Source of the DNA: Paenibacillus taiwanensis DSM 18679
Lineage (GTDB): Bacteria > Bacillota > Bacilli > Paenibacillales > Paenibacillaceae
DNA: 64,000 nt
NCBI RefSeq assembly: GCF_000425125.1
Contig: NZ_KE384306.1
Coordinates: 707,705-771,704 of the forward strand
Direction of reading: 5' to 3'
Notes under the pieces: model-generated
What the model was told of the DNA's origin: nothing
Database searches by the model: none
Seen by the model: the letters and a program-made list of their open reading frames with translations, nothing else
Shown: piece after piece, positions 1 through 64,000 of the stretch
Numbering within the stretch: the stretch's first letter is position 1
Layout of the letters: each line of letters starts with the position of its first letter
Position numbers and translations under genes: made by a program

Positions 1-534
1 TTACAATCGTGGCGTTCACAGATCGGTTATGTTTCTCAAGAGAGCCCTTTAGTTGATGGGACGATTCGGGATAATATATGTTATGGCATGGATCAGGAAG
101 TATCACAGCAACAACTGGAGCGGGCAGCTGAAATGGCTTACGCTGACGGATTTATTCGAGAATTGACCGACGGATATGAGACAGAAGTTGGCGAACGCGG
201 TATTAAGTTGTCTGGTGGTCAGCGGCAACGGATTGCTATTGCGCGAGCTTTGCTGCGCAACCCTCAAATTCTAATGCTGGATGAAGCGACATCTAGTCTG
301 GACAGCAGATCCGAGATTGTCGTACAGAAAGCTCTCCACAACTTGATGAAAGGTCGAACCACGTTAGTGATTGCGCATCGATTATCAACTGTAGTGGATG
401 CAGACCAGATTTTATTTATAGAGAAGGGGAAACTGACTGGCAGCGGTAACCATCATAAGTTGTTAGAAAGCCATGCTATGTATCGTGAATTTGCAAACCA
501 GCAATTGCGCGTACAAGAGCAGCACAGTTCATAA
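1..534 (+). CDS. ABC transporter ATP-binding protein, 3' part (exporter type)
   Basis: The frame is open from base 1, so the gene begins upstream of the window. The visible 177 residues are the C-terminal half of an ABC ATPase. A Q-loop region ([10 protein letters not shown]) is followed by the signature motif LSGGQRQR, Walker [14 protein letters not shown] and the H-loop IAHRLSTV. The Q-loop and LSGGQ spacing fits an ABCB/MsbA-like exporter in which membrane and ATPase parts are fused, but the membrane part is not visible. The substrate is unknown. A two-component system follows after 31 bases and may sense the same compound. Family call is firm; transported molecule is not known. Confidence 0.93.
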
Positions 535-565
535 AAGTTATCTCCCTGAAAGGCGGAACATCAGC

Positions 566-1240
566 ATGAACACGATTTTAATCGTTGATGACGATCCACA
601 TATTCGTGAATTAGTGACCGTATTTCTTCAAAAGGAAGGCTTTCGGACAATGGAAGCCGCGGACGGCATTGAGGCAGTACAGTTGATGGAGATGGATAGA
701 GCGGATCTTGTCGTCCTTGATATTATGATGCCGAATATGGATGGATGGGAATTGTGCCGCGAGTTGAAATCTTTATACGACATTCCGCTGCTCATGCTGA
801 CCGCCAAAGGGGAAACCTCGCAAAAAGTTAAAGGTTTTAATTTGGGGACAGACGATTATTTAGTAAAGCCGTTTGATCCGATGGAGTTGGTTGTGCGGGT
901 GAAGGCACTGCTCAAGCGCTACCAGATCGCGGTATCCCATACCGTACAGTTCGGGCATCTTACGATGAATCGCCAAACATTCGAAGTCACCTCGTCCAAG
1001 CAAAAGATTTCACTGCCTATGAAGGAATTTGAGCTTCTATTTAAACTTGGAAGTTATCCTGGCAAGTCTTTTTCGAGAGAGCAGTTGATCGAGGACATTT
1101 GGGGTTACGATTTTGAAGGAAATGAAAGAACACTTGATGTACACATCAATCGTTTGCGTGAACGTTTTCCGGAACAGGAGTATGCGTTTAAAATCAAGAC
1201 AATAAGAGGTTTGGGCTATCGATTAGAGGTGCTGGTATGA
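566..1240 (+). CDS. OmpR/PhoB-type response regulator
   Basis: 224-residue DNA-binding response regulator. The receiver domain (about 1-118) has the acidic DDD cluster at residues 8-10, the phospho-acceptor Asp52 in VVLDIMMP, and the conserved Lys in LVKPFDP. A winged-helix output domain (about 128-222) ends in the typical IRGLGYRLE. An open frame extends upstream to 473, but the ATG at 566 is chosen because it starts exactly at the receiver domain and has AAGGCGG about nine bases before it. It overlaps the histidine kinase gene by four bases (ATGA), so the two are translationally coupled. Target genes are unknown; the ABC exporter just upstream is a candidate. Confidence 0.95.
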   Translation: MNTILIVDDDPHIRELVTVFLQKEGFRTMEAADGIEAVQLMEMDRADLVVLDIMMPNMDGWELCRELKSLYDIPLLMLTAKGETSQKVKGFNLGTDDYLVKPFDPMELVVRVKALLKRYQIAVSHTVQFGHLTMNRQTFEVTSSKQKISLPMKEFELLFKLGSYPGKSFSREQLIEDIWGYDFEGNERTLDVHINRLRERFPEQEYAFKIKTIRGLGYRLEVLV

Positions 1241-2364
1241 GGCTGAGACTACGTCTTAAGAAGCTGAAGGCCAATAAGATGTGGCGAGCATGTAAACTAG
1301 CATTTAGCATTATGGTCATTTTGCTGTTTATACTTGCGTCGTGGTCTATTTCCTATTTCATTACACCTTATTTGATAAACTGGGCAGGATGGAGTGTTAC
1401 AGACTACTGGGCTTTTGTTTTGGTTTGTATTGTGGCATTGCTGCTGTTGGGCGCAGTTATTGGCATATTATTTCCATTAGCACGCAACAAACATTTGGCA
1501 TTTTACCAATCAATCGTTGATGCCGTTAAACAAATATCTCGTGGTGATTTTGATGTTAAAATTAAGCCGCATGAGGATTTTGAGGATGAGTATGGCGCCT
1601 TGGTAGAAAGCATTAACCATATGGCGGGTGAACTGGGACAGATGGAGAGAATGCGTCAAGAATTTATTTCGAATGTTTCCCATGAAATTCAGTCACCTTT
1701 AACGTCCATTCGTGGGTTTGCACGCGTCTTGCAAAACGAGGAGCTTACTGAGGATGAACGCCAACATTATTTGTACATTATTGAGATGGAAACGATGCGT
1801 TTATCTAAATTAAGCGATAATTTGCTAAAGCTAACGTCATTAGAATCGGACCATCATCCGATGGAGCCGGTATTGTTCCGGTTGGACAGCCAGATTCGCA
1901 AGCTGATACTAGTTAGTGAGCCACAATGGTCGGCAAAAGAGCTGGATATTGACCTGAACTTGGCGAAGGTAAGCATTAAGGCAGATGAAGAGATGTTAAG
2001 TCAGGTTTGGGTGAATCTGATTCATAATGCAATCAAGTTTACACCAGACAATGGTTCCATTCGAATCGATATGAAGAAGTCTGATGCCTATGTGGAAGTG
2101 GTTGTGCAAGATAGTGGTATCGGTATTAAAGCTGATCAGTTGCCACACGTGTTTGAACGGTTTTTTAAGGCAGACGTATCACGTAATCGTACGCAAGGTG
2201 GCAATGGGTTAGGGTTGTCCATTGTGCAAAAGATTGTACAGCTTCATAAAGGCACAATTGCCGTGGTAAGCACTAGAGGAGTAGGGTCAACTTTTACAGT
2301 GAAGTTGCCGCTTTGTATGGTGGATGAGGGGGTACCGGTTGTGCGTAATTCCCCGCCGAAATAA
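1237..2364 (+). CDS. Membrane sensor histidine kinase
   Basis: 375-residue partner of the preceding response regulator. Two membrane segments (about 20-45 and 58-80) are separated by only a short outside loop, so there is almost no external sensor domain; this is typical of kinases that sense within the membrane or through an associated transporter. A HAMP linker follows. The HisKA domain has the phospho-acceptor His near residue 149 in NVSHEIQSP, then an HATPase domain with N box NLIHNAIKF, G1 DSGIGI and G2 GGNGLGLSI. The short-loop architecture beside an ABC exporter recalls antibiotic-sensing kinases of Firmicutes, which is an inference. Confidence 0.94.
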   Translation: MRLRLRLKKLKANKMWRACKLAFSIMVILLFILASWSISYFITPYLINWAGWSVTDYWAFVLVCIVALLLLGAVIGILFPLARNKHLAFYQSIVDAVKQISRGDFDVKIKPHEDFEDEYGALVESINHMAGELGQMERMRQEFISNVSHEIQSPLTSIRGFARVLQNEELTEDERQHYLYIIEMETMRLSKLSDNLLKLTSLESDHHPMEPVLFRLDSQIRKLILVSEPQWSAKELDIDLNLAKVSIKADEEMLSQVWVNLIHNAIKFTPDNGSIRIDMKKSDAYVEVVVQDSGIGIKADQLPHVFERFFKADVSRNRTQGGNGLGLSIVQKIVQLHKGTIAVVSTRGVGSTFTVKLPLCMVDEGVPVVRNSPPK

Positions 2365-2404
2365 GAAGCAACACAATAAGTCTCCGCTTCGAATTTAGTA
2401 TCTA

Positions 2405-2917
2405 TTATTTCCTGCGAGGTATCGTTAAAGATGACCATTCATCGGCTCGGAGCAGCTTGGCCACGTAAATGATCTGTCCGACATGGTACGCATAATGGGA
2501 CAATTGACGTTCAATGGCCTGCAAGACGGTATGTGGCTGCTGCCGAATGAATACCGTATGCTGTAGGTGTTCTGGACTTAATTGTTCCACTGTTCCGAGC
2601 AATACTTCCCACCCTTGATTCCAGATGTCTAATAGTTCGGGTTTGGTCCACATTTGCAACTCAAATTCACAATCCCGATTTCGGTTCGGTTTCTCTCCAT
2701 CTGTTGTCAGAAAGTCACTCCAGCGTGAAATCATATTACCGCTCATATGCTGGATGATTGTGGCCACACTATTCGAGTCTGCATTCATGCACCAGTTCCA
2801 CTCGTCCTCACTTAATTGGTCAAATGTGCGTTCTGACACCTCTTTTAATTCCACAAACTTCTCCATCACGACTTGTAAATAATGTTCTCCTAGTGAAATG
2901 GACATATCTGATGTCAT
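2405..2917 (-). CDS. DinB-fold protein, DUF1572-like
   Basis: 170-residue soluble protein that reads as the DUF1572 branch of the DinB/YfiT four-helix-bundle superfamily. Residues fitting this are the early IIQHMSGNMISRW stretch and the late SHYAYHVGQIIYVAKLL, which together supply His residues at the usual metal-ligand places. DinB-fold proteins include bacillithiol and mycothiol S-transferases and many uncharacterised stress proteins; the actual reaction cannot be told here. It is convergent with the histidine kinase gene and divergent from a second DinB-fold gene. The GAGGTTGG-type ribosome site precedes the start. Confidence 0.8.
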   Translation of the reverse strand: MTSDMSISLGEHYLQVVMEKFVELKEVSERTFDQLSEDEWNWCMNADSNSVATIIQHMSGNMISRWSDFLTTDGEKPNRNRDCEFELQMWTKPELLDIWNQGWEVLLGTVEQLSPEHLQHTVFIRQQPHTVLQAIERQLSHYAYHVGQIIYVAKLLRADEWSSLTIPRRK

Positions 2918-3231
2918 GAGCCAACCTCCATTAAGCGATATAGGATAAAGACCATAGGATCATGTATCCTATCCATAACTTATCATTGCATAGTCATGAT
3001 GACCAGTTCGTATAATTTCTTGGGGTTATTAATAAAATGAATCACATCCTTAATAAACAATCTTCATGCGAAGAGACATGCAGCTTGAAATGTTTGTGAA
3101 CAAATTGTGAAAAATAAGAGATATTACACAAACAACTGACTAAATGTAAATGTTTTCCTTATCATTCGTTTTAGAACATGTCATATTTTAGTTGATCTAC
3201 CTGCCACACATGATGAAACGGGGGAAAATGA
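2918..3231. other. AT-rich intergenic region between two divergent DinB-fold genes
   Basis: About 314 bases without a coding signal. It must carry the promoters of both flanking divergent genes. Two direct copies of TTGTGAA lie at 3094-3100 and 3105-3111. No hairpin with a T-run, tRNA or convincing sigma-A promoter could be singled out. Confidence 0.5.
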
Positions 3232-3762
3232 GTGAGCACATCACAATTATATCTAATTACGCATAAGGAAGGTTTTACTCCACAAATAGGTCAGTTGGTG
3301 TCGATGATGAATTATGCACGGCACACCACGTTGGAAAGTGTTCAGGGTTGTACAGTTGATGAACTAGACTATCGTATGGATGAAGCTTCAAATTCAATCG
3401 GCTCTTTATTACTTCACGTAGCAGCGATTGAATATGCGTATCAGCGCGAAACATTTGATAACAGGGAGTTGACGGAAGAAGAACTGGAGCTGTGGGGGGC
3501 TGCTCTGGATCTGGGCGAACGTGGTCGTCATATACATGGTAACCCGTTATCTTATTACTTGGAAGCTATGCAAGAAGTAAGGGAGAATACGTTACGTCAA
3601 CTGCAATTGCGCGATGATGATTGGCTGGAACAAACGACTTCGTTCTGGTATAATCAACCAGCAAACCATTACTTCAAATGGTTCCATGTGTTTGAAGATG
3701 AGATTAATCATCGGGGTCAAATCAGATGGATTCGTAAGCGCATACCTAACAGCTATACATAG
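3232..3762 (+). CDS. DinB family protein (DUF664-like)
   Basis: 176-residue four-helix-bundle protein of the DinB superfamily. Visible markers are LLLHVAAIEYAYQ near residue 60 and VFEDEINHRGQIRWIRKR at the C-terminus, giving the three His positions typical of metal-binding DinB proteins. The start is a GTG at 3232 with a GGGGGA ribosome site seven bases before; an ATG at 3228 is in another frame. Its closest named relatives are DUF664 proteins, which include thiol-dependent transferases; the substrate cannot be told. A hairpin terminator follows at 3795. Confidence 0.82.
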   Translation: MSTSQLYLITHKEGFTPQIGQLVSMMNYARHTTLESVQGCTVDELDYRMDEASNSIGSLLLHVAAIEYAYQRETFDNRELTEEELELWGAALDLGERGRHIHGNPLSYYLEAMQEVRENTLRQLQLRDDDWLEQTTSFWYNQPANHYFKWFHVFEDEINHRGQIRWIRKRIPNSYT

Positions 3763-3794
3763 CAGCTAGGCAGACCTAGTAAGGTATACAATGA

Positions 3795-3826
3795 AGGCCG
3801 ACTTCTGATTGCCAGAGGCTCGGCCT
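3795..3826 (+). terminator. Hairpin terminator after the DinB gene
   Basis: AGGCCGA pairs with TCGGCCT, and an inner stem CTTCTG/CAGAGG extends it, followed by ATTTTGATTT. The T-run is interrupted, so strength is uncertain. Confidence 0.55.
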
Positions 3827-3881
3827 ATTTTGATTTCGTTTCGTTATCGACGGTTAAACGAACCACTAACGGAGGTACTCC

Positions 3882-4403
3882 ATGGAAGAAGTTATTGTGG
3901 TAGAATACTCAACTAGTTGGGCGCATGAGTATGAGATAGAGCGTATGAAATTGGAGGAGGCGCTATTAGATCTATCCATCCAGATAGAGCATATAGGCAG
4001 CACCGCAATCAATGGTCTAGGCGCGAAGCCTGTTATAGATATAATGGTGGGAATTACTGAGTTGTCCGTTGTGAAGGAGAGCCATAAGGAGCGTTTGTTG
4101 CAGATCGGTTATGAATATGTGCCTAAACCGGAATTTCCAGACAGGTTATTTTTTCGCCGTGGTAAGTGGAGGGCAGGAACTCATCATCTTCATATGTACC
4201 CGTTGGGAAGCACAGCTTGGTCGAATCAACTATTGTTCCGAAATTACTTGCGTGAGCATTCTCAAGAAGCGCAGCAGTATTATAAGTTAAAAAAACAGCT
4301 TGAGCAGTGCCATAAGTATAACCGAGCTGCTTACACGCGTGGCAAGGACAGTTATATTAAGCAAATACTCCTTAAAGCCGCGGCATCCAAGAAAGTCATA
4401 TAG
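3882..4403 (+). CDS. GrpB-like family protein (UPF0157), predicted nucleotidyltransferase fold
   Basis: 173-residue protein with the GrpB hallmark IEHIGSTAINGLGAKPVIDIMVGI near residues 38-62 and the later HLHMYPLGSTAW and YNRAAYTRGKDSYI motifs. GrpB proteins share the nucleotidyltransferase core (GS...D.D arrangement), and their biological role is unsettled. The start ATG at 3882 follows GGAGGTACTCC. Despite the name it has nothing to do with the GrpE/DnaK system. No partner genes are implied by the context. Confidence 0.9.
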   Translation: MEEVIVVEYSTSWAHEYEIERMKLEEALLDLSIQIEHIGSTAINGLGAKPVIDIMVGITELSVVKESHKERLLQIGYEYVPKPEFPDRLFFRRGKWRAGTHHLHMYPLGSTAWSNQLLFRNYLREHSQEAQQYYKLKKQLEQCHKYNRAAYTRGKDSYIKQILLKAAASKKVI

Positions 4404-4474
4404 GGGTTATGGAACTGCAAGAGATGTTTTTCAAGCTTAAGCCCCTTAACTAGAATAGATTACTCATCTGAACA

Positions 4475-4483
4475 TGATATAAT
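4475..4483 (+). promoter_or_regulatory. Extended -10 promoter candidate for the hydrolase gene
   Basis: TGATATAAT is an extended -10 element with a perfect TATAAT. No good -35 box is visible. It lies about 40 bases before the GTG start at 4524. Confidence 0.5.
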
Positions 4484-4523
4484 CTGTAATTAAATCAGAA
4501 TAGAAGATTCAGGAGGGATTCAT

Positions 4524-5273
4524 GTGCAATACGTGTCACAAGTCGTACATCATGGCGGAACAACGATACATTATTTGGATTCACAACCTGAAAGCAGTTC
4601 TGAGCTCTCGCCATTACTCATTTGTCCAGGTTTATCACAGACAGCAGAAGAGTGTGTCGAATATATGAAACAGCTTCATTCTCGCCGGTGTGTCGTTCTA
4701 TCTTTTCGAGGGCGGGGGAAGAGTGGAACACCAGAAACAGGGTATTCATTGGAGCATCATGTTGCTGACATTGCTGCGGTTGTGGAGCATGCTGGCTTGG
4801 ACCGATTCCATCTGTATGCATATTCACGCGGGGTCTCTTATGCGATTGCTTATGCTATGCAGACCCCAATGACCATATTGTCACTTGCTATACTCGATTA
4901 TCCCGCTGTACATAAACGAATGGAGCAATCTTGGGCTGACGCCTATATTAATGACTACTTAATTCCATTTGGGCGTACAACTCACATTAGAGCTGAGGCT
5001 GTTTACCGCATCCAACAGGAATCCGTGGAGGTGGAACTGCAAGTACCTGCTCACATCCGGTTGCTCGTTATGCGTGGTACTTTAGAAGGATCACTCCTTG
5101 ACGATACTGACCTTAATCGTTATTTGACCAGTCATCCTGATGCTGAAACGGTTCATTTTGCTCACTCCGCCCATGATGTGGAGCACACAGAGGCACATTT
5201 GTTGTATGCTGCGCTCCAACGATTTCTGGCGGACAGCCCTTCAAGTAGCAATCCCGAAAATCACCTTGTATAA
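4524..5273 (+). CDS. Alpha/beta hydrolase
   Basis: 249-residue alpha/beta-hydrolase-fold protein. The nucleophile elbow is AYSRGVSY, in which the first position of the usual G-x-S-x-G is Ala; the catalytic His is most likely in SAHDVEHTEAH near residue 220. An oxyanion-region motif (CPGLSQTAEE) is at residue 34. The GTG at 4524 is chosen as start because AGGAGGG lies six bases before it, while the ATG at 4522 is out of frame. Substrate is unknown (esters, lactones and peptides are all possible). It is followed by an unusual pair of inverted repeats and an FAD enzyme gene. Confidence 0.85.
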   Translation: MQYVSQVVHHGGTTIHYLDSQPESSSELSPLLICPGLSQTAEECVEYMKQLHSRRCVVLSFRGRGKSGTPETGYSLEHHVADIAAVVEHAGLDRFHLYAYSRGVSYAIAYAMQTPMTILSLAILDYPAVHKRMEQSWADAYINDYLIPFGRTTHIRAEAVYRIQQESVEVELQVPAHIRLLVMRGTLEGSLLDDTDLNRYLTSHPDAETVHFAHSAHDVEHTEAHLLYAALQRFLADSPSSSNPENHLV

Positions 5274-5283
5274 TAAATGAAGA

Positions 5284-5319
5284 ATATAGTAAATAAACAT
5301 ATAATTTACTATATGTTTA
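5284..5319 (+). promoter_or_regulatory. Two interleaved perfect inverted repeats before the FAD enzyme gene
   Basis: Repeat A: 11 bases at 5284-5294 (ATATAGTAAAT) match inversely 5304-5314. Repeat B: 10 bases at 5294-5303 (TAAACATATA) match inversely 5310-5319. A and B overlap, so as RNA only one hairpin could form at a time; as DNA they could be operators. They end just before the AAGGTGGTG ribosome site of the gene at 5341. The region is AT-rich, so chance is not excluded. Confidence 0.5.
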
Positions 5320-5340
5320 CAAGGTGGTGAATTTCTATAC

Positions 5341-6792
5341 ATGGTTCATCGTGTAAGACATGCATCAAGGTGGAGGACCTTGGCTGTCGTTATGTTGTAT
5401 GTCATCCTGCTTGCTGGATCGGCTTGGTACCGATTCCATGAAAAAGAGCAGTTAGAGATGACGGATGCTGGACGAGTAATGTCTGCTCGGATCTTTGAAA
5501 CGATAGTCGTCTCAACTGACGCTGATATCCAACAAGCGCTAACTAAGGCGCGACGCCTCCATAAGAAAATATCCATTTCAGGAGCACGGTATAGCCAAGG
5601 GGGCCATATCTTCTACGAAGATGCAATCGTGCTTGATATGCGTGCTTACAATCAAATGCTCAGGCTAGACAAGGCGCATAAGGTGCTGCGAGTACAGAGT
5701 GGAGCGACTTGGGAGCAGGTTCAGGATTATATTAATCCTCACGGTTTTGCTATTCGTATGATGCAGTCTTCCAATATATTTACAGTCGGTGGTTCGATCA
5801 GTGCTAATGTACATGGCCGCGACCCGAATGAAGGTCCGTTAATAGATAGTATCCAATCATTTAGACTTATGACGATGGATGGACGAATCATTCAAGCTAG
5901 CCGTACAGAGAACAAGGAGCTTTTTCGAGCTGTAAATGGGGGATTTGGTTTAATGGGTGTTATTTTGGACGTAGATTTGCAATTGACAGATGATGAGTTG
6001 TATGTGGAGCATATGGTGCCCATGACGTATAAGCAGTTTCCGAAATATGTTGATCAAAATGTGATCTCAAACCCGATGGTAGCATTATCAGTAGCAAGAT
6101 TATCAACGGCTCCCCATTCTTTTTTGACCCAAATGTACACCATTAATTATGAGCGTACAGATGAGCCATTAACACCTGCGTATAGAGAATTGCAGCATCA
6201 ACGTGGTATAGGCACGGCTAAATTTATATTCGGTTTGGCCCGTAAATGGGATTGGGGCAAAAATGTAAGCTGGAAGCTGCAAAAGCAACTGTTCGCTCAT
6301 GAAGAAGGGATGTTCATTTCTCGTAACAATGCGATGCGGCCTGACGTTTCATTTGCAGAATACAAAGATGTGCAGAAGACAGATGTATTACAAGAATACT
6401 TCGTTCCGGTACAACAGTTTGTACCGTTTGTAGATGGTTTAAGACGCATTTTAAAGGAGGAGCAGTTGAATGTTGTTAACATAACGGTGCGATATGTCCC
6501 CAGATCGAGCGCAGCACTGCTTTCGTACGCCAGACAGGACAGCTTTGGCCTCGTGTTGTTAATCAATCATAAAAAAAGCGCTGCCGAATTGAAGCATTTG
6601 CAAGCCGCTACTCAACGACTGGTGGAGCTTTCCTTACAATTTAAAGGGAGCTACTATTTAACGTATTTACCATTTCCGACTAAAGAGCAATTCAGACAGG
6701 CCTATCCGCAGGCGGAGCTGTTTTTCCGCATGAAGCGTAAGTGGGATCCAGAGGAGCTATTTATGAACGAATTTTATGCGAGGTACAAGTAA
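5341..6792 (+). CDS. FAD-binding oxidoreductase (FAD_binding_4 / VAO family), membrane-anchored
   Basis: 483 residues. A hydrophobic N-terminal segment (about 13-30) suggests a membrane anchor or uncleaved signal. The VAO-type FAD domain (about 60-220) shows ISGARYSQGG, VLRVQSGATWEQV and the pyrophosphate-binding TVGGSISANVHGR, then NGGFGLMGVI. The C-terminal part should be the substrate cap, ending in the familiar DPEELF..EFYARY. This resembles the sugar or alditol oxidases and decaprenylphosphoryl-ribose oxidase-like proteins, but the substrate cannot be named. The stop codon directly abuts the ATG of the MFS gene, so the two are probably coupled. Two interleaved inverted repeats lie just upstream. 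Confidence 0.85.
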   Translation: MVHRVRHASRWRTLAVVMLYVILLAGSAWYRFHEKEQLEMTDAGRVMSARIFETIVVSTDADIQQALTKARRLHKKISISGARYSQGGHIFYEDAIVLDMRAYNQMLRLDKAHKVLRVQSGATWEQVQDYINPHGFAIRMMQSSNIFTVGGSISANVHGRDPNEGPLIDSIQSFRLMTMDGRIIQASRTENKELFRAVNGGFGLMGVILDVDLQLTDDELYVEHMVPMTYKQFPKYVDQNVISNPMVALSVARLSTAPHSFLTQMYTINYERTDEPLTPAYRELQHQRGIGTAKFIFGLARKWDWGKNVSWKLQKQLFAHEEGMFISRNNAMRPDVSFAEYKDVQKTDVLQEYFVPVQQFVPFVDGLRRILKEEQLNVVNITVRYVPRSSAALLSYARQDSFGLVLLINHKKSAAELKHLQAATQRLVELSLQFKGSYYLTYLPFPTKEQFRQAYPQAELFFRMKRKWDPEELFMNEFYARYK

Positions 6793-7383
6793 ATGAAGTC
6801 GATTGTTCAGGCACGAACTAGTACATCCAGATGGAGATGGCTTATGCTCTCCCAAAGCATGATGACTTTAGGGGCGGGCATCGTATTTCCATTTTATCTT
6901 ATATTTGTAAAAGAAATCGGTGGCGACTTTACGGAATTTGGCTTGTCCTATGGGCTGTTTACTTTATGTGCAGCCTTACTTAGTATATGGTTTGGCAAAT
7001 CTTCAGACCGTTTCGGCAAAGTCCGTTACTTGGTTATAAGTGCGTGGGGAACGTCCGTGTTGTTTTTACTATTTCCTCTAGTAACAAGTATCGTGCAGAT
7101 CTACGTACTTCAAGTTGTAATGGGGATTTTCGGTGCGATGCAGCGTACTTGTGAACGGGCGCTATTAGCTGATTTGACAGAAAGCGGGCGAAGCGGAGAA
7201 CAGATCGGTACATACCAAGCAGGTGTGTCCATATGCGCGGGGATTGCGGTCATCGCAGGTGGATTCCTGATCGATTTATTTACGCTTGACCTCATGTTTT
7301 ACATAGGCTCCGTCCTATTGTTTGTTAGTGGACTTATGATGCTACGAGTCAAGGAGCTATACGCGCAGGACCATCATACTTAG
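6793..7383 (+). CDS. Half-size MFS transporter-like membrane protein
   Basis: 196 residues with about six membrane segments, the size of one half of a standard major facilitator protein (about 400 residues). The intracellular loop motif between segments 2 and 3 is present as FGKSSDRFGKVRY, matching the conserved G-x-x-x-D-R-x-G-R/K signature. The frame closes cleanly at TAG with no continuing homologous frame downstream, where a methyltransferase gene begins after 88 bases. It could be a genuine half-transporter working as a dimer, or a fixed truncation. The start directly follows the stop of the FAD enzyme gene. Confidence 0.75.
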   Translation: MKSIVQARTSTSRWRWLMLSQSMMTLGAGIVFPFYLIFVKEIGGDFTEFGLSYGLFTLCAALLSIWFGKSSDRFGKVRYLVISAWGTSVLFLLFPLVTSIVQIYVLQVVMGIFGAMQRTCERALLADLTESGRSGEQIGTYQAGVSICAGIAVIAGGFLIDLFTLDLMFYIGSVLLFVSGLMMLRVKELYAQDHHT

Positions 7384-7471
7384 ATGAGCGTCATGCGGTG
7401 ATGTGCGCGATTTGATGCTGAAAATCTAACTTCATTTCATATCGAATCAGATAAAAGAAAGGATGGTACAA

Positions 7472-8242
7472 ATGACCATACTGCAAACACGACCTTTTTC
7501 CCATTATGTATCGGATGCGTTACAGGGGTTTACTGGCTGGGACTTTTCTTATTTAGTCGCCACAGGTCGGATGAGTGAAAGTCCACTCCCTTGGAACTTG
7601 TATACGCTGATCGAACCGCTCGTACGCGATGCCAAGAGCTTGCTTGATATGGGTACAGGAGGCGGTGAATTTCTAAGCCGGCTGGCGCCATTGCCGCCTC
7701 ATACATATGCCACAGAGGGGTATAGGCCCAACGTATCAATTGCAGCAGAAAGATTAAAACCTTGGAACGTTCAGGTCGTCGCTTATGAAGATGAGCAACA
7801 ATTGCCGCTGCCATCTGCTCATTTTGATCTTATTATGAACCGACATGAATCGTTCGCACCACAGGAAGTGTATCGAATGCTGAAGCCTGGCGCTTTGTTT
7901 ATAACTCAGCAGTGCGGCGGTCACAATGATATTGAATTTAACCATATGTTGGGTGCCCCTGATCCGGTGTATAAGGATTGGAGCTTGGAGAGTGCGGCTG
8001 AAGGAGTAAGGGCAGCTGGATTGGAAATAATAGCGCAGCAGGAGCATAAGGGGATCACTCGCTTTTTTGATATAGGTGCTATTATATATTATTTGAACAT
8101 TATCGAATGGCAAGTGGAGAATTTTAGTGTAGAACGTTATGAGCAGCAGCTGCGAAATATTCATGATCAATTGGTGACGAAAGGTTATGTGGACGTGACA
8201 TGCCACAGATTTCTCCTGGCTGCCCGCAAAAAGGAATCGTAA
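7472..8242 (+). CDS. Class I SAM-dependent methyltransferase
   Basis: 256-residue methyltransferase with the SAM-binding motif I LLDMGTGGGEFL near residue 57, an acidic residue after beta-2 (ATEGY), and the motif IV/post-I region FDLIMNRHESF, followed by EVYRMLKPGALFITQQCGG. This is the Methyltransf_11/UbiE-like layout. The ATG at 7472 is preferred over the in-frame ATG at 7463 because the latter overlaps the GAAAGGA ribosome site. Substrate is not evident. A clear terminator follows at 8297, so the gene probably ends its transcription unit. Confidence 0.88.
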   Translation: MTILQTRPFSHYVSDALQGFTGWDFSYLVATGRMSESPLPWNLYTLIEPLVRDAKSLLDMGTGGGEFLSRLAPLPPHTYATEGYRPNVSIAAERLKPWNVQVVAYEDEQQLPLPSAHFDLIMNRHESFAPQEVYRMLKPGALFITQQCGGHNDIEFNHMLGAPDPVYKDWSLESAAEGVRAAGLEIIAQQEHKGITRFFDIGAIIYYLNIIEWQVENFSVERYEQQLRNIHDQLVTKGYVDVTCHRFLLAARKKES

Positions 8243-8296
8243 CTTAGGCCCTCATAGTGGTATAATGATTGTTATGATGCTAGGGAGCGCTTGCTG

Positions 8297-8329
8297 AAGA
8301 CATCAAGAAACGGGAACTTGATGTCTTTT
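8297..8329 (+). terminator. Rho-independent terminator
   Basis: Perfect 11-bp stem AAGACATCAAG / CTTGATGTCTT with a nine-base loop, followed by TTTTGTTTC. It closes the methyltransferase transcription unit. Confidence 0.75.
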
Positions 8330-8414
8330 GTTTCTTATTGAAGAATGACTCAGCAGTCGGTGGCGAACGTGAAGCAGGAACACAGGATCCATCAAGGAGA
8401 GATGAGGTGGTTGC

Positions 8415-8954
8415 ATGAGACTAATTATTCAAGCACTACATTCGGAAAAGATGCTAGACGAGTGGCGGGAAACCTTTAAGACACACGGTGTAGAACGGCC
8501 AGAAGGTTATTTCGAGCGTTGTTATGACGAATGTAATCAAGGCGAGCGTGTTAGTCTTCTGGCGTACGTTGACGATAAGCTAGCCGGATGCATTCACTTA
8601 AAGTTGATATCTGATTATGCTTATTTTGCCTTACATGATGTTCCTGAAATTAATGATTTATTTGTATTTCCTGTTTATCGACGTTTAGGAGTTGCCACCC
8701 GTCTAATTAGCGAGCTTGAGTTAGAAGCGGTGAATAGAGGCAAAAACTATGTCGGTATCGGTGTGGGATTATATCCTGATTACGGGCCTGCCCAGAGATG
8801 TTACGCTCGACTTGGTTATGTACCAGATGGAAAAGGTATTCAATATAACAATCACACGGTAACACCTGGCGCAACAGTATGTGTTGATGATGACTTGCTT
8901 ATCTACTTGGCGAAGCCGCTTGCAGAGCATCAGGATCATGTTCCTTATGATTAA
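8415..8954 (+). CDS. GNAT family N-acetyltransferase
   Basis: 179 residues with the GNAT acetyl-CoA loop: beta-4 INDLFVFPVYRRLGVATRLI contains the R/Q-x-x-G-x-A/G type motif (RRLGVA), and motif B follows as YPDYGPAQRCYARLGYVPDGKG. The VSLLAYVDDKLAGCIHL strand before it is typical. The start ATG has a GGAGAGATGAGG ribosome region. Substrate unknown; small-molecule amine or ribosomal protein acetylation are both possible. Flanked by terminators on both sides, so it is a single-gene unit. Confidence 0.88.
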   Translation: MRLIIQALHSEKMLDEWRETFKTHGVERPEGYFERCYDECNQGERVSLLAYVDDKLAGCIHLKLISDYAYFALHDVPEINDLFVFPVYRRLGVATRLISELELEAVNRGKNYVGIGVGLYPDYGPAQRCYARLGYVPDGKGIQYNNHTVTPGATVCVDDDLLIYLAKPLAEHQDHVPYD

Positions 8955-9006
8955 CCGATTCACGAGCACAACGTGCATTCAGCCTGACCAACAATGAACG
9001 CTAATA

Positions 9007-9043
9007 GACTAGACTACACCCTGTGTAGCTCTGGTCTTTTTTT
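9007..9043 (+). terminator. Rho-independent terminator
   Basis: AGACTAGACTACAC pairs with GTGTAGCTCTGGTCT with one bulged base, tetraloop-size loop, then a seven-base T-run. It ends the GNAT unit. Confidence 0.72.
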
Positions 9044-9243
9044 ATGCATTCACAACCTCTTACTCCCGATTTAAAGGGACTTTATTGGGACAGGTGCTAT
9101 ACGAGCATGAACATTCCTTTACTTGAACATGTGCATGATATGAGGCAAAACGGGGAACAATTCGGATACATTGTTAGCTGATTAACTGTTTAAGGGAACA
9201 ACATTTCATCATGAAATGCGACAGGTGAAAGGAGATCCGGAAA

Positions 9244-10749
9244 TTGTCAACATTCAGTTATCAAATCTTTGATAAGTTAGGAAAGCTGCTGAATAACAGC
9301 TCTGATTTGGTCGTTAAGAGTGTGGATAATGATATGGCCGTTGCTTATATGTCGTGTGTAGTACAAGGCAGCGAGTTGAATGCACACATCCTGTCCGTGC
9401 TGATGAATCAAGATCACCGACTCACGTTAGAGCAGGTGTTGACGGTGATCCCGATCGGCGGAAGCGAGATATTGCCTGCCATCGATGATACAGCGGCTGT
9501 TAAGCTGCTGCAAGGGCGGGTGTTAGTCGCTGTAAGCGGGCAGCAGGGTTGTGTAATGATTGATGTAGCTGACATTCCGACCCGTCAGCCTTCCAACGCT
9601 GAAAATGAAACGTTAATGTTTGGTACGATGCAAGCTTTTATTGAATCGCTTGATAAAAATGTGGCGTTGATGCGTTCGTTTATAACAGATCCAGCGCTCT
9701 GCAATGAGCAGTACGCGGTAGGGGAGCGGACACGGACACAAGCTTGCTTGCTTTATTTGGACGATGTGGCGGACCATCAATATGTAGACTTGGTTCGGAT
9801 GCGGATTAAGAACATGAAAAGTGATGGCGTCATTGGAAGCGCACAGTTTTTGCAATTAATTCAAGACAGCGGCTATTACTTATTTCCGATGCTTAGTTTA
9901 ACGGAAAGACCGGATCGAGCAGCTCAAGCTATACTGGAGGGAAAGCTGGTAGTTATTGTTGAGGGGAATTCGCAAGTAATTATTGGTCCTAATTCGTTTG
10001 TTGATTTTTTCGTATCGACGGAGGATCGTTTTTCCTCATGGGGCTTAGGAACTTTTTATCGAATGATACGTCTTATCGGCTTGTTTATGTCCGTATTTCT
10101 AACCCCTGGGTACGTGGCAGCATTAACTTTCCACTACGAAATTATCCCTACAACGCTGCTCGCACCTCTTATTATATCCCGGTCCTTAGTTCCGTTTCCG
10201 CCGCTGATTGAAACGTTAGTTTTGGAATTGACGATGGAATTGCTGCGGGAGGCAGGGGCGAGACTGCCAACGAAGGTTGGTCAGACGATGGGTATCGTGG
10301 GTGGTATCGTCATTGGGCAGGCTGCGGTACAGGCTGGTTTTACGAGTAATATTCTAATTATGCTTGTGGCGTTGGCCGCGCTCGGGTCGTACACAACACC
10401 CAATTATATGATGAGCGGAGCGATCCGATTTGTCAGATTTCCGATTATCGTATTTGCAGGCTTGTGGGGCGTGATCGGCATCGTGTTTATGACGGCGCTC
10501 ATTATTATTCATTTGTTGAAAATGACAAGCCTCGGCAGACCTTACATGTATCCGATCTTTCCATTTCGGGTGAAGGAGATATGGCGGGACATGCTAGTAA
10601 CACACGATTCCCATTTTCAACATAAGACAGGCTTCACGCAAAATGAGCATACACATGATGAGCTTCTGAGTGGCGATCATGACCATACGAAGCGAGAGCA
10701 GGATAAGGAACATAGCCAAACCGCCCAGCCTGCCAAAAGGCGGCGCTAA
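9244..10749 (+). CDS. Spore germination receptor subunit A (GerA/GerKA family)
   Basis: 501-residue A subunit of a Ger-type germinant receptor in the spore inner membrane. It shows the family's N-terminal soluble half, the IEGNSQVIIGPNSFVDFF segment, the membrane half, and the PFPPLIETLVLELTMELLREAGARLP signature. The start is a TTG at 9244 behind a GAAAGGAGATCCGG ribosome site. The C-terminal tail is rich in His, Asp and Glu, which is unremarkable for the family. It heads an A-B-C operon with 31 bases to gerB. Such operons are normally expressed in the forespore by sigma G; I could not place a convincing sigma G promoter. Confidence 0.95.
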   Translation: MSTFSYQIFDKLGKLLNNSSDLVVKSVDNDMAVAYMSCVVQGSELNAHILSVLMNQDHRLTLEQVLTVIPIGGSEILPAIDDTAAVKLLQGRVLVAVSGQQGCVMIDVADIPTRQPSNAENETLMFGTMQAFIESLDKNVALMRSFITDPALCNEQYAVGERTRTQACLLYLDDVADHQYVDLVRMRIKNMKSDGVIGSAQFLQLIQDSGYYLFPMLSLTERPDRAAQAILEGKLVVIVEGNSQVIIGPNSFVDFFVSTEDRFSSWGLGTFYRMIRLIGLFMSVFLTPGYVAALTFHYEIIPTTLLAPLIISRSLVPFPPLIETLVLELTMELLREAGARLPTKVGQTMGIVGGIVIGQAAVQAGFTSNILIMLVALAALGSYTTPNYMMSGAIRFVRFPIIVFAGLWGVIGIVFMTALIIIHLLKMTSLGRPYMYPIFPFRVKEIWRDMLVTHDSHFQHKTGFTQNEHTHDELLSGDHDHTKREQDKEHSQTAQPAKRRR

Positions 10750-10780
10750 TGAATAAAATGGAAATAAATGAGGTATCCAG

Positions 10781-11902
10781 ATGGACATCACGATTCGGCC
10801 CAAGCCCCATTATAAGTTTCAAGCGTATATGCTCATTTTTATGGTGCTCAATAGTCAAATAGGCGTAGGTATCTTTGGCTTCCAGCGTTACATTTACAGA
10901 GAGTCAGGACATGATGCATGGGTGTCTGTACTTGTAGCAGCGTTGTTTTGCCACGGTTCCGCCTGGCTGATCGTATCCGCATTAAAACGTTACGAATCTA
11001 CAGATTTGTACGGTATTCACCAAGATATTTTCGGAAAATGGATTGGTGGATTCCTCAGCATCTTGCTTATGATTCACTTTAGCACCATTACAATAACGAT
11101 CATACGAACCTATATTGAAGCAGTTCAGTCATGGATATTCCCTAGTTTCCCAACTTGGTTAATGGTGGCGATGATGCTAAGTCTGGCCTTATACGGAGGA
11201 GCAGGCGGTATTCGAGTGATCGTAGGTATGAGCTTGATTAGCTTTGTAATTATATTTTTAATCGCAAGCTTGTATTATTATCCTTTACGTTATGCGCAGT
11301 GGTCTCGACTGCTGCCGTTACTGGAAGCTAGTCCATCCCAAATAATGTCAGGTGCGAAACATATGGGTTTTACGATGACCGGCTTTGAGGTTATTTACTT
11401 TTTGTACCCCTTTGTTCGTGATAAGCCCAAAACGATGAGGAGTATGCAAATTAGCATTGCGATATCAAGCGTACTGCTTATTTTGGTGATGGCTATTTCA
11501 ATTGTATATTTTAGTGAAAACCAGCTGTTAAAAGGCACGTGGAGTTCAATCAATATGCAGAAAATTGTAAAGTATCCGTTCATCGAGAGGCTGGAATTTG
11601 TTACGCTTGCCGTATGGATGATTACTTTAATTCCAACGATTATGTTGACCACGTGGATCACGTCTAACGGATTTAACCGCTTATTTGGCTTTCGCCAATA
11701 TCGCATGCGATATGTGATCTCGGGATTTATTTTTATTTGTTCGATTTTATTTGTTAACCGTGGACATATCGACAAGTTAAATGACTACATAAGTGAATCG
11801 GCTGTCATATTCAGCTTCGTCTATCCAACTTTTATTTATATATCTATTCTGATGAAGTCAAGTCTGAACAAGCTTCGTGCTAAGAGCAAGGAGGACGTAT
11901 GA
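10781..11902 (+). CDS. Spore germination permease subunit B (GerB/GerKB family)
   Basis: 373-residue integral membrane protein with about ten membrane segments, of the amino-acid-permease-like GerB family. In these receptors the B subunit is thought to bind the germinant. Typical features are the first helix MVLNSQIGVGIFGFQ and the repeated Trp/aromatic-rich loops. It lies between the A and C subunits and overlaps gerC by four bases (ATGA), so stoichiometric translation is expected. Which nutrient is sensed cannot be read from the sequence. Confidence 0.94.
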   Translation: MDITIRPKPHYKFQAYMLIFMVLNSQIGVGIFGFQRYIYRESGHDAWVSVLVAALFCHGSAWLIVSALKRYESTDLYGIHQDIFGKWIGGFLSILLMIHFSTITITIIRTYIEAVQSWIFPSFPTWLMVAMMLSLALYGGAGGIRVIVGMSLISFVIIFLIASLYYYPLRYAQWSRLLPLLEASPSQIMSGAKHMGFTMTGFEVIYFLYPFVRDKPKTMRSMQISIAISSVLLILVMAISIVYFSENQLLKGTWSSINMQKIVKYPFIERLEFVTLAVWMITLIPTIMLTTWITSNGFNRLFGFRQYRMRYVISGFIFICSILFVNRGHIDKLNDYISESAVIFSFVYPTFIYISILMKSSLNKLRAKSKEDV

Positions 11903-13032
11903 ACAGAACGAGTAGGTGTGCGGCGCTTCTAGTGTGCTGTGTGTCTGTGCTGACAGGCTGTGTCCGCACAACGGTGCTGGAGCGATTATCTTTAGGTGTC
12001 GCCGTTGGATACGACCGCTTGCCAGATAATAAGATGGAGGTCACGACGGTTACTTTGGCATCCGTGCCGGAGGCGAAGGAGAAACGCCAAGTCGTATCCG
12101 TAGAAGCCTTAACGAGTAAAGGCGCGAGAATGGCGATGAATCAGCAGATGGCGCGCCTGCTCGTGAGCGGCCAGATTCGAGTTATTTTATATAATGATAA
12201 ATTAGCAAAGGAAGGTGTCATTGATATTGCGGACACGTTAAGTCGTGATCCTTCGCATGGCGATATGATTTATCTTGTCGTCAGTGACATGTCCACACGT
12301 GACCTGCTAAGTTACAATTACTCTGAATATCCGAATGTAGGGCTGTACTTGTATGGCATGATTGATCAGAATGTACGGAATGAATGGGTGCCGTCCTGTA
12401 CGGTGCATGAATTTCGCAGAGATTATTATAGTATCGGCAAGCAGCCGGTGCTGCCTATAGTTGCACGTCAGAATGGCAAAGTGCTCATTAAGTCTTTGGC
12501 TTTGTTTAAAGGCGGCAAAATGGTGGGTGAGGCAACAAGAGAGCAAGGGGCATATTTAAAGCTGCTGCTGCAAGAGAGACAGCCAAGTCAATTCGAGGTT
12601 GCTATGCCGCTTGAGGGCATGCGAAAGTTTATTAAGAAAGGAGATTCCGTACACAACAAAGTAAATGCCGTCATATCAAACCTAGGCAGTTCATCATCAC
12701 TAAAGCTTGTATCCTCCTCTCCGTTAACCTTTAAAGTGAAAATTAAGATGAAAGCGGAGCTGCAAGAAATTACTGAAAATTATGATTTTACAGCTAAAGA
12801 GGCAATTGGAAATTTACAAGCAGAGCTTAGTAAAAATATGAGCGCCAAACTTATGGAAGCCTTGAATCATTTTCAAAAGTTGGATGCGGATGTAGTCGGT
12901 TTTGGTGAGGTGTATCGAAGCTCTATCCGACATTCTGGTCTAAGTCCTGAGGTGTGGCAAAAAAAGTTTCCGAATGCTCGCTTCGACGCTCAAGTGGAGG
13001 TCAACCTAATTCGGACAGGGACGATTGAGTAA
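11899..13032 (+). CDS. Ger(x)C family germination lipoprotein, subunit C
   Basis: 377-residue lipoprotein subunit of the germinant receptor. The N-terminus has a short basic start, a hydrophobic stretch and a lipobox SVLTGC, so Cys21-22 region is the lipidation site. The family markers LSLGVAVGYDR and the C-terminal VGFGEVYRSSIR...W.KKFPNA are present. It overlaps gerB by four bases. No terminator was found after it, and the nitrite reductase promoter region follows. Confidence 0.94.
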   Translation: MNRTSRCAALLVCCVSVLTGCVRTTVLERLSLGVAVGYDRLPDNKMEVTTVTLASVPEAKEKRQVVSVEALTSKGARMAMNQQMARLLVSGQIRVILYNDKLAKEGVIDIADTLSRDPSHGDMIYLVVSDMSTRDLLSYNYSEYPNVGLYLYGMIDQNVRNEWVPSCTVHEFRRDYYSIGKQPVLPIVARQNGKVLIKSLALFKGGKMVGEATREQGAYLKLLLQERQPSQFEVAMPLEGMRKFIKKGDSVHNKVNAVISNLGSSSSLKLVSSSPLTFKVKIKMKAELQEITENYDFTAKEAIGNLQAELSKNMSAKLMEALNHFQKLDADVVGFGEVYRSSIRHSGLSPEVWQKKFPNARFDAQVEVNLIRTGTIE

Positions 13033-13060
13033 CTATTGTACACACTTTTGACATAGTTGA

Positions 13061-13076
13061 TGTGAGTGTAATCACT
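13061..13076 (+). promoter_or_regulatory. Fnr/CRP-type box upstream of nirB
   Basis: TGTGA-N6-TCACT, one base from the Bacillus Fnr consensus TGTGA-N6-TCACA. A -10-like TATTTT at 13093-13098 would place transcription start near 13105-13110, so the box centre is near -41, the class II activation position. The assignment to Fnr is inference from the consensus and from nitrite reductase being an oxygen-regulated function. Confidence 0.6.
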
Positions 13077-13282
13077 ATTGAAATATGCGGTCTATTTTAA
13101 TGTAAAGATAAAGAGTGAGCTGTCATGCAGATGATGAGGAGAGTCGGCACCAGTTCACTTTTTTTACTTAACTATGTGAAATTAATAACATTATCGGTAC
13201 TAGCTAACTAATGATGACGATGACAAATGTAATTGAGGCGTTTCCATGCATAACTGTAATTGGAAATGAGGAGGAAACAACG

Positions 13283-15724
13283 ATGGCAGAGAAACAGAAA
13301 TTGGTCGTAATCGGAAATGGAATGGCAGGTATGAATGCAATTGAGCAGTTGCTAAAGCTCACTGATCGGTATGAAATTATCGTTATTGGGGCAGAACCTC
13401 ATCCGAACTACAATCGCATTATGTTGTCTTACGTGTTGGAAGGAAGCAAGTCAATTGATGATATTATTATAAATGATCGAGCGTGGTATGTGTCTGCTGG
13501 TATTTTGCTAATGACCGGCTGTAAAGCGGTACGTCTGGATACGACGCATCAACAAGTGATGATGGAGGACGGATCAGTGGTAGCTTACGACAAGCTGCTG
13601 ATCGCTACGGGTTCCACTCCGTTTATTTTGCCTGTACCGGGTTCAACATTAGATGGTGTTATCGGGTTCCGTTCCATTGAGGATTGTGGAACGATGATGG
13701 AAGCAGCAGCTCACTATAAAAAAGCAGCTGTAATTGGTGGCGGTCTGCTTGGTCTTGAAGCAGCCAAGGGACTTGTCCAATTGGGCATGGACGTAACCGT
13801 AGTACACTTGCCAGAATATTTGATGGAGCGACAGTTGGATGTGCCGTCGGCCAAAATGCTACAGCAAGAGCTAGAACGTCAAGGCTTAAAGTTTGCTCTT
13901 GGCAAACAGACAACGGCCTTAACGGGAACTAAACGAGTGACGGGGCTAACCTTTGCCGACGGCACTTCACTTGAAGCCGACTTGGTAGTCATGTCTGTTG
14001 GAATTCGACCTAACATTGACTTGGCGATGGGGAGCGATATTCAGGTAAACCGTGGAATTGTAGTGAACGATTATATGCAGACATCGGTTCCAGGTGTATA
14101 TGCGGTAGGCGAATGCACCGAGCATCGCGGCATCTGTTATGGCTTGGTCGCACCATTATTTGAGCAAGGGGCTGTCTTAGCGAAAACACTTGCAGGTGTT
14201 GAAACAGAACCTTATGAAGGCTCCATTGTATCTACAAAGCTAAAAGTTTCCGGGGTGGACGTATTTTCTACGGGAACCTTTTTGGAGGAGCCTCATCATG
14301 ATATTATTAGGCTCCATGACGGGTGGAACCGAACATACAAAAAAATTGTATTGCATAATCGTGTCGTTGTAGGGGCTGTACTGTTCGGCAACATTGATGA
14401 TTCATCCCGACTTGAGCGTTTGGTCAAAAAGGGCGAGCAGATGACGGAGGAATTGTATCAGGAGTTAACAGGTTCGGGAGGCTGCTGCGGAGGGAAGGCC
14501 AAGTCCAATATGGCCGCTGAACTGGTCGATGATGATATCGTGTGCGGTTGTAACGGTGTGACCAAAAAGATGATCGTAGATGCGATTGTGGTGGATGGCT
14601 TAACGACGTTGGATGCTGTGAAAATGAAGACGGGTGCTTCTCGTTCGTGTGGTGGCTGCAAGCCTATGGTAGAGCAGCTCTTGCAGCATGTGTTGGGCGA
14701 AAGCTTCCAATCCACACAAACGAAGCAAGGTATTTGTGGATGTACCTCGCTGTGCAGAGACGAAATTGTAGCGGCGATCAAGGAGCAACAACTGTATACC
14801 ATTACGGAAGTGACGCAAGCGCTGGCGTGGAGTCAAGCTGAGGGCTGCTCGAAATGCAGACCTGCTTTAAACTATTATTTGGGGATGCTGTGGCCGGAAA
14901 CTTATGTGGATGAGAGGGCTTCGAGATTTGTAAACGAACGGATGAATGCAAATATTCAGAAGGATGGTACCTATACAGTAGTACCACGTATGTACGGTGG
15001 GATGACTACACCCGAAGATCTAAAGAAAATCGCGGACGTTTCGATTAAATATAAAGCGTCACTCGTGAAAATGACGGGTGGACAGCGTATTGGTATTATT
15101 GGGATTCAAAAAGAAGACCTTCCAAAAGTGTGGGAAGAGCTGGAGATGCCTTCTGGCTACGCCTACGCCAAGGCTCTTCGTACAGTTAAAACGTGTGTCG
15201 GCTCTACTTATTGCCGCTTTGGCACACAAGACTCGCTTTCGATCGGAGATTTGATAGAACGGAAGTTTGAGCGGGTGGATATGCCTGCTAAGTTCAAATT
15301 TGCTGTAAATGGCTGTCCACGAAATTGTGCAGAATCTTGCACTAAAGATATCGGCATAGTGGGCAATGATGGTGGCTGGGAGATTTATGTTGGCGGCAAT
15401 GGCGGGATTAAAGCACGACTGGCTGATTTATTGTGCAAGGTAAAAACAGATGAAGAATTGATGGAAATGGTAGCTGCGACGATGCAGTATTACCGGGAAA
15501 CGGCTAATTATTTGGAACGGACATCCGATTGGATTGAACGTGTGGGGCTGACGCAAGTTCAAAACATGATCGTTCATGATGCAGATCAGCGGAAACGACT
15601 AACGGCCAGCATGGAAATTGCACTTAGTAAGCTTGAAGATCCATGGAAAAAAGTGGTCGGAGATCAGAAGCTGCGAACTGCATTGTTCGAAAAAGTGATC
15701 GTCAATGAACCGTGTACACATTAA
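13283..15724 (+). CDS. nirB: Nitrite reductase [NAD(P)H] large subunit
   Basis: 813 residues, normal NirB size. Order of domains: FAD-binding VVIGNGMAGMNA at residue 8, NAD(P)H-binding VIGGGLLGLEA near 149, a BFD-like [2Fe-2S] domain with CGCNG near 420 and SCGGC near 455, a second BFD-like stretch with CGCTSLC near 485 and GCSKC near 522, then the sirohaem/[4Fe-4S] domain with TCVGSTYCRFG near 637 and GCPRNCAESC near 677. It reduces nitrite to ammonium in the cytoplasm. The frame is open from 13211, but ATG 13283 is chosen for its GAGGAGGA ribosome site. It is followed by nirD and a nitrite channel; an Fnr-like box precedes it. Confidence 0.96.
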   Translation: MAEKQKLVVIGNGMAGMNAIEQLLKLTDRYEIIVIGAEPHPNYNRIMLSYVLEGSKSIDDIIINDRAWYVSAGILLMTGCKAVRLDTTHQQVMMEDGSVVAYDKLLIATGSTPFILPVPGSTLDGVIGFRSIEDCGTMMEAAAHYKKAAVIGGGLLGLEAAKGLVQLGMDVTVVHLPEYLMERQLDVPSAKMLQQELERQGLKFALGKQTTALTGTKRVTGLTFADGTSLEADLVVMSVGIRPNIDLAMGSDIQVNRGIVVNDYMQTSVPGVYAVGECTEHRGICYGLVAPLFEQGAVLAKTLAGVETEPYEGSIVSTKLKVSGVDVFSTGTFLEEPHHDIIRLHDGWNRTYKKIVLHNRVVVGAVLFGNIDDSSRLERLVKKGEQMTEELYQELTGSGGCCGGKAKSNMAAELVDDDIVCGCNGVTKKMIVDAIVVDGLTTLDAVKMKTGASRSCGGCKPMVEQLLQHVLGESFQSTQTKQGICGCTSLCRDEIVAAIKEQQLYTITEVTQALAWSQAEGCSKCRPALNYYLGMLWPETYVDERASRFVNERMNANIQKDGTYTVVPRMYGGMTTPEDLKKIADVSIKYKASLVKMTGGQRIGIIGIQKEDLPKVWEELEMPSGYAYAKALRTVKTCVGSTYCRFGTQDSLSIGDLIERKFERVDMPAKFKFAVNGCPRNCAESCTKDIGIVGNDGGWEIYVGGNGGIKARLADLLCKVKTDEELMEMVAATMQYYRETANYLERTSDWIERVGLTQVQNMIVHDADQRKRLTASMEIALSKLEDPWKKVVGDQKLRTALFEKVIVNEPCTH

Positions 15725-15747
15725 ACTAGAGAAAGAGGTGTTCGCTT

Positions 15748-16095
15748 GTGTCTGAGGTTAGAGCGGAAAGAAAAATATGTATCGGCAAGCAGGATGATTT
15801 CTTGGAGCGGGTCGGGCGTGCTGTTGAGGTAGAAGGACAAGTGATAGCGGTGTTCAGAACGTCAACACACATGTATGCGCTGCTCGATCGTAGTCCACAT
15901 CCGAAAGGCGGTCCTCTCAATGAAGGCATCGTCTCAGGAAGTTTCCTATATGACCCTCTTTACGATTGGAAGATAGATATGCGAGATGGCATGGTGCAAG
16001 AGCCTGATAGCGGCCAAGTCCAGACGTTCCCGCTTATTGTTGAGGGAGAGGATGTATATCTCTTAATAGCAGGGAATCAGTTGGTCAGCAAGTAA
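15748..16095 (+). CDS. nirD: Nitrite reductase small subunit, Rieske-like fold
   Basis: 115-residue NirD partner of NirB. The Rieske-like segment is recognisable as SPHPKGGPLNEGIVSG and DPLYDWKI. In Bacillus-type NirD/NasE the equivalent positions carry the Cys-x-His and Cys-x-x-His iron-sulfur ligands (CPHKGG, CPLHDW); here both Cys and the second His are replaced by Ser, Asp and Tyr, so a [2Fe-2S] cluster cannot be bound there. E. coli NirD also lacks the ligands, so activity is not excluded. GTG start at 15748 with AGAAAGAGGTG upstream; 23 bases after nirB, in the same operon. Confidence 0.92.
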   Translation: MSEVRAERKICIGKQDDFLERVGRAVEVEGQVIAVFRTSTHMYALLDRSPHPKGGPLNEGIVSGSFLYDPLYDWKIDMRDGMVQEPDSGQVQTFPLIVEGEDVYLLIAGNQLVSK

Positions 16096-16132
16096 GTAAA
16101 GTAGACGGTAGATCGGGAAATGAGGGAGAGAG

Positions 16133-16915
16133 ATGTATCAGGCAACGATCGAGCAGATTAATGAGGCGGTTGAAGTTAAGAAGTCGTTAATGAAGTCAAG
16201 CTTTATGCGTTATGTTGTCGCTACTTTGCTTGCAGGTGCTTACGTCGGATTTGGGATTATGCTGATCTTTACGGTAGGGGGGCCGTTTAAAGCCGCAGGT
16301 GCGGCAGGTACTCCGGTCGTGATGGGAATGTCTTTTGGGATCGCACTTACGCTCGTTATTTTTGCCGGATCTGAGCTGTTTACGGGAAATAATATGCTAT
16401 TTACAGTAAGCAGCTTGTCCAGACGAACACCGTGGTCTTTTACCTTCACCAATTGGATTGTCGTTTTTTTCGGGAATTTGCTTGGCGCTGTTTTGTTCAG
16501 CTTGCTTGTATACGGTTCTGGCATATTTGGCAAGATTGCTCCAGACCATTTACTGTTTTTGGCCGCTGCAAATAAGATGAGTATGCCGTTATCGGAATTG
16601 TTTTTCCGGGGAATTCTCTGTAATTGGCTCGTCTGTTTGGCTATATGGACTTCGATGCGTGCAAAAGAGGATACAGCAAAATTGATTTTGATCTGGTGGA
16701 TGCTTTATGCCTTTATCGCGTCTGGATATGAACACAGCGTTGCCAATATGTCATTATTAACCGTTTCCCTTTTGTTGCCCCAACATCCAGAGGCGATTAC
16801 ATGGGGGGGCTGGCTGCATAATATGATTCCCGTAACACTAGGAAATGTAATAGGTGGTGCGGTGTTTGTAGGGTTTGCTTATTGGTACACGAGTTCTGCC
16901 AAAAAAGTTAAATAA
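16133..16915 (+). CDS. Formate/nitrite transporter family protein, probably nitrite channel
   Basis: 260 residues with six membrane segments of the FNT family (FocA/NirC). Signature stretches are AGAYVGFGIML, FAGSELFTGNNM and the central FFRGILCNWLVCLAIW, where conserved Asn and Cys/Trp occur. It comes 37 bases after nirD in one operon, so nitrite uptake (or export of excess nitrite) is the natural role, which favours a NirC-like rather than a FocA-like function. Ribosome site GAGGGAGAG precedes the ATG. A weak hairpin (GAACC 16962-16966, GGTTC 17003-17007, then seven T) follows and may end the operon. Confidence 0.92.
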   Translation: MYQATIEQINEAVEVKKSLMKSSFMRYVVATLLAGAYVGFGIMLIFTVGGPFKAAGAAGTPVVMGMSFGIALTLVIFAGSELFTGNNMLFTVSSLSRRTPWSFTFTNWIVVFFGNLLGAVLFSLLVYGSGIFGKIAPDHLLFLAAANKMSMPLSELFFRGILCNWLVCLAIWTSMRAKEDTAKLILIWWMLYAFIASGYEHSVANMSLLTVSLLLPQHPEAITWGGWLHNMIPVTLGNVIGGAVFVGFAYWYTSSAKKVK

Positions 16916-17148
16916 GTGGAGTCGATTTTGTCGCAAAAACAGCATCAAATAGAGTCAACCGGAACCTTTGCATCCCTGCTCTTAGTTGAGACAGTGGCTG
17001 CGGGTTCTTTTTTTATGCCGATGGTCAATTGAGATTATTTAATAACCTAGATGAATATTATAGGTAGAACACACACAGAAAAATGAAAAAAACGCGATCA
17101 CCAGTAACATTAAGATGAGCAGATGCTTTTTACGAGACTGCCGAAATA

Positions 17149-17157
17149 TGGTATTAT
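17149..17157 (+). promoter_or_regulatory. Extended -10 promoter candidate for pepF
   Basis: TGGTATTAT has the TG-N extension and TATTAT (five of six to consensus), about 55 bases before the pepF ATG. A weak TTTACG sits 17 bases upstream as -35. Confidence 0.45.
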
Positions 17158-17211
17158 TTCTTCACGGCAATCATTACGATATCCATTTTAAACCAGAGAG
17201 GAAGTGCCAAG

Positions 17212-19026
17212 ATGCAGAAAAGACTGTCACGGGCTAATGTACCCTTGGAAGCCACATGGAGACTGGAAGATTTATTCGCAACATCTGCATTATGGCTGCA
17301 AGAAGCGGATCAACTCTTACAGGATTTATCTACTGTTACACAATATGCAGGTAGATTAGGAGAAAGCGCTGATGCGCTGCTTGGATGTTTGGAGTCGCTC
17401 GAAGCGTTGCAGGCTCGCATCTCAAGATTTGCTTCTTACGCGCATCTTCACACCTCAGGAGACAATACAGATCCTGAAAATCAAGCACGTTCAGCACGGT
17501 CTGGCGACATCGTATCCAAAACTTCAGCAGCGCTTTCCTTTGTGTCATCAGAAATATTATCTCTTCCTGAAGGGACGTTGGAACAATATTATAAAGATCA
17601 GCCGAAGTTGGCCGTATACCACCGTTATTTGAGCCGCTTAATGGCTGTGCAGCCTCATCAATTAAGTGCGGAGACAGAAGCTGTGCTTGCTTCTCTAGGT
17701 GAAGTATGGGGAGCCCCGTACCGCATTTATTTGCGCAGTAAACTGTCAGACATGTCTTTTGAGCCAGTACAGGATAGTGAAGGTCAGACTTGGCCCGTAT
17801 CATTTGCATTATATGAGAATAAATATATTCAATCGTCTGATACAGCGTTGAGAAGAGCTTCTTATGATTCCTTTACGAAGACGCTGGCCGCTTATCAGCA
17901 TACATTTGCCGAGACGTATGCAACAGAAGTCAAGAAACAAGTCGTTATGTCGGGATTACGGAAGTACGATTCCGTAACGGATATGCTGCTCCAGCCACAG
18001 GAAGTATCACAGGAGTTGTATCACAATATTTTGGATACGATTCAAATGGAACTAGCACCGCATATGAGACGTCTTGCCAGTCTGAAGCAGCGCGTGCTCG
18101 GGCTTGACAAGATGCTGTATAGCGATCTTAAAGCCCCGCTTGATCCTCATTACAACCCGAAAACGACTTATGAGGATGCATGCCGTCTCATTTCAGATGC
18201 TCTTCAAATTATGGGGCCTGAATATGTAGCTATAGTAGAGAAGGCATTTTCTGACCGCTGGGTCGATTACGCGGACAATGTAGGTAAGTCTACAGGCGCG
18301 TTTTGTTCAACAGCATATGGCAGCCACTCCTACATACTCATCTCATGGGCAGACAATATGCGTGGTGCCTTTACGTTAGCGCATGAAGTCGGGCATGCGG
18401 GCCATTTTACGCTCGCAGGACGTCACCAAAGTTACATCAATGCACGTCCTTCTATGTATTTTATTGAAGCACCGTCAACGATGAATGAGCTGCTACTCGC
18501 ACAACACATTATGAAGCAGTCTGACGATAAACGAATGCGTAGATGGGTCATCGAACAACTGCTGAACACGTATTACCATAACTATGTCACCCACTTGTTA
18601 GAAGGGGAGATGCAGCGTAAAGTTTATGCAGCAGCTACTGTAGGTGAAGCATTAACCGCAACACGATTAAATGAGCTAAAGCTAAGCGCACTGTCTGCCT
18701 TCTGGGGTGACAGCGTTGAGCTTGACGAGGGTGCGGGGCTTACCTGGATGCGCCAGCCTCATTATTATATGTCGTTGTATCCGTATACGTATGCAGCCGG
18801 ACTGACAGCTTCAACAGCGGCAGCACAACGGATACTAGCTGAAGGCCAACCAGCTGTTGATCGCTGGCTGCAAGCACTGCGGGCTGGCGGAACATTAAGT
18901 CCGCTTGAGTTAATGAAGCTGGCGGGTGTGGATATGTCCACCAAGCAGCCGATCCAAGCAGCCGTTCGTTATGTTGGCGATTTGATTACAGAGCTAGAGC
19001 AACTGTACGTTGAATTAGACGTGTAA
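17212..19026 (+). CDS. pepF: Oligoendopeptidase F, M3 family metallopeptidase
   Basis: 604 residues, the standard PepF length. The zinc motif HEVGH lies near residue 390 inside FTLAHEVGHAGH, and the downstream Glu ligand is expected in the FIEAPSTMNELLL segment about 25 residues later. The N-terminal oligopeptidase F domain (about 110-180) precedes the M3 catalytic domain. It degrades short peptides in the cytoplasm. Single-gene unit with its own promoter upstream and a very strong terminator at 19149. Ribosome site GAGGAAG. Confidence 0.95.
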   Translation: MQKRLSRANVPLEATWRLEDLFATSALWLQEADQLLQDLSTVTQYAGRLGESADALLGCLESLEALQARISRFASYAHLHTSGDNTDPENQARSARSGDIVSKTSAALSFVSSEILSLPEGTLEQYYKDQPKLAVYHRYLSRLMAVQPHQLSAETEAVLASLGEVWGAPYRIYLRSKLSDMSFEPVQDSEGQTWPVSFALYENKYIQSSDTALRRASYDSFTKTLAAYQHTFAETYATEVKKQVVMSGLRKYDSVTDMLLQPQEVSQELYHNILDTIQMELAPHMRRLASLKQRVLGLDKMLYSDLKAPLDPHYNPKTTYEDACRLISDALQIMGPEYVAIVEKAFSDRWVDYADNVGKSTGAFCSTAYGSHSYILISWADNMRGAFTLAHEVGHAGHFTLAGRHQSYINARPSMYFIEAPSTMNELLLAQHIMKQSDDKRMRRWVIEQLLNTYYHNYVTHLLEGEMQRKVYAAATVGEALTATRLNELKLSALSAFWGDSVELDEGAGLTWMRQPHYYMSLYPYTYAAGLTASTAAAQRILAEGQPAVDRWLQALRAGGTLSPLELMKLAGVDMSTKQPIQAAVRYVGDLITELEQLYVELDV

Positions 19027-19148
19027 ATGCAGCAGTGTCGCAGGTGAGGCAGCTTGTATTAGAGGGCTTTGGCTTGATGTTACTACGGTAGATGGGGTTC
19101 TGGCTTTAGGAATGTATTAGCATATAGACGAATATGCATTAGCGCAGA

Positions 19149-19191
19149 GCGTCCTGCTGCACCCTGTTAAGGTGTAGCAGGACGCTTTTTT
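19149..19191 (+). terminator. Strong rho-independent terminator
   Basis: 15-bp stem GCGTCCTGCTGCACC / GGTGTAGCAGGACGC with one wobble pair and a seven-base loop, then six T. It lies about 120 bases after pepF. The rest of 19027-19329 shows only the MarR promoter region. Confidence 0.9.
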
Positions 19192-19276
19192 GGACCATGT
19201 ATCGATAAACTTTCCCCATTGACTGTCGCAGCTATTATTTTTACAATTTAAATATTAACTGATTTATTTAATTCAA

Positions 19277-19301
19277 CGTGTACATATCGTGTACATATAA
19301 T
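19277..19301 (+). promoter_or_regulatory. MarR promoter with tandem 11-bp repeat
   Basis: CGTGTACATAT occurs twice back to back (19277-19287 and 19288-19298). The second copy overlaps a perfect -10 box TATAAT at 19296-19301. Each copy holds the palindromic core TGTACA. The placement on the promoter fits an operator for autoregulation by the MarR protein encoded just downstream; that link is inference. Confidence 0.55.
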
Positions 19302-19329
19302 AGCGATAACCTAGTCGAAAGGAACATAC

Positions 19330-19782
19330 ATGATGGACGATATACAGGATTACACGAACCGAATTGGTATGTCCATGTGGCGTACGCATCGAAAAATGTC
19401 ATCGGAAGTGATGGAGCATAAGCAACTGGGCCTTACAGGGCCTCAATTTTATTTGCTTAATCTAATTGATGAGGAAGGGGCTGCTAAAGTAGCTAGGCTT
19501 GCGGAGCGAATGGACGTGAAGCCGAGCGCAGCCACGGTTATGTTAGATCGCTTGGAGCAAAGCGGCTTTATCGAGCGTCAAATGGACAAGCAGGATCGAC
19601 GGGCGGTTATTATAACGTTAACGGAAAACGGCAGACACATCTTGGACCAAACACGACAAGCTTCGCGTGAGGTGTTTATTCGTTACTTATCGGTATTTAC
19701 CCCACAGGAGCTTGAAACGTTCGCCTCGTTGTTTGAAAAGCTAGAGCAGCATACACAAGCCTCACAAGAAGAAGATAAGTGA
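19330..19782 (+). CDS. MarR family transcriptional regulator
   Basis: 150 residues with the MarR winged helix: LAERMDVKPSAATVMLDRLEQSGFIER (recognition helix) followed by the wing DKQDRRAVIITLTENG. Long terminal helices give the dimer. Two adjacent ATG codons (19330 and 19333) can serve as start, behind GAAAGGAAC. It stands alone with a promoter carrying a tandem repeat that could be its own operator. The ligand and targets are unknown; the nearest downstream genes are a sigma factor and ClpP, but these begin 150 bases later with their own ribosome sites. Confidence 0.92.
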   Translation: MMDDIQDYTNRIGMSMWRTHRKMSSEVMEHKQLGLTGPQFYLLNLIDEEGAAKVARLAERMDVKPSAATVMLDRLEQSGFIERQMDKQDRRAVIITLTENGRHILDQTRQASREVFIRYLSVFTPQELETFASLFEKLEQHTQASQEEDK

Positions 19783-19933
19783 GATTACAAGTTCACCTTC
19801 CCCTCCTGCGCTGGTTATTGGCGGTGTCTTCCCTGAATAGGGGGACGTAACTATATGCATCGCGTATCTTTTGTTGGATGTCATTCGTTAATAAGGTGTA
19901 TCCATTAATTCTAAGGTCATAGGAGGCCTGCAC

Positions 19934-20677
19934 ATGACTCATCACCAGCAAGTGGAATCGACTGAGAGGGCTGCTGTGGGCGAATGGGACCAGATGAGAT
20001 CCGTCATCTTTCGCTATTGCACAGGGCTAACGGGTTCTCGGTGGGATGCAGAAGACTTGACGCAAGATACATTTTTGAAGTTGCTGCCTGTATTACAGGG
20101 GAACGAGCGCCATCCTAGTCCTGTCGCGTATGCACTGCGAATCGCGAAGAATAAGTGGACGGATCAGCGCCGAAGGCATCACATGTCAAGGGGGAAAGTA
20201 GAACTGCTTGCGTATGAGATGCAGTTGAATCCTTACTTGAGCGACAGTGTGATGGATATCGAGTTAGCTGTTGCCCTGCTTCTCCAGCGTGTACAGCCGC
20301 TTCAACGTGCTGTATTTCTGCTGCGTGAGGTGCTTGGTTATTCCACGATGGAAGTGGCCTCCATGTTGAAGCGAACTGATGGAGCAATCAAGTCGCTGCT
20401 TAATCGAGCACGTCATGTTGTGCGCTCCATTCGTGAAGATGACCCTGAATTCGTGCTGCAGGCCGTTTGTCTACAGGAGCTGGAAGATAAGCAGATGTTG
20501 AGGGCGTATGTGTCAGCGATTATGGAAGAAGACGCTCAGCGTCTGCTGGCTCTTATTCAGGATGAGCTTGTCAGTCATGCCTATGCGGCCAGCCATGTGC
20601 TGACGTTGCCAACAGGACGTAGCTATCGATCAGTTCCAGAGATAGATGACTGCACACCATTATTAATGGCTGCCTGA
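19934..20677 (+). CDS. ECF-like RNA polymerase sigma factor
   Basis: 247 residues. Sigma region 2 is seen as YCTGLTGSRWDAEDLTQDTFLKLL (about 31-57) and region 4 as LQPLQRAVFLLREVLGYSTMEVASMLKRTDGAIKSLLNRARHVV (about 118-165). The C-terminal 80 residues are extra compared with a minimal ECF factor and begin with AYVSAIMEEDAQRLLALI, which recalls the SnoaL-like regulatory tail of SigJ/ECF41-type factors that need no separate anti-sigma; this is tentative. No anti-sigma gene follows. A clpP paralogue starts 22 bases downstream, so both are likely co-transcribed. Ribosome site AGGAGG. Confidence 0.85.
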   Translation: MTHHQQVESTERAAVGEWDQMRSVIFRYCTGLTGSRWDAEDLTQDTFLKLLPVLQGNERHPSPVAYALRIAKNKWTDQRRRHHMSRGKVELLAYEMQLNPYLSDSVMDIELAVALLLQRVQPLQRAVFLLREVLGYSTMEVASMLKRTDGAIKSLLNRARHVVRSIREDDPEFVLQAVCLQELEDKQMLRAYVSAIMEEDAQRLLALIQDELVSHAYAASHVLTLPTGRSYRSVPEIDDCTPLLMAA

Positions 20678-20699
20678 TGAGGGATAAGGAGGATGAAAG

Positions 20700-21278
20700 A
20701 TGGGGGTAATTCCTTACGTAATTGAGCAGTCCAAGGGCGGGGAGCGCAGTTATGACATCTACTCGCGCTTGCTAAAGGATCGGATCGTCATCGTTGGCGA
20801 TGAAATTCACGATCAGATGTCGAACGCCATCGTGGCGCAGCTGCTGTTTTTAGCGGCGGATGATCCAGATCGGGACATCCAAATGTATATTAATAGCCCT
20901 GGTGGTTCTGTCACAGCAGGCTTTGCTATCTACGACACGATGCAGCATATTAAGCCCGACGTTTCAACCATTTGTATCGGCATGGCGGCTAGCTTTGGAG
21001 CAGTGCTGCTGGCAGGCGGTCAGAAGGGCAAGCGATTTGCCCTGCCGAACAGTGAAGTCATGATCCACCAGCCTTTGGGAGGTGCGCGAGGCCAAGCAAG
21101 TGACATTCATATTCACGCGCAATGGATTTTGAAGACACGTTTGAAAATTAATGAATTGTTGGCTGAACGGACGGGACGGCAGTTGGAGCAAATTTCACGC
21201 GACTCAGACCGCGATTTCTTTATGAGTGCAGCTGAAGCGAAGGCTTATGGGCTTATTGATGGTGTAATTACTCGATAG
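20700..21278 (+). CDS. clpP: ATP-dependent Clp protease proteolytic subunit (ClpP paralogue)
   Basis: 192 residues with a complete Ser-His-Asp triad: Ser98 in GMAASFGA, His123 in MIHQPLGG and Asp172 in RDSDRDFF. Length and the Gly-rich SPGGSVTAG match ClpP. ClpP forms a 14-mer chamber fed by Clp ATPases. The housekeeping clpP of Bacillales usually has a different neighbourhood, so this copy, 22 bases after an ECF-like sigma gene, is probably a second paralogue; whether it acts on that sigma factor is speculation. Ribosome site AAGGAGGATG. A terminator follows at 21324. Confidence 0.93.
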
Positions 21279-21323
21279 GTGATATGCATCGGCTCGAACT
21301 CCATCCATTGCATCAATAAGATC

Positions 21324-21357
21324 AAGGGTTTCAGCCCATTTATGCTGGAACCTTTTT
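21324..21357 (+). terminator. Rho-independent terminator after clpP
   Basis: AAGGGTTTCAGC pairs with GCTGGAACCTT (one bulge, one wobble), then six T. It marks the end of the sigma/clpP unit and roughly the left edge of the AT-rich island. Confidence 0.75.
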
Positions 21358-21565
21358 TCGTTTAAAAGACATTTTTCCAATATCTAGCTAACGTCACTTC
21401 TTTTTTGCCTCGATTCGAGGTTTCCAATACGCTAGAAATGTTGTTGTAATGAATTTAGGATAAATGGGTCTTGATCATGTTCTGTGTGCGAGGACAGGTT
21501 TTCATCTTTCATGAGGGTTGTTTTGCTATCAAATGAAAATATTTAGTTTACTTTACGTCAATATT

Positions 21566-22105
21566 CTATTTAGAGGGTACAATGCTAACTCCATCCACAT
21601 ACCATGTGTCAGAACTAGTGATTTTTGTTTTCATCCCAATTACAACGTAAGAACCATTAGCTTTTTCCCAATACACCAAAGCTTGTGACTTATCTGGACT
21701 TATAAGTAAGGAGGACATTTTATCGCCTACCTCAAGATTTTTTCTTCTCTTCTCACTATAAAAAGCATCTAGGAAAGAAGATTGTTCTTTTTTAGATAAA
21801 GAAGATAGGATATCTTCTCTTAAGTTATGTGAATTAACAAACGTCCAATTTTTAAGATCTTGGTCTGCATTGACATCATTACTGTTTGCAAATGCTTTAA
21901 CCTGTTCACTTTTTTGAATGATTTCCCGTCCTTTATTCCATGATTGAGTTAAACGTTCCTCTACTATTTTGGCTTCAGCCTACTGTTCAGAACTTAAAGT
22001 CGGAAAAAGAGAAGAGAGAGCTCCACTGGCATATGCGCTAGTACCCGTTATTAAAATGAAAGTAGCTAATCCAAGGATGATAAACATTTTATTTTTTCTT
22101 TTCAT
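21566..22105 (-). pseudogene. Secreted hypothetical protein gene interrupted by an in-frame TAG
   Basis: Read on the minus strand, 180 codons from ATG 22105 to TAG 21568 form one frame with a single internal TAG at 21980-21982 (codon 42). Before it: a signal peptide (MKRKNKMFIILG..., hydrophobic to TSAYASG). After it: about 137 residues starting AEAKIVEERLTQSW, with WTFVNSHNLRED in the middle and ending SDTWYVDGVSIVPSK. The frame is otherwise clean, so the interruption is recent, a sequencing error, or tolerated. Ribosome site GAGGAG precedes the ATG. The gene follows the small gene at 22356 by 23 bases, suggesting one unit. Function not recognised. Confidence 0.7.
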
Positions 22106-22128
22106 TACTAACACTCCTCATAAAATAT

Positions 22129-22356
22129 TTAGTTCAAATAATAAGTTTTTTCTCCTGAGTCGGACCAATCACTTCCGTCACTATAGTAACCTTTTACTCG
22201 GCCAGACCACTGCATTTTATATGATCCTGACTGGGTATGCGCACCATCGGTAATATGAGCTGTAGCATATTGGTCAAGATAATAAATGTCACTTACATCT
22301 AATTTCGATCCCATATACGTTCCATCTCTAGATTTCATTGTTTCTGTAATCTTCAT
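22129..22356 (-). CDS. Small hypothetical protein, 75 residues
   Basis: No family recognised. The protein is Tyr/Ser/Asp/Gly-rich without a signal peptide or membrane segment; its end (YYSDGSDWSDSGEKTYYLN) suggests beta structure. The start is secure: AAGAGGA lies eight bases before ATG 22356 and an in-frame TAA directly precedes it. It lies 23 bases upstream of the amber-interrupted secreted-protein gene in the same direction, so they probably formed an operon (for example a secreted product plus partner). Base composition is AT-rich like the rest of the island. Confidence 0.6.
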   Translation of the reverse strand: MKITETMKSRDGTYMGSKLDVSDIYYLDQYATAHITDGAHTQSGSYKMQWSGRVKGYYSDGSDWSDSGEKTYYLN

Positions 22357-22611
22357 TTATATTCCTCTTAAAAAGACTAATTCGAATCTAAATCCCATTA
22401 TATACCATTTAGTGAAAGGTTCATATAGCAACAAAGAGATAATTACATAAAAACCCTTATTTAGAATTTCATGGTTTTTAAACTAGGAGAAGCAATGTAA
22501 TCTCATCACCTGTTATTGAGCAATCGAAAATTACCTTCATTTGAGAATTATATTAACATTATTAAATTAAAGTAGATGGTAGCGTCAAAATTTATGTGTA
22601 AATAGAAATAA

Positions 22612-23316
22612 CCTTCCCTTGTAGAAAAGATGGTGCTAGTCCTTGGTGATAAACATGGCTTGGAGTTCGGCACGTGCTTGATCAAAGCCTATGTGACAGC
22701 GAGTAGCAAATCGTTGATTGTAGTCTTCGAACTGTGCGACCAAGAACTTCTCTAATGCTTTTTCATGTGGAAACTGTTCTTTTCGCTTGGTGTATTTCTT
22801 AATCTGTTTGTTGAATGATTCAATGAGATTCGTTGAATAAATGCTTCTCCTATTGGATACGGTCTGAGGCATGTAGTGATGACCATACTTCTTCTTGATG
22901 AGGTCAGCAATCTCAGTCATGCTTACGCCCTTTTGAAACGTATGAATGACAAAGTATTCAAGCATGTCATTAGAACGCTTATATGGAGCGACCGTCTGCT
23001 GTTTAGACTCCCATTACGATCCCGTCGGATACCAAAGTTGCAGATCCCCGTATTCGGTGTGAAGTGTACATGTGTACCTACCGTTGCGGGAATTTCCAGA
23101 ATTGACTCTAGTGCGGTCATACTTCTCCTCATCCAGAAATGCTGTTAATTCGGCCTCTGACAAGTGATTCATTGTCGTTTCTAGGTGTTTATGTAAAATC
23201 TAAGTCACATCTTGCTTCGTGACTAGAGCTTGGACCAAATCTGATGTAAAATGATTCATAGGGAAGGTCTCTTTTCTGTGAATTGTGTTGTGGTGACTTA
23301 ATTCTACAAGAAAAGG
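22612..23316 (-). mobile_element. Decayed, internally deleted IS256-family insertion sequence
   Basis: Imperfect terminal inverted repeats, CCTTCCCTTGTAGAA at 22612-22626 and its inverse TTCTACAAGAAAAGG at 23302-23316, match 13 of 15 bases. They enclose a transposase remnant on the minus strand. At about 0.7 kb it is roughly half of a complete IS256-type element (about 1.3-1.4 kb). The outer ends may extend some bases further on each side (TAG...AAATA-like ends near 22600 and 23333). It is a dead copy that could have helped bring in the neighbouring defence genes. Confidence 0.75.
22636..23259 (-). pseudogene. IS256-family transposase remnant
   Basis: One minus-strand frame of 208 codons from ATG 23259 to 22636 contains two in-frame stops, TAG at 23200-23202 (codon 20) and TAA at 23014-23016 (codon 82). 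The N-terminal part reads as mutator-type transposase (DLVQALVTKQDVT, NSGNSRNGRYT, TFQKGVSMTEIADLIKKKYG, MPQTVSN). It then jumps directly to the C-terminal part (RRSIYSTNLIESFNKQIKK). The roughly 200 residues between, which hold two catalytic acidic residues, are missing in frame. It cannot be active. Confidence 0.85.
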
Positions 23317-23392
23317 TCTTCCTTTTTGCTATTTATCTCGAGTAGATTCTTATATAAACAATATAAATACTAATTGAAATGGAGTTACTCCT

Positions 23393-25588
23393 ATGAAAAT
23401 CACCAAAATTAAAGTTAACAACTACAGGCTTCTAAAGAAATTTGAACTTGATCTTGAGAATGATCTGTCCGTTATAATTGGCAAAAACAATAGCGGAAAA
23501 ACTTCCATGCTTTCAGTTTTAGACAAATTTATTGGAAAACGTTCGACTACAAACGTATTTTCTTATGATGACTTTAATATTAACTTTCAAAAACAAATAG
23601 AAAGACTAATTGTTTCTAGTGCAGTCGATTATACCGTTGATAACATCGGTATTACACTAACAATTATTATTTCATACGGTGAAACAGATAACTTGTCTAA
23701 TATCAGCAAGTTAATGATGGACTTAGATCCAAGTAATAATTACGTAGTCATTAAATTTGAATATATTATAACTAATGAAGAATTAGTAAATATTCGAACC
23801 GACTACGCCAATCATAAAAAAGAGCGTGCAAAATCAAGCAAACAAGCAAAGAGTATTAATGAGTTTTTGAAAGATAATCATAAAAGATACTTTAAAATGA
23901 GTAAACGAGCTTTGGGATATGACCCTATCAATTCAATAGAGATAGATGACGAATACGTAGATTTAGGAAAAGAGAACAACCTTCTGGATAAAGTTATAAA
24001 CTTTAAAGTTATTAGCGCAAAAAGAAACGTAACAAATAATGATTCAGATCGAGCTTTATCCACACTCTCTTCAAAGTACTACGAAAAGAAAGAGGACAAA
24101 GAGAACCAGTCCAATGAAGTACAAGATTTCAAAGATGCCCTTAGATCAACCGACTCACATTTAAATCAAATTTATAACGGACTTTTTTCCAGTGTCATAG
24201 ATAAAGTCAAAAAGTTTGGTGGCCTTAATAAAGGCGATTCAATAATTAAAATCGCCTCTTCATTACAACACAGAGAACTCCTGAAAGGTAACACAACTGT
24301 TATGTATGATCATGATACAGAGCACTCTTTACCTGAAAATTATAACGGACTAGGTTATTTGAATTTAATCACAATGATTTTTGAAATTGAGATTCTACTT
24401 AGTGAATTTAGAAGGGAGTCGAACATTCATGATTCTCCAGCAGATATAAATCTGCTGTTTATTGAAGAGCCAGAGGCGCACACGCATCCTCAAATGCAAT
24501 ATATTTTCATAAAAAACATAAAGGATATTCTGACGCAAGCTAGCCAGGGCATAGACGGTAAAAAATTTAATTTACAAACAATAATAACTACACATTCGTC
24601 TCATATTACTTCGGAATGTGACTTTAATGACATCAAGTATTTTTTTAAAATTAATACAAACGAAGTTTACTCGAAAAACCTAAAGGATTTGGAAAAAGAA
24701 TATGAGACAGAAGTCCAATCATTTAAATTTCTAAAACAATATCTCACTCTTAATCGTGCTGAATTATTTTTTGTAGATAAAGCGATCTTTATTGAAGGGG
24801 ATACTGAAAGAATACTTTTCCCGGCCTTTATGAAGAAAATGGATCAAGAATTTCCCGAAAACCCTTTGCTTTCTCAGAATATTTCCATAGTTGAAGTCGG
24901 GGCATATTCACAGATTTTTGAAAAATTCATCGACTTCATTGGTATTAAAGCATTAATTATTACAGATATAGATTCTGCAAAAAAAGTTCCTCGAAAAAAC
25001 AATAAGGGGACTTTGGTACTTGACACAAAAAAGTGCAAAGTAACTGAAAAACACGCCAGATTTTCAACGAACTCGTCTTTGAAGTTCTTTTACTCTACAT
25101 CGTTTGAGTTATTCAAAGAATCAAACTCGAGTGTCGCAGTAACTGTGGAAGTAGATTCATATAATGTTGATAACGAAGGTGAACTGGGATTCTTAAAGTC
25201 TCTAGATTTGCGAGGAAAATTGCTTCGCAAACATTCGGAGACAAAGCAATGGATGCAAAAAGATGATGGAAATGTATTAGTTATCTTTCAAATACCAGAG
25301 AAAAACTCATACAAGAAGACATATCATGCAAGAAGTTTTGAGGATTCATTTTTCCACTTAAATCAAGATTTTATTTTAGATAATCTTGATCGGTTTCAAA
25401 GCCTTAAAAATAAAGAAAATCTAAAAACATCTAAAGACCCGTACTTATTAGCAGAGAAGTGCATCGATAAGAAACCCAGTTTTGCAATGGAAATTCTTCT
25501 CAATAGTAAAAGCGAAAATGGACTTGATTTTTGTAATTGGCAAATTCCAGCATACATAAAGGAAGGTTTGCTATGGTTGAAAAATTAG
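23393..25588 (+). CDS. gajA: Gabija-type GajA: OLD-family ATPase with TOPRIM nuclease domain
   Basis: 731 residues. An ABC/OLD-type ATPase (about 1-430) has Walker A GKNNSGKTS near residue 30 and Walker B LLFIEEPEAHTHPQ near 356 with the H-loop TTHSSHITS shortly after. A TOPRIM domain follows, with the catalytic Glu in FIEGDTERILF near 464 and Asp residues in IITDIDSAKK near 522. GajA nicks DNA and is held off by nucleotides in known Gabija systems. The next gene is a UvrD-like helicase overlapping by 16 bases, the defining Gabija pair. It is longer than the best-studied GajA (about 580). Ribosome site GGAG sits within GGAGTTACTCC. AT-rich like its neighbour. Confidence 0.88.
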   Translation: MKITKIKVNNYRLLKKFELDLENDLSVIIGKNNSGKTSMLSVLDKFIGKRSTTNVFSYDDFNINFQKQIERLIVSSAVDYTVDNIGITLTIIISYGETDNLSNISKLMMDLDPSNNYVVIKFEYIITNEELVNIRTDYANHKKERAKSSKQAKSINEFLKDNHKRYFKMSKRALGYDPINSIEIDDEYVDLGKENNLLDKVINFKVISAKRNVTNNDSDRALSTLSSKYYEKKEDKENQSNEVQDFKDALRSTDSHLNQIYNGLFSSVIDKVKKFGGLNKGDSIIKIASSLQHRELLKGNTTVMYDHDTEHSLPENYNGLGYLNLITMIFEIEILLSEFRRESNIHDSPADINLLFIEEPEAHTHPQMQYIFIKNIKDILTQASQGIDGKKFNLQTIITTHSSHITSECDFNDIKYFFKINTNEVYSKNLKDLEKEYETEVQSFKFLKQYLTLNRAELFFVDKAIFIEGDTERILFPAFMKKMDQEFPENPLLSQNISIVEVGAYSQIFEKFIDFIGIKALIITDIDSAKKVPRKNNKGTLVLDTKKCKVTEKHARFSTNSSLKFFYSTSFELFKESNSSVAVTVEVDSYNVDNEGELGFLKSLDLRGKLLRKHSETKQWMQKDDGNVLVIFQIPEKNSYKKTYHARSFEDSFFHLNQDFILDNLDRFQSLKNKENLKTSKDPYLLAEKCIDKKPSFAMEILLNSKSENGLDFCNWQIPAYIKEGLLWLKN

Positions 25589-27447
25589 AATTAGAAGTTC
25601 AGGAAATACTAAAGTGTATAGCACGAAAACAGAACTTTTTGCTAAGTGGCGGAGCAGGATCAGGTAAGACTTATTCTTTGGTTCAACTCATCGAAGAGAT
25701 TATTCATACTAATCCTTTAGCTAAAATCGCCTGTATAACTTATACAAATGCAGCAGTAAAGGAAATTGAAGAAAGGGTCAGTCACCAAAATTTGAAAGTC
25801 TCAACCATCCATGATTTCTTGTGGGATAGCATTAGAAACTATCAAAAGGACCTGAAGAATGGATTAATTGATCTTATAAATACTGAAGATTCAAAGATAA
25901 CTAGTCCAGACGGAACTGTAGAAGCATTTTACTTTGACAACTTAAACGAAGGGATTCAGTATAAAGAGTATACTCGTATACAAGAAGGGATAATTTCTCA
26001 CGATGAGGTGCTTGAGTTAGCAAATTATTTGTATAAAAAGCACTCTGTGTTATGTGACATTTTGCAAGATACGTTTCAATTTATTTTCATCGATGAATAT
26101 CAAGATACTAGTCAACTTGTGATCAAAATATTTTTAGAACACGTAAAAAAAAGTAAACGTAGAAGTATCATTGGTTTATTTGGAGATGCAATGCAATCAA
26201 TTTATGACAGCGGTATTGGAAATGTAAACGAGTACATCGAATCTAACGAAGTCTTTGAAATTCAGAAGAAGCAAAATAGAAGGAATCCTAGACTAGTCAT
26301 AGAACTTGCTAATAAGTTAAGATATGATAGTTTAGTTCAGGAGTCTTCAGAAGACCCTGCTGCTCCTAATATGTTGAATGGTGTGATCAAGGAAGGTAAT
26401 ATCAAATTCCTGTATTCTAGTAACGACAGTATTGAAGAAATAAAGAAAACTTTATATTTTGAGGGATGGGATTTCACAGACTCGAAACAGACAAAAGAGT
26501 TATACCTGACACATAATCTTATAGCAGCCAAGGCAGGCTTTCCTAGTCTCATGGAAATATACGATAAAGATCCAATAATTAAATTTAAAAATAAAATGAG
26601 ACGTAAGATTAAAGAGGACAACGTATCTATTAATGAGAACGATACCTTTGATCAGATAGCCGATCTACTAGCAAAACAAAAAAAACTAAAGAAAGAAATT
26701 TTACTAGAAGACCCAGAGACACGTATTCTATATAACCTTTTGAAAGACAAACCATATTATGAAGTCAAAGGTATCTACTTAGATAAGGAGTCACTTATTG
26801 ATGATAAAAAGCAAGATAAAACAGATGAAAATAGAAAAGGTTCAAAGAGAGATGCTTTAGTGAAACATTTGTTCAAAATCCAGCACATAGTCGATCTATA
26901 CAACAAGAAAAATTACAATGAGTTTATACGACGAACAGAGCTTCCGATTACATCGATAAAAAGAAAAAAAGATATTCATGATATTATTGAGAGTTTTAGT
27001 GATTCCTCTAACAAAAAAATAGGCGAGATTATTGAATTAGCCGACATCAATGGTATTTGCAAAAAGGACGATAAGTACAATAAGTTCGTCCAAGACAATT
27101 TCTATGTTTTTGACAGAGTGAGGGAAGTTAAATATGCTGAATTCCAAAATCTATTTTATTATTTAGAGGGTTTTACTCCCTTTTCCACGCAACACAAGAT
27201 AAAAGGTGCGGAGTTTGAAAATGTTCTTGTGGTATTGGATAATGGAAAGTGGACTAGTTTTAATTTCGATTATTTATTTAGCGAGCAAACAGAGAAAGCC
27301 TCTGTGTACTATAGAACCAAAAAACTATTCTATGTGTGCTGTACAAGAGCTAGAAACAACTTAGTTATCTTCTTTCATAATCCAAATGATTTAATTATAC
27401 GTCAAGCTAAAGATTGGTTTGGAGACGATAATGTGAAGAAGGTATGA
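25573..27447 (+). CDS. gajB: Gabija-type GajB: UvrD/Rep-like helicase
   Basis: 624-residue superfamily 1A helicase. Motifs in order: Walker A SGGAGSGKTYS, Ia CITYTNAAVKEI, II FIDEYQDTSQ, III LFGDAMQSIYDSG, IV QNRRNPRLVIELANKLR, V STQHKIKGAEFENVLVV and VI FYVCCTRARNNLVIFF. The ATG at 25573 is chosen (AAAGGAAGG six bases before); it overlaps the end of gajA by 16 bases, so the two are coupled. In Gabija, GajB associates with GajA to block phage by attacking DNA and depleting nucleotides. The middle part (about 290-520) is a lysine-rich insertion longer than in the known 494-residue GajB. Confidence 0.88.
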   Translation: MVEKLELEVQEILKCIARKQNFLLSGGAGSGKTYSLVQLIEEIIHTNPLAKIACITYTNAAVKEIEERVSHQNLKVSTIHDFLWDSIRNYQKDLKNGLIDLINTEDSKITSPDGTVEAFYFDNLNEGIQYKEYTRIQEGIISHDEVLELANYLYKKHSVLCDILQDTFQFIFIDEYQDTSQLVIKIFLEHVKKSKRRSIIGLFGDAMQSIYDSGIGNVNEYIESNEVFEIQKKQNRRNPRLVIELANKLRYDSLVQESSEDPAAPNMLNGVIKEGNIKFLYSSNDSIEEIKKTLYFEGWDFTDSKQTKELYLTHNLIAAKAGFPSLMEIYDKDPIIKFKNKMRRKIKEDNVSINENDTFDQIADLLAKQKKLKKEILLEDPETRILYNLLKDKPYYEVKGIYLDKESLIDDKKQDKTDENRKGSKRDALVKHLFKIQHIVDLYNKKNYNEFIRRTELPITSIKRKKDIHDIIESFSDSSNKKIGEIIELADINGICKKDDKYNKFVQDNFYVFDRVREVKYAEFQNLFYYLEGFTPFSTQHKIKGAEFENVLVVLDNGKWTSFNFDYLFSEQTEKASVYYRTKKLFYVCCTRARNNLVIFFHNPNDLIIRQAKDWFGDDNVKKV

Positions 27448-27659
27448 GCAATATACTCCTGAATATAACCTTAGTTATATTTAGTTTTCACTGAAACTAA
27501 TACGTTTTAATTATACTGGTCATATTATTGGTCCCACTTTCTTATTTATGGATTATGGAAAGCTCGTGTAGGTATACGAGAGCACAATCAGGAAAAGTCT
27601 TATAAATAGAATAATATTCCATTCGAAGTCGTTCCAAAAGATAACTCTCCATAGACAGC

Positions 27660-27710
27660 AAAGGGGCGATCCCTCTAGTCATTTTGGATGACTTTGGGAT
27701 TGCCCCTTTT
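27660..27710. terminator. Long bidirectional terminator between gajB and uppP
   Basis: Outer stem AAAGGGGCGATCCC / GGGATTGCCCCTTT and inner stem AGTCAT / ATGACT with a TTTGG loop. A-run on one side and T-run on the other allow it to stop transcription in both directions. The 27448-27659 stretch before it holds no coding signal. Confidence 0.82.
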
Positions 27711-27726
27711 GTGTAAGGCTACGTGA

Positions 27727-28569
27727 TTACATAATAAAGACGAAATAAATAATGGCAGCAAGCACTAAACGGTAAATTGCAAAAGGCACGAGCTTAATGC
27801 GATTAATCAATTTCAAGAAGAAACGAATGGATATTAAAGCGAAAATAAATGCGCTAATAAAGCCTACAACAAAAAATGGAAGGGCGTCTAACGTGAAGTT
27901 CTCCCAATGCTTTAGCAGTGACAGGCCGCTAGCGCCCGCCATAACTGGCACAGCCATAATAAACGTAAAGTCAGATGCAGCACGATGACTCATTCCAAGT
28001 AGAACACCGCCCGATATCGTTGATCCGGAGCGGGAGAAGCCAGGCCATAAGCCCAAGCATTGGAAGAGTCCAATCCCTAATGCTTGTCCATACGTGATCT
28101 GGTCGACTGTTTCAGCTTTTGGTCTTCGAGGACGGAACCAATCTGCTGCAATCATCAGAATTGCTCCGATCACAAGACCAACGACTACAGTCTTTGTGGA
28201 GAACAAATATTCATCAATATAATCGTTAAAAAGTACGCCCAGCACACCTGCTGGAATAAGCCCTACCAACACTTGCAGCAGATTCAGATGTCCGCCCCGT
28301 CCTAGTTGGACAGCGTCTTGTGATCGTCTGCGCTTAAGTCCAAGCAGATCCAAAAATCTGTCTTTGAACACCACTACAACAGCTAAAATGGAACCAAGCT
28401 GAATAACGACTTTAAAAGTGTTTGCTACCTCTGGAGAAAACAAGTCTTTCGACTGAAACCAAAAATCATCCACAATAATCATATGTCCCGTTGAGGATAC
28501 CGGAGCAAATTCCGTTAATCCTTCAACGACGCCTAGTATAAAGGCGACAAACATTTCCCACCAATTCAA
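27727..28569 (-). CDS. uppP: Undecaprenyl-diphosphate phosphatase
   Basis: 280-residue membrane protein of the BacA/UppP family that recycles undecaprenyl diphosphate to the monophosphate for cell-wall synthesis and can give bacitracin resistance. Motif 1 is VEGLTEFAPVSSTGHM and motif 2 is GLWPGFSRSGSTISGGVLLG, containing the catalytic Glu, Arg and Ser residues. The start is TTG at 28569 with AGGAGAG about ten bases upstream. Convergent with gajB, sharing the terminator at 27660. Confidence 0.96.
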   Translation of the reverse strand: MNWWEMFVAFILGVVEGLTEFAPVSSTGHMIIVDDFWFQSKDLFSPEVANTFKVVIQLGSILAVVVVFKDRFLDLLGLKRRRSQDAVQLGRGGHLNLLQVLVGLIPAGVLGVLFNDYIDEYLFSTKTVVVGLVIGAILMIAADWFRPRRPKAETVDQITYGQALGIGLFQCLGLWPGFSRSGSTISGGVLLGMSHRAASDFTFIMAVPVMAGASGLSLLKHWENFTLDALPFFVVGFISAFIFALISIRFFLKLINRIKLVPFAIYRLVLAAIIYFVFIM

Positions 28570-28674
28570 GCTGATTCACTCTCCTACATACATTCCTTCT
28601 ATAATGACAAGCACATAAACTGTATTATATAGCTTTTTGAGAGAGTGTGAAAGTAGTACCCATTGAAACGCTTG

Positions 28675-29580
28675 TCAAATGAATTGTTGACGGTATTGAC
28701 GAGGTGAGATACCTTCCAACTTGGCAAAGCATGCCGTAAAGTAAGCGGGTTGATTAAAGCCAACTAAAGCGGCTACTTTAGCAATCGAGTTATCAGTCTG
28801 CAAGAGCAGCAGCTTGGCCTGCTCAATTCGGTATTTTTGCAAGTATTCAAATGGAGAACAGCCGAACTGCCGCTGCATACACCTTGCAATATAGACTGGA
28901 TGAAAGTTAATATTCTCACCTAACAATTCTGCCGTAATAGGCTCCTGATAATGATTGCGCAAATATTGCGCGGCTTGAGCAGCGCATTGGGAAGCAGATG
29001 ATTGCTCTACGGCCCCACCTGTGCTAGCTAGTTGCAGCAGTAGTTGTTGGAAGAGTAGCTGCTGCTGCCACCGATTGTGAGCCAGGTCATCGTTCAAATG
29101 GGGCGACGAGAGCAGATTTAACGTAGCTAATAACGAATCAGGCTGTTCTATGACACTGAGCTGAGGCAGTCGCAGATGAAATTGATTCACCCTGATACGT
29201 TTGTCCTCTTTTTTTACTTCAGCATTTATTGGGTGTACATCAGGGGGGGCTGAGCCATACTGTGGCGGTGGTGTATGTTCTGTGTTGTTTAACGTCCAGT
29301 TGCCCTCGGATTGGAAATGAATCCAGTCATAGGTCGTCTCTTCTTCACATGCTTGTATAGGAAAATAATATTGGTTCGGTAGTAAAATTAGTGTGTGTTG
29401 AGCAGATAATTTATAGTGTTGTTGTTCCTGCCCAATATATAGGCATCCTTGTCGGACAACGATTAATTGAAACAGATCGATCTGTCGTCGGGCAGGCGGT
29501 TTATTGCCGATCGACATTACACGATGACCGCTATTGATGTAATGAGGCAGGGGTGGGGCGGACAGTTGAATGGTTGGCAT
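28675..29580 (-). CDS. AraC family transcriptional regulator
   Basis: 301 residues. An N-terminal cupin-like sensing part (about 20-100: VVRQGCLYIG, LLPNQYYFPIQA) is followed by a His/Gln-rich middle part and a C-terminal double helix-turn-helix of about 100 residues, with HPVYIARCMQRQFGCSPFEYLQKYRIEQAKLLL and IAKVAALVGFNQPAYFTACFAKLEGISPRQYR. That second motif is the standard AraC signature. Divergent from the ClbS/DfsB-like gene across 280 bases; regulated genes are unknown. The ligand is probably a small sugar or metabolite, but this is not shown. Confidence 0.92.
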   Translation of the reverse strand: MPTIQLSAPPLPHYINSGHRVMSIGNKPPARRQIDLFQLIVVRQGCLYIGQEQQHYKLSAQHTLILLPNQYYFPIQACEEETTYDWIHFQSEGNWTLNNTEHTPPPQYGSAPPDVHPINAEVKKEDKRIRVNQFHLRLPQLSVIEQPDSLLATLNLLSSPHLNDDLAHNRWQQQLLFQQLLLQLASTGGAVEQSSASQCAAQAAQYLRNHYQEPITAELLGENINFHPVYIARCMQRQFGCSPFEYLQKYRIEQAKLLLLQTDNSIAKVAALVGFNQPAYFTACFAKLEGISPRQYRQQFI

Positions 29581-29860
29581 GAGGGCACCTTTTCTTCTGA
29601 ACTTTATTTAGGTTGGAATATTATAAAAGAGATCTTCTAATCTAGCACTTAGCACTCTTTTCTGAGTATACCATCTCTATATTATATGTTCTATACTTCA
29701 ACTAATTTGCTCGTAATGAATTGGCGCGCTTGGCGTGCTAATCTCGATTGGCGGCAAGCGTATAATCTTATAATTTATCGCTTACCGCATGTTTAACCTG
29801 TCATAGGGGTGTCACAGTTGTATGCTACGATAACTATAAACGTCGCAAAGGAGCTTACTT

Positions 29861-30376
29861 ATGGCGAGCTATGATTATCGATCTAGGGAGGCGCTAAAGA
29901 ATGCTATCCACAGTACATACTTGTTGTTGGATCAGGAATTTGAGGACATTGATCATCATAAAAAAGATGTGCTTGTTCCAGAAGTAGACAAAACACCGGC
30001 ACAAATTATCGCCTATCAGCTCGGTTGGCTTCATTTAGTTATGGGTTGGGAAAAGGCTGAGCGATCAAATCAAGAAGTGCTTATGCCAGCGCCTGGGTAC
30101 AAATGGAATCAGCTTGGCGTGTTGAACCGTTCTTTTTATGCAGCTTATGGCAGCTATTCACTACATGAACTGCGTGTGCTGCTTCAGCAGACGGAGCAGG
30201 AGTGGCTCTGTTGGGTAGATGAATTAAGCGAGGAAGAACTATTTACACAAGGTGCTCGTAAGTGGACAGGAGAGAAGCCGAATTGGCCTCTTGTCAGATG
30301 GATACACATTAATTCTGTTGCGCCATTTCGTACCTTTCGTGCAAAGTTAAGAAAATGGAAGAAATATGAACATTAA
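29861..30376 (+). CDS. ClbS/DfsB family four-helix-bundle protein
   Basis: 171 residues matching the ClbS/DfsB family in order: ALKNAIHSTYLLLDQEF, then KTPAQIIAYQLGWLHLVMGWEK, PGYKWNQLGVLNRSFY, and the tail WIHINSVAPFRTFRAKLRKWKK. ClbS hydrolyses the cyclopropane warhead of colibactin and protects the producer, and the fold belongs to the DinB superfamily. Most family members in other bacteria have unknown targets, so the function here is open. It is 7.5 kb upstream of the biosynthetic operon, with unrelated genes between, so a link is only a possibility. Confidence 0.85.
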   Translation: MASYDYRSREALKNAIHSTYLLLDQEFEDIDHHKKDVLVPEVDKTPAQIIAYQLGWLHLVMGWEKAERSNQEVLMPAPGYKWNQLGVLNRSFYAAYGSYSLHELRVLLQQTEQEWLCWVDELSEEELFTQGARKWTGEKPNWPLVRWIHINSVAPFRTFRAKLRKWKKYEH

Positions 30377-30459
30377 TTCATATTTTGTTTCGGTATGTCT
30401 GTTATATAGTATTATTTAGGTTGTGTTATTCCAATGTTGAAAGAGGGATAAATGATTGT

Positions 30460-32157
30460 ATGATTGGAATCGATTTGGGAACGACGAATAGTTTAGTTGC
30501 ATACTGGGACGGTAAACAGGCGCAAATAATTCCGAATGTTTTAGGGGAAAAATTGACTCCTTCAGTGGTAAGCGTTGATGATAATGGAGCAATATTAGTA
30601 GGACGAATTGCACAGGAGCGCCTCATTACCCATCCTCATTTAACGGGAGCCTCTTTTAAGAGATTTATGGGGTCTGAGAAGAAATATAAGCTAGGTGCGT
30701 TTGAGTTTACACCAGAAGAAATGTCCTCATTCATTTTGCGAACATTAAAAGAGGATGCAGAGGCTTATCTTGGACAAGCGGTCCATGAAGCGGTAATTAG
30801 TGTTCCGGCCTACTTTAATGATGTCCAACGTAAAATGACCCAAAAAGCGGCGGAACTGGCGGGTTTGAAGGTGGAACGTCTCATAAGTGAGCCTACAGCG
30901 GCGGCCCTTGCTTATGGTCTGCACCAAGGAGAAGCAGAAATGCGATTTTTGGTATTTGATCTCGGTGGTGGAACGTTCGACGTTTCCATTTTAGAAATGT
31001 TTGAGGGTGTAATGGACGTCAAAGCGATTGCCGGCGACAATTATTTGGGAGGAGATGATTTTACTGAGCTACTTGTTGCTCACTTCGTTTCAGAGCATCA
31101 GCTTATACTCGAACAGCTTGATGATAAAACGATATCTTCTCTTTACAAGCAAGCGGAACAATGCAAGCGCAGTTTAGGTGCTGAAACTAGAGGATGTATG
31201 CGCACAGTTCTGGAGGACCGTGAACTTGTGCTTCATATAACCAAGCCAGAGTTTGAACAGTTGGCACAGCCCCTAATCATTCGTTTACGTCAACCGGTGG
31301 AGCGCGCATTGCGGGATGCAGAACTACTGCCCTCCGACCTGAATGGCATTGTCATGGTAGGTGGTGCAACCCGAATGCCACTAGTGAAGCATGTTATCGG
31401 TCGAATGTTTGGGCAGATGCCATACGCCTCCATTGATCCAGATGAGTCTGTTGCACTTGGCGCGGCTGTCCAAGCCGCCTTGAAGCAGAGAAATCAGGCG
31501 TTGGAAGAAATCATTCTGACGGATGTTTGTCCGTATACATTGGGAACTAGTGTGATACAGATCGGAGCAAAAGGGAAGTTAAGTGACGGTCACTATTTAC
31601 CAATTATTGAACGTAATACACCTATTCCCGTGAGTCGGGTAGAGCGGTTATACACCGTAAATGATATGCAGAAAGTGCTGATTGTGGATGTGTATCAGGG
31701 CGAGAGCAGACTAGTAGAGAACAATTTGAAGCTTGGTCAGCTAAATATTAATGTTCCAGCGGCTAAGGCTGGAGAACAGTGTATTGATGTCCGTTACACT
31801 TATGATATTAACGGAATTCTTGAGGTTGAGGTCATCAGCGTGACAACAGGTGAAAAAAATCGCTTGCTCATTGAACAGCATGTGGGTACTATGAGCCGGG
31901 AGCAGATTGAAGCCCGCCTGCTAGAAATTGCAAGCATCAAAATTCACCCCCGGGATCGAGTGGAAAACAGACTGCTTATTGCCAAAGGAGAGCGGCTGTA
32001 TGAGGAGTCGCTTGGTCAACGGCGGGAATTTATCGCGCGATGCTTAAAGGAATTCGAGGATGCGCTGCATACGCAGGACGATCGGGTCATTAAAAAAGTA
32101 GCTCAATGGTATAAAGAGCAATTGGCACAGATGGAAGGATGGGGATATTTCTCGTGA
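30460..32157 (+). CDS. Hsp70 family chaperone, HscC-like
   Basis: 565 residues, nearer to HscC (about 556) than to DnaK (about 610). The nucleotide-binding domain starts at once with IGIDLGTTNSLVAY and continues with FDLGGGTFDVSI and VMVGGATRMPLV. The substrate-binding beta domain (about 370-480) is followed by a short lid. The ATG at 30460 is chosen because the Hsp70 core starts there; the ribosome site AAGAGGG is rather distant (12 bases). A J-domain protein gene overlaps its stop by four bases and a DUF1266 gene comes next, so this is a dedicated Hsp70/J pair apart from the housekeeping dnaK. Confidence 0.93.
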   Translation: MIGIDLGTTNSLVAYWDGKQAQIIPNVLGEKLTPSVVSVDDNGAILVGRIAQERLITHPHLTGASFKRFMGSEKKYKLGAFEFTPEEMSSFILRTLKEDAEAYLGQAVHEAVISVPAYFNDVQRKMTQKAAELAGLKVERLISEPTAAALAYGLHQGEAEMRFLVFDLGGGTFDVSILEMFEGVMDVKAIAGDNYLGGDDFTELLVAHFVSEHQLILEQLDDKTISSLYKQAEQCKRSLGAETRGCMRTVLEDRELVLHITKPEFEQLAQPLIIRLRQPVERALRDAELLPSDLNGIVMVGGATRMPLVKHVIGRMFGQMPYASIDPDESVALGAAVQAALKQRNQALEEIILTDVCPYTLGTSVIQIGAKGKLSDGHYLPIIERNTPIPVSRVERLYTVNDMQKVLIVDVYQGESRLVENNLKLGQLNINVPAAKAGEQCIDVRYTYDINGILEVEVISVTTGEKNRLLIEQHVGTMSREQIEARLLEIASIKIHPRDRVENRLLIAKGERLYEESLGQRREFIARCLKEFEDALHTQDDRVIKKVAQWYKEQLAQMEGWGYFS

Positions 32158-33539
32158 TTAACTGGAAAATGTTAGGCATAAGTCCGACTGATGATAAGGC
32201 TGCCATTAAGAAAGCCTATGCGAAACAACTTCGCGTCTATCATCCTGAGGATCATCCAGAAGATTACCAGCGGCTTAGAGAAGCATTTGATGCTGCGATG
32301 AAGCAGGCTGGAAAATCCGTTCCATTTGTTGAAGAGCAAACCAGTCCCGAAATCATCCATTCTATACTTGTCAGAGATGAGAGGCCAGATCCAGAACGGT
32401 TACATACTTTATCACCATTGTCGTCTGTAAATGAAACTGAAGTTCTTGACGTTATAGCTGATGGATTAGAGGACCAGATGGAAGCAGGGGGCATGCCGAA
32501 TACTCGTATTGAACCCCTTCAGTTATTTTGGCAAGGGCTTCATGAACGGTATCGTGATATTAGTCGGCGTGTAGACCCACAGCAATGGGAATCCCTGCTA
32601 AATGAAGATTATATGTGGGATATGGGGACTGTGGAGAAACGGTTTGACGTACTCATGCGTTTTTTAGCCGAGCGCCGATATATGCCGCATGACGTATGGA
32701 CTTTGCTTGATTTAACGTTTGAACTGAGTAAGAACCTCGAAAATAGGCGGGAACGTTACGATAACGATGTGATCGAATACATTACATTACAAATTAGCGG
32801 GACAATGGAAATGGGGTATGTCTGTTTTGTGGGGCGTGAGTTTACATTTGATATAGATGACTATTTAAGTTGCAGGGAAGCAGCACAGTTCTTTCTCATG
32901 AGAAGGCAATTTGAGGATGCTGAGCAAAGGCTCGCTCAGGCCAACGAGTTGTTTCAGGAAGACCCCGATTTGCAATTGATGCGGGCCAAATTTGCCTTGA
33001 TGAATGGAGCAGTATCAGAAGAAGTGCTTGGAATCCTCAACCAAGTGATCAGCTATAATCCGCAGGAATGGGAAGCTTATTTGTTGCGGGGACGATTATT
33101 GTTTAACGAGAAACAGTATAAGGAGGCACAGCAAGATGCAGAATTGCTGCTCCAACAAGTGCCTAAATCGCAAGATGCAAGATGTCTGGCTATTGAATGT
33201 TATATGGCACTGAACCAATTAGAAAAAGCATGGGCGATACAGAATGAACCGCCAAAAATATATTTCCGGTATTGTGCAGTTATAATGGCGCTTTGCAACA
33301 AGCAAATATATGCCCAAAAGCCTAGAAAGAAGTCCTTTAAGTACATGCTAGGCGTTACCGGATATCGAATCATGGAATTTCTTCTGCTCCTTTGGAAGCT
33401 TAATTGGAAGCTCCTGCTAATCTATATTGCTAGCGGTTATATTATTGGCTTTGGATCACTGCCTGCATACATTGCGGCTGGAGCTATGCTCTGGCGAACA
33501 TGGAAGTCCATCCGAGCTACATATTTGCTGTTGACCTAA
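32154..33539 (+). CDS. J-domain protein with TPR-like region and C-terminal membrane segment
   Basis: 461 residues. The N-terminal J domain (about 3-50) reads NWKMLGISPTDDKAAIKKAY then QLRVYHPEDHPEDYQRLREAF; the usual HPD tripeptide appears as HPE(D). The middle (about 245-370) is repeat-like helical sequence (AEQRLAQANELFQEDPDLQL, YNPQEWEAYLLRGRLLF) suggesting TPRs. A hydrophobic segment near 415-450 could anchor it to the membrane. The start GTG at 32154 overlaps the chaperone gene's TGA as GTGA, with GGATGGGGA before it; an in-frame ATG at 32139 is the alternative. It should recruit the HscC-like ATPase to specific clients. Confidence 0.85.
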   Translation: MINWKMLGISPTDDKAAIKKAYAKQLRVYHPEDHPEDYQRLREAFDAAMKQAGKSVPFVEEQTSPEIIHSILVRDERPDPERLHTLSPLSSVNETEVLDVIADGLEDQMEAGGMPNTRIEPLQLFWQGLHERYRDISRRVDPQQWESLLNEDYMWDMGTVEKRFDVLMRFLAERRYMPHDVWTLLDLTFELSKNLENRRERYDNDVIEYITLQISGTMEMGYVCFVGREFTFDIDDYLSCREAAQFFLMRRQFEDAEQRLAQANELFQEDPDLQLMRAKFALMNGAVSEEVLGILNQVISYNPQEWEAYLLRGRLLFNEKQYKEAQQDAELLLQQVPKSQDARCLAIECYMALNQLEKAWAIQNEPPKIYFRYCAVIMALCNKQIYAQKPRKKSFKYMLGVTGYRIMEFLLLLWKLNWKLLLIYIASGYIIGFGSLPAYIAAGAMLWRTWKSIRATYLLLT

Positions 33540-33557
33540 TTACAGGAGGGCAATTGT

Positions 33558-34259
33558 ATGTTTCGAAATTATCAATCGATAAAGAAGTATAAGCTGGATC
33601 TCTATTTTCGCTGTCTATCGGCCAATTGCTTTAATGGGATAATGGGAAATTACTTTGTTATACATGAGTTCTCATCTAACGCGTTCATATCCACCAAAGG
33701 ACAAGGTTTCAAGCTGCTCAGACACTGGGATATATCAAATGCTGATGACTTGAACAAACGAATACATATATTGTTAGGTAACAATTTTTATTTGGAATAT
33801 CAATTACTACATACACAGTTGAGTGTGCTGACAGAGAAGGCGCGCGTCAAATATTTGGAGTCGTACCGCAGGCACGAAGATTATGCGAAGATGTCTCTGG
33901 TTTACAATTGTTTACAGCATCTGCCATCGGGTAACCTAATTGGCTACGGCGCTTCATGGGTAGTTGCATTGTGTCGTGCAGGCCAGGCTGCAAAAATGAT
34001 TACAGAAGAGGAGGCTTGGACCTATAAAATACAGGCAGCCAAGATGGTTCAAGCTGCGTATCATAACTGGGAAGATTTTTTCATTGCGTTCTCCATCGGT
34101 AGTTGTTTTTACGATACTAAACCAAACACGCCAATGTATTGGTCACCAACAAGCATGTTTACACTAATTAATATTAGTTCTTTGTTGTACAAGCGGGTGG
34201 CATGGAATCACAGTTTAGAACTCCCCATCACAATTCAGAAGACAAGTAACGGAGAATGA
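33558..34259 (+). CDS. DUF1266 domain protein
   Basis: 233 residues. The C-terminal half fits DUF1266: GASWVVALCRAGQAAKMITEEEAWTYKIQAAKMVQAAYHNWEDFFIAFSIGSCFYD is the family's Trp-rich core (given here in part: ITEEEAW, AYHNWEDFF). No signal peptide or clear membrane segment. It follows the J-protein gene by 18 bases behind GGAGGG, so it belongs to the chaperone operon. In E. coli the hscC/djlC region also contains DUF1266 genes (ybeU, ybeR), which suggests a functional link with the chaperone pair. Role unknown. A terminator follows. Confidence 0.75.
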   Translation: MFRNYQSIKKYKLDLYFRCLSANCFNGIMGNYFVIHEFSSNAFISTKGQGFKLLRHWDISNADDLNKRIHILLGNNFYLEYQLLHTQLSVLTEKARVKYLESYRRHEDYAKMSLVYNCLQHLPSGNLIGYGASWVVALCRAGQAAKMITEEEAWTYKIQAAKMVQAAYHNWEDFFIAFSIGSCFYDTKPNTPMYWSPTSMFTLINISSLLYKRVAWNHSLELPITIQKTSNGE

Positions 34260-34291
34260 CATGCTCATCCATTGTCAATAAAGATTCGGTG

Positions 34292-34335
34292 CAGAGTATA
34301 GTGGGGCATGATGAACTCACATGCTCTGTTTTTTT
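34292..34335 (+). terminator. Rho-independent terminator of the chaperone operon
   Basis: CAGAGTATAGTGGG pairs with CTCACATGCTCTG with one bulge and wobble pairs, followed by seven T. Confidence 0.68.
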
Positions 34336-34452
34336 ATGTTCAGGTCAAACGGGGACATGCGCAGCCGATGTCAGTTTAACCATTGGTAAATGGTTTTAAT
34401 GTATTCACGGGGAGAAAGACAGTATGTTGAAGGAAGTGCAGAGAGGCTATTG

Positions 34453-34461
34453 TGCTATAAT
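34453..34461 (+). promoter_or_regulatory. Extended -10 promoter of the VTT gene
   Basis: TGCTATAAT combines a TG-N extension with a perfect TATAAT, 34 bases before the ATG at 34495. A -35 box is not clear. Confidence 0.55.
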
Positions 34462-34494
34462 GTGACGTATAAGGCAAGGTAAGTCTATTATTTA

Positions 34495-35091
34495 ATGGAA
34501 GAGACGGAAATATATAAGATGCTGCAAAGCTTGGATATGTTCAGCGCGGTTGAGTGGCTGCGCAGCTTTGGTCCTTGGGCTATTGGGGTCAGCTTGCTCT
34601 TGAATGTGCTAATTAGTGTTGCCGGATTTATCCCGAGCGTATTTCTAACAGGAGCTAACGTGCTCGTATTCGGCACGGGATACGGATTTATCCTTTCTTT
34701 GCTCGGGGAAACGATTGGGGCAGGCATTACGATTCTACTCTATCGTAAAGGTGTATCGCGGCTGCCATTTATTCATACAGACAGATGGCGCTGGCTGCAA
34801 AGGCTGAATCAAGCATCGCGGCGACGGCAACTGGCGATTATAGCTGTTGCGAGGCTGATTCCGCTTATGCCGTCCGGCTTAGTTAATGCAGTAGCCGCAT
34901 TATCGAGTATGCGGCTAGCGGACTTTGTGCTTGTGACTTTTGTGGGCAAAGCTCCTTCCATTTATATCGAGACGATGGTAGGAGAAGCTTTTCTAACCAA
35001 TGACCTTATCTTTAAATTGGGCATATCAGGTTTATTGTTAGGCTTGCTTTTTTATGGGATCAAGCGGACAAATAAGAGGAATGGAGACTAG
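34495..35091 (+). CDS. TVP38/TMEM64 (VTT/DedA-like) family membrane protein
   Basis: 198-residue membrane protein of the VTT family. The core signature is seen in NVLISVAGFIPSVFLTGANVLVFGTGYGFILSLLGETIGA (fragments given: GFIPSVFLTGAN, LGETIGAGI) and ARLIPLMPSGLVNAVAALSSM. Proteins of this family are linked to lipid scrambling or flipping in the membrane. The ATG at 34495 lacks a good ribosome site; the in-frame ATG at 34519 follows GAGACGGAAA and could be the real start. The next gene begins four bases after the stop, so they are probably co-transcribed. Confidence 0.85.
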   Translation: MEETEIYKMLQSLDMFSAVEWLRSFGPWAIGVSLLLNVLISVAGFIPSVFLTGANVLVFGTGYGFILSLLGETIGAGITILLYRKGVSRLPFIHTDRWRWLQRLNQASRRRQLAIIAVARLIPLMPSGLVNAVAALSSMRLADFVLVTFVGKAPSIYIETMVGEAFLTNDLIFKLGISGLLLGLLFYGIKRTNKRNGD

Positions 35092-35094
35092 CAT

Positions 35095-36042
35095 ATGCAT
35101 ATCGTTACATCTGTAAAGTTACGACCAGAATATATGAATCGTTTGCAGCAGTTGTGTCCACAGGATCAAGTCGACATTGTGTATCCGATGGAGCAATTCG
35201 AAGAGGCGTTGAGTACGGCAGAAATAGTTGTCACTTATGGTACTGATATTACAGATGAGATGCTTAATCAATTAAAGCAGGTTCGTTGGATTCAGGTGTT
35301 CAGTGCGGGCGTGGATCAGATGCCATTACTTTCATTGGCCGAGCGTAACATTATCGTGACGAATGCACGCGGCATTCATGCTGTACCGATGTCAGAGTTT
35401 GCGATCGGACTTATGCTGCAAGAATCAAAGCAATTTGTGCCAATGTATCGAAATCAGCAGCGTTCAGAGTGGAACCGCAAACTGGAAATAAGCGAATTGT
35501 ACAGCAAGACGGTGTGTGTTTTCGGTACTGGTGCGATCGGGCAGGAAATTGCCCGCAAAGCAGGCGTGTTTGGTATGACCTGTATCGGCATTAACTACAC
35601 AGGTCGCAGTGTGACAGGATTTGAAAACGTTTATTCATATACGATGGCTGATCAAGCCCTTCCAGCCGCTGATTATATAATTGTGGCAGCCCCTCTAACG
35701 ACAGAAACGAGACATTGGTTTAACAAGGAGCGGCTAGGCTTGCTTCAGAAAGATGCCGTGTTTATAAATTTGGGGAGAGGGGAAATTGTAGTGGAGACGG
35801 AACTTGCGGCCCTGCTTCACAATGGAGGCATCCGACGTGCATATCTGGATGTGTTTGAGATGGAGCCATTGCCAGAACAATCCCCATTATGGCAGCTTGA
35901 CAATTGTATAATTACCCCGCACGTCTCGGGCATGTCCAAAATGTATCTGCCGCGATGTTTATCCCTATTTGAACAAAATTTGAATCTGTATCGTCAAGGA
36001 GACACTTTAATCAATAGGGTTGATTTGGCTAATGGATATTGA
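35095..36042 (+). CDS. D-2-hydroxyacid dehydrogenase
   Basis: 315-residue NAD-dependent dehydrogenase of the D-isomer-specific family. NAD-binding motif VFGTGAIGQEIARKAG lies near residue 143. Catalytic residues are visible as Arg in NLGRGEIV, Glu in DVFEMEPLPEQSPLW and His in ITPHVSG. The N-terminal catalytic half ends with IQVFSAGVDQMP. It reduces 2-keto acids to D-2-hydroxy acids or the reverse; the natural substrate cannot be told. It follows the VTT gene by three bases and precedes phosphoglycerate mutase by 85. Confidence 0.92.
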   Translation: MHIVTSVKLRPEYMNRLQQLCPQDQVDIVYPMEQFEEALSTAEIVVTYGTDITDEMLNQLKQVRWIQVFSAGVDQMPLLSLAERNIIVTNARGIHAVPMSEFAIGLMLQESKQFVPMYRNQQRSEWNRKLEISELYSKTVCVFGTGAIGQEIARKAGVFGMTCIGINYTGRSVTGFENVYSYTMADQALPAADYIIVAAPLTTETRHWFNKERLGLLQKDAVFINLGRGEIVVETELAALLHNGGIRRAYLDVFEMEPLPEQSPLWQLDNCIITPHVSGMSKMYLPRCLSLFEQNLNLYRQGDTLINRVDLANGY

Positions 36043-36127
36043 TTCCTTTTTAGGGGGAACGGGTACAATAAATATATAGGGATATATAGCCGCTTTTCAG
36101 GCACAATGGTGAAAGAAGGTTTGCTCG

Positions 36128-36865
36128 ATGACTACTAAACTTGTACTTATACGTCATGGTCAAAGCTTGTGGAATTTGGAAAATCGATTTACGGGATGGA
36201 CAGATGTTGATTTGTCGGAGCAAGGGTTAAATGAGGCACGTCAGGCGGGAATCATTTTACGCCAAAATGGTTTTATTTTTGATACAGCTTATACCTCTGT
36301 ACTAAAGCGAGCGATACGAACGTTATGGATCGTACTGCATGAGATGGATCTTATGTGGATTCCTGTGACGAAGACGTGGATGTTAAATGAACGCCACTAC
36401 GGTGCGCTTCAAGGATTAAATAAAGCGGAAACAGCCGCAAAGTATGGCGAAGATCAAGTTCACCTTTGGCGTCGTTCTGTTGATGTTAGACCTCCGGCGT
36501 TAGAACTGGATGACGAGCGGTATGAAGCGGAACATCCTAAATATGCGGCGCTTGCTAAAGGGGAATTTCCTTTAACCGAAAATCTCGAGGATACAGAGAA
36601 ACGTGTAGTCAACTACTGGAATACGTGTATTTTGCCCGATTTACATGCTGGCAAACGGGTCGTTATCGCCGCCCACGGCAATACGATCCGAGCGCTTGTT
36701 CAGTTTTTGGATGATGTGCCAAGTGATGGTATTGCTAACCTAAACATACCAACTGGTGTTCCACTCGTATATGAGCTAGACAATGATACGCTGAAGCCAA
36801 TCAGACATTATTATATAGGTCCAGATGGTGAGCTGCCGGCAGACGAAATTCCTAACCATATATAA
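36128..36865 (+). CDS. gpmA: 2,3-bisphosphoglycerate-dependent phosphoglycerate mutase
   Basis: 245 residues, normal dPGM length. The phosphohistidine motif is [18 protein letters not shown] at residue 8 and the second catalytic His is in [11 protein letters not shown] near 183. [14 protein letters not shown] holds the substrate-binding Glu and Arg. It interconverts 3- and 2-phosphoglycerate in glycolysis. Many Bacillales rely on the cofactor-independent GpmI, so this can be a second mutase. Ribosome site GAAAGAAGG. A convergent small gene and a shared terminator follow. Confidence 0.94.
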
Positions 36866-37034
36866 AGTTATAAAGGACGCCCTTTGTAAGCTTTGGGAAA
36901 GGTTTCGGCAAGGTGTAGAAATCAGGTGCAACAAACCTTGACGATTCAGTGAAGTTCATGTTAAAGTAATAATCGATTAATCCACTAGGGATAATTTGAA
37001 TATTACTTTCGCTTTAATCATTGACCAAACTGTT

Positions 37035-37068
37035 GGGGACGATAGATATACTATCGTCTCCTTTTTTT
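37035..37068. terminator. Rho-independent terminator between gpmA and the YneQ-like gene
   Basis: 11-bp stem GGGGACGATAG / CTATCGTCTCC with loop ATATA and a seven-base T-run. It ends gpmA-side transcription; the A-poor other side makes it weaker for the opposite strand. The 36866-37034 stretch holds nothing else recognisable. Confidence 0.82.
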
Positions 37069-37369
37069 ATATTAAGTTAAAGCGCTTGATTTGCTCCCAT
37101 TGACCTTCTTGTTCCAGAATGGGCCTTTGACGTGATCCGATCAGATCAAAATGGGGAAATGGATCGCGGTTATGGATATATTGAGCTGGCAGCTTGTGCT
37201 TAACACACCATGCTTGTAAACGTATGATGTCCGCGCAGCCAACCTTTGTGACGGAGGTGACGCCTGGATAACGATTATCCAACCAATAGTGGGTAAGGTA
37301 CGCGATTTCACCTCGCAGTACGTTTTGCTTCCACTGATTAAGTTCCTGTCTCTTGATACCAAAAGCCAT
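37067..37369 (-). CDS. Small conserved protein, YneQ-like
   Basis: 100 residues beginning MAFGIKRQELNQWKQNVLRG and containing AYLTHYWLDNRYPGVTSVTKVGCADI and HNRDPFPHFDLIG (motifs THYWLD, VTKVGC, HFDLIG). It reads like the small uncharacterised YneQ-type proteins of Bacillales, though this match is from memory. The in-frame GTG at 37381 overlaps the AAAGGG ribosome site, so the ATG at 37369 is the better start. Cytoplasmic, no membrane segment. Convergent with gpmA. Confidence 0.75.
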   Translation of the reverse strand: MAFGIKRQELNQWKQNVLRGEIAYLTHYWLDNRYPGVTSVTKVGCADIIRLQAWCVKHKLPAQYIHNRDPFPHFDLIGSRQRPILEQEGQWEQIKRFNLI

Positions 37370-37895
37370 TCCATTTTTCACCCTTTACGTTCCTCATTTG
37401 TAGGAGGTTACTTGTGTCTTATTTCAGTATAACAAATGAAATCGATAAGATAAGAGTAACAACATTAATATTATATGGGATTAAATGGTTTCCAAAATTG
37501 TCCGTTTGCTAAAGATTAGGTAAAATTTTATTGCCCCTGTATCTGTCAAAATAGGAGAGGAAAGCTGAAGAAACATTGATACAGCAACAAATGAAAGCGC
37601 TTATCTTTTGTTGCAGTCGTTGACGTCGTATGATTTGTTCACGCTTTGGACCCTTGAAAAGCGAAATAGCACTTGCTAATATAAAAATAGATTCGTAACA
37701 ATTCACAAGATTTAACATCAATTTTGCAACAACATTGATTCTGCATAAGCATTCCTCGGCTGTATAGCTGCTGTTTCATACATTGCGGACATCATGAGCA
37801 TGCCCTTCCGCGATATACCTTTCCTGTCGTTACACATCTTTTCCAGTATATATTACATGTTTATATTTTGAATCTCATATGATGGGGGATTGACT
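37370..37895 (+). promoter_or_regulatory. Non-coding leader and promoter region of the NRPS/PKS operon
   Basis: About 520 bases with no convincing gene (a 70-codon minus-strand frame at 37509-37721 has no good ribosome site). The best promoter candidate is TTGTCC at 37498-37503, a 17-base spacer, and TAAAAT at 37521-37526. This would give a leader of about 365 bases. No T-box, riboswitch fold or terminator hairpin could be identified by eye. The region probably also holds the promoter of the YneQ-like gene on the other strand. Confidence 0.5.
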
Positions 37896-40800
37896 ATGAG
37901 CCATACAGCTCATCTTACACCTGAACCAGTCGTTCTGCATGAGCTGACTCATCCGCAGAAACGTATTTGGTATATCGAAAACATTTATCCATCCATTCCG
38001 CTCCACAACATTGGAGGAACGATTCGCATTAAGGGTCGCGTTGACATGGATGTGCTTGAGACAGCGATCCGACACGTCATTTTGCAGCATGACGGTTTGC
38101 GGATTCGTCTTCGTGAGCTTAATAATGTCATATACCAATATGTGAGTGCAGCATGTGAAGAACGTTTACAGTTGGTAGATTTCACGGGCAGCAGCGATGC
38201 TGAAGCAGCTTATCGGCTGTGGCTATCAGAGCAAGCACGCACACCTTTTCAACTGCTGGAATCTCCACTGTACGATTTAAAATTGTTCCGAATTTCAGAC
38301 CATGATAGCGGATACTTGATTAAGCTGCATCATATTATCGCAGATGGCTGGTCCACGCAGATTATGACGGAGCAAATTTATAATCTATACAACAAGATCA
38401 GTCAAGGGGAATATATCGAATTAACGGCTGCTCCTTCCTATTTGGACGTCATTGATTCGGAACGCCATTATTTGCAATCAGAACGGTATAATAAGAATAG
38501 ACAGTTCTGGATTAATAAATTTACTCCGTTGCCTGATGTGAATATGTCCTACGGCACAGACCATATCGTAGGGACTAGGATTACCCACACCTTAGATGCG
38601 CTAACTTCAGCTCGCATGCAAAGTTTCACCGCCATACATAAGACCTCTCTAAATACTCAGTTTGTAATGTTATATCTACTCTTTATGTACAAGACAACCA
38701 ACCAGCAAGATCTAGTGATCGGAACGCCAGTGTTGAACCGCTCAGGACGCAAGGAGAAAAGCACAATCGGTATGTTTACGAGCACGATGCCGTTTGCTTA
38801 TCGGATAGACGGAAGTCTTTCTGCTTTAGACACGTTGCAGCAGATGGGCAAGCAGTTGATCGAATGTTATTTCCACCAAAAATACCCGTATGATTTACTT
38901 GTGCAGGACCTGGAGCTTAAACGACAGGGATTCGATCAGTTGTTCCACGTATGTGTTAATTATTACAACTCCAAGCACGTTAATGATTGGAACGGATGTC
39001 CCGTCGAAAATGAAGAATTCTACAATGGATTTCAATTATACGCCAAGCAGCTTGTGATCAAGGAATGGTCCGATACGGGATGTATAACGTTAGATGTTGA
39101 CTATAAACCGACTGAATATGATGAGCAATATATAAAAATGATGATTAGCGGCATGATGAATTTGTCAGAACAGATTATGGCTTATCCAGAACGGCCGCTT
39201 GATCAGCTTAGCCTGCTCTCAGAATCGCAGTATGAGCAGCAAATCATTCGGTTTAACGATACAAAAGTGTCTTATCCGGAACAAATGACGATTACAAGAC
39301 TGTTTGAAGAGCAGGTTGAACGAACACCGTATGCCATTGCCGCAAAATATAAGAGTGAGCAGTGCAGCTATCAGCAGTTAAATGAAAAGTCAAACCAATT
39401 AGCACGAGTGCTGCAAGGCAAAGGTGTACGCAGTGGATCGATCGTGGGATTGTATACGGAGCATGGACTAGAATCGATAATTGGCATATTTGCCATACTG
39501 AAAGCTGGTGGGGCTTACCTCCCCTTAGATCCTAAACATCCTGAAGAACGACTTGCCTATATGCTTGCAGACACCAATGCCTCTGTATTGCTGACGAATA
39601 CAGACCTACCAGCAGCTATAGCGTACTCAGGTGAAGTGATTGATCTTCGTCAGACATTCCTTTATCGCGGAGATGCGTCAAATTTAGCGGGCGGAAGTGG
39701 TCCATCAGATCTGGCCTATATTATTTACACCTCAGGCTCTACAGGGAAGCCGAAAGGCACGATGATAGAGCATCGGGGATTGGTCAATTATAGCTGGTGG
39801 GCCAAAGAAACGTATATGAAAAAGGAACGAGCCGTATTCCCTTTATATTCTTCACTGGCGTTTGACCTGACGATAACGTCTATCTTCACACCTTTAATTG
39901 GTGGAGGACTTATCACCATTTACCGTGATGACGAGGATGAGTTCGTGTTGTTTCGTATATTGGCAGACAATGAAGCAACAGTTATTAAGCTAACACCAGC
40001 CCACTTATCGTTGCTGCAAGATCGTCGATATCCGCACAGCTCGGTCAAACGATTTATTGTAGGCGGAGAGGACTTAAAGTCGTCACTTGCCTCGCAAATT
40101 GAGCATTGTTTTGATCACGAGATCGAAATTTACAATGAATATGGGCCAACGGAGACAGTAGTTGGTTGTATGATTTATCAGTACGATCGTACTGAAACCT
40201 CCTTGTCAGTTCCGATTGGTGTACCTGCGAACAATGTCATGATCTATATACTGGATGCTCAACTGAATCCTATGCCGTGTTATGGGATCGGGGAGCTTTA
40301 CATTTCAGGCCACGGCGTCGCCAGAGGATACTGGAACCAGCCGGAATTATCTGCAACCCGCTTTATCGACAACCCCTTCCATCCTGAATATCGGATGTAC
40401 CGGACTGGAGACCTCGCGTTCATGAGGGAAGATGGCTCGATTATTTATATGGGACGAGTGGACCATCAAGTAAAGATTAGAGGTTATCGGATTGAATTAG
40501 GCGAAATTGACCATGCCCTCACGCGTATAACAGCAATCAGGGAAGCTGTTGTAATGGATCGAAAGCACGATCAGGGAGCTGTATATTTATGTGCCTATTT
40601 TGTCAAGCAGGCATCCATAACCGAGCAACAAATCCGCATAGCTTTGAAGCAAAGCTTGCCAGATTATATGATTCCGGCTTATTTCGTTGAACTAGAGTCC
40701 ATTCCTTTAACGGCAAATGGAAAAGTAGATCGTAATAAGCTGCCTGAGCCTTTGACGGCCAAGATGACACTTGATGTGGTGGAGCGGAATATCCCGCGTG

Positions 40801-42422
40801 ATGGGATGGAAGCCGTGTTTATGGCTGCGGTTGAACAAGTGCTTAACCATTATAGCTTGACATGGCAAGACCATTTCTTTTATCAGGGTGGAGATTCCAT
40901 CAAAGCGATTCAACTGGCATCTAAGCTCAAAAACGCGGGCTATCAATTAAAGGTGAAGGATATTTTGTCCAATCCTTTGTTGATTGATATGGTGATGCAG
41001 GTCCGTCCATTACACGATGCAATTCAAATCGATCAGTCTCCCCGTTCAGGGACGATCGGGACAACACCAATCATAAGCTGGTTTCAAGAATTATCATTGC
41101 GGAATCCGAACCATTATACCCAATCAGTACTGCTGCAATTAAAGCAGGACATTAGTACAGAACGACTCACCGAACTGCTAAATATTTTATTGCATCATCA
41201 CGATTCCCTGCGCATTTATGTCAAAGCAGAGGATGAGCAATTAGCTTATATGGAACATACAGATGGAGCGCTTTCGATAGGGAAGACGGATCTGACGGGG
41301 TACTGTGCAGCAGAGCAGTTGCAAAGGCTAGCATCGACAGGCTACAAGCTCAAGTCGGAAATGGATATTCACCGTGGAGTGATGTTTAAAGCTCATCTGT
41401 TTGAACTGGGTCAACAAGGTACACGAATGTTGCTAATTGGTCACCATCTGGTTGTAGATGGGGTGTCATGGCGTATTTTGCTGGAGGATTTGGCCTTGTT
41501 GCTGGAGCAATCGGTGCTTGATCACGGAAAGTTACAGTTGCCAGACAAGACATCTTCTTATCAGGATTGGTCTAGTTATAAGGGGAAATTAGAGGGCGAA
41601 ACAAGCAAAGAACAAACATATTGGGAAGCCGTCATACAAGACCCGCCTGTTATTCCGGTTCAGCAATCAATGGGTGGAGCAATGCCGATGCTTGTAACTT
41701 CACAAACGTACCATCACGTATTTGACAAAAGTATAACCGCTAATCTTTTGAAAGATGCGAATAAAGCTTATCGAACAGAGACTAAGGATTTATTGATTAC
41801 AGCGTTAGCCTTGACTCTATTCCATAAATTCGAGCTTGATGAAGTAGTAATAGAGCTTGAGGGGCACGGTAGAGAGCTGGTAGACAGCAGTTTGGATTTG
41901 TCTAGAACAGTAGGGTGGTTTACTTCAATTTATCCTGTTCGGATTCAAAATCATGCAGGACCTATTACCCATAAAATTAAAACGATTAAAGAATTGCTGA
42001 GATCTATTCCCTATAACGGAATTGGATATGGGGTACTTCGGTATTATACAAAAACCTTAAAGGACACCCGACTTCAGGCTCCAATCCGATTTAATTACTT
42101 AGGGGATGTGGACACAAGCTTTAATAACGAGTGGTTCTGCATGGCACATGAGTCTTCAGGCTCAGAGAGTGACATACACAATGAAATGACAGCGTTACTG
42201 GATATACAGGCGATTGTAATTGATCAACAATTGCGTGTGGAATTGGCTTGCAGTCACTTGCACTTTAATGAAAGTGAAGGTAAAGAACTAGTTTCCATGT
42301 ATGTGCATGAGCTGATTCAAATCGTGAATCACTGTTGTGGCAAGACTGATCAGGACTATACGCCATCCGATTTTGATGCCGTCCAGATTACTCAGGATGA
42401 TTTGGACGAACTGTTTATTTAG
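37896..42422 (+). CDS. NRPS module 1: C-A-T-E, predicted D-Asn loading with N-acyl cap
   Basis: 1508 residues. Condensation domain (about 10-440) with active HHIIADGWS near 144; adenylation domain (455-960) with YTSGSTGKPKG near 609 and NEYGPTE near 749; carrier domain with FFYQGGDSIKAI near 997; epimerisation domain (1060-1490) with GHHLVVDGVSWR near 1182. Reading the ten pocket positions by alignment to GrsA gives D-L-T-K-I-G-E-V-G-K, nine of ten identical to the Asn code DLTKLGEVGK. A leading C domain plus Asn plus E is the layout of ClbN/XcnA/ZmaO-type modules that build N-acyl-D-Asn. ATG 37896 behind GGGGGAT is used, not the TTG at 37890. First gene of the operon. Confidence 0.93.
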   Translation: MSHTAHLTPEPVVLHELTHPQKRIWYIENIYPSIPLHNIGGTIRIKGRVDMDVLETAIRHVILQHDGLRIRLRELNNVIYQYVSAACEERLQLVDFTGSSDAEAAYRLWLSEQARTPFQLLESPLYDLKLFRISDHDSGYLIKLHHIIADGWSTQIMTEQIYNLYNKISQGEYIELTAAPSYLDVIDSERHYLQSERYNKNRQFWINKFTPLPDVNMSYGTDHIVGTRITHTLDALTSARMQSFTAIHKTSLNTQFVMLYLLFMYKTTNQQDLVIGTPVLNRSGRKEKSTIGMFTSTMPFAYRIDGSLSALDTLQQMGKQLIECYFHQKYPYDLLVQDLELKRQGFDQLFHVCVNYYNSKHVNDWNGCPVENEEFYNGFQLYAKQLVIKEWSDTGCITLDVDYKPTEYDEQYIKMMISGMMNLSEQIMAYPERPLDQLSLLSESQYEQQIIRFNDTKVSYPEQMTITRLFEEQVERTPYAIAAKYKSEQCSYQQLNEKSNQLARVLQGKGVRSGSIVGLYTEHGLESIIGIFAILKAGGAYLPLDPKHPEERLAYMLADTNASVLLTNTDLPAAIAYSGEVIDLRQTFLYRGDASNLAGGSGPSDLAYIIYTSGSTGKPKGTMIEHRGLVNYSWWAKETYMKKERAVFPLYSSLAFDLTITSIFTPLIGGGLITIYRDDEDEFVLFRILADNEATVIKLTPAHLSLLQDRRYPHSSVKRFIVGGEDLKSSLASQIEHCFDHEIEIYNEYGPTETVVGCMIYQYDRTETSLSVPIGVPANNVMIYILDAQLNPMPCYGIGELYISGHGVARGYWNQPELSATRFIDNPFHPEYRMYRTGDLAFMREDGSIIYMGRVDHQVKIRGYRIELGEIDHALTRITAIREAVVMDRKHDQGAVYLCAYFVKQASITEQQIRIALKQSLPDYMIPAYFVELESIPLTANGKVDRNKLPEPLTAKMTLDVVERNIPRDGMEAVFMAAVEQVLNHYSLTWQDHFFYQGGDSIKAIQLASKLKNAGYQLKVKDILSNPLLIDMVMQVRPLHDAIQIDQSPRSGTIGTTPIISWFQELSLRNPNHYTQSVLLQLKQDISTERLTELLNILLHHHDSLRIYVKAEDEQLAYMEHTDGALSIGKTDLTGYCAAEQLQRLASTGYKLKSEMDIHRGVMFKAHLFELGQQGTRMLLIGHHLVVDGVSWRILLEDLALLLEQSVLDHGKLQLPDKTSSYQDWSSYKGKLEGETSKEQTYWEAVIQDPPVIPVQQSMGGAMPMLVTSQTYHHVFDKSITANLLKDANKAYRTETKDLLITALALTLFHKFELDEVVIELEGHGRELVDSSLDLSRTVGWFTSIYPVRIQNHAGPITHKIKTIKELLRSIPYNGIGYGVLRYYTKTLKDTRLQAPIRFNYLGDVDTSFNNEWFCMAHESSGSESDIHNEMTALLDIQAIVIDQQLRVELACSHLHFNESEGKELVSMYVHELIQIVNHCCGKTDQDYTPSDFDAVQITQDDLDELFI

Positions 42423-42493
42423 AAACGATCTAGCATACAAACATGTTATTTCGATTAGAGAGAACAATCTATTAATGGAGGATGGGGGCTAAT

Positions 42494-43762
42494 ATGGCAA
42501 AAGTGCTCTATTTTAGCGTAGATCTTCATGGACACGTCAATCCGACATTGGGGTTGATTCATAAGTTGGTTGAATCTGGAGAGGAAGTTGTCTATTACGC
42601 CAGCACTCCGTTTCAGGAGAAGGTCGAGCAGACAGGGGCAAAGTTTCGAAGTTATGAGGGAACTGTTGGATTTGCTACACATGATGGGCATGGCATTGAT
42701 ACGTTTCTAGTATTTGCCGACTTTATTTTAAGTCGAACGGAGGCTGTGCTGGCACGTTTCTATGACGAGATTGCCGCTTGGAGGCCAGATTATATTATCC
42801 ATGATGCCTTTTGTTATTGGGGAAAAGTATGTGCAGAGCGTCTCGGTGTGCCTGCTATATCTTTATGTGCGAACTTTCCTTATATCGATGAAATGGCCGA
42901 CTTGGACCCGGACTTTTTTGTGGAACATGTGCTGAGGGCCTCCAATGACCCGTTATATCAGAAATTTAAAGGGAGCAGCCTCCTTTATCGTAAGCTGCTA
43001 GACAAAATGTCGATGCTTATCAGCAAAAAGTACGGCTTGATGCAGGTGAATGTCATTAATGACATTTTTTGCAGCAAGCAGCCGTTAAATCTTATTTTTT
43101 CATCGCGATTTTTCCAACTTCACGAAGAAGCGTTTGACGACAGTTACTTGTTTTTGGGGTACCCGATCTTCCCGCGTGCTGAAGCTGTAGACTTTCCATT
43201 TGATCGATTAGATGGCAGACCGTTAATCTACGTGGCATTTGGTACCATCTACAATCAGCTTGTAGATACGTACAAAGCGTGCTTTGAAGCTTTTGCACAT
43301 TCAGATTGCCAGGTCATTATGTCGGTAGGGCATCAAGTTGCTCTTGCCGAGCTTGGACAAATTCCAGACAACTTTATCGTTCGGCCATATGTCCCGCAAT
43401 TACAAATTTTAGAGCATGCGAACGTGTTTATTACGCACGGTGGAGCTAACAGTATATATGAAAGTATTGCCCATGGCGTGCCGATGGTCGTTGTCCCTCA
43501 AGTGTTCGACGAATTTATGGGAGCGATGATGGTGGAACGAGTTGGAGCAGGTCTGTATGTGACCGATCGTGAGCCGACTGCGGTTATGCTTCAACAAGCT
43601 GTAGAGCGGGTGCTTGGGGACGATTGCTATCGTACAAACTGTTTGGATGTAAAGCGAAAATTCGACGAGGCGGGGGGACTGACGACCGCAGTTGATCGGA
43701 TATTCGAGTACGTAAATCAGTTTTACGACAGTGAAGTCCATAATGGAGCGCTTATTCCATAA
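42494..43762 (+). CDS. MGT-type (GT1 family) glycosyltransferase
   Basis: 422 residues of the macrolide-glycosyltransferase/YjiC type. N-terminal acceptor half starts KVLYFSVDLHGHVNPTLGL with the catalytic-type His; the C-terminal half has PLIYVAFGTIYNQL and the NDP-sugar motif FITHGGANSIYESIAHGVPMVV followed by PQVFDEFMGA. It transfers a sugar, typically from UDP-glucose, to a small molecule in the cytoplasm. Inside this operon it either decorates the product or masks it while inside the cell as self-protection, as with known macrolide glycosyltransferases. ATG 42494 is preferred to the ATG at 42482, which overlaps the GGAGG ribosome site. Confidence 0.92.
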   Translation: MAKVLYFSVDLHGHVNPTLGLIHKLVESGEEVVYYASTPFQEKVEQTGAKFRSYEGTVGFATHDGHGIDTFLVFADFILSRTEAVLARFYDEIAAWRPDYIIHDAFCYWGKVCAERLGVPAISLCANFPYIDEMADLDPDFFVEHVLRASNDPLYQKFKGSSLLYRKLLDKMSMLISKKYGLMQVNVINDIFCSKQPLNLIFSSRFFQLHEEAFDDSYLFLGYPIFPRAEAVDFPFDRLDGRPLIYVAFGTIYNQLVDTYKACFEAFAHSDCQVIMSVGHQVALAELGQIPDNFIVRPYVPQLQILEHANVFITHGGANSIYESIAHGVPMVVVPQVFDEFMGAMMVERVGAGLYVTDREPTAVMLQQAVERVLGDDCYRTNCLDVKRKFDEAGGLTTAVDRIFEYVNQFYDSEVHNGALIP

Positions 43763-43789
43763 CCATTAAATCGTAAATGAGGGTCCGAT

Positions 43790-46700
43790 ATGATTCGACT
43801 AAAGCATTTTCCAATATTGGCTATTATTTATTGTTTACTCCTCCTGCCACTAGGATCAGTGTCGGCGGCTGATCTGTTCGCAGGTAAGGAAAAAGAGATT
43901 GAAGCCTATATTGAGCAGCAAATGTCCAAAGGGGACATACCTGGGGTATCCGTCGTTATTCTTCAGAATAATAAGCCAGTGTATACGAAAGGGTTTGGCT
44001 ATGCTGATCAATCAGCTTCTACACCTGTAACGTCGGATACGGTGTTTGAACTAGGCTCGACAAGTAAAGCTTTTACAGGAATTGCGCTGCTTCGTCTTGT
44101 GGAAGAAGGCAAGTTACGGTTGGAAGACACCGTAAATCAATATATTCCTACATTTAAAGTAACCTATGAAGGAAAACCAGTAGATATCTCGCTGTATCAG
44201 CTGCTTCATCACACAAGCGGCATTCCATTTGACACGATCGGAAACATACCGATTGCAGACGGAGACGATGCGCTTGCGCAGACGGTGAAAACGTTGGAAG
44301 GTATTGAATTGGATGATAGACCTGGGGAAGTGTATTCGTACGCCACGATTAACTATGATGTGCTCGGTTATATCATTCAACTCGTCACAGGTAACACCTA
44401 TGAGAAGTATGTAATTGAGCAAGTACTCAATCCGCTCGGACTACAGCATACGTACTTATTCCGAAACGACGTTCCTGCTGAACAGATGGCTAAAGGATAC
44501 AAGTTTAATCTGCTGAGAACCGTTGAATACGATGCACCTGTCTATAGGGGAAACACGCCAGCCGGATATGTCATGTCCAGTGCGAACGATATTGGCAAGT
44601 GGTTAAGTATTCAACTTGGTCAGAAAGAAGGCATTGCACCTACTTTTCCACAGCAAATTATCGAGAAATCGCATGCACCTGACCGGACTGTAATGCCAGG
44701 AGGGGATGGGTCTTCCTATGCCGCTGGCTGGACAATTCATCAACGAGGCAGCGGTGAAATTACACACGGGGGAGAGAACCCTAACTTTTCATCCGCCTTT
44801 TTATTTAGGCCGCAGGATGGAATTGGCGTAGGTGTCCTTGCCAACCTGAACTCTACGTATACGCAAACAATTGGACACGGGATCATGCAAATGCTGTTAG
44901 GCAAAGAGCTTCCCGATCCTGCGACAGACCAATATAAAAGTATGGACAACACCGCATCCGCTATTTTATTTATTGCGATTCCCGCAATGCTAATGATCAT
45001 CTGGTTCTCGGGTACGGCTATATGGGAAGCCGTGCGCGGCAAGCGGCGGTATGCAGGCAGTGGCAGCAAGCTGGCAGCAAATTTGCTTATTTCCTTACTG
45101 TTTATGTCTGGCTTCACGTACTGTTTGTACCGAATCCCGGATGTGATTTATGGCGGATTATCGTGGGATTTTGTGCAGGTGTGGGCTCCGCAGAGCTTTA
45201 TTACTGCAATCATTTTGCTCTTTTTTGCGGTGCTGCTGTTTAATTTTTATTTCATTTGGACCACGTTATTTCCTAAGAAAAATGATCGCTCGATGTTTAC
45301 CTTGACGCTGCTAAGCATTGCGAGTGGGTTCGGAAACGCACTTATCATTTTTATCGTTAATGAAACGCTTAATCGCGATGACGGCTTTCAGGGGGGGCTT
45401 CTGCTCTACTTTGCAGTGGGGATTGCAATCTACGTCGTTGGTCAGAAGCTGGTGCGGACCAGATTAATTTACATCGCAAATGATATGGTTTACGAAAAAA
45501 GGGCAGAGCTAATCGATAAAATTTTGGATACTCCTTACCAGCGGGTCGAAGGTTTAGAGGACGGATCGATTCAGGCTGCGCTTAACAATGACACGGAAAC
45601 GATTAGTGAATTTTCCGGCATTGTCATTACTGGGGCGACTAGCTTTGTTACGTTAATCTGCTGTTTTGTATATATGGGAATTATTAGCGTGTACGGTTTG
45701 GTCGTATCAGTTGCCTTTATTTTTATTGCCGCAGGGTTACACTTTGCGATTGGTCGTCAGGCTAACAAGCTGTGGGAACAAACAAGAGACATTCAAAATG
45801 TATTTTTTAAGTTTATAAATGACTTGATTACCGGCTTTAAAGAACTGAGCTTGCATAATGGCAAAAAGCAGGACTTTAAGACGGATATGCAAGCTAGCTG
45901 CAACACATATCGGGAGAAACGGATTCAAGGTGGACTGAAGTTTGCCAACGTCAACGTTATCGGAGAATTGTTGTTTACGTTAGTCATTGGGGCTGTCGCA
46001 TTTTTGTTTCCACTATTATTTACAGATCTTAAAGTGAACGCATTAAGAAACTATGTCTTTGTCCTGTTATATATGACAGGTCCTGTTCATGGTATTTTAG
46101 GCACGATTCCGAATATTTTCCGTGTTCGGATCAGTTGGAATCGGATTAGTGAGTTATCTAAGCAATTGGATGAATATCGGGCGCAACAGCAGCTGCAAGT
46201 GGATCATACGTCAACCGGTACGAAGGTGGAGGCGCAGAAGCTTGATGTACAATTGCGAGCAGTGGAGTATCAGTATGACAACAAGGAAGGGGATACCTTT
46301 ACGGTAGGGCCGATTCATTTTTCCTTCCGTGGGGGAGAAATTACGTTTATTACCGGGGGCAATGGAAGTGGCAAGTCAACACTTGCCAAGCTGATTACGG
46401 GCCTCTATACACCAACAAAGGGCGAAGTGTTTATTAACGGGCAAATCGTTGACAGTCTGACGCTTGGCCAGCAATATGCGGCCATTTTTAGCGATTTTCA
46501 TCTGTTTGAGAAATTATACGGCATCGAAACCGAACATAAACAAGCAGAAATTCAAACTTACCTCCGTACACTGCATTTACAGGACAAAGTAAATATTGAA
46601 GACGGGAAGCTGAATACGATCAAGCTGTCAACCGGTCAGCGTAAGCGCTTGGCGCTGCTCATCAGTTATTTAGAAGACAGGCCAATTTATTTGTTTGATG

Positions 46701-46930
46701 AATGGGCGGCAGACCAAGATCCGGAATTCCGTGCCTTTTTCTACAACACGTTGCTGCCAGAGCTTCGGCAGCGGGGGAAATGTATAATTGCGATCACACA
46801 TGATGATCGATTTTTCGAACTGGCGGATCATATCATTAAAATGGATATGGGCCAGATTGTACATCAGGAAGCAGGGCGTTTGTCTGAGATTGCAGCAACT
46901 GCTAGTTATGCGGACAAAACAACGCTGTAA
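43790..46930 (+). CDS. Fused serine peptidase (beta-lactamase S12 fold) and ABC exporter, prodrug-activating type
   Basis: 1046 residues. Signal/anchor segment (5-27); S12 peptidase domain outside the membrane (30-370) with SxxK as Ser90-Thr-Ser-Lys93 and catalytic Tyr184 in YSYATINYD (Asn of the usual YxN is Thr); membrane segments at about 390-540; ABC membrane domain (540-790) resembling SyrD/YojI cyclic-peptide exporters (FINDLITGFKELSLHNGKKQDF in part); ATPase with Walker A GGNGSGKST near 855, signature LSTGQRKRL near 946 and Walker B IYLFDEWAADQD near 965. ClbP and XcnG cut acyl-D-Asn from prodrugs; peptidase-ABC fusions of this type are known from zwittermicin-like clusters. It should cleave and export the product. 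Confidence 0.92.
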   Translation: MIRLKHFPILAIIYCLLLLPLGSVSAADLFAGKEKEIEAYIEQQMSKGDIPGVSVVILQNNKPVYTKGFGYADQSASTPVTSDTVFELGSTSKAFTGIALLRLVEEGKLRLEDTVNQYIPTFKVTYEGKPVDISLYQLLHHTSGIPFDTIGNIPIADGDDALAQTVKTLEGIELDDRPGEVYSYATINYDVLGYIIQLVTGNTYEKYVIEQVLNPLGLQHTYLFRNDVPAEQMAKGYKFNLLRTVEYDAPVYRGNTPAGYVMSSANDIGKWLSIQLGQKEGIAPTFPQQIIEKSHAPDRTVMPGGDGSSYAAGWTIHQRGSGEITHGGENPNFSSAFLFRPQDGIGVGVLANLNSTYTQTIGHGIMQMLLGKELPDPATDQYKSMDNTASAILFIAIPAMLMIIWFSGTAIWEAVRGKRRYAGSGSKLAANLLISLLFMSGFTYCLYRIPDVIYGGLSWDFVQVWAPQSFITAIILLFFAVLLFNFYFIWTTLFPKKNDRSMFTLTLLSIASGFGNALIIFIVNETLNRDDGFQGGLLLYFAVGIAIYVVGQKLVRTRLIYIANDMVYEKRAELIDKILDTPYQRVEGLEDGSIQAALNNDTETISEFSGIVITGATSFVTLICCFVYMGIISVYGLVVSVAFIFIAAGLHFAIGRQANKLWEQTRDIQNVFFKFINDLITGFKELSLHNGKKQDFKTDMQASCNTYREKRIQGGLKFANVNVIGELLFTLVIGAVAFLFPLLFTDLKVNALRNYVFVLLYMTGPVHGILGTIPNIFRVRISWNRISELSKQLDEYRAQQQLQVDHTSTGTKVEAQKLDVQLRAVEYQYDNKEGDTFTVGPIHFSFRGGEITFITGGNGSGKSTLAKLITGLYTPTKGEVFINGQIVDSLTLGQQYAAIFSDFHLFEKLYGIETEHKQAEIQTYLRTLHLQDKVNIEDGKLNTIKLSTGQRKRLALLISYLEDRPIYLFDEWAADQDPEFRAFFYNTLLPELRQRGKCIIAITHDDRFFELADHIIKMDMGQIVHQEAGRLSEIAATASYADKTTL

Positions 46931-46963
46931 GCCGTTTATAGAGCACAATGGAACACGGAGAGG

Positions 46964-49900
46964 ATGAATGTTGTGGCTGCTACTGGGCAATCCAACAAAA
47001 TAGACAAGTCAAATGTAGAGGACATCGTATCGTTAACCCCTACGCAGGAAGGCATGCTGTTTCATTATTTGAGGCAGGAAAATCGCTCCTTTTATGTGCA
47101 ACAGCTTGTGTTAACACTGACAGGTCAAATTGACGTGGATCATATGCGTACAGCATGGAAGACTGTTATTTCTCGGAATGAGATGTTAAGAACAATATAT
47201 CGTTGGGATAAACTGGAGAGCCCGATTCAAGTTGTACTTAAACACAAGCCTGTTGTATGGCAAGTAATCGATGCTACTTCACTCTCTGAAGACGAATTGC
47301 TTGCAACGCGAGAAGAGCTGTCATGTACGGAACAGCTTCAAATCACGTTAGAGGAGCAGCCGTTTCGAATAGCGCTGCTGCTAATTCGACCAGATCATTG
47401 TGAGATGATGATCAGCTGGCACCATATTTTATACGATGGGTGGAGCAATGGGGTCATCTTGCAGGAATGGATGGAGGCATATGAACGATTAGCTACACAA
47501 TCCGTGACTTCTGAAGAGACTCTACCTTCAAAAACGAAATTTAAAGAGCTGGTTAAGTGGCTGAAAAATCAAGATGCCAACAAGCAACGCACTTATTGGA
47601 GTGACGTGCTTAGTGGTGTTGAAGCCGGAAAGTCGCTTTCTTTGAGCAACGAAGCTTCACTTGAACAACGAGCAGCCCCTTCTATTAAACATGTAACGCT
47701 CAGTCTGTCCAGTTCTGAGTGTGATGAAGTGTTTGCTTTTGTACGACAGTACGGAGTTACGCTCGCCTCCCTTTTATATACGACGTGGGGCAGTGTACTG
47801 CAAAAGTATTTACATTGTGCAGACATCGTAATAGGCACTACGGTGTCTGGAAGAGTGCCGGATATCGATGGTGTGGAAAATATGGTGGGGTTGTTTATTA
47901 ATACGATTCCACTCCGCATAACGATGAAGGAACAAGAGTCTGCGCTAGAACTGGTCAATCGTACACATGACCAATGTAAAAGACGAGAGGAATTCGAGCA
48001 TACACCATTGATCGACATAGGAACGTACAGCGGGCTGACGGGTGCGGAGTCTCTGTTTAACACGATTGTTGTTCTGGAAAATTATCCATTGGATGAGCGA
48101 ATACGCTCAAATCGGATGTTGAAGATTGACAACTTTTATATGCATGAAATGACACACTATGACGTTACTTTGGGTGTCATGTCGATGGATAGCATTGAAC
48201 TTGATCTTTCCTTTAATCCGCAGCGCATCTCAACAGAGATGATGGTACGCATGGCTGGTCATCTGCAGACGCTGCTGCTAGCTATTGTTCGAGACGCGCA
48301 GCAACCGATAGGTCAGCTGACTATGCTGACTGAGGCAGAGCGGAGCGTCATCACGACTTGTTTTAACAAGCCTGTTGCCGCACAGCATACGGTTGAACCA
48401 GTGCATCGTTTATTTGAGAGACAAGCTGCCGCTGTTGAAAATCAACCTGCCATTGTGCATCGCGGCAAGTCTATCTCATATAAGCAGGTGAACGAACAGG
48501 CTAACCGACTGGCTAGGCGTCTACTTCAACAAGGACTCCAGCCAGAACAGCCAGTTGCGATTTTGCTGGAACGGTCTGCATGTACAATCATTGCCATGCT
48601 GGCGGTGCTAAAGGCTGGTGGTGTGTACATTCCGATAGACGAGCAATATGCTGAGGATCGTATTCAGTACATGCTGCAAGATAGCAACGCAAAGCTGCTG
48701 GTTACTAGCGAGGAATGGCGGGGACGAGTTTCATTTAAAGGGACCATACTTCACATGGAATCGGGGCTGGAGACGGCGGATTCAGATTGTGCTGCAACGC
48801 TAGCATCAGACAATTTGTCACAACATGTAGAAGCTGAGCAAGCTGCTTATATCATTTATACGTCTGGTTCAACTGGCAAGCCTAAAGGCGTAGTTGTCGA
48901 GCACCGGCAGTTGGTAGCTTATACAGCAGCCTTTCAACACGAGTTCCAGCTTACAAGTGCAGATCGCTTTCTACAGCAGTCTTCTTGTTCATTTGATCAA
49001 TTTGTGGAAGAAGTGTATCCCATACTTTTAGCAGGAGGAGCTGTCGTTGTTGCGGACAAGCAGGATGTGCTTGATCTGGAGCGATTGGCGCAGACCACAC
49101 GGGATCAAAACGTAAGTATCGTGTCGTGCTCGCCACTGTTGCTAAATGAGATCAACAAGCGTAATGGTTTACCTAACGTGCACACGTACATTAGTGGAGG
49201 CGATGTGCTAAAGCCGGCGTATATCAACCAGCTAGTCCAAATTGGACGGGTCTACAATACGTACGGCCCGACTGAAGCAACGGTGTGTGCAACCTATCAT
49301 CGTTGTACGGGCAGCGAACAGCAGGACGTCCCGATCGGTAAACCTATTTTTAATTATAACGTGTATGTGATGGATAATTATTTTGAACTGCTTCCTATTG
49401 GTGTAGTTGGCGAAATTTGTATAGCAGGGCATGGGGTAGCGCGAGGTTATTTGAATAGGAACGAGCTTACGACGGAGAAGTTTGTAGTTGATCCTGTGCA
49501 CGGCCAAGGTCAGCTGTATCGTACGGGTGACCTTGGCAAGTGGATGCCAGACGGCAGCATCCAATATGTCGGTCGCAGCGATGAACAAGTCAAAATTCGG
49601 GGATACCGAATTGAATTGGGCGAAATCGAATACCATTTGCGCCAACATCCAGCCGTTCAGGAAGCGATTGTGTTAGCCGTAGATGATGGCGACGGCAGCA
49701 AGATGTTGGCAGCTTATATTCAACTTGCAGAAGATGCCGTGCTAGAGACAGCAGGATTGACCTTACGAGAATATGCCGTGGACAAGCTGCCTGCATATAT
49801 GGTGCCAACGGTCATGTACCACATGGATGCCGTGCCGTTAACGATTAACGGTAAATTGGATAAAAAGGCGTTGCAGGCGATGAAGCGCAGCCTGCACATC

Positions 49901-50779
49901 CCCCTTGAAGATGACGATCAGACTGATTTGTCCAGCACGGAGGCTCTTGTTCTCGAGGCTTGGCAAGATGTGCTGAGAAGACAACATATAGGTCGTCACG
50001 AGCCATTTTTTGAGGCAGGAGGCAACTCGATTCTGCTGATGCAGCTCCATACGAAGCTGGAGAAAAAGTACAACTGGGGAACGACGGTTACTGATTTGTT
50101 TACACATACGACCATTGCCAAGTTTGCTAAGTATGTAGATTTGAAGCATACACAAGCTTCGGATGTTCCCCAAATTGCTTACCAACGGCTGCCGGTTGAA
50201 TATTTTACGCATCAGCCCTTAGCTAGTGGCTCGATGTCCGTTACATGCCAGCTTGAATATGAAACCGTAACTTCGTTAAGACAGATGGCACGTGAACATA
50301 AAGCAGAGTTAGTAGATCTCGTCATTTCCATGTATGCCTATTTGCTAACACAAATAAATAACAGCACGGAATCAACGATTCAGTTGTTGGGCGAAGATGG
50401 TCAACAAGTTGTGCCACTTGCCATTAATTTGTCCGAGCTGCAAGGGTTTGCACAGTTGTTCAGCCTTGTGCACACAACACGGATTGATCCACCGGCATAT
50501 TATGTGCTCCACATCGCACCACACTTGCTAGTTCAACAGCCGAAAGCAAGGGAGGAAATACTTGCGCTTGTCACGTACAACACGGAGGTATCACAGCGCG
50601 GGGAGTGGCTAAAGACATATGATGTGATGCTTCTTCTGGATGAAGAAGAGGGAGGACAAGGTCTGACGGTTAGCTTTCGATTTAATGACAAGCGATTAAA
50701 GAAAGAGAAAATATCGGCATTGCTGCAAGCATATCAGGATATGTTGCATCAGCTGTCTGAACGTTATGCTCGTACTTAA
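46964..50779 (+). CDS. NRPS module 2: C-A-T plus truncated C-like domain, predicted basic amino acid
   Basis: 1271 residues. Condensation domain (about 20-440) with WHHILYDGWSNG near 150; adenylation domain (470-960) with YTSGSTGKPKG near 630 and YNTYGPTEATVC near 765; carrier domain with FFEAGGNSILLMQ near 1020. The ten-position code by alignment is D-Q-E-S-I-G-T-V-C-K, close to the Lys code remembered for bacitracin synthetase (DAESIGSVCK), so Lys or another diamino acid is predicted. A C-terminal stretch (about 1080-1270) resembles the second lobe of a condensation domain without HHxxxDG. GTG 46973, nine bases after GGAGAGG, may be the real start instead of ATG 46964. It follows the peptidase/exporter gene by 33 bases. 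Confidence 0.92.
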   Translation: MNVVAATGQSNKIDKSNVEDIVSLTPTQEGMLFHYLRQENRSFYVQQLVLTLTGQIDVDHMRTAWKTVISRNEMLRTIYRWDKLESPIQVVLKHKPVVWQVIDATSLSEDELLATREELSCTEQLQITLEEQPFRIALLLIRPDHCEMMISWHHILYDGWSNGVILQEWMEAYERLATQSVTSEETLPSKTKFKELVKWLKNQDANKQRTYWSDVLSGVEAGKSLSLSNEASLEQRAAPSIKHVTLSLSSSECDEVFAFVRQYGVTLASLLYTTWGSVLQKYLHCADIVIGTTVSGRVPDIDGVENMVGLFINTIPLRITMKEQESALELVNRTHDQCKRREEFEHTPLIDIGTYSGLTGAESLFNTIVVLENYPLDERIRSNRMLKIDNFYMHEMTHYDVTLGVMSMDSIELDLSFNPQRISTEMMVRMAGHLQTLLLAIVRDAQQPIGQLTMLTEAERSVITTCFNKPVAAQHTVEPVHRLFERQAAAVENQPAIVHRGKSISYKQVNEQANRLARRLLQQGLQPEQPVAILLERSACTIIAMLAVLKAGGVYIPIDEQYAEDRIQYMLQDSNAKLLVTSEEWRGRVSFKGTILHMESGLETADSDCAATLASDNLSQHVEAEQAAYIIYTSGSTGKPKGVVVEHRQLVAYTAAFQHEFQLTSADRFLQQSSCSFDQFVEEVYPILLAGGAVVVADKQDVLDLERLAQTTRDQNVSIVSCSPLLLNEINKRNGLPNVHTYISGGDVLKPAYINQLVQIGRVYNTYGPTEATVCATYHRCTGSEQQDVPIGKPIFNYNVYVMDNYFELLPIGVVGEICIAGHGVARGYLNRNELTTEKFVVDPVHGQGQLYRTGDLGKWMPDGSIQYVGRSDEQVKIRGYRIELGEIEYHLRQHPAVQEAIVLAVDDGDGSKMLAAYIQLAEDAVLETAGLTLREYAVDKLPAYMVPTVMYHMDAVPLTINGKLDKKALQAMKRSLHIPLEDDDQTDLSSTEALVLEAWQDVLRRQHIGRHEPFFEAGGNSILLMQLHTKLEKKYNWGTTVTDLFTHTTIAKFAKYVDLKHTQASDVPQIAYQRLPVEYFTHQPLASGSMSVTCQLEYETVTSLRQMAREHKAELVDLVISMYAYLLTQINNSTESTIQLLGEDGQQVVPLAINLSELQGFAQLFSLVHTTRIDPPAYYVLHIAPHLLVQQPKAREEILALVTYNTEVSQRGEWLKTYDVMLLLDEEEGGQGLTVSFRFNDKRLKKEKISALLQAYQDMLHQLSERYART

Positions 50780-50815
50780 ATAAATGTGTGCTTGAAAAAG
50801 AAGGAGGTGGGATTG

Positions 50816-53800
50816 TTGGATTTTAGCTCCATTACATTAAAAAACTCGCTATTTGAGGAGTCAGCAGCAGCTCCCGACCCATTTCATGATGACGGAGATG
50901 AGGCCTACGATATTGCGATTATCGGGATCGGGTTAAAGTTGCCTCTTGCCGACACCGTGGAACAATATTGGCATAACCTTAGAGAAGGAAAAGATTGTGT
51001 CCGTGATCTTCCAGAAGCGCGCAGAAAAGATACGGATCGGTATTTTAATCATATCGGCAAAGATCCTAAAACCATTAACTATGGTGCGGCGGCATATGTG
51101 GAGGGTATTGATCAGTTTGATTTCGGCTATTTTAAGTTGTCTCCCAAAGAGGCAGCATTGATGGACCCGAATCAACGCCTGTTTCTACAGACGGCATGGC
51201 AAGCAATTGAAGATGCAGGGTACGGGGGAGCGATGCTAAAAGGCAGCAACACGGGTGTATATCTTGGATATGGTTCAGATGGGGACTACAAACAGATGAT
51301 TAGCCAAGTGGAACCTGATGCCTATTCCATGTCTATGCCAGGCAACGTTAGGCCGATGATCGCGAGTCGTATAGCCTACTTGCTCGATCTGAAAGGTCCT
51401 AATATGACTGTAGATACAACCTGTTCCTCGTCATTGGTTGCCATTCATCTGGCGTGTCAGGCGCTTCGGAATGGGGAGTGTGATTTGGCGATTGCAGGCG
51501 GGATACAGCTTCATCTCATTCCAGTGCGTGATTTTGAGGTGGGGGTGGAATCATCCACATCGAGAACACAAGCATTGGATGATAGCGCCGATGGAACAGG
51601 GACGGGAGAAGGCTCGGTAGCGATTTTGTTGAAGCCGCTGCGTCAAGCGCGGGAAGATCGGGATGCGATATACGCGGTTATCAAGTCTAGCGCGGTCAAT
51701 CAAGATGGCACTTCCGTAGGCATAACCGCACCGAATGCACAAGCCCAGGAGCAGGTGCTTGCCGAAGCGTGGTCTCGTGCCCATATACATCCCGAATCGA
51801 TAGGATATATCGAGATTCACGGGACCGGTACTAAGCTAGGCGATCCGATTGAAATGGATGGCATCCGGCGAGCGTTCCAGCGTTATACGAACAAGGCGCA
51901 ATTTTGTGCGGTAAGTGGTGTGAAAAGTAATATCGGACATCTGGACAGTGCGGCGGGTGTTGCCGGCCTGGTCAAAGCAGTATTATCGCTAAAGTACAAG
52001 GAGTTGTTCCCAACCCTTCACTTTAGTCGTCCCAATCGAAAGATCAGCTTCGAAGATTCACCTGTTTATGTAAATGACAAGCTGCGCGAGTGGATCAGTA
52101 ATCCTGCTGAGAAACGGCGTTGTGGTGTGAGTTCATTTGGTATTAGTGGTACGAATTGCCATATTGTCTTGGAAGAGAGTCAGCCCGCCAATCGTTCCCA
52201 ATCGACTGAGGTAAATTCGGCTCCGCTATTCCAGTCGGAAAAGAAGAATAACATCTTTGTGTTGTCTGCTTTAACAAGAGAAGCGCTACAGCAGTCTGTG
52301 GAGAAATTTATTTACTATTTAGACGTTGAAACGGATATAAGTTTAACCGATTTATGCTACACGTTGCAGACGGGTAGAGGTGAATATCAGCATCGGCTAG
52401 CCATCGTGACAGCAAATCATAAGCAGCTTAAATCCACCCTGCTTAGAATACAGCAAGAAGGACTCCAACAGGGGCACGTGGATTATTACTATTATGATGC
52501 GGGACCTGATTCCGATAGCGATCGCAAAGAGCTGTCATTAGCAGGTAACCGTGCATTGCTTAGTTACATGGAATCGGACCCGCAAGCGTGTTATCAAGTG
52601 GCGGAAAAATATACGCATGGTGCCGAAATTCAGTGGAATACGCTGTATCGCAGAGGAAGACCCCACAGGTTACACGCACCTGCCTATCCGTTTGAAGGCA
52701 AGCGCTGCTGGCTGAATTTGACTGAATATGATCCGCATACTACTACACTTTTGGATCATAATCGCTACTACCATACTATATGGCAAGCCCAGCCCTTATC
52801 TATGGATGATTCGGTTCAAATGGGACGAGTTACTACGCTAATATTCAAAAGCGAAGATAAAGCGGATGCTGGTGTTAAGGACAAGCTGCGCCAGTCAGGT
52901 ACACCTGTTATTGAAGTTGATTATGCCGACTGTTACGAGCAAGTTAGTAGAGATGGCTTCCGGATACAAGACAATGAAGCTGACTATGACAAACTGTTGC
53001 AGCAGCTCAAGGATAGGAACGTCCGTCGTATCGTATTTATATGTGCGGCACAAGAAACGACGGTGCCTGCAACATTGACGGATTTGCAAAATCGTTTGGA
53101 AAAAAGCGTATATCGGCTCCACCGCATGATTAAAGCGATCGTCCGTCAAGAGCGTAATGATGCATTGGAGTTGACGATCATGACCCGCCGCGGCGCTTCC
53201 GTTGTTGATGGCCAGATGCTGACGGCGATTGCAGGTCTTCCTGATCCCGTACTGCCTGAGCATGCGTCCTTGTTCGGATTTAGCAAAGCGATTGGTTGGG
53301 AATATCCGTACATCCATATCAGATGTTTAGATATGGATTTGGAGACAGACATAGGCTGCTGTATACAGGAAATTCACAAACCCGCAGCAGAATATGTAAC
53401 AGCCTATCGACGAGGCATTCGATATGTAGAACGTTTGGACAAGCTGGATTTGCCAGATGTGAACAAACCATTACATTCCAATCTGCCAGTCATCAAGCCT
53501 CATGGCGTGTATGTAATAACGGGGGGGCTTGGCGGCATCGGACTTCAAATGGCCCGATATTTGGCGTCGCAACAGCCTGTTCAAATCATTTTACTAAATA
53601 GATCTCCATTTCCAGAGCGCACGCAATGGAACACTTTGCTTCAACTGCAAGCCACCCACCACGAGCCACATCAAGAGCATTTAACCGAACCTAATGACCA
53701 TTTTTTAATTAACTGTTCTGCTGATGCTTCACCTACAGATACACATAGCAGTGCTCATCAATCTGCACTTGAATCTGTACCGCAAATAGAAGGGGAAAGG

Positions 53801-54928
53801 TCACGTGACAACGTAAGCCGTACCCTTGCTGTCTTACAAGAAATAGAGCGATTAGGCTCTACCATATCATGTATACAAGCGGATATTACAAACGAAGCGC
53901 ATATTCAGTCCATACTGGGCGATATTCGATCGCAGTATGGCTTTATTACAGGTGTTATTCATGCGGCAGGCATTGCCGAGGGAGACATAAGCGGTCGCTT
54001 GACACAGGATCATTTCGAAAAAGTGATGGCAGCAAAAGTACAGGGAACATGGGTGCTGAATCAAGTGCTGCGAGATGAAGACTTGGAATTTTTGGCGTTA
54101 TTCTCCTCCGCTATTACGCTTGTCGGGGGCATGGGCTCTGGGCCGTACACAGCTGCCAATGCTTATCTGGATGCTGTTGCCGCATGCCGTTCATTGCTGC
54201 AAGGGAAACGGACGCTTGTGTTAAATTGGCCTGCATGGGACAACACAGGGTTATCTGAAAACGCAGACGTTGATGAAAGCAAAGAACTGTTTAACGTACT
54301 GCCTGTACAAAAAGGAGTCGAAGCGTTTGATGACGCCTTAAAGCATAATGTGACACAAATGTATGTCGGTCCATTAAATGTAGATTCCGCTCTATTTCAG
54401 CTAAGGGATAAGCTTCCATTCCGCATGACAGAACGTGTGCAAGCACAGCTGGAGCAGCGGGCTGGCGCGATAGCGGACAAGCAGCATGATAGAGGGGGAA
54501 GTACCTCTGCTGCACGCGCCAAACTAAGTTATATTGCCCTTAAAGGGAAGGCGAACAGCGATTATACAGACATCGAGCGCCGCATTGCGGAAGCTTGGCG
54601 GCACATTTTAGGGTATGAGGAGCTGGACATTCATGCTAACTTTTTTGAAATTGGCGGCGACTCCATATTGGTTACTAAAGTACACGCGTTAGTTGAAGCT
54701 CAATATCCGGGTGTGGTGTCCATATCCGATATGTTTTCCTACGCCACTATTGCCAAGCTGGCACAATATGTGAGCCAAGGCCTACAAGCTTCGGCGCCAG
54801 TTCCAATGGAAGAGGAAGATCCGTTTGAGGCTGAGGTGTATGCATGGTTTGATCATATCGAAGCAGGAACGTTGACAATTACGGAAGCTGTTGAGCGTTA
54901 CCGTTTAATGGAGGTGGCTCGCATATGA
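50816..54928 (+). CDS. AT-less polyketide synthase: KS-KR-ACP
   Basis: 1370 residues. Ketosynthase (about 35-460) with intact Cys in DTTCSSSLVA near 202 and His residues in HGTGTKLGDPIE near 335 and SNIGHLDSAAG near 373. No acyltransferase: a linker of the trans-AT kind (LCYTLQTGRGEYQHRLAIV, then APAYPFEGKRCWL) follows. Ketoreductase (about 640-1200) with TGGLGGIG near 901 and the Ser/Tyr pair in LFSSAITLVGGMGSGPYTAANAYLD; between them sits a low-complexity His/Ser/Thr-rich loop (about 940-1005). ACP with FFEIGGDSILVTKV near 1281. Start TTG 50816, eight bases after AAGGAGGTGG; earlier in-frame GTG 50786 lacks one. It would add a two-carbon unit and reduce it to the hydroxyl. Confidence 0.91.
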   Translation: MDFSSITLKNSLFEESAAAPDPFHDDGDEAYDIAIIGIGLKLPLADTVEQYWHNLREGKDCVRDLPEARRKDTDRYFNHIGKDPKTINYGAAAYVEGIDQFDFGYFKLSPKEAALMDPNQRLFLQTAWQAIEDAGYGGAMLKGSNTGVYLGYGSDGDYKQMISQVEPDAYSMSMPGNVRPMIASRIAYLLDLKGPNMTVDTTCSSSLVAIHLACQALRNGECDLAIAGGIQLHLIPVRDFEVGVESSTSRTQALDDSADGTGTGEGSVAILLKPLRQAREDRDAIYAVIKSSAVNQDGTSVGITAPNAQAQEQVLAEAWSRAHIHPESIGYIEIHGTGTKLGDPIEMDGIRRAFQRYTNKAQFCAVSGVKSNIGHLDSAAGVAGLVKAVLSLKYKELFPTLHFSRPNRKISFEDSPVYVNDKLREWISNPAEKRRCGVSSFGISGTNCHIVLEESQPANRSQSTEVNSAPLFQSEKKNNIFVLSALTREALQQSVEKFIYYLDVETDISLTDLCYTLQTGRGEYQHRLAIVTANHKQLKSTLLRIQQEGLQQGHVDYYYYDAGPDSDSDRKELSLAGNRALLSYMESDPQACYQVAEKYTHGAEIQWNTLYRRGRPHRLHAPAYPFEGKRCWLNLTEYDPHTTTLLDHNRYYHTIWQAQPLSMDDSVQMGRVTTLIFKSEDKADAGVKDKLRQSGTPVIEVDYADCYEQVSRDGFRIQDNEADYDKLLQQLKDRNVRRIVFICAAQETTVPATLTDLQNRLEKSVYRLHRMIKAIVRQERNDALELTIMTRRGASVVDGQMLTAIAGLPDPVLPEHASLFGFSKAIGWEYPYIHIRCLDMDLETDIGCCIQEIHKPAAEYVTAYRRGIRYVERLDKLDLPDVNKPLHSNLPVIKPHGVYVITGGLGGIGLQMARYLASQQPVQIILLNRSPFPERTQWNTLLQLQATHHEPHQEHLTEPNDHFLINCSADASPTDTHSSAHQSALESVPQIEGERSRDNVSRTLAVLQEIERLGSTISCIQADITNEAHIQSILGDIRSQYGFITGVIHAAGIAEGDISGRLTQDHFEKVMAAKVQGTWVLNQVLRDEDLEFLALFSSAITLVGGMGSGPYTAANAYLDAVAACRSLLQGKRTLVLNWPAWDNTGLSENADVDESKELFNVLPVQKGVEAFDDALKHNVTQMYVGPLNVDSALFQLRDKLPFRMTERVQAQLEQRAGAIADKQHDRGGSTSAARAKLSYIALKGKANSDYTDIERRIAEAWRHILGYEELDIHANFFEIGGDSILVTKVHALVEAQYPGVVSISDMFSYATIAKLAQYVSQGLQASAPVPMEEEDPFEAEVYAWFDHIEAGTLTITEAVERYRLMEVARI

Positions 54929-57900
54929 AAGCTGCCCAAATCATATTTGAACAAGTGGCTGCCGGAAAAATGGATCGAGCGACAGGACTTCAAGTTCTGA
55001 AAGCACTCAAGCTGCAGCAACAATCATCAGGCGTAAAGGATATTGCCGTCATTGGAGTAGGGCTGGACATGCCTCATGCGAACACATTAGAGCAGTTTTG
55101 GGCTAATATTCGCGATGGTCAACAATTTGTCAGACCGTTGCCACTTGATCGGCAGCGGGATACACGACCGTTTATTACACAATTTACGAGCCTTAGGGAA
55201 CATGAAATTACATTTAGTCAAGGCGGCTATTTGGATCAAATCGATCAGTTTGATTACGGATTTTTTAACTTGTCACCCAAGGAAGCGGCATTGATGGACC
55301 CAAATCAGCGACTGTTTCTGGAAACTGCCTGGAAAACGATCGAGGACGCAGGGTATGGCGGCAATCGGCTAAAAGGCAGTCGGACCGGGGTATACCTCGG
55401 TTATGCAGATTGGCCGGTATACGGTCAATATATTTCAAAGCGGCAGCCAACATTGGTAGATATGGCTAGTGTTGGTAATACGCCTTCTTTAATCGCAAGC
55501 CGAATTTCTTATTTGCTTGATTTTAAAGGACCAGCCTTTCTGGTAGATACGGCTTGTTCTTCTTCTCTGGTAGCTGTACATCTTGCATGTATGGCTTTGC
55601 GAAATGGGGATTGTGATCAAGCGCTTGCCGGAGGGGTGAAGGTATGTCTCCTGCCAGTGGACGATGTATTTGCGATTGGAATCGAATCGTCCAATGCTAG
55701 AACGAGCACTTTTGACGACAGTTCGGACGGTACTGTCTGGGGAGAAGGGACAGCAGCATTGCTGTTGAAGCCATTGGAGCGGGCTGTTGCGGATCGGGAT
55801 CGTATTTATGCGGTCATTAAGGGCAGCGCAGTTAATCAGGATGGAGCATCAGCAGGTATTACGGCGCCAAATGCGCAGGCGCAGGAACAACTGCTGCTGC
55901 AAGCGTGGAAAGATGCGGATGTCCCGCCAGATTCGATTTCTTACATCGAAGCACATGGCACGGGCACGAAGCTTGGGGATCCGATCGAAATAGACGGTAT
56001 AAAGCGTGCTTTTAGACAGCGCACAAGCAAGCAGCAATTTTGTGCGGTAGGCTCGGTCAAAACGAATGTAGGCCATCTGGACAGCGCTTCTGGAATAGTC
56101 GGGCTCGTGAAAGCAATTGCTGCGCTTCAATATAAGCAGCTGCCGCCGACACTGCATTTTACGAGACCTAATCGCAAAATTGCATTTGAAAGTTCGCCAG
56201 TTTATGTGAATGACCAACTACGGAACTGGGAAGGCAGAGGTACCCCGCTAAGATGCGGAGTAAGTTCCTTTGGCTTTAGCGGAACGAACTGCCATGTCGT
56301 GTTAGAGGAACCGCCTACTAAGCAGCCTTCATTTGCGGTGGAGCGAGTCGATACGCAACCTAAGCGAGAGCGGGCAGTGTTGTGCTTATCAGCAAAAAGC
56401 GAATCAGGAGTAAAGCAGCTAGTGAATGAGTATGCCACATTTTTGCGCCATTCAATAGCAGATTTACGATCAATTTGTTATACAGCCAATACGGGTAGAG
56501 GGCATTACGGACATCGATTAGCTTTAACCGCGTACGACAAGGAGGAACTTTGTCAGAAGCTGACTCAGCTTCAACAAACAGGCCTTACCTCGGTTCCAAC
56601 GATGGACGGTGTGTATTATGGTGAGCACCGGCTTCGCAATGTACAGCGAGGAGAAATCCAAGTAGGGGCGTTAACAAGTGAACAACTAATAGCTAAAAAC
56701 GAGCAGGGGCGGGAGCGGATTCAACAGATGATGGCCCGTACAACATCGTATGCAGACGGACTGGATGAGATATGCCGTCTTTATACGGAAGGTGCCGACA
56801 TTGAGTGGCAGCTGCTTGATATGGATGAGGAGATAGGTACGGTCAGCGTACCAACCTATCCGTTTCAGCGCTCACGCTGTTGGTTGGAACTTGCAGATGA
56901 ATATACATCCGAGCATTACCAGGCGCTACAAGGAGGTGATCAGAACTCGATTGAGATTGGTGAGTGTAATCCTGTTCGAACGGATGAAGCGGCAGTCGTG
57001 GATACGACTTCGTCATCCAATATAGTTGTGAAACTAACGGGCAGGGACAGTAGGCAATACAACGAGACAGAGCAAACAATTGCGAATGTATGGGGAATGC
57101 TGCTTGGGCTATCCGAAATTAACGTCTACGATTCGTTTTTTGAGCTAGGTGGAAACTCCATCCAAGCTATTCGAATGGAGGTTGAGTTGGAGCGGCAGCA
57201 TGTCACAATCAGCTCCGATGATCTGTATCGATTCAGCTCGATCACAGAGCTCGCGGCTAACGTAATCGGTTCAAGTCGTGAGATAGCTTTAAATGAGAGA
57301 CAAGAGCTGCCGATCGCTACACTAGCAGTCGCTCAGACAGAAGCTGCCGCGACTGCTGCAACGATGTCGCAAGCCGAAGCAACAGTTGTGAGATTAACCG
57401 AAGCTGAGTCAGACAGGACTGCGATACAGGTGATCATCCCTGCGATCGAGCCCTTTAACGACGTGTTCTACAAAAATTGCTTCTTTAATTCGGTATTTCC
57501 AGTCGTGCGGCATTTTGGTCAAGACCCACTGTGCATCATGCTGAATGATCTCATTCTGTATGAATATGATCAGAAGGATGAACGTGGGCAGCAAGCTGCA
57601 AGTTTGGACAGAGGGTATCGCATCCGCTACGACGAGCAATATCCGATGCAGCAAATGTTTCAACAATTAAATATGAAGGTCGATATACGAGCAGATTCAA
57701 GTAACATTGTGGCAGAGCTGATCGAGGCTATTTCGCACGGCAGCCCTGTAGTGGTTTGGGTAGATGCTTACTACGAATCGATTCGCAAAGATACTTTTGA
57801 AAAGGAACATCTGGACCATACGTTACTCGTATACGGTTATAACAAAGAGGAACAGATATTCCATGTAATAGAGCATGACCGACGAGAAAACTTGTCGTAC

Positions 57901-58446
57901 AAATCATGCGTTTTACCTTTTGCAGACTTGGAGCAAGGACACGTTGGCTTTAGAGAACGATATTTGTATCGTGGACATGAAGCGACCCATTACATTTTTA
58001 GCGCTGCGCCTGCTCCCTTGACAATTCTGGAAAAAGTCTTCCGGCTCGATAACGCTTATGAAGCATTGCTGAATGGACGCACACATTTGTTGGAACAAAG
58101 TGTGCAGGCGTTAACCCGTTATATCGAATCTTTCCGACGCTGGACATCTGATGAGGAGCAACTCAAGCTCCATCTGGAGGATACGATTGCCTTTTGTAAT
58201 GAGGTGATTAACGCCAAGCACGTAGAGAGCTATCGCATAAGGCAGCTATACGGGCTGGAGAGTGATACGTTACAGTCCATTAATCGCATCATTAAAAAAT
58301 GGGATGAAGTACGTAAAGGTGTCGTTCGTTATTTGTACCTGCCTGTCTATAAGCCAGAAGTGTTCGAAGCCTGCTGCGTCAGGTTGCAAGAAGTTGTAGA
58401 AGAAGAGCAACGCTTGGCCCAGTTACTGCTTACACCTTGCAATTAA
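54925..58446 (+). CDS. AT-less polyketide synthase with chain-releasing domain: KS-ACP-BtrH-like
   Basis: 1173 residues, overlapping the previous gene by four bases (ATGA). Ketosynthase (about 35-455) with intact Cys in DTACSSSLVAVHLA near 211 and His in HGTGTKLGDPIE near 344 and TNVGHLDSASG near 381. A trans-AT type linker follows (ICYTANTGRGHYGHRLAL, PTYPFQRSRCWLEL), then ACP with SFFELGGNSIQAIRM near 743. The last 340 residues read as a BtrH_N-like domain: NCFFNSVFPVVRHFG (possible Cys nucleophile), SPVVVWVDAYYES and HLDHTLLVYGYN (possible His). BtrH moves an acyl group from a carrier protein to an amine in butirosin synthesis. No thioesterase occurs in the operon, so this domain probably releases the chain. 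Confidence 0.88.
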   Translation: MKAAQIIFEQVAAGKMDRATGLQVLKALKLQQQSSGVKDIAVIGVGLDMPHANTLEQFWANIRDGQQFVRPLPLDRQRDTRPFITQFTSLREHEITFSQGGYLDQIDQFDYGFFNLSPKEAALMDPNQRLFLETAWKTIEDAGYGGNRLKGSRTGVYLGYADWPVYGQYISKRQPTLVDMASVGNTPSLIASRISYLLDFKGPAFLVDTACSSSLVAVHLACMALRNGDCDQALAGGVKVCLLPVDDVFAIGIESSNARTSTFDDSSDGTVWGEGTAALLLKPLERAVADRDRIYAVIKGSAVNQDGASAGITAPNAQAQEQLLLQAWKDADVPPDSISYIEAHGTGTKLGDPIEIDGIKRAFRQRTSKQQFCAVGSVKTNVGHLDSASGIVGLVKAIAALQYKQLPPTLHFTRPNRKIAFESSPVYVNDQLRNWEGRGTPLRCGVSSFGFSGTNCHVVLEEPPTKQPSFAVERVDTQPKRERAVLCLSAKSESGVKQLVNEYATFLRHSIADLRSICYTANTGRGHYGHRLALTAYDKEELCQKLTQLQQTGLTSVPTMDGVYYGEHRLRNVQRGEIQVGALTSEQLIAKNEQGRERIQQMMARTTSYADGLDEICRLYTEGADIEWQLLDMDEEIGTVSVPTYPFQRSRCWLELADEYTSEHYQALQGGDQNSIEIGECNPVRTDEAAVVDTTSSSNIVVKLTGRDSRQYNETEQTIANVWGMLLGLSEINVYDSFFELGGNSIQAIRMEVELERQHVTISSDDLYRFSSITELAANVIGSSREIALNERQELPIATLAVAQTEAAATAATMSQAEATVVRLTEAESDRTAIQVIIPAIEPFNDVFYKNCFFNSVFPVVRHFGQDPLCIMLNDLILYEYDQKDERGQQAASLDRGYRIRYDEQYPMQQMFQQLNMKVDIRADSSNIVAELIEAISHGSPVVVWVDAYYESIRKDTFEKEHLDHTLLVYGYNKEEQIFHVIEHDRRENLSYKSCVLPFADLEQGHVGFRERYLYRGHEATHYIFSAAPAPLTILEKVFRLDNAYEALLNGRTHLLEQSVQALTRYIESFRRWTSDEEQLKLHLEDTIAFCNEVINAKHVESYRIRQLYGLESDTLQSINRIIKKWDEVRKGVVRYLYLPVYKPEVFEACCVRLQEVVEEEQRLAQLLLTPCN

Positions 58447-58487
58447 ATATATAATCTATCATTCACACATTTTAGGAGGAATTTACA

Positions 58488-58757
58488 ATGACAATCGAAC
58501 TTCAAAACGACTTGCGGGCACGTGTAATTGAAATGCTGAAAGACAATGTAGATGATAGTGATGCGTTAGACCAGCTTGGCCCAGACGATGAATTGACCGT
58601 GCTAGGCATCAACTCGGTTACCTTTATTAAATTGGTCATTGCTGCGGAAATGGAGTTTGGTGTGACTTGGAAAGATGAAGATTTGGATTTCCGTAACTTT
58701 ATGACGATTAACAGCATTATGAATTATATTATCGCTTCGGATGACGAGAACGAGTAA
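58488..58757 (+). CDS. Free-standing acyl carrier protein
   Basis: 89 residues, acidic, of the four-helix carrier-protein fold. The phosphopantetheine site is Ser43 in LGINSVTFIKLV (usual GxDS appears as GINS). Strong ribosome site TAGGAGGAATTTACA. It follows the KS-ACP-BtrH gene by 41 bases and precedes a radical SAM gene by 71. A discrete ACP beside a radical SAM enzyme and BtrH-like proteins recalls the butirosin BtrI/BtrN/BtrH set, in which a side chain is built on a separate carrier; what is carried here is unknown. Confidence 0.9.
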   Translation: MTIELQNDLRARVIEMLKDNVDDSDALDQLGPDDELTVLGINSVTFIKLVIAAEMEFGVTWKDEDLDFRNFMTINSIMNYIIASDDENE

Positions 58758-58828
58758 ACCTGCATCAAATTGCCTGTTGACCCTGCAATACACCCCTATA
58801 TATAGAAGATGAAGGCGAGGAAACTATA

Positions 58829-59971
58829 ATGTTAACGGAAGCTATAGGTTTAAGAGATGAAGCACTTGAGGACTATGTTCGTAATTTAACACCAGAGATT
58901 AAACAATTAACACTTTTCCCCTCTGAGATGTGTAATTATCGTTGCAGCTTCTGCCATATTTGGGGAGAGACTGGCTGGGCATTAAAAGAGCCGCAGCGTG
59001 TCATTCGTGAACAGCTTGACATAAACGTGTTAAAAGGGTTCATCGATCAGGTTACGGCGGACAACAAGAAGCTAGGTGTCATTATTACGGGTGGCGAACC
59101 GATGTTGTACAAGCATTTAAACGAGCTAGTCGAACATTTACGCAGCAAAAAGGCCAACATTTATTTGTTAACGAATGGTTCATTAATGAAGAAGCAGATC
59201 CCGTTTATTATGAAAAACATTGTAGCTATGAATATTTCTCTGGACGGCCCTGAAGAGTTTCACGATTCCATTCGAGGCAAAGGCAGTTTCAACACGGTTT
59301 GTGAAAACGTAGAAATGTTAATTCAAGAGAAAAAGCGTCATAACAAAATGTTCCCGTTTATCAACATTACGATGGTGTTGTCCAAGTACAACTACAAGAG
59401 TACCAAAAACTTTATGCAAGCGCTCAGAGACCGCTTCAAGGACGCCAACATTGTCCTGCATGATACCAAAACACCTTGGACAAAGCGCCGCGACATGTCG
59501 GTGAACTTCGCTCCACTGTTGTTTACATCACAAGAACGTGGATTAAAGTATGCAGAGCAAATGAAAGAGCATTTGGATTGCAACGTATCTCCTGCTTGGC
59601 AGGGTTTTGTTGAAGAAGATATCGGCATCGATACCCAATTGTTAAAACGCGATATGGAAGAAATATGGCGCTCAGAGGGAGTCGATTCCTCGCAGTATAT
59701 CGATATTCATGAATATTTTACTGACATTGATAACGTATTTGGCCATACGAAATGTGTTGCACCGTGGCACGAACTTGTAATTCGTCGTACTGGGGATGTT
59801 TATCCTTGTGTTGATTTCCCAGACTATAAATATGGAAATATTTATGAAAATACGTTCCAAGAAATGTGGGAAGGGGAACGTGCTGTAAAATTCCGTAATT
59901 ATATGAGAAATGACAATTTATTAGTTTGTAATCGCTGTGTTCGTATGTTTGCAGATAAAGATTCTTTCTAA
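58829..59971 (+). CDS. Radical SAM enzyme with SPASM domain
   Basis: 380 residues. The radical SAM cluster motif CNYRCSFC (Cys35, Cys39, Cys42) comes first, with the GGEP-type loop ITGGEPMLYKH near 92 and NGSLMKK near 122. The C-terminal SPASM region (about 300-375) has CVAPWHELVIRRTGDVYPCVDFPDY and CNRCVRMF, giving enough Cys for one or two extra [4Fe-4S] clusters. Such enzymes act on peptides or on carrier-bound or sugar substrates (oxidation, epimerisation, cross-linking). Between the ACP and a BtrH-like gene, an ACP-bound or glycosylated intermediate is the likely substrate; butirosin BtrN is a functional precedent for dehydrogenation. No RiPP precursor peptide was seen nearby. Confidence 0.92.
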   Translation: MLTEAIGLRDEALEDYVRNLTPEIKQLTLFPSEMCNYRCSFCHIWGETGWALKEPQRVIREQLDINVLKGFIDQVTADNKKLGVIITGGEPMLYKHLNELVEHLRSKKANIYLLTNGSLMKKQIPFIMKNIVAMNISLDGPEEFHDSIRGKGSFNTVCENVEMLIQEKKRHNKMFPFINITMVLSKYNYKSTKNFMQALRDRFKDANIVLHDTKTPWTKRRDMSVNFAPLLFTSQERGLKYAEQMKEHLDCNVSPAWQGFVEEDIGIDTQLLKRDMEEIWRSEGVDSSQYIDIHEYFTDIDNVFGHTKCVAPWHELVIRRTGDVYPCVDFPDYKYGNIYENTFQEMWEGERAVKFRNYMRNDNLLVCNRCVRMFADKDSF

Positions 59972-60046
59972 TTCATTTCAGTTTTTAAATCTTTTCATTC
60001 ATTTTAATGACCTGATATACAACTCAGATGAGAAATGAGGAATTCC

Positions 60047-61153
60047 ATGCGGGAGAACATATTACCTTTTAGCCAGCCACAATTGTATGGTTTTCTGGGC
60101 CATGCCTATGTACTCGGTGCCCTGCAAGATGACGAGCGCTGTATGGATTGGTTTTATACTAACTATGTTCAGCTTCATATAACGCAGCAGTACATCGAGC
60201 TAGGTGAGTATCGATTGGATTTTTATCCGGACCTGTTAATCATTTTTGGTAACGTGCCTTGGCTGGATTATCATCGAACAGATAAAGAGATGCTGACTCG
60301 AATGAATATTAACATCCGTGATTTTATTATCGATCATATTAATCGGGGCTTTTACTTTTTCTCTTATATCGATGAATTTTATATTCCAAACACGTTATGT
60401 TATCAGTTCCGCCATATGACCCATGATCTGCTAGTGTCAGGGTACAACCTGGACAAGCAAACGTATACGGTTGCGGGCTTTAACAAGGATCGGGCCTTTA
60501 GCATCCGAGAAATCAGTTTTGAAGAGTTTGAGACTGCCTATAACAGTCCAACAACACACAACTATATTAGTATGTTCCGCAAAGCTGACAATTATGAACA
60601 AACCAAGTATGACTTGAAAAACGGATTGTTTGATTTTGACCTGGGCGTGATGATGGAATCATTAACAGAGTACCTCCACGGTATTAACTCATCCCGACGG
60701 ATGGGATTATATCGAAACTTGGAGCCAGGCGTTTATGGGATGAAGGTGTATGAGGCGTTGCAGCATTATTTCAAATTGCTTGCAGAAGAGAAGATTGCTT
60801 TGGATGTTCGTCCTTTGCATTTACTTTGGGAGCACAAAAAATTTATGGTGCAGCGGATTCGTTATTTGCAGCAGCATGGGTATTTAAATGCCGACAGTTC
60901 GACACTTCAGGGATATGAAAAGATGGAGCGTATAGCACTAAAGCTTAGAAATTTGTTGTTAAAATATTTTTTTACAACGCTGCCAGCTTTGCTGGACAAA
61001 ATAGATGTTGGTCTTGCGGAACTGCACACGACTGAAAAAATCGTGCTAAATCAGTTGCTCGACGAGCTCTGTGTCCATAACAGCATCGAGCGCACTGCTC
61101 TTGATAAAAGGGTCGTAACCGTATATACAAGTGAGCCTGCATCTATCTCATAA
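60047..61153 (+). CDS. BtrH-like protein, possible acyltransferase or papain-fold remnant
   Basis: 368 residues. The middle part parallels the BtrH-like domain of the second PKS: GFYFFSYIDEFYIPNTLCYQFRHMTHDLLVSGYN aligns with VVVWVDAYYES...HLDHTLLVYGYN, keeping the His and YGYN/SGYN motif. The N-terminal position where the PKS-linked copy has a Cys (NCFFNS) appears here as GFLGHAYVLG, so the presumed nucleophile is missing and it may bind rather than catalyse, or use another residue. The rest is helical. ATG 60047 is preferred (GAGG six bases before) over ATG 60035. It is the last gene before the operon terminator. Family call is moderate. Confidence 0.7.
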   Translation: MRENILPFSQPQLYGFLGHAYVLGALQDDERCMDWFYTNYVQLHITQQYIELGEYRLDFYPDLLIIFGNVPWLDYHRTDKEMLTRMNINIRDFIIDHINRGFYFFSYIDEFYIPNTLCYQFRHMTHDLLVSGYNLDKQTYTVAGFNKDRAFSIREISFEEFETAYNSPTTHNYISMFRKADNYEQTKYDLKNGLFDFDLGVMMESLTEYLHGINSSRRMGLYRNLEPGVYGMKVYEALQHYFKLLAEEKIALDVRPLHLLWEHKKFMVQRIRYLQQHGYLNADSSTLQGYEKMERIALKLRNLLLKYFFTTLPALLDKIDVGLAELHTTEKIVLNQLLDELCVHNSIERTALDKRVVTVYTSEPASIS

Positions 61154-61159
61154 ATAAGT

Positions 61160-61199
61160 AGAGCAGACCTTCCAATATGATGGAATGGTCTGCTCTTTT
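61160..61199 (+). terminator. Strong terminator closing the NRPS/PKS operon
   Basis: AGAGCAGACC-TTCCA pairs with TGGAA-TGGTCTGCTCT (one bulge, six-base loop) and ends in TTTT. It is the first clear terminator after the operon start at 37896. Confidence 0.85.
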
Positions 61200-61228
61200 A
61201 ATTGAAGCTTATTAATATTAAGTTCTAA

Positions 61229-61624
61229 CTAGTAGGGCGCCACAATGCTGTGTGACCATTTATCTGTACCGCCGTCAGCATATACCCGGATCACATATTG
61301 GCCTGGATCGAGTTGGAAAAAGGTATCAACCACCGTTTTGACACGATAGGCATTAGGATGGGGTTTAGGGTCGGATAAATCAAAATTAATAAAAATATCA
61401 TTTTCACCAGGCATTTCGCCCCAAGGGGTAATCTTAAACAATTTAACGACAAACTGACGCGTACCAGTTGTTTCAGAACCTTTGTATGCAACATCAATTT
61501 TGACATTCAGGTTGCTATACGTATTGTGTTGATAATATTGATAACTTTCATATGCAGATGCGTTTGAGGAGAATAAGAATGCTACCATAACATACAACAG
61601 AATAAAGCCGGACAATTTTTTCAT
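61229..61624 (-). CDS. Secreted hypothetical protein
   Basis: 131 residues with a clear Sec signal peptide (MKKLSGFILLYVMVAF..., cleavage likely after SNASA). The mature part (about 108 residues) is Tyr-rich at its start (YESYQYYQHNTYS) and looks all-beta, with VKIDVAYKGSETTGTRQFVVKLF and the end TDKWSHSIVAPY. No Cys in the mature part. Family not recognised. TTG 61627 is an alternative start; AAGGTG lies upstream of the ATG. It is convergent with the biosynthetic operon, and nothing suggests it belongs to the pathway. Confidence 0.72.
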   Translation of the reverse strand: MKKLSGFILLYVMVAFLFSSNASAYESYQYYQHNTYSNLNVKIDVAYKGSETTGTRQFVVKLFKITPWGEMPGENDIFINFDLSDPKPHPNAYRVKTVVDTFFQLDPGQYVIRVYADGGTDKWSHSIVAPY

Positions 61625-61764
61625 CAATCATCATCACCTTTCCAGTTGTTTGTTTATTCGACTAGTACCTCTTAGCTGTGAAGAAGCTAAATTGTATGAG
61701 CTGAAACCACCTCCCTTGTGCATGTACTCATATTGTTCGAGTTATTCAATGTCACAGTAAGCCG

Positions 61765-62511
61765 TCATTCAGATAAGGGGAGCTTATTTTTGCGTGACGA
61801 CGGGTCTTTTGCAACAAAAATAAAAGGTAAGTAAAGCAACGTAAACAACACAAATGAAACTACCTCCAATGATAGTAAATACCAAGGATATGGACCTAAC
61901 CAATCAAGCATGGAGGCTGTTTCCGGTTTCTTCATCAGGAACATATAGTTCCCGCCAACGACATAGTTGATGGAGCCGACGATTACGAGCAATACATTTA
62001 AGAATCCCATCGCTAACCCGACGGACTGAAATGTTGGTCTGTATTGCTCCACCCATACCATGTAAAGTACAGCTAGCATAATGGCGAAGTGTGCAACAAA
62101 AAATTCAAGAAAACGATAATGGGGAAAATCAAAGGTAAGAGCGGGTGTAAGGATCGCTTGAAGCGCCCCGCCAAGTCCTGTGAAATAAACGATCTGAAAA
62201 AGCAGCCGCTGATTAAACAGCAGCATAATTACACATAAATACAATGAAATGCTGCATAACTCCAACGGAAGTGTGTCCTGAAGGCGGAATATGTCTTGTG
62301 TGATGTACCATATATTAAGTGTCACTTCACATAGGACCAACACGGCGGCCAAAATAAACCGTCCGTATTGACGATAGCGACTATTTCGAAGACGAAGCCG
62401 ATTCGCATATAACAATAGGAGGCATAACCCAAATACAGCCAACGCACTCAAATGTGCAGTGGAATAAAATGTGAATACTTGGGTTTGATGGACATCGAAA
62501 TATTGATTCAT
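61765..62511 (-). CDS. TIGR02206 family integral membrane protein (YwaF-like)
   Basis: 248 residues with seven predicted membrane segments. The family pattern includes FYSTAHLSAL, LPLELCSISLYLCVIMLL, GLGGALQAILTP and HYRFLEFFVAHFAIML, followed by NYMFLMKKPETASMLDWLGPYPWYLL (in part: NYMFLMKKPETAS). The function of the family is unknown; the fold resembles small sensor or channel-like membrane proteins. It is divergent from the DsbA-like gene; the 185-base gap carries the latter's promoter. Ribosome site not strong. Confidence 0.9.
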   Translation of the reverse strand: MNQYFDVHQTQVFTFYSTAHLSALAVFGLCLLLLYANRLRLRNSRYRQYGRFILAAVLVLCEVTLNIWYITQDIFRLQDTLPLELCSISLYLCVIMLLFNQRLLFQIVYFTGLGGALQAILTPALTFDFPHYRFLEFFVAHFAIMLAVLYMVWVEQYRPTFQSVGLAMGFLNVLLVIVGSINYVVGGNYMFLMKKPETASMLDWLGPYPWYLLSLEVVSFVLFTLLYLPFIFVAKDPSSRKNKLPLSE

Positions 62512-62635
62512 AGTGGAAGTTTCGTCCCCTTTTCCTAACGATGTTCTTTGTTGTTTATTTTACAATAAAAGGAACCTTTTGCATATATAATTTAAGTTAG
62601 GGAATCTTTATTTCAACAAAATAAAAGTAAGCTAC

Positions 62636-62664
62636 TTGATTATTGTAACCACAACGGTTACAAT
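62636..62664 (+). promoter_or_regulatory. Promoter with overlapping palindromic operator, DsbA-like gene
   Basis: -35 TTGATT at 62636-62641, spacer of 17 bases, -10 TACAAT at 62659-62664. A perfect 9-bp inverted repeat ATTGTAACC-N5-GGTTACAAT (62642-62664) fills the spacer and the -10 box. This is the classical position for a repressor site. The regulator is unknown (a MarR/HxlR-, TetR- or redox-type repressor would fit). Confidence 0.65.
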
Positions 62665-62711
62665 AAAAATAATTAATCAAATCTTATGATAATTAAATGT
62701 GGAGGTCTATG

Positions 62712-63413
62712 ATGAAAGTTGAAATTTGGTCTGACTATATGTGTCCATTTTGTTATATTGGTAAACGCCGTTTTGAGGAGGCATTGGATCAATTCCCACA
62801 TAAGGATAAAGTAGAAGTGATTTATCGGAGCTTTGAGCTTGATCCTGAAGCTGCTCGTGATGTTGATTATGATGTTCATACGATGCTGTCCAAAAAGTAC
62901 AATATGAGTGTGCAGGAAGCAAAAGCTATGAATGATAACATTACGGAGCAAGCAAAAAGTGTTGGGCTGACTTACCATTTTGATACGATGGTGTTGAGCA
63001 ACTCCTTTGATGCTCATCGATTGACTCACTTTGCTGCTCAGCATGGCAAAATGCGTGAGATGAACGAAGCTTTGTTCCGTGCAGTATTTACGGACTCCAA
63101 GCACATCGGTAATCATGATGTACTGTCTGATTTAGCTGTCAGTGTTGGCCTTGAACGAGCGGCAGTTGCAGAGGTGCTGGGAGGCGATCAATTTGCTCAG
63201 GCTGCGCGCTTTGATGAGCAATTGGCAGGTCGTCTTGGCATTCGTGCCGTCCCGTTTTTTGTCTTAAATGAGAAGTATGGTATTTCTGGTGCTCAACCTA
63301 CGGAAGCATTTGCAGAGCAATTGCTTAAAGCATGGAACGAATCCGCAGCGCAAGAGGGGCTTGCTGGATCTAATGCTGGGGATTCGTGCGCAGATGGCGC
63401 ATGCTCGATTTAA
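62712..63413 (+). CDS. DsbA family (FrnE-like) thiol oxidoreductase
   Basis: 233 residues, cytoplasmic (no signal peptide). The thioredoxin-type redox site is MCPFCYIGKRRFE with Cys11 and Cys14, and the cis-Pro loop is GIRAVPFFVLNEKYGISGAQP near 178. The helical insert NNITEQAKSVGLTYHFD and HFAAQHGKM fits FrnE proteins. The C-terminus has two extra Cys (DSCADGACSI). FrnE proteins were named from polyketide clusters but are general stress-type disulfide enzymes. ATG 62712 follows GGAGG by six bases; the upstream ATG 62697 lies before the ribosome site. Promoter has a palindromic operator. Confidence 0.92.
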   Translation: MKVEIWSDYMCPFCYIGKRRFEEALDQFPHKDKVEVIYRSFELDPEAARDVDYDVHTMLSKKYNMSVQEAKAMNDNITEQAKSVGLTYHFDTMVLSNSFDAHRLTHFAAQHGKMREMNEALFRAVFTDSKHIGNHDVLSDLAVSVGLERAAVAEVLGGDQFAQAARFDEQLAGRLGIRAVPFFVLNEKYGISGAQPTEAFAEQLLKAWNESAAQEGLAGSNAGDSCADGACSI

Positions 63414-63542
63414 GGCTTAGAACTTGATTAACGTCTTTGTTCACAAAATGAAATGAACCTGACATGTAACCTTTTTGGGCAAGCCTACGTCTATTTTACA
63501 GAAGTTTGTATGAGATGAAGGCTGCGCTGTCGAGGAGGAGTT

Positions 63543-64000
63543 ATGTGTCTATTTCGAAACAGAATTTTGTGGACTCGTGTCATAGGATTAGTTTTGTTGT
63601 TCCATGTTTCTTTTCAAGCTCAGGTGGACGCTACGAGCTGGATTCGGATGGAGCCAGAAATGGTCGTTCAACGGGCTCAGCTTGTCGTTACAGGCGTTTA
63701 TGCGTTTAGCGACTCTGCATCGGATCCATCCTCGATGTGGGAAGGTTATAATTTTACGGTTTCTCACGTTATAAAGGGGCATAGCCCCCAAATGATAACG
63801 GCAGGAATTGACCGGTATGACCAACAGGGTGCTGTTGAACATCAAAATGCGGGCGGGGAGTATTTACTGTTTCTGGAGCGTGACTTGGAGACGAATCTCA
63901 TGACACCAGTAGGTGGACCAAATGGGATGGTGCGCTTGAAAGACACAAAAGTACAACAGCCAGAAGACCCCTATGCACAATTGTATTTTACACAATATTT
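63543..64000 (+). CDS. Secreted hypothetical protein, 5' part (cut by window edge)
   Basis: The frame is open for 152 codons to the end of the window. A signal peptide is likely (CLFRNRILWTRVIGLVLLFHVSF). The mature part starts DATSWIRMEPEMVVQRAQLVVTGVYAFSD (key: MVVQRAQLVVTG) and continues with FTVSHVIKGHSP and GGEYLLFLERD; that pattern (export/exposed beta strands, VxGxxxGxxP and EYLLFL) resembles small secreted proteins of Bacillales that are sometimes adjacent to membrane or sporulation genes, but no family can be named. Start ATG 63543 follows GAGGAGGAG. The C-terminal part is not visible. Confidence 0.78.
   Translation, partial: MCLFRNRILWTRVIGLVLLFHVSFQAQVDATSWIRMEPEMVVQRAQLVVTGVYAFSDSASDPSSMWEGYNFTVSHVIKGHSPQMITAGIDRYDQQGAVEHQNAGGEYLLFLERDLETNLMTPVGGPNGMVRLKDTKVQQPEDPYAQLYFTQY

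Follow-up and report, generated by a model that had tools for sequence, protein, structure and literature searches.

An AT-free NRPS-PKS operon of Paenibacillus taiwanensis with a predicted N-acyl-D-Asn prodrug plan and a putative BtrH-type release domain

The described assembly lines closest to the operon analysed here are those of zwittermicin, edeine and paenilamicin, with which it shares a C-A(Asn)-T-E starter, a fusion of S12 peptidase and ABC half-exporter, and the residues for D-Asn recognition. According to PMC4234257 and PMC9054821, the paenilamicin (pam) line of Paenibacillus larvae combines a D-Asn module with one for Lys/Arg, after which the chain is extended by a ketide, and has the peptidase-exporter PamJ; PMC4234257 adds that its PKS modules contain their own AT and KR, that N-methylation domains are predicted, and that the NRPS genes number five. 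As far as such descriptions of the known lines go, the operon differs from all three in having two ketide extensions only, an AT-free PKS, a BtrH-type C-terminal domain, a radical SAM enzyme, a discrete ACP and an MGT-family glycosyltransferase. Compared with pam as described, it has in common the D-Asn module, the Lys/Arg-type module with ketide extension and the PamJ-like exporter, but it is far shorter and predicted to be of the trans-AT type, whereas pam has an AT in cis and a KR in each module. For the peptidase ClbP, PMC9889268 gives E92, S95, K98, Y186, S188, H257, N331 and W466 as determinants, with Ser or Thr at position 188 and His or Asn at position 257 among prodrug peptidases, and points to regions of genomes whose prodrug products are unidentified. 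According to PMC7930024, some trans-AT PKS families, present in Paenibacillus among others, have no reported representative.

The window, by which we mean the whole stretch of 64,000 nucleotides analysed (contig C1, positions 707705-771704, of the 5.25 Mb genome G000), contains the 23 kb operon at 37896-61153. All nine genes that the earlier note had described as collinear are present on the + strand, with intergenic gaps of at most 71 bases and every frame open (Table 1). Pfam and NCBIfam give the domain order C-A-T-E, MGT, S12 peptidase-ABC, C-A-T, KS-KR-ACP, KS-ACP-BtrH_N, ACP, and radical SAM with SPASM. The terminator that the note placed at the end of the operon was recovered by its folding energy; the pattern scan missed this site, probably on account of a bulge in the stem. 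Terminator-like sites in the scans of the window were not above those in shuffled sequence (3 versus 5.6, and 12 versus 15.2), one of the three being the site at 37035-37061 ahead of the operon, and a search of the window against Rfam gave zero matches.

Table 1. Features of the operon and its flanks, in window coordinates
Feature	Position	Strand	Basis
Terminator-like site between the upstream gene and the operon	37035..37061	+	Pattern scan; 11-pair stem, then T-run
NRPS1: C-A(Asn)-T-E, predicted N-acyl-D-Asn maker	37896..42422	+	Pfam; E domain by TIGR01720
MGT-family glycosyltransferase	42482..43762	+	TIGR01426, 326 bits (cut-off 260)
ZmaM/PamJ-like fusion of ClbP-like S12 peptidase and ABC half-exporter	43790..46930	+	PF00144, TIGR01194
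NRPS2: C-A(basic, Lys-like)-T and partial C domain	46964..50779	+	Pfam; code DQESIGTVC
Partial condensation domain (second lobe), end of NRPS2	50150..50776	+	Alignment; weak PDB matches
PKS1: KS-KR-ACP, without AT	50786..54928	+	Pfam; KS and KR motifs
PKS2: KS-ACP-BtrH, without AT and without KR	54925..58446	+	Pfam; KS motifs
BtrH domain of PKS2, papain-like, predicted amide-forming release	57325..58443	+	Fold; Cys52, His165
Discrete ACP	58488..58757	+	PF00550
Radical SAM enzyme, twitch-like	58829..59971	+	PF04055/PF13186
Stand-alone BtrH-like protein (ORF9), apparently without nucleophilic Cys	60035..61153	+	Profile comparison, fold
Strong terminator, operon end	61155..61205	+	-24.6 kcal/mol, z -7.0

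The same gene set occurs in a further 19 genomes, which excludes a chance origin. Its radical SAM clade was found in 20 of 392 genomes of the order (own genome included) and in eight of the 16 genomes of the genus that were searched, again with its own; in a class-wide sample, at E values up to 1e-70, the own genome was alone among 398. The 19 other members are 65-98% identical in the radical SAM protein, and the next matches lie at about 33%. Apart from one locus in Chengkuizengella, two in Cohnella and one in an uncultured Paenibacillaceae MAG, the 25 loci found among GTDB species genomes belong to Paenibacillus; Paenibacillus sp. ACRRX is the nearest relative by this protein (98%). The order sample and the GTDB set overlap, and since several contigs are common to both, their counts are not additive. 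The neighbourhoods were compared over up to 60 kb around each of the 19 relatives. Gene order is identical in these and the window wherever the contigs cover it, and PKS1 and PKS2 form a single open frame in three relatives. One contig (G047) begins inside the operon and was left out, so that counts for the upstream genes have n=19, window included. A simple Nei-Gojobori script applied to two strains, the window genome and ACRRX, gave dN/dS values of 0.013-0.152 across the operon genes. Extra genes accompany the set in some relatives, namely a SagB-like oxidase (4 genomes) and a MupA-type flavin monooxygenase (5 genomes); each accessory cluster, like the AT cluster, was represented by a single member in the scans of the family libraries.

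No match of the whole gene set to a characterised cluster was recognised in open-licence paper texts, nor was any open-licence paper on combinations of prodrug, trans-AT, BtrH and radical SAM elements in Paenibacillus recognisable as describing the operon. In a plasmid collection queried with the peptidase-exporter, none of the best 5000 records covers 80% of the query; the 15 matches listed concern the ABC half only, and they provide no link to a zwittermicin record. Judged from these comparisons, the gene set is a conserved and apparently uncharacterised family, found here only in Paenibacillales.

The part of the predicted pathway that concerns N-acyl-D-Asn is well supported. The A1 code DLTKIGEVG, which we take to be the classical Asn code, does not vary among the 19 operons compared, the window's among them (positions placed by eye from known motifs), and the HHxxxD and E[GS]HGR motifs of the E domain are kept in all 19 as well. 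The first C-domain motif is degenerate in two genomes (G114 and G039). Furthermore, the peptidase aligns with full-length ClbP (7mdc/7ul6) with an E value of 4e-69. In ClbP numbering, the window protein carries E92, S95, K98, Y186, T188, N257, N331, F462 and W466; the first seven are identical in 19/19 operons, F462 and W466 having been looked at in the window peptidase only, and the position aligned with ClbP K235 differs. At the level of sequence, these residues are strong evidence for a predicted D-Asn recognition. The invariant A1 code, the E-domain motifs and the ClbP residues together argue for the prodrug plan first proposed in the earlier note. The intervening glycosyltransferase gene is found in 19 of 20 operons, the remaining contig starting downstream of it; the enzyme may provide a second self-protection or a tailoring step.

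NRPS2 does contain the C-A-T module read from it earlier and has in addition a partial C domain at its end. This domain has a poorly conserved counterpart in 19/19 operons and weak matches in the PDB to the second lobes of C and E domains (best E 4e-4), and it is possibly a docking element. The A2 code is D[QVH]E[ST][IL]G[TS]VC in 19 of 19 operons. Because two acids in the code would face a basic side chain, the substrate was read as basic; the code family is presumably that of Lys, and the residue added is probably Lys, with Arg or Orn as alternatives. The Lys-like second residue of the earlier note is retained on this one line of support, the acidic code.

In 20/20 operons, the active-site Cys and the first His motif are present in KS1 and KS2 alike, and the second His motif was found by pattern in all KS2 and in 18 of the 20 KS1 (unmatched in G010 and G002). 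The nucleotide and S-Y-N motifs of the window KR are intact. A pair of KS domains, each with its active-site motifs, and a single KR support the predicted C4 polyketide bearing one hydroxyl. In Pfam searches, the KS modules of PKS1 and PKS2 carry no integrated AT. Several of the solved relatives of KS1 are labelled AT-less; the trans-AT enzymes PksL/PksJ and cis-AT ones such as CurL are also among them. A tree of 19 KSs, built from six of the 20 family members and seven of the genome's other KSs, places the operon KSs with those of an NRPS-PKS on contig C3, apart from the cis-AT KS and three KSs of contig C2. The latter, from a cluster beside tandem ATs, group with the cis-AT KS rather than with the operon KSs. 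As read from its domains, the PKS part would work as a trans-AT system.

The BtrH domain of PKS2 has a papain-like fold with invariant Cys52 and His165 (numbered within the domain), as in carrier-protein enzymes such as CcbD and CtaG, which release a chain from the carrier protein as an amide. Its sequence profiles gave nothing credible in the PDB, and these relatives came from the fold search only. The identity to CcbD (celesticetin), CtaG (closthioamide) and AziU2/U3 (azinomycin) is 8-14%. The fold and the invariant Cys/His pair point to the predicted BtrH-type release onto an amine. Unlike in these systems, the domain forms one protein with a KS-ACP module and has beside it a stand-alone homologue that apparently has no nucleophilic Cys. 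This homologue, ORF9, gave zero matches in Pfam or NCBIfam; its BtrH-like nature, already suspected, was borne out by profile comparison (hhalign) and by fold, but it apparently does not possess the nucleophilic Cys. No Cys lies near the place of the nucleophile in 14 of 14 proteins, as judged by eye, the hhalign match beginning after the nucleophile region and the model being unsure at residues 1-31. It therefore seems to be a Cys-less relative of the BtrH domain. ORF9 is present in 14 of 20 operons; in at least five of the six others there is a nearby gene of another cluster, one member of which is a BtrH_N protein. Genes resembling ORF9 are not specific to the operon (a match in 28/60 relatives, often several).

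The radical SAM enzyme has a CX3CX2C motif and four C-terminal Cys, and Cys 35, 39, 42, 309, 327, 367 and 370 are invariant in 20/20 operons. It matches BtrN over the C-terminal part (E 7e-5) and shares with twitch enzymes of the BtrN type the four-Cys auxiliary-cluster pattern, but it forms a separate clade. Its dN/dS to ACRRX is the lowest of the operon (0.013). The discrete ACP is likewise present in 20/20 operons.

These data suggest the following pathway. NRPS1 would acylate and epimerise Asn, NRPS2 would add the basic residue, probably Lys, PKS1 would add a malonate unit and reduce it, and PKS2 would add another and leave it unreduced. Were Lys the substrate of A2, the final ACP would carry acyl-D-Asn-NH-(6,10-diamino-5-hydroxy-3-oxodecanoyl). 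This chain would then be released as an amide by the BtrH domain with its Cys, and the outer peptidase domain of the exporter would cut off acyl-D-Asn, freeing the C6 amine, while the glycosyltransferase would protect the producer or decorate the product. A station for on-carrier tailoring or for loading the acceptor may consist of three further proteins, namely the radical SAM enzyme, the discrete ACP and the Cys-less BtrH protein. Malonyl loading would probably come from a stand-alone AT outside the operon. We favour, with a probability of about 0.58, a compact NRPS-PKS line of trans-AT type and of the N-acyl-D-Asn prodrug kind, whose predicted amide product, probably an antibiotic-like amine in masked form, would be unmasked on export and whose AT is probably outsourced. 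The place of the C2 KSs in the tree and the unsure placement of the Cys in ORF9 slightly weaken this explanation. Compared with the known acyl-D-Asn prodrug lines, the probably outsourced AT and the BtrH pair with a radical SAM enzyme are unusual.

Two other readings concern the product. Lys and two malonates would give the C10 skeleton of galantinamic acid, the component of paenilamicin whose C10 structure is close to the predicted chain, and the operon might be a shortened, AT-stripped relative of the paenilamicin/galantin lines that joins a C10 diamino acid of this kind to a polyamine. The similar first steps, from the D-Asn module through the Lys/Arg module and ketide extension to PamJ, favour such a relationship. 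However, Pfam detects in the operon no cis-AT PKS modules, N-methylation domains or later NRPS modules; the extras described for pam, its modules with AT and KR in cis, N-methylation and five NRPS genes, are absent, and in their accessible parts PMC4234257 and PMC9054821 name no BtrH or radical SAM partner for pam. We regard this relationship as unlikely.

The other reading starts from the succession of acyl-D-Asn, an amino acid, a reduced ketide and an unreduced one. Once acyl-D-Asn has been cut off, the C6 amine would lie gamma to the unreduced C3 ketone and could attack it to give a five-membered cyclic imine, a 1-pyrroline; such an amine-ketone closure is known from colibactin. The domain order suits the ring closure and the ClbP-type D-Asn pocket is retained. 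Set against the clb line, however, the operon has no aminocyclopropane-forming module and no second half, and the radical SAM enzyme may alter the ketone before release. A colibactin-like maker of a reactive imine is, in our estimate, another outside chance.

The favoured reading, a prodrug-type line with a probably outsourced AT, has to account for the source of malonyl units. An AT gene of about 430 residues lies between NRPS2 and PKS1 in 18 of the 20 operons (P. agilis and P. aquistagni are strains with such a gene), with a counterpart in 24 of the 25 GTDB loci; one member is FabD-like by Pfam and NCBIfam, the rest having been assigned by similarity. Since the gene sits in 18/20 operons, its absence is a loss in the lineage of the window, and among the operons examined only the window and ACRRX are without it. 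The label 'AT-less PKS' given earlier therefore holds for the window operon but describes a lineage-specific loss rather than the family.

An intact stand-alone AT is encoded about 115 kb from the operon (C1:629491-630861) and is 46-50% identical to the operon ATs of the genus. Broken C and A pieces lie upstream of it; on its downstream side come first a weak KS/DH trace, the dehydratase part being below the Pfam cut-off, and then a PPTase and a type II thioesterase, both intact (G000:C1:629.5-633.0 kb for the three enzymes). The stretch is syntenic in ACRRX, where C and A pieces are also found. Between the two strains, the dN/dS values are 0.077 for the AT, 0.107 for the PPTase and 0.091 for the thioesterase, like those of the operon genes. 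Intact frames and low dN/dS beside broken pieces indicate that these three genes were retained while the synthases decayed. We infer from the sequences that the kept service enzymes serve AT-free lines, namely the operon and the AT-free NRPS-PKS on C3, and the orphan AT is probably the malonyl-transferase of the operon. The idea that it is the operon's own AT, relocated, was first raised by the upstream A-domain piece, whose best match among the window domains is A2 (44% over 77 residues). This was rejected: in the AT tree, which is unresolved, the orphan sits on a long branch and does not group with the operon ATs, which lends the idea no support, and the dehydratase trace points to another, larger cluster. 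Because the AT-free line on C3 and tandem ATs on C2 exist, the orphan AT may also serve, or be replaced by, other systems; C2 encodes a second Sfp-type PPTase as well.

That the AT loss ended product formation, leaving a dead or dying cluster, would fit the restriction of this loss to two strains in both of which a separate NRPS-PKS has decayed, but it is quite improbable given the nine open frames, the low dN/dS across the operon between these very strains, the intact motifs in the window proteins looked at and the intact AT elsewhere in the genome under purifying selection.

A more specific history of the outsourced AT can be put forward tentatively, at somewhat less than even odds: a larger trans-AT NRPS-PKS would have decayed, its AT, PPTase and type II thioesterase would have persisted as a depot that made the operon AT dispensable, and the line would end in a new BtrH release station made of the Cys domain on the PKS, the Cys-less homologue, the discrete ACP and a dedicated radical SAM enzyme.

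The family is a compact, recurrent line of the prodrug type (25 GTDB genomes), with no assigned product in the open-licence papers searched, and at 23 kb the operon is small enough for expression as a whole. It offers a natural test of what a pair of Cys-bearing and Cys-less BtrH proteins does, and likewise of the idea that such a line, after losing its AT, can borrow one from a dead cluster.

The decayed NRPS-PKS on contig C1 of the strain's own genome retains intact genes for the AT, the PPTase and the type II thioesterase, which are under purifying selection, and the stretch is syntenic with Paenibacillus sp. ACRRX. For a second NRPS-PKS, on contig C3, no AT was found on that contig; an ORF9-like gene adjoins it.

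Coordinates of features by genome (G000, the own genome; contigs C1 and C3) or by locus (L)
Feature	Position	Remark
Decayed NRPS-PKS	G000:C1:628000-633010	L127:8063-13009
Another NRPS-PKS	G000:C3:331843-374635	three KS modules
ORF9-like gene	C3:330536-331675	
Genes for a SagB-like oxidase and a MupA-type flavin monooxygenase	L086:3111-4592 and L067:13770-14864	G388, Paenibacillus kobensis
Radical SAM frame	L147:10001-16147	Paenibacillus curdlanolyticus

One branch of the operon family carries the oxidase and monooxygenase genes within the operon. In three relatives (G007, G012, G015) an additional MGT-type glycosyltransferase gene, 54-55% identical to the operon's own, is located about 2 kb upstream of NRPS1 on the opposite strand. 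In P. curdlanolyticus, the radical SAM gene extends into a single open frame of 2049 residues in all, of which the final ~1670 give no Pfam match.

The HHxxxDG motif of the first C domain of NRPS1 is degenerate in two relatives, G114 (HPMVADA) and G039 (HSIITDR), and because of this, acylation may be different in both.
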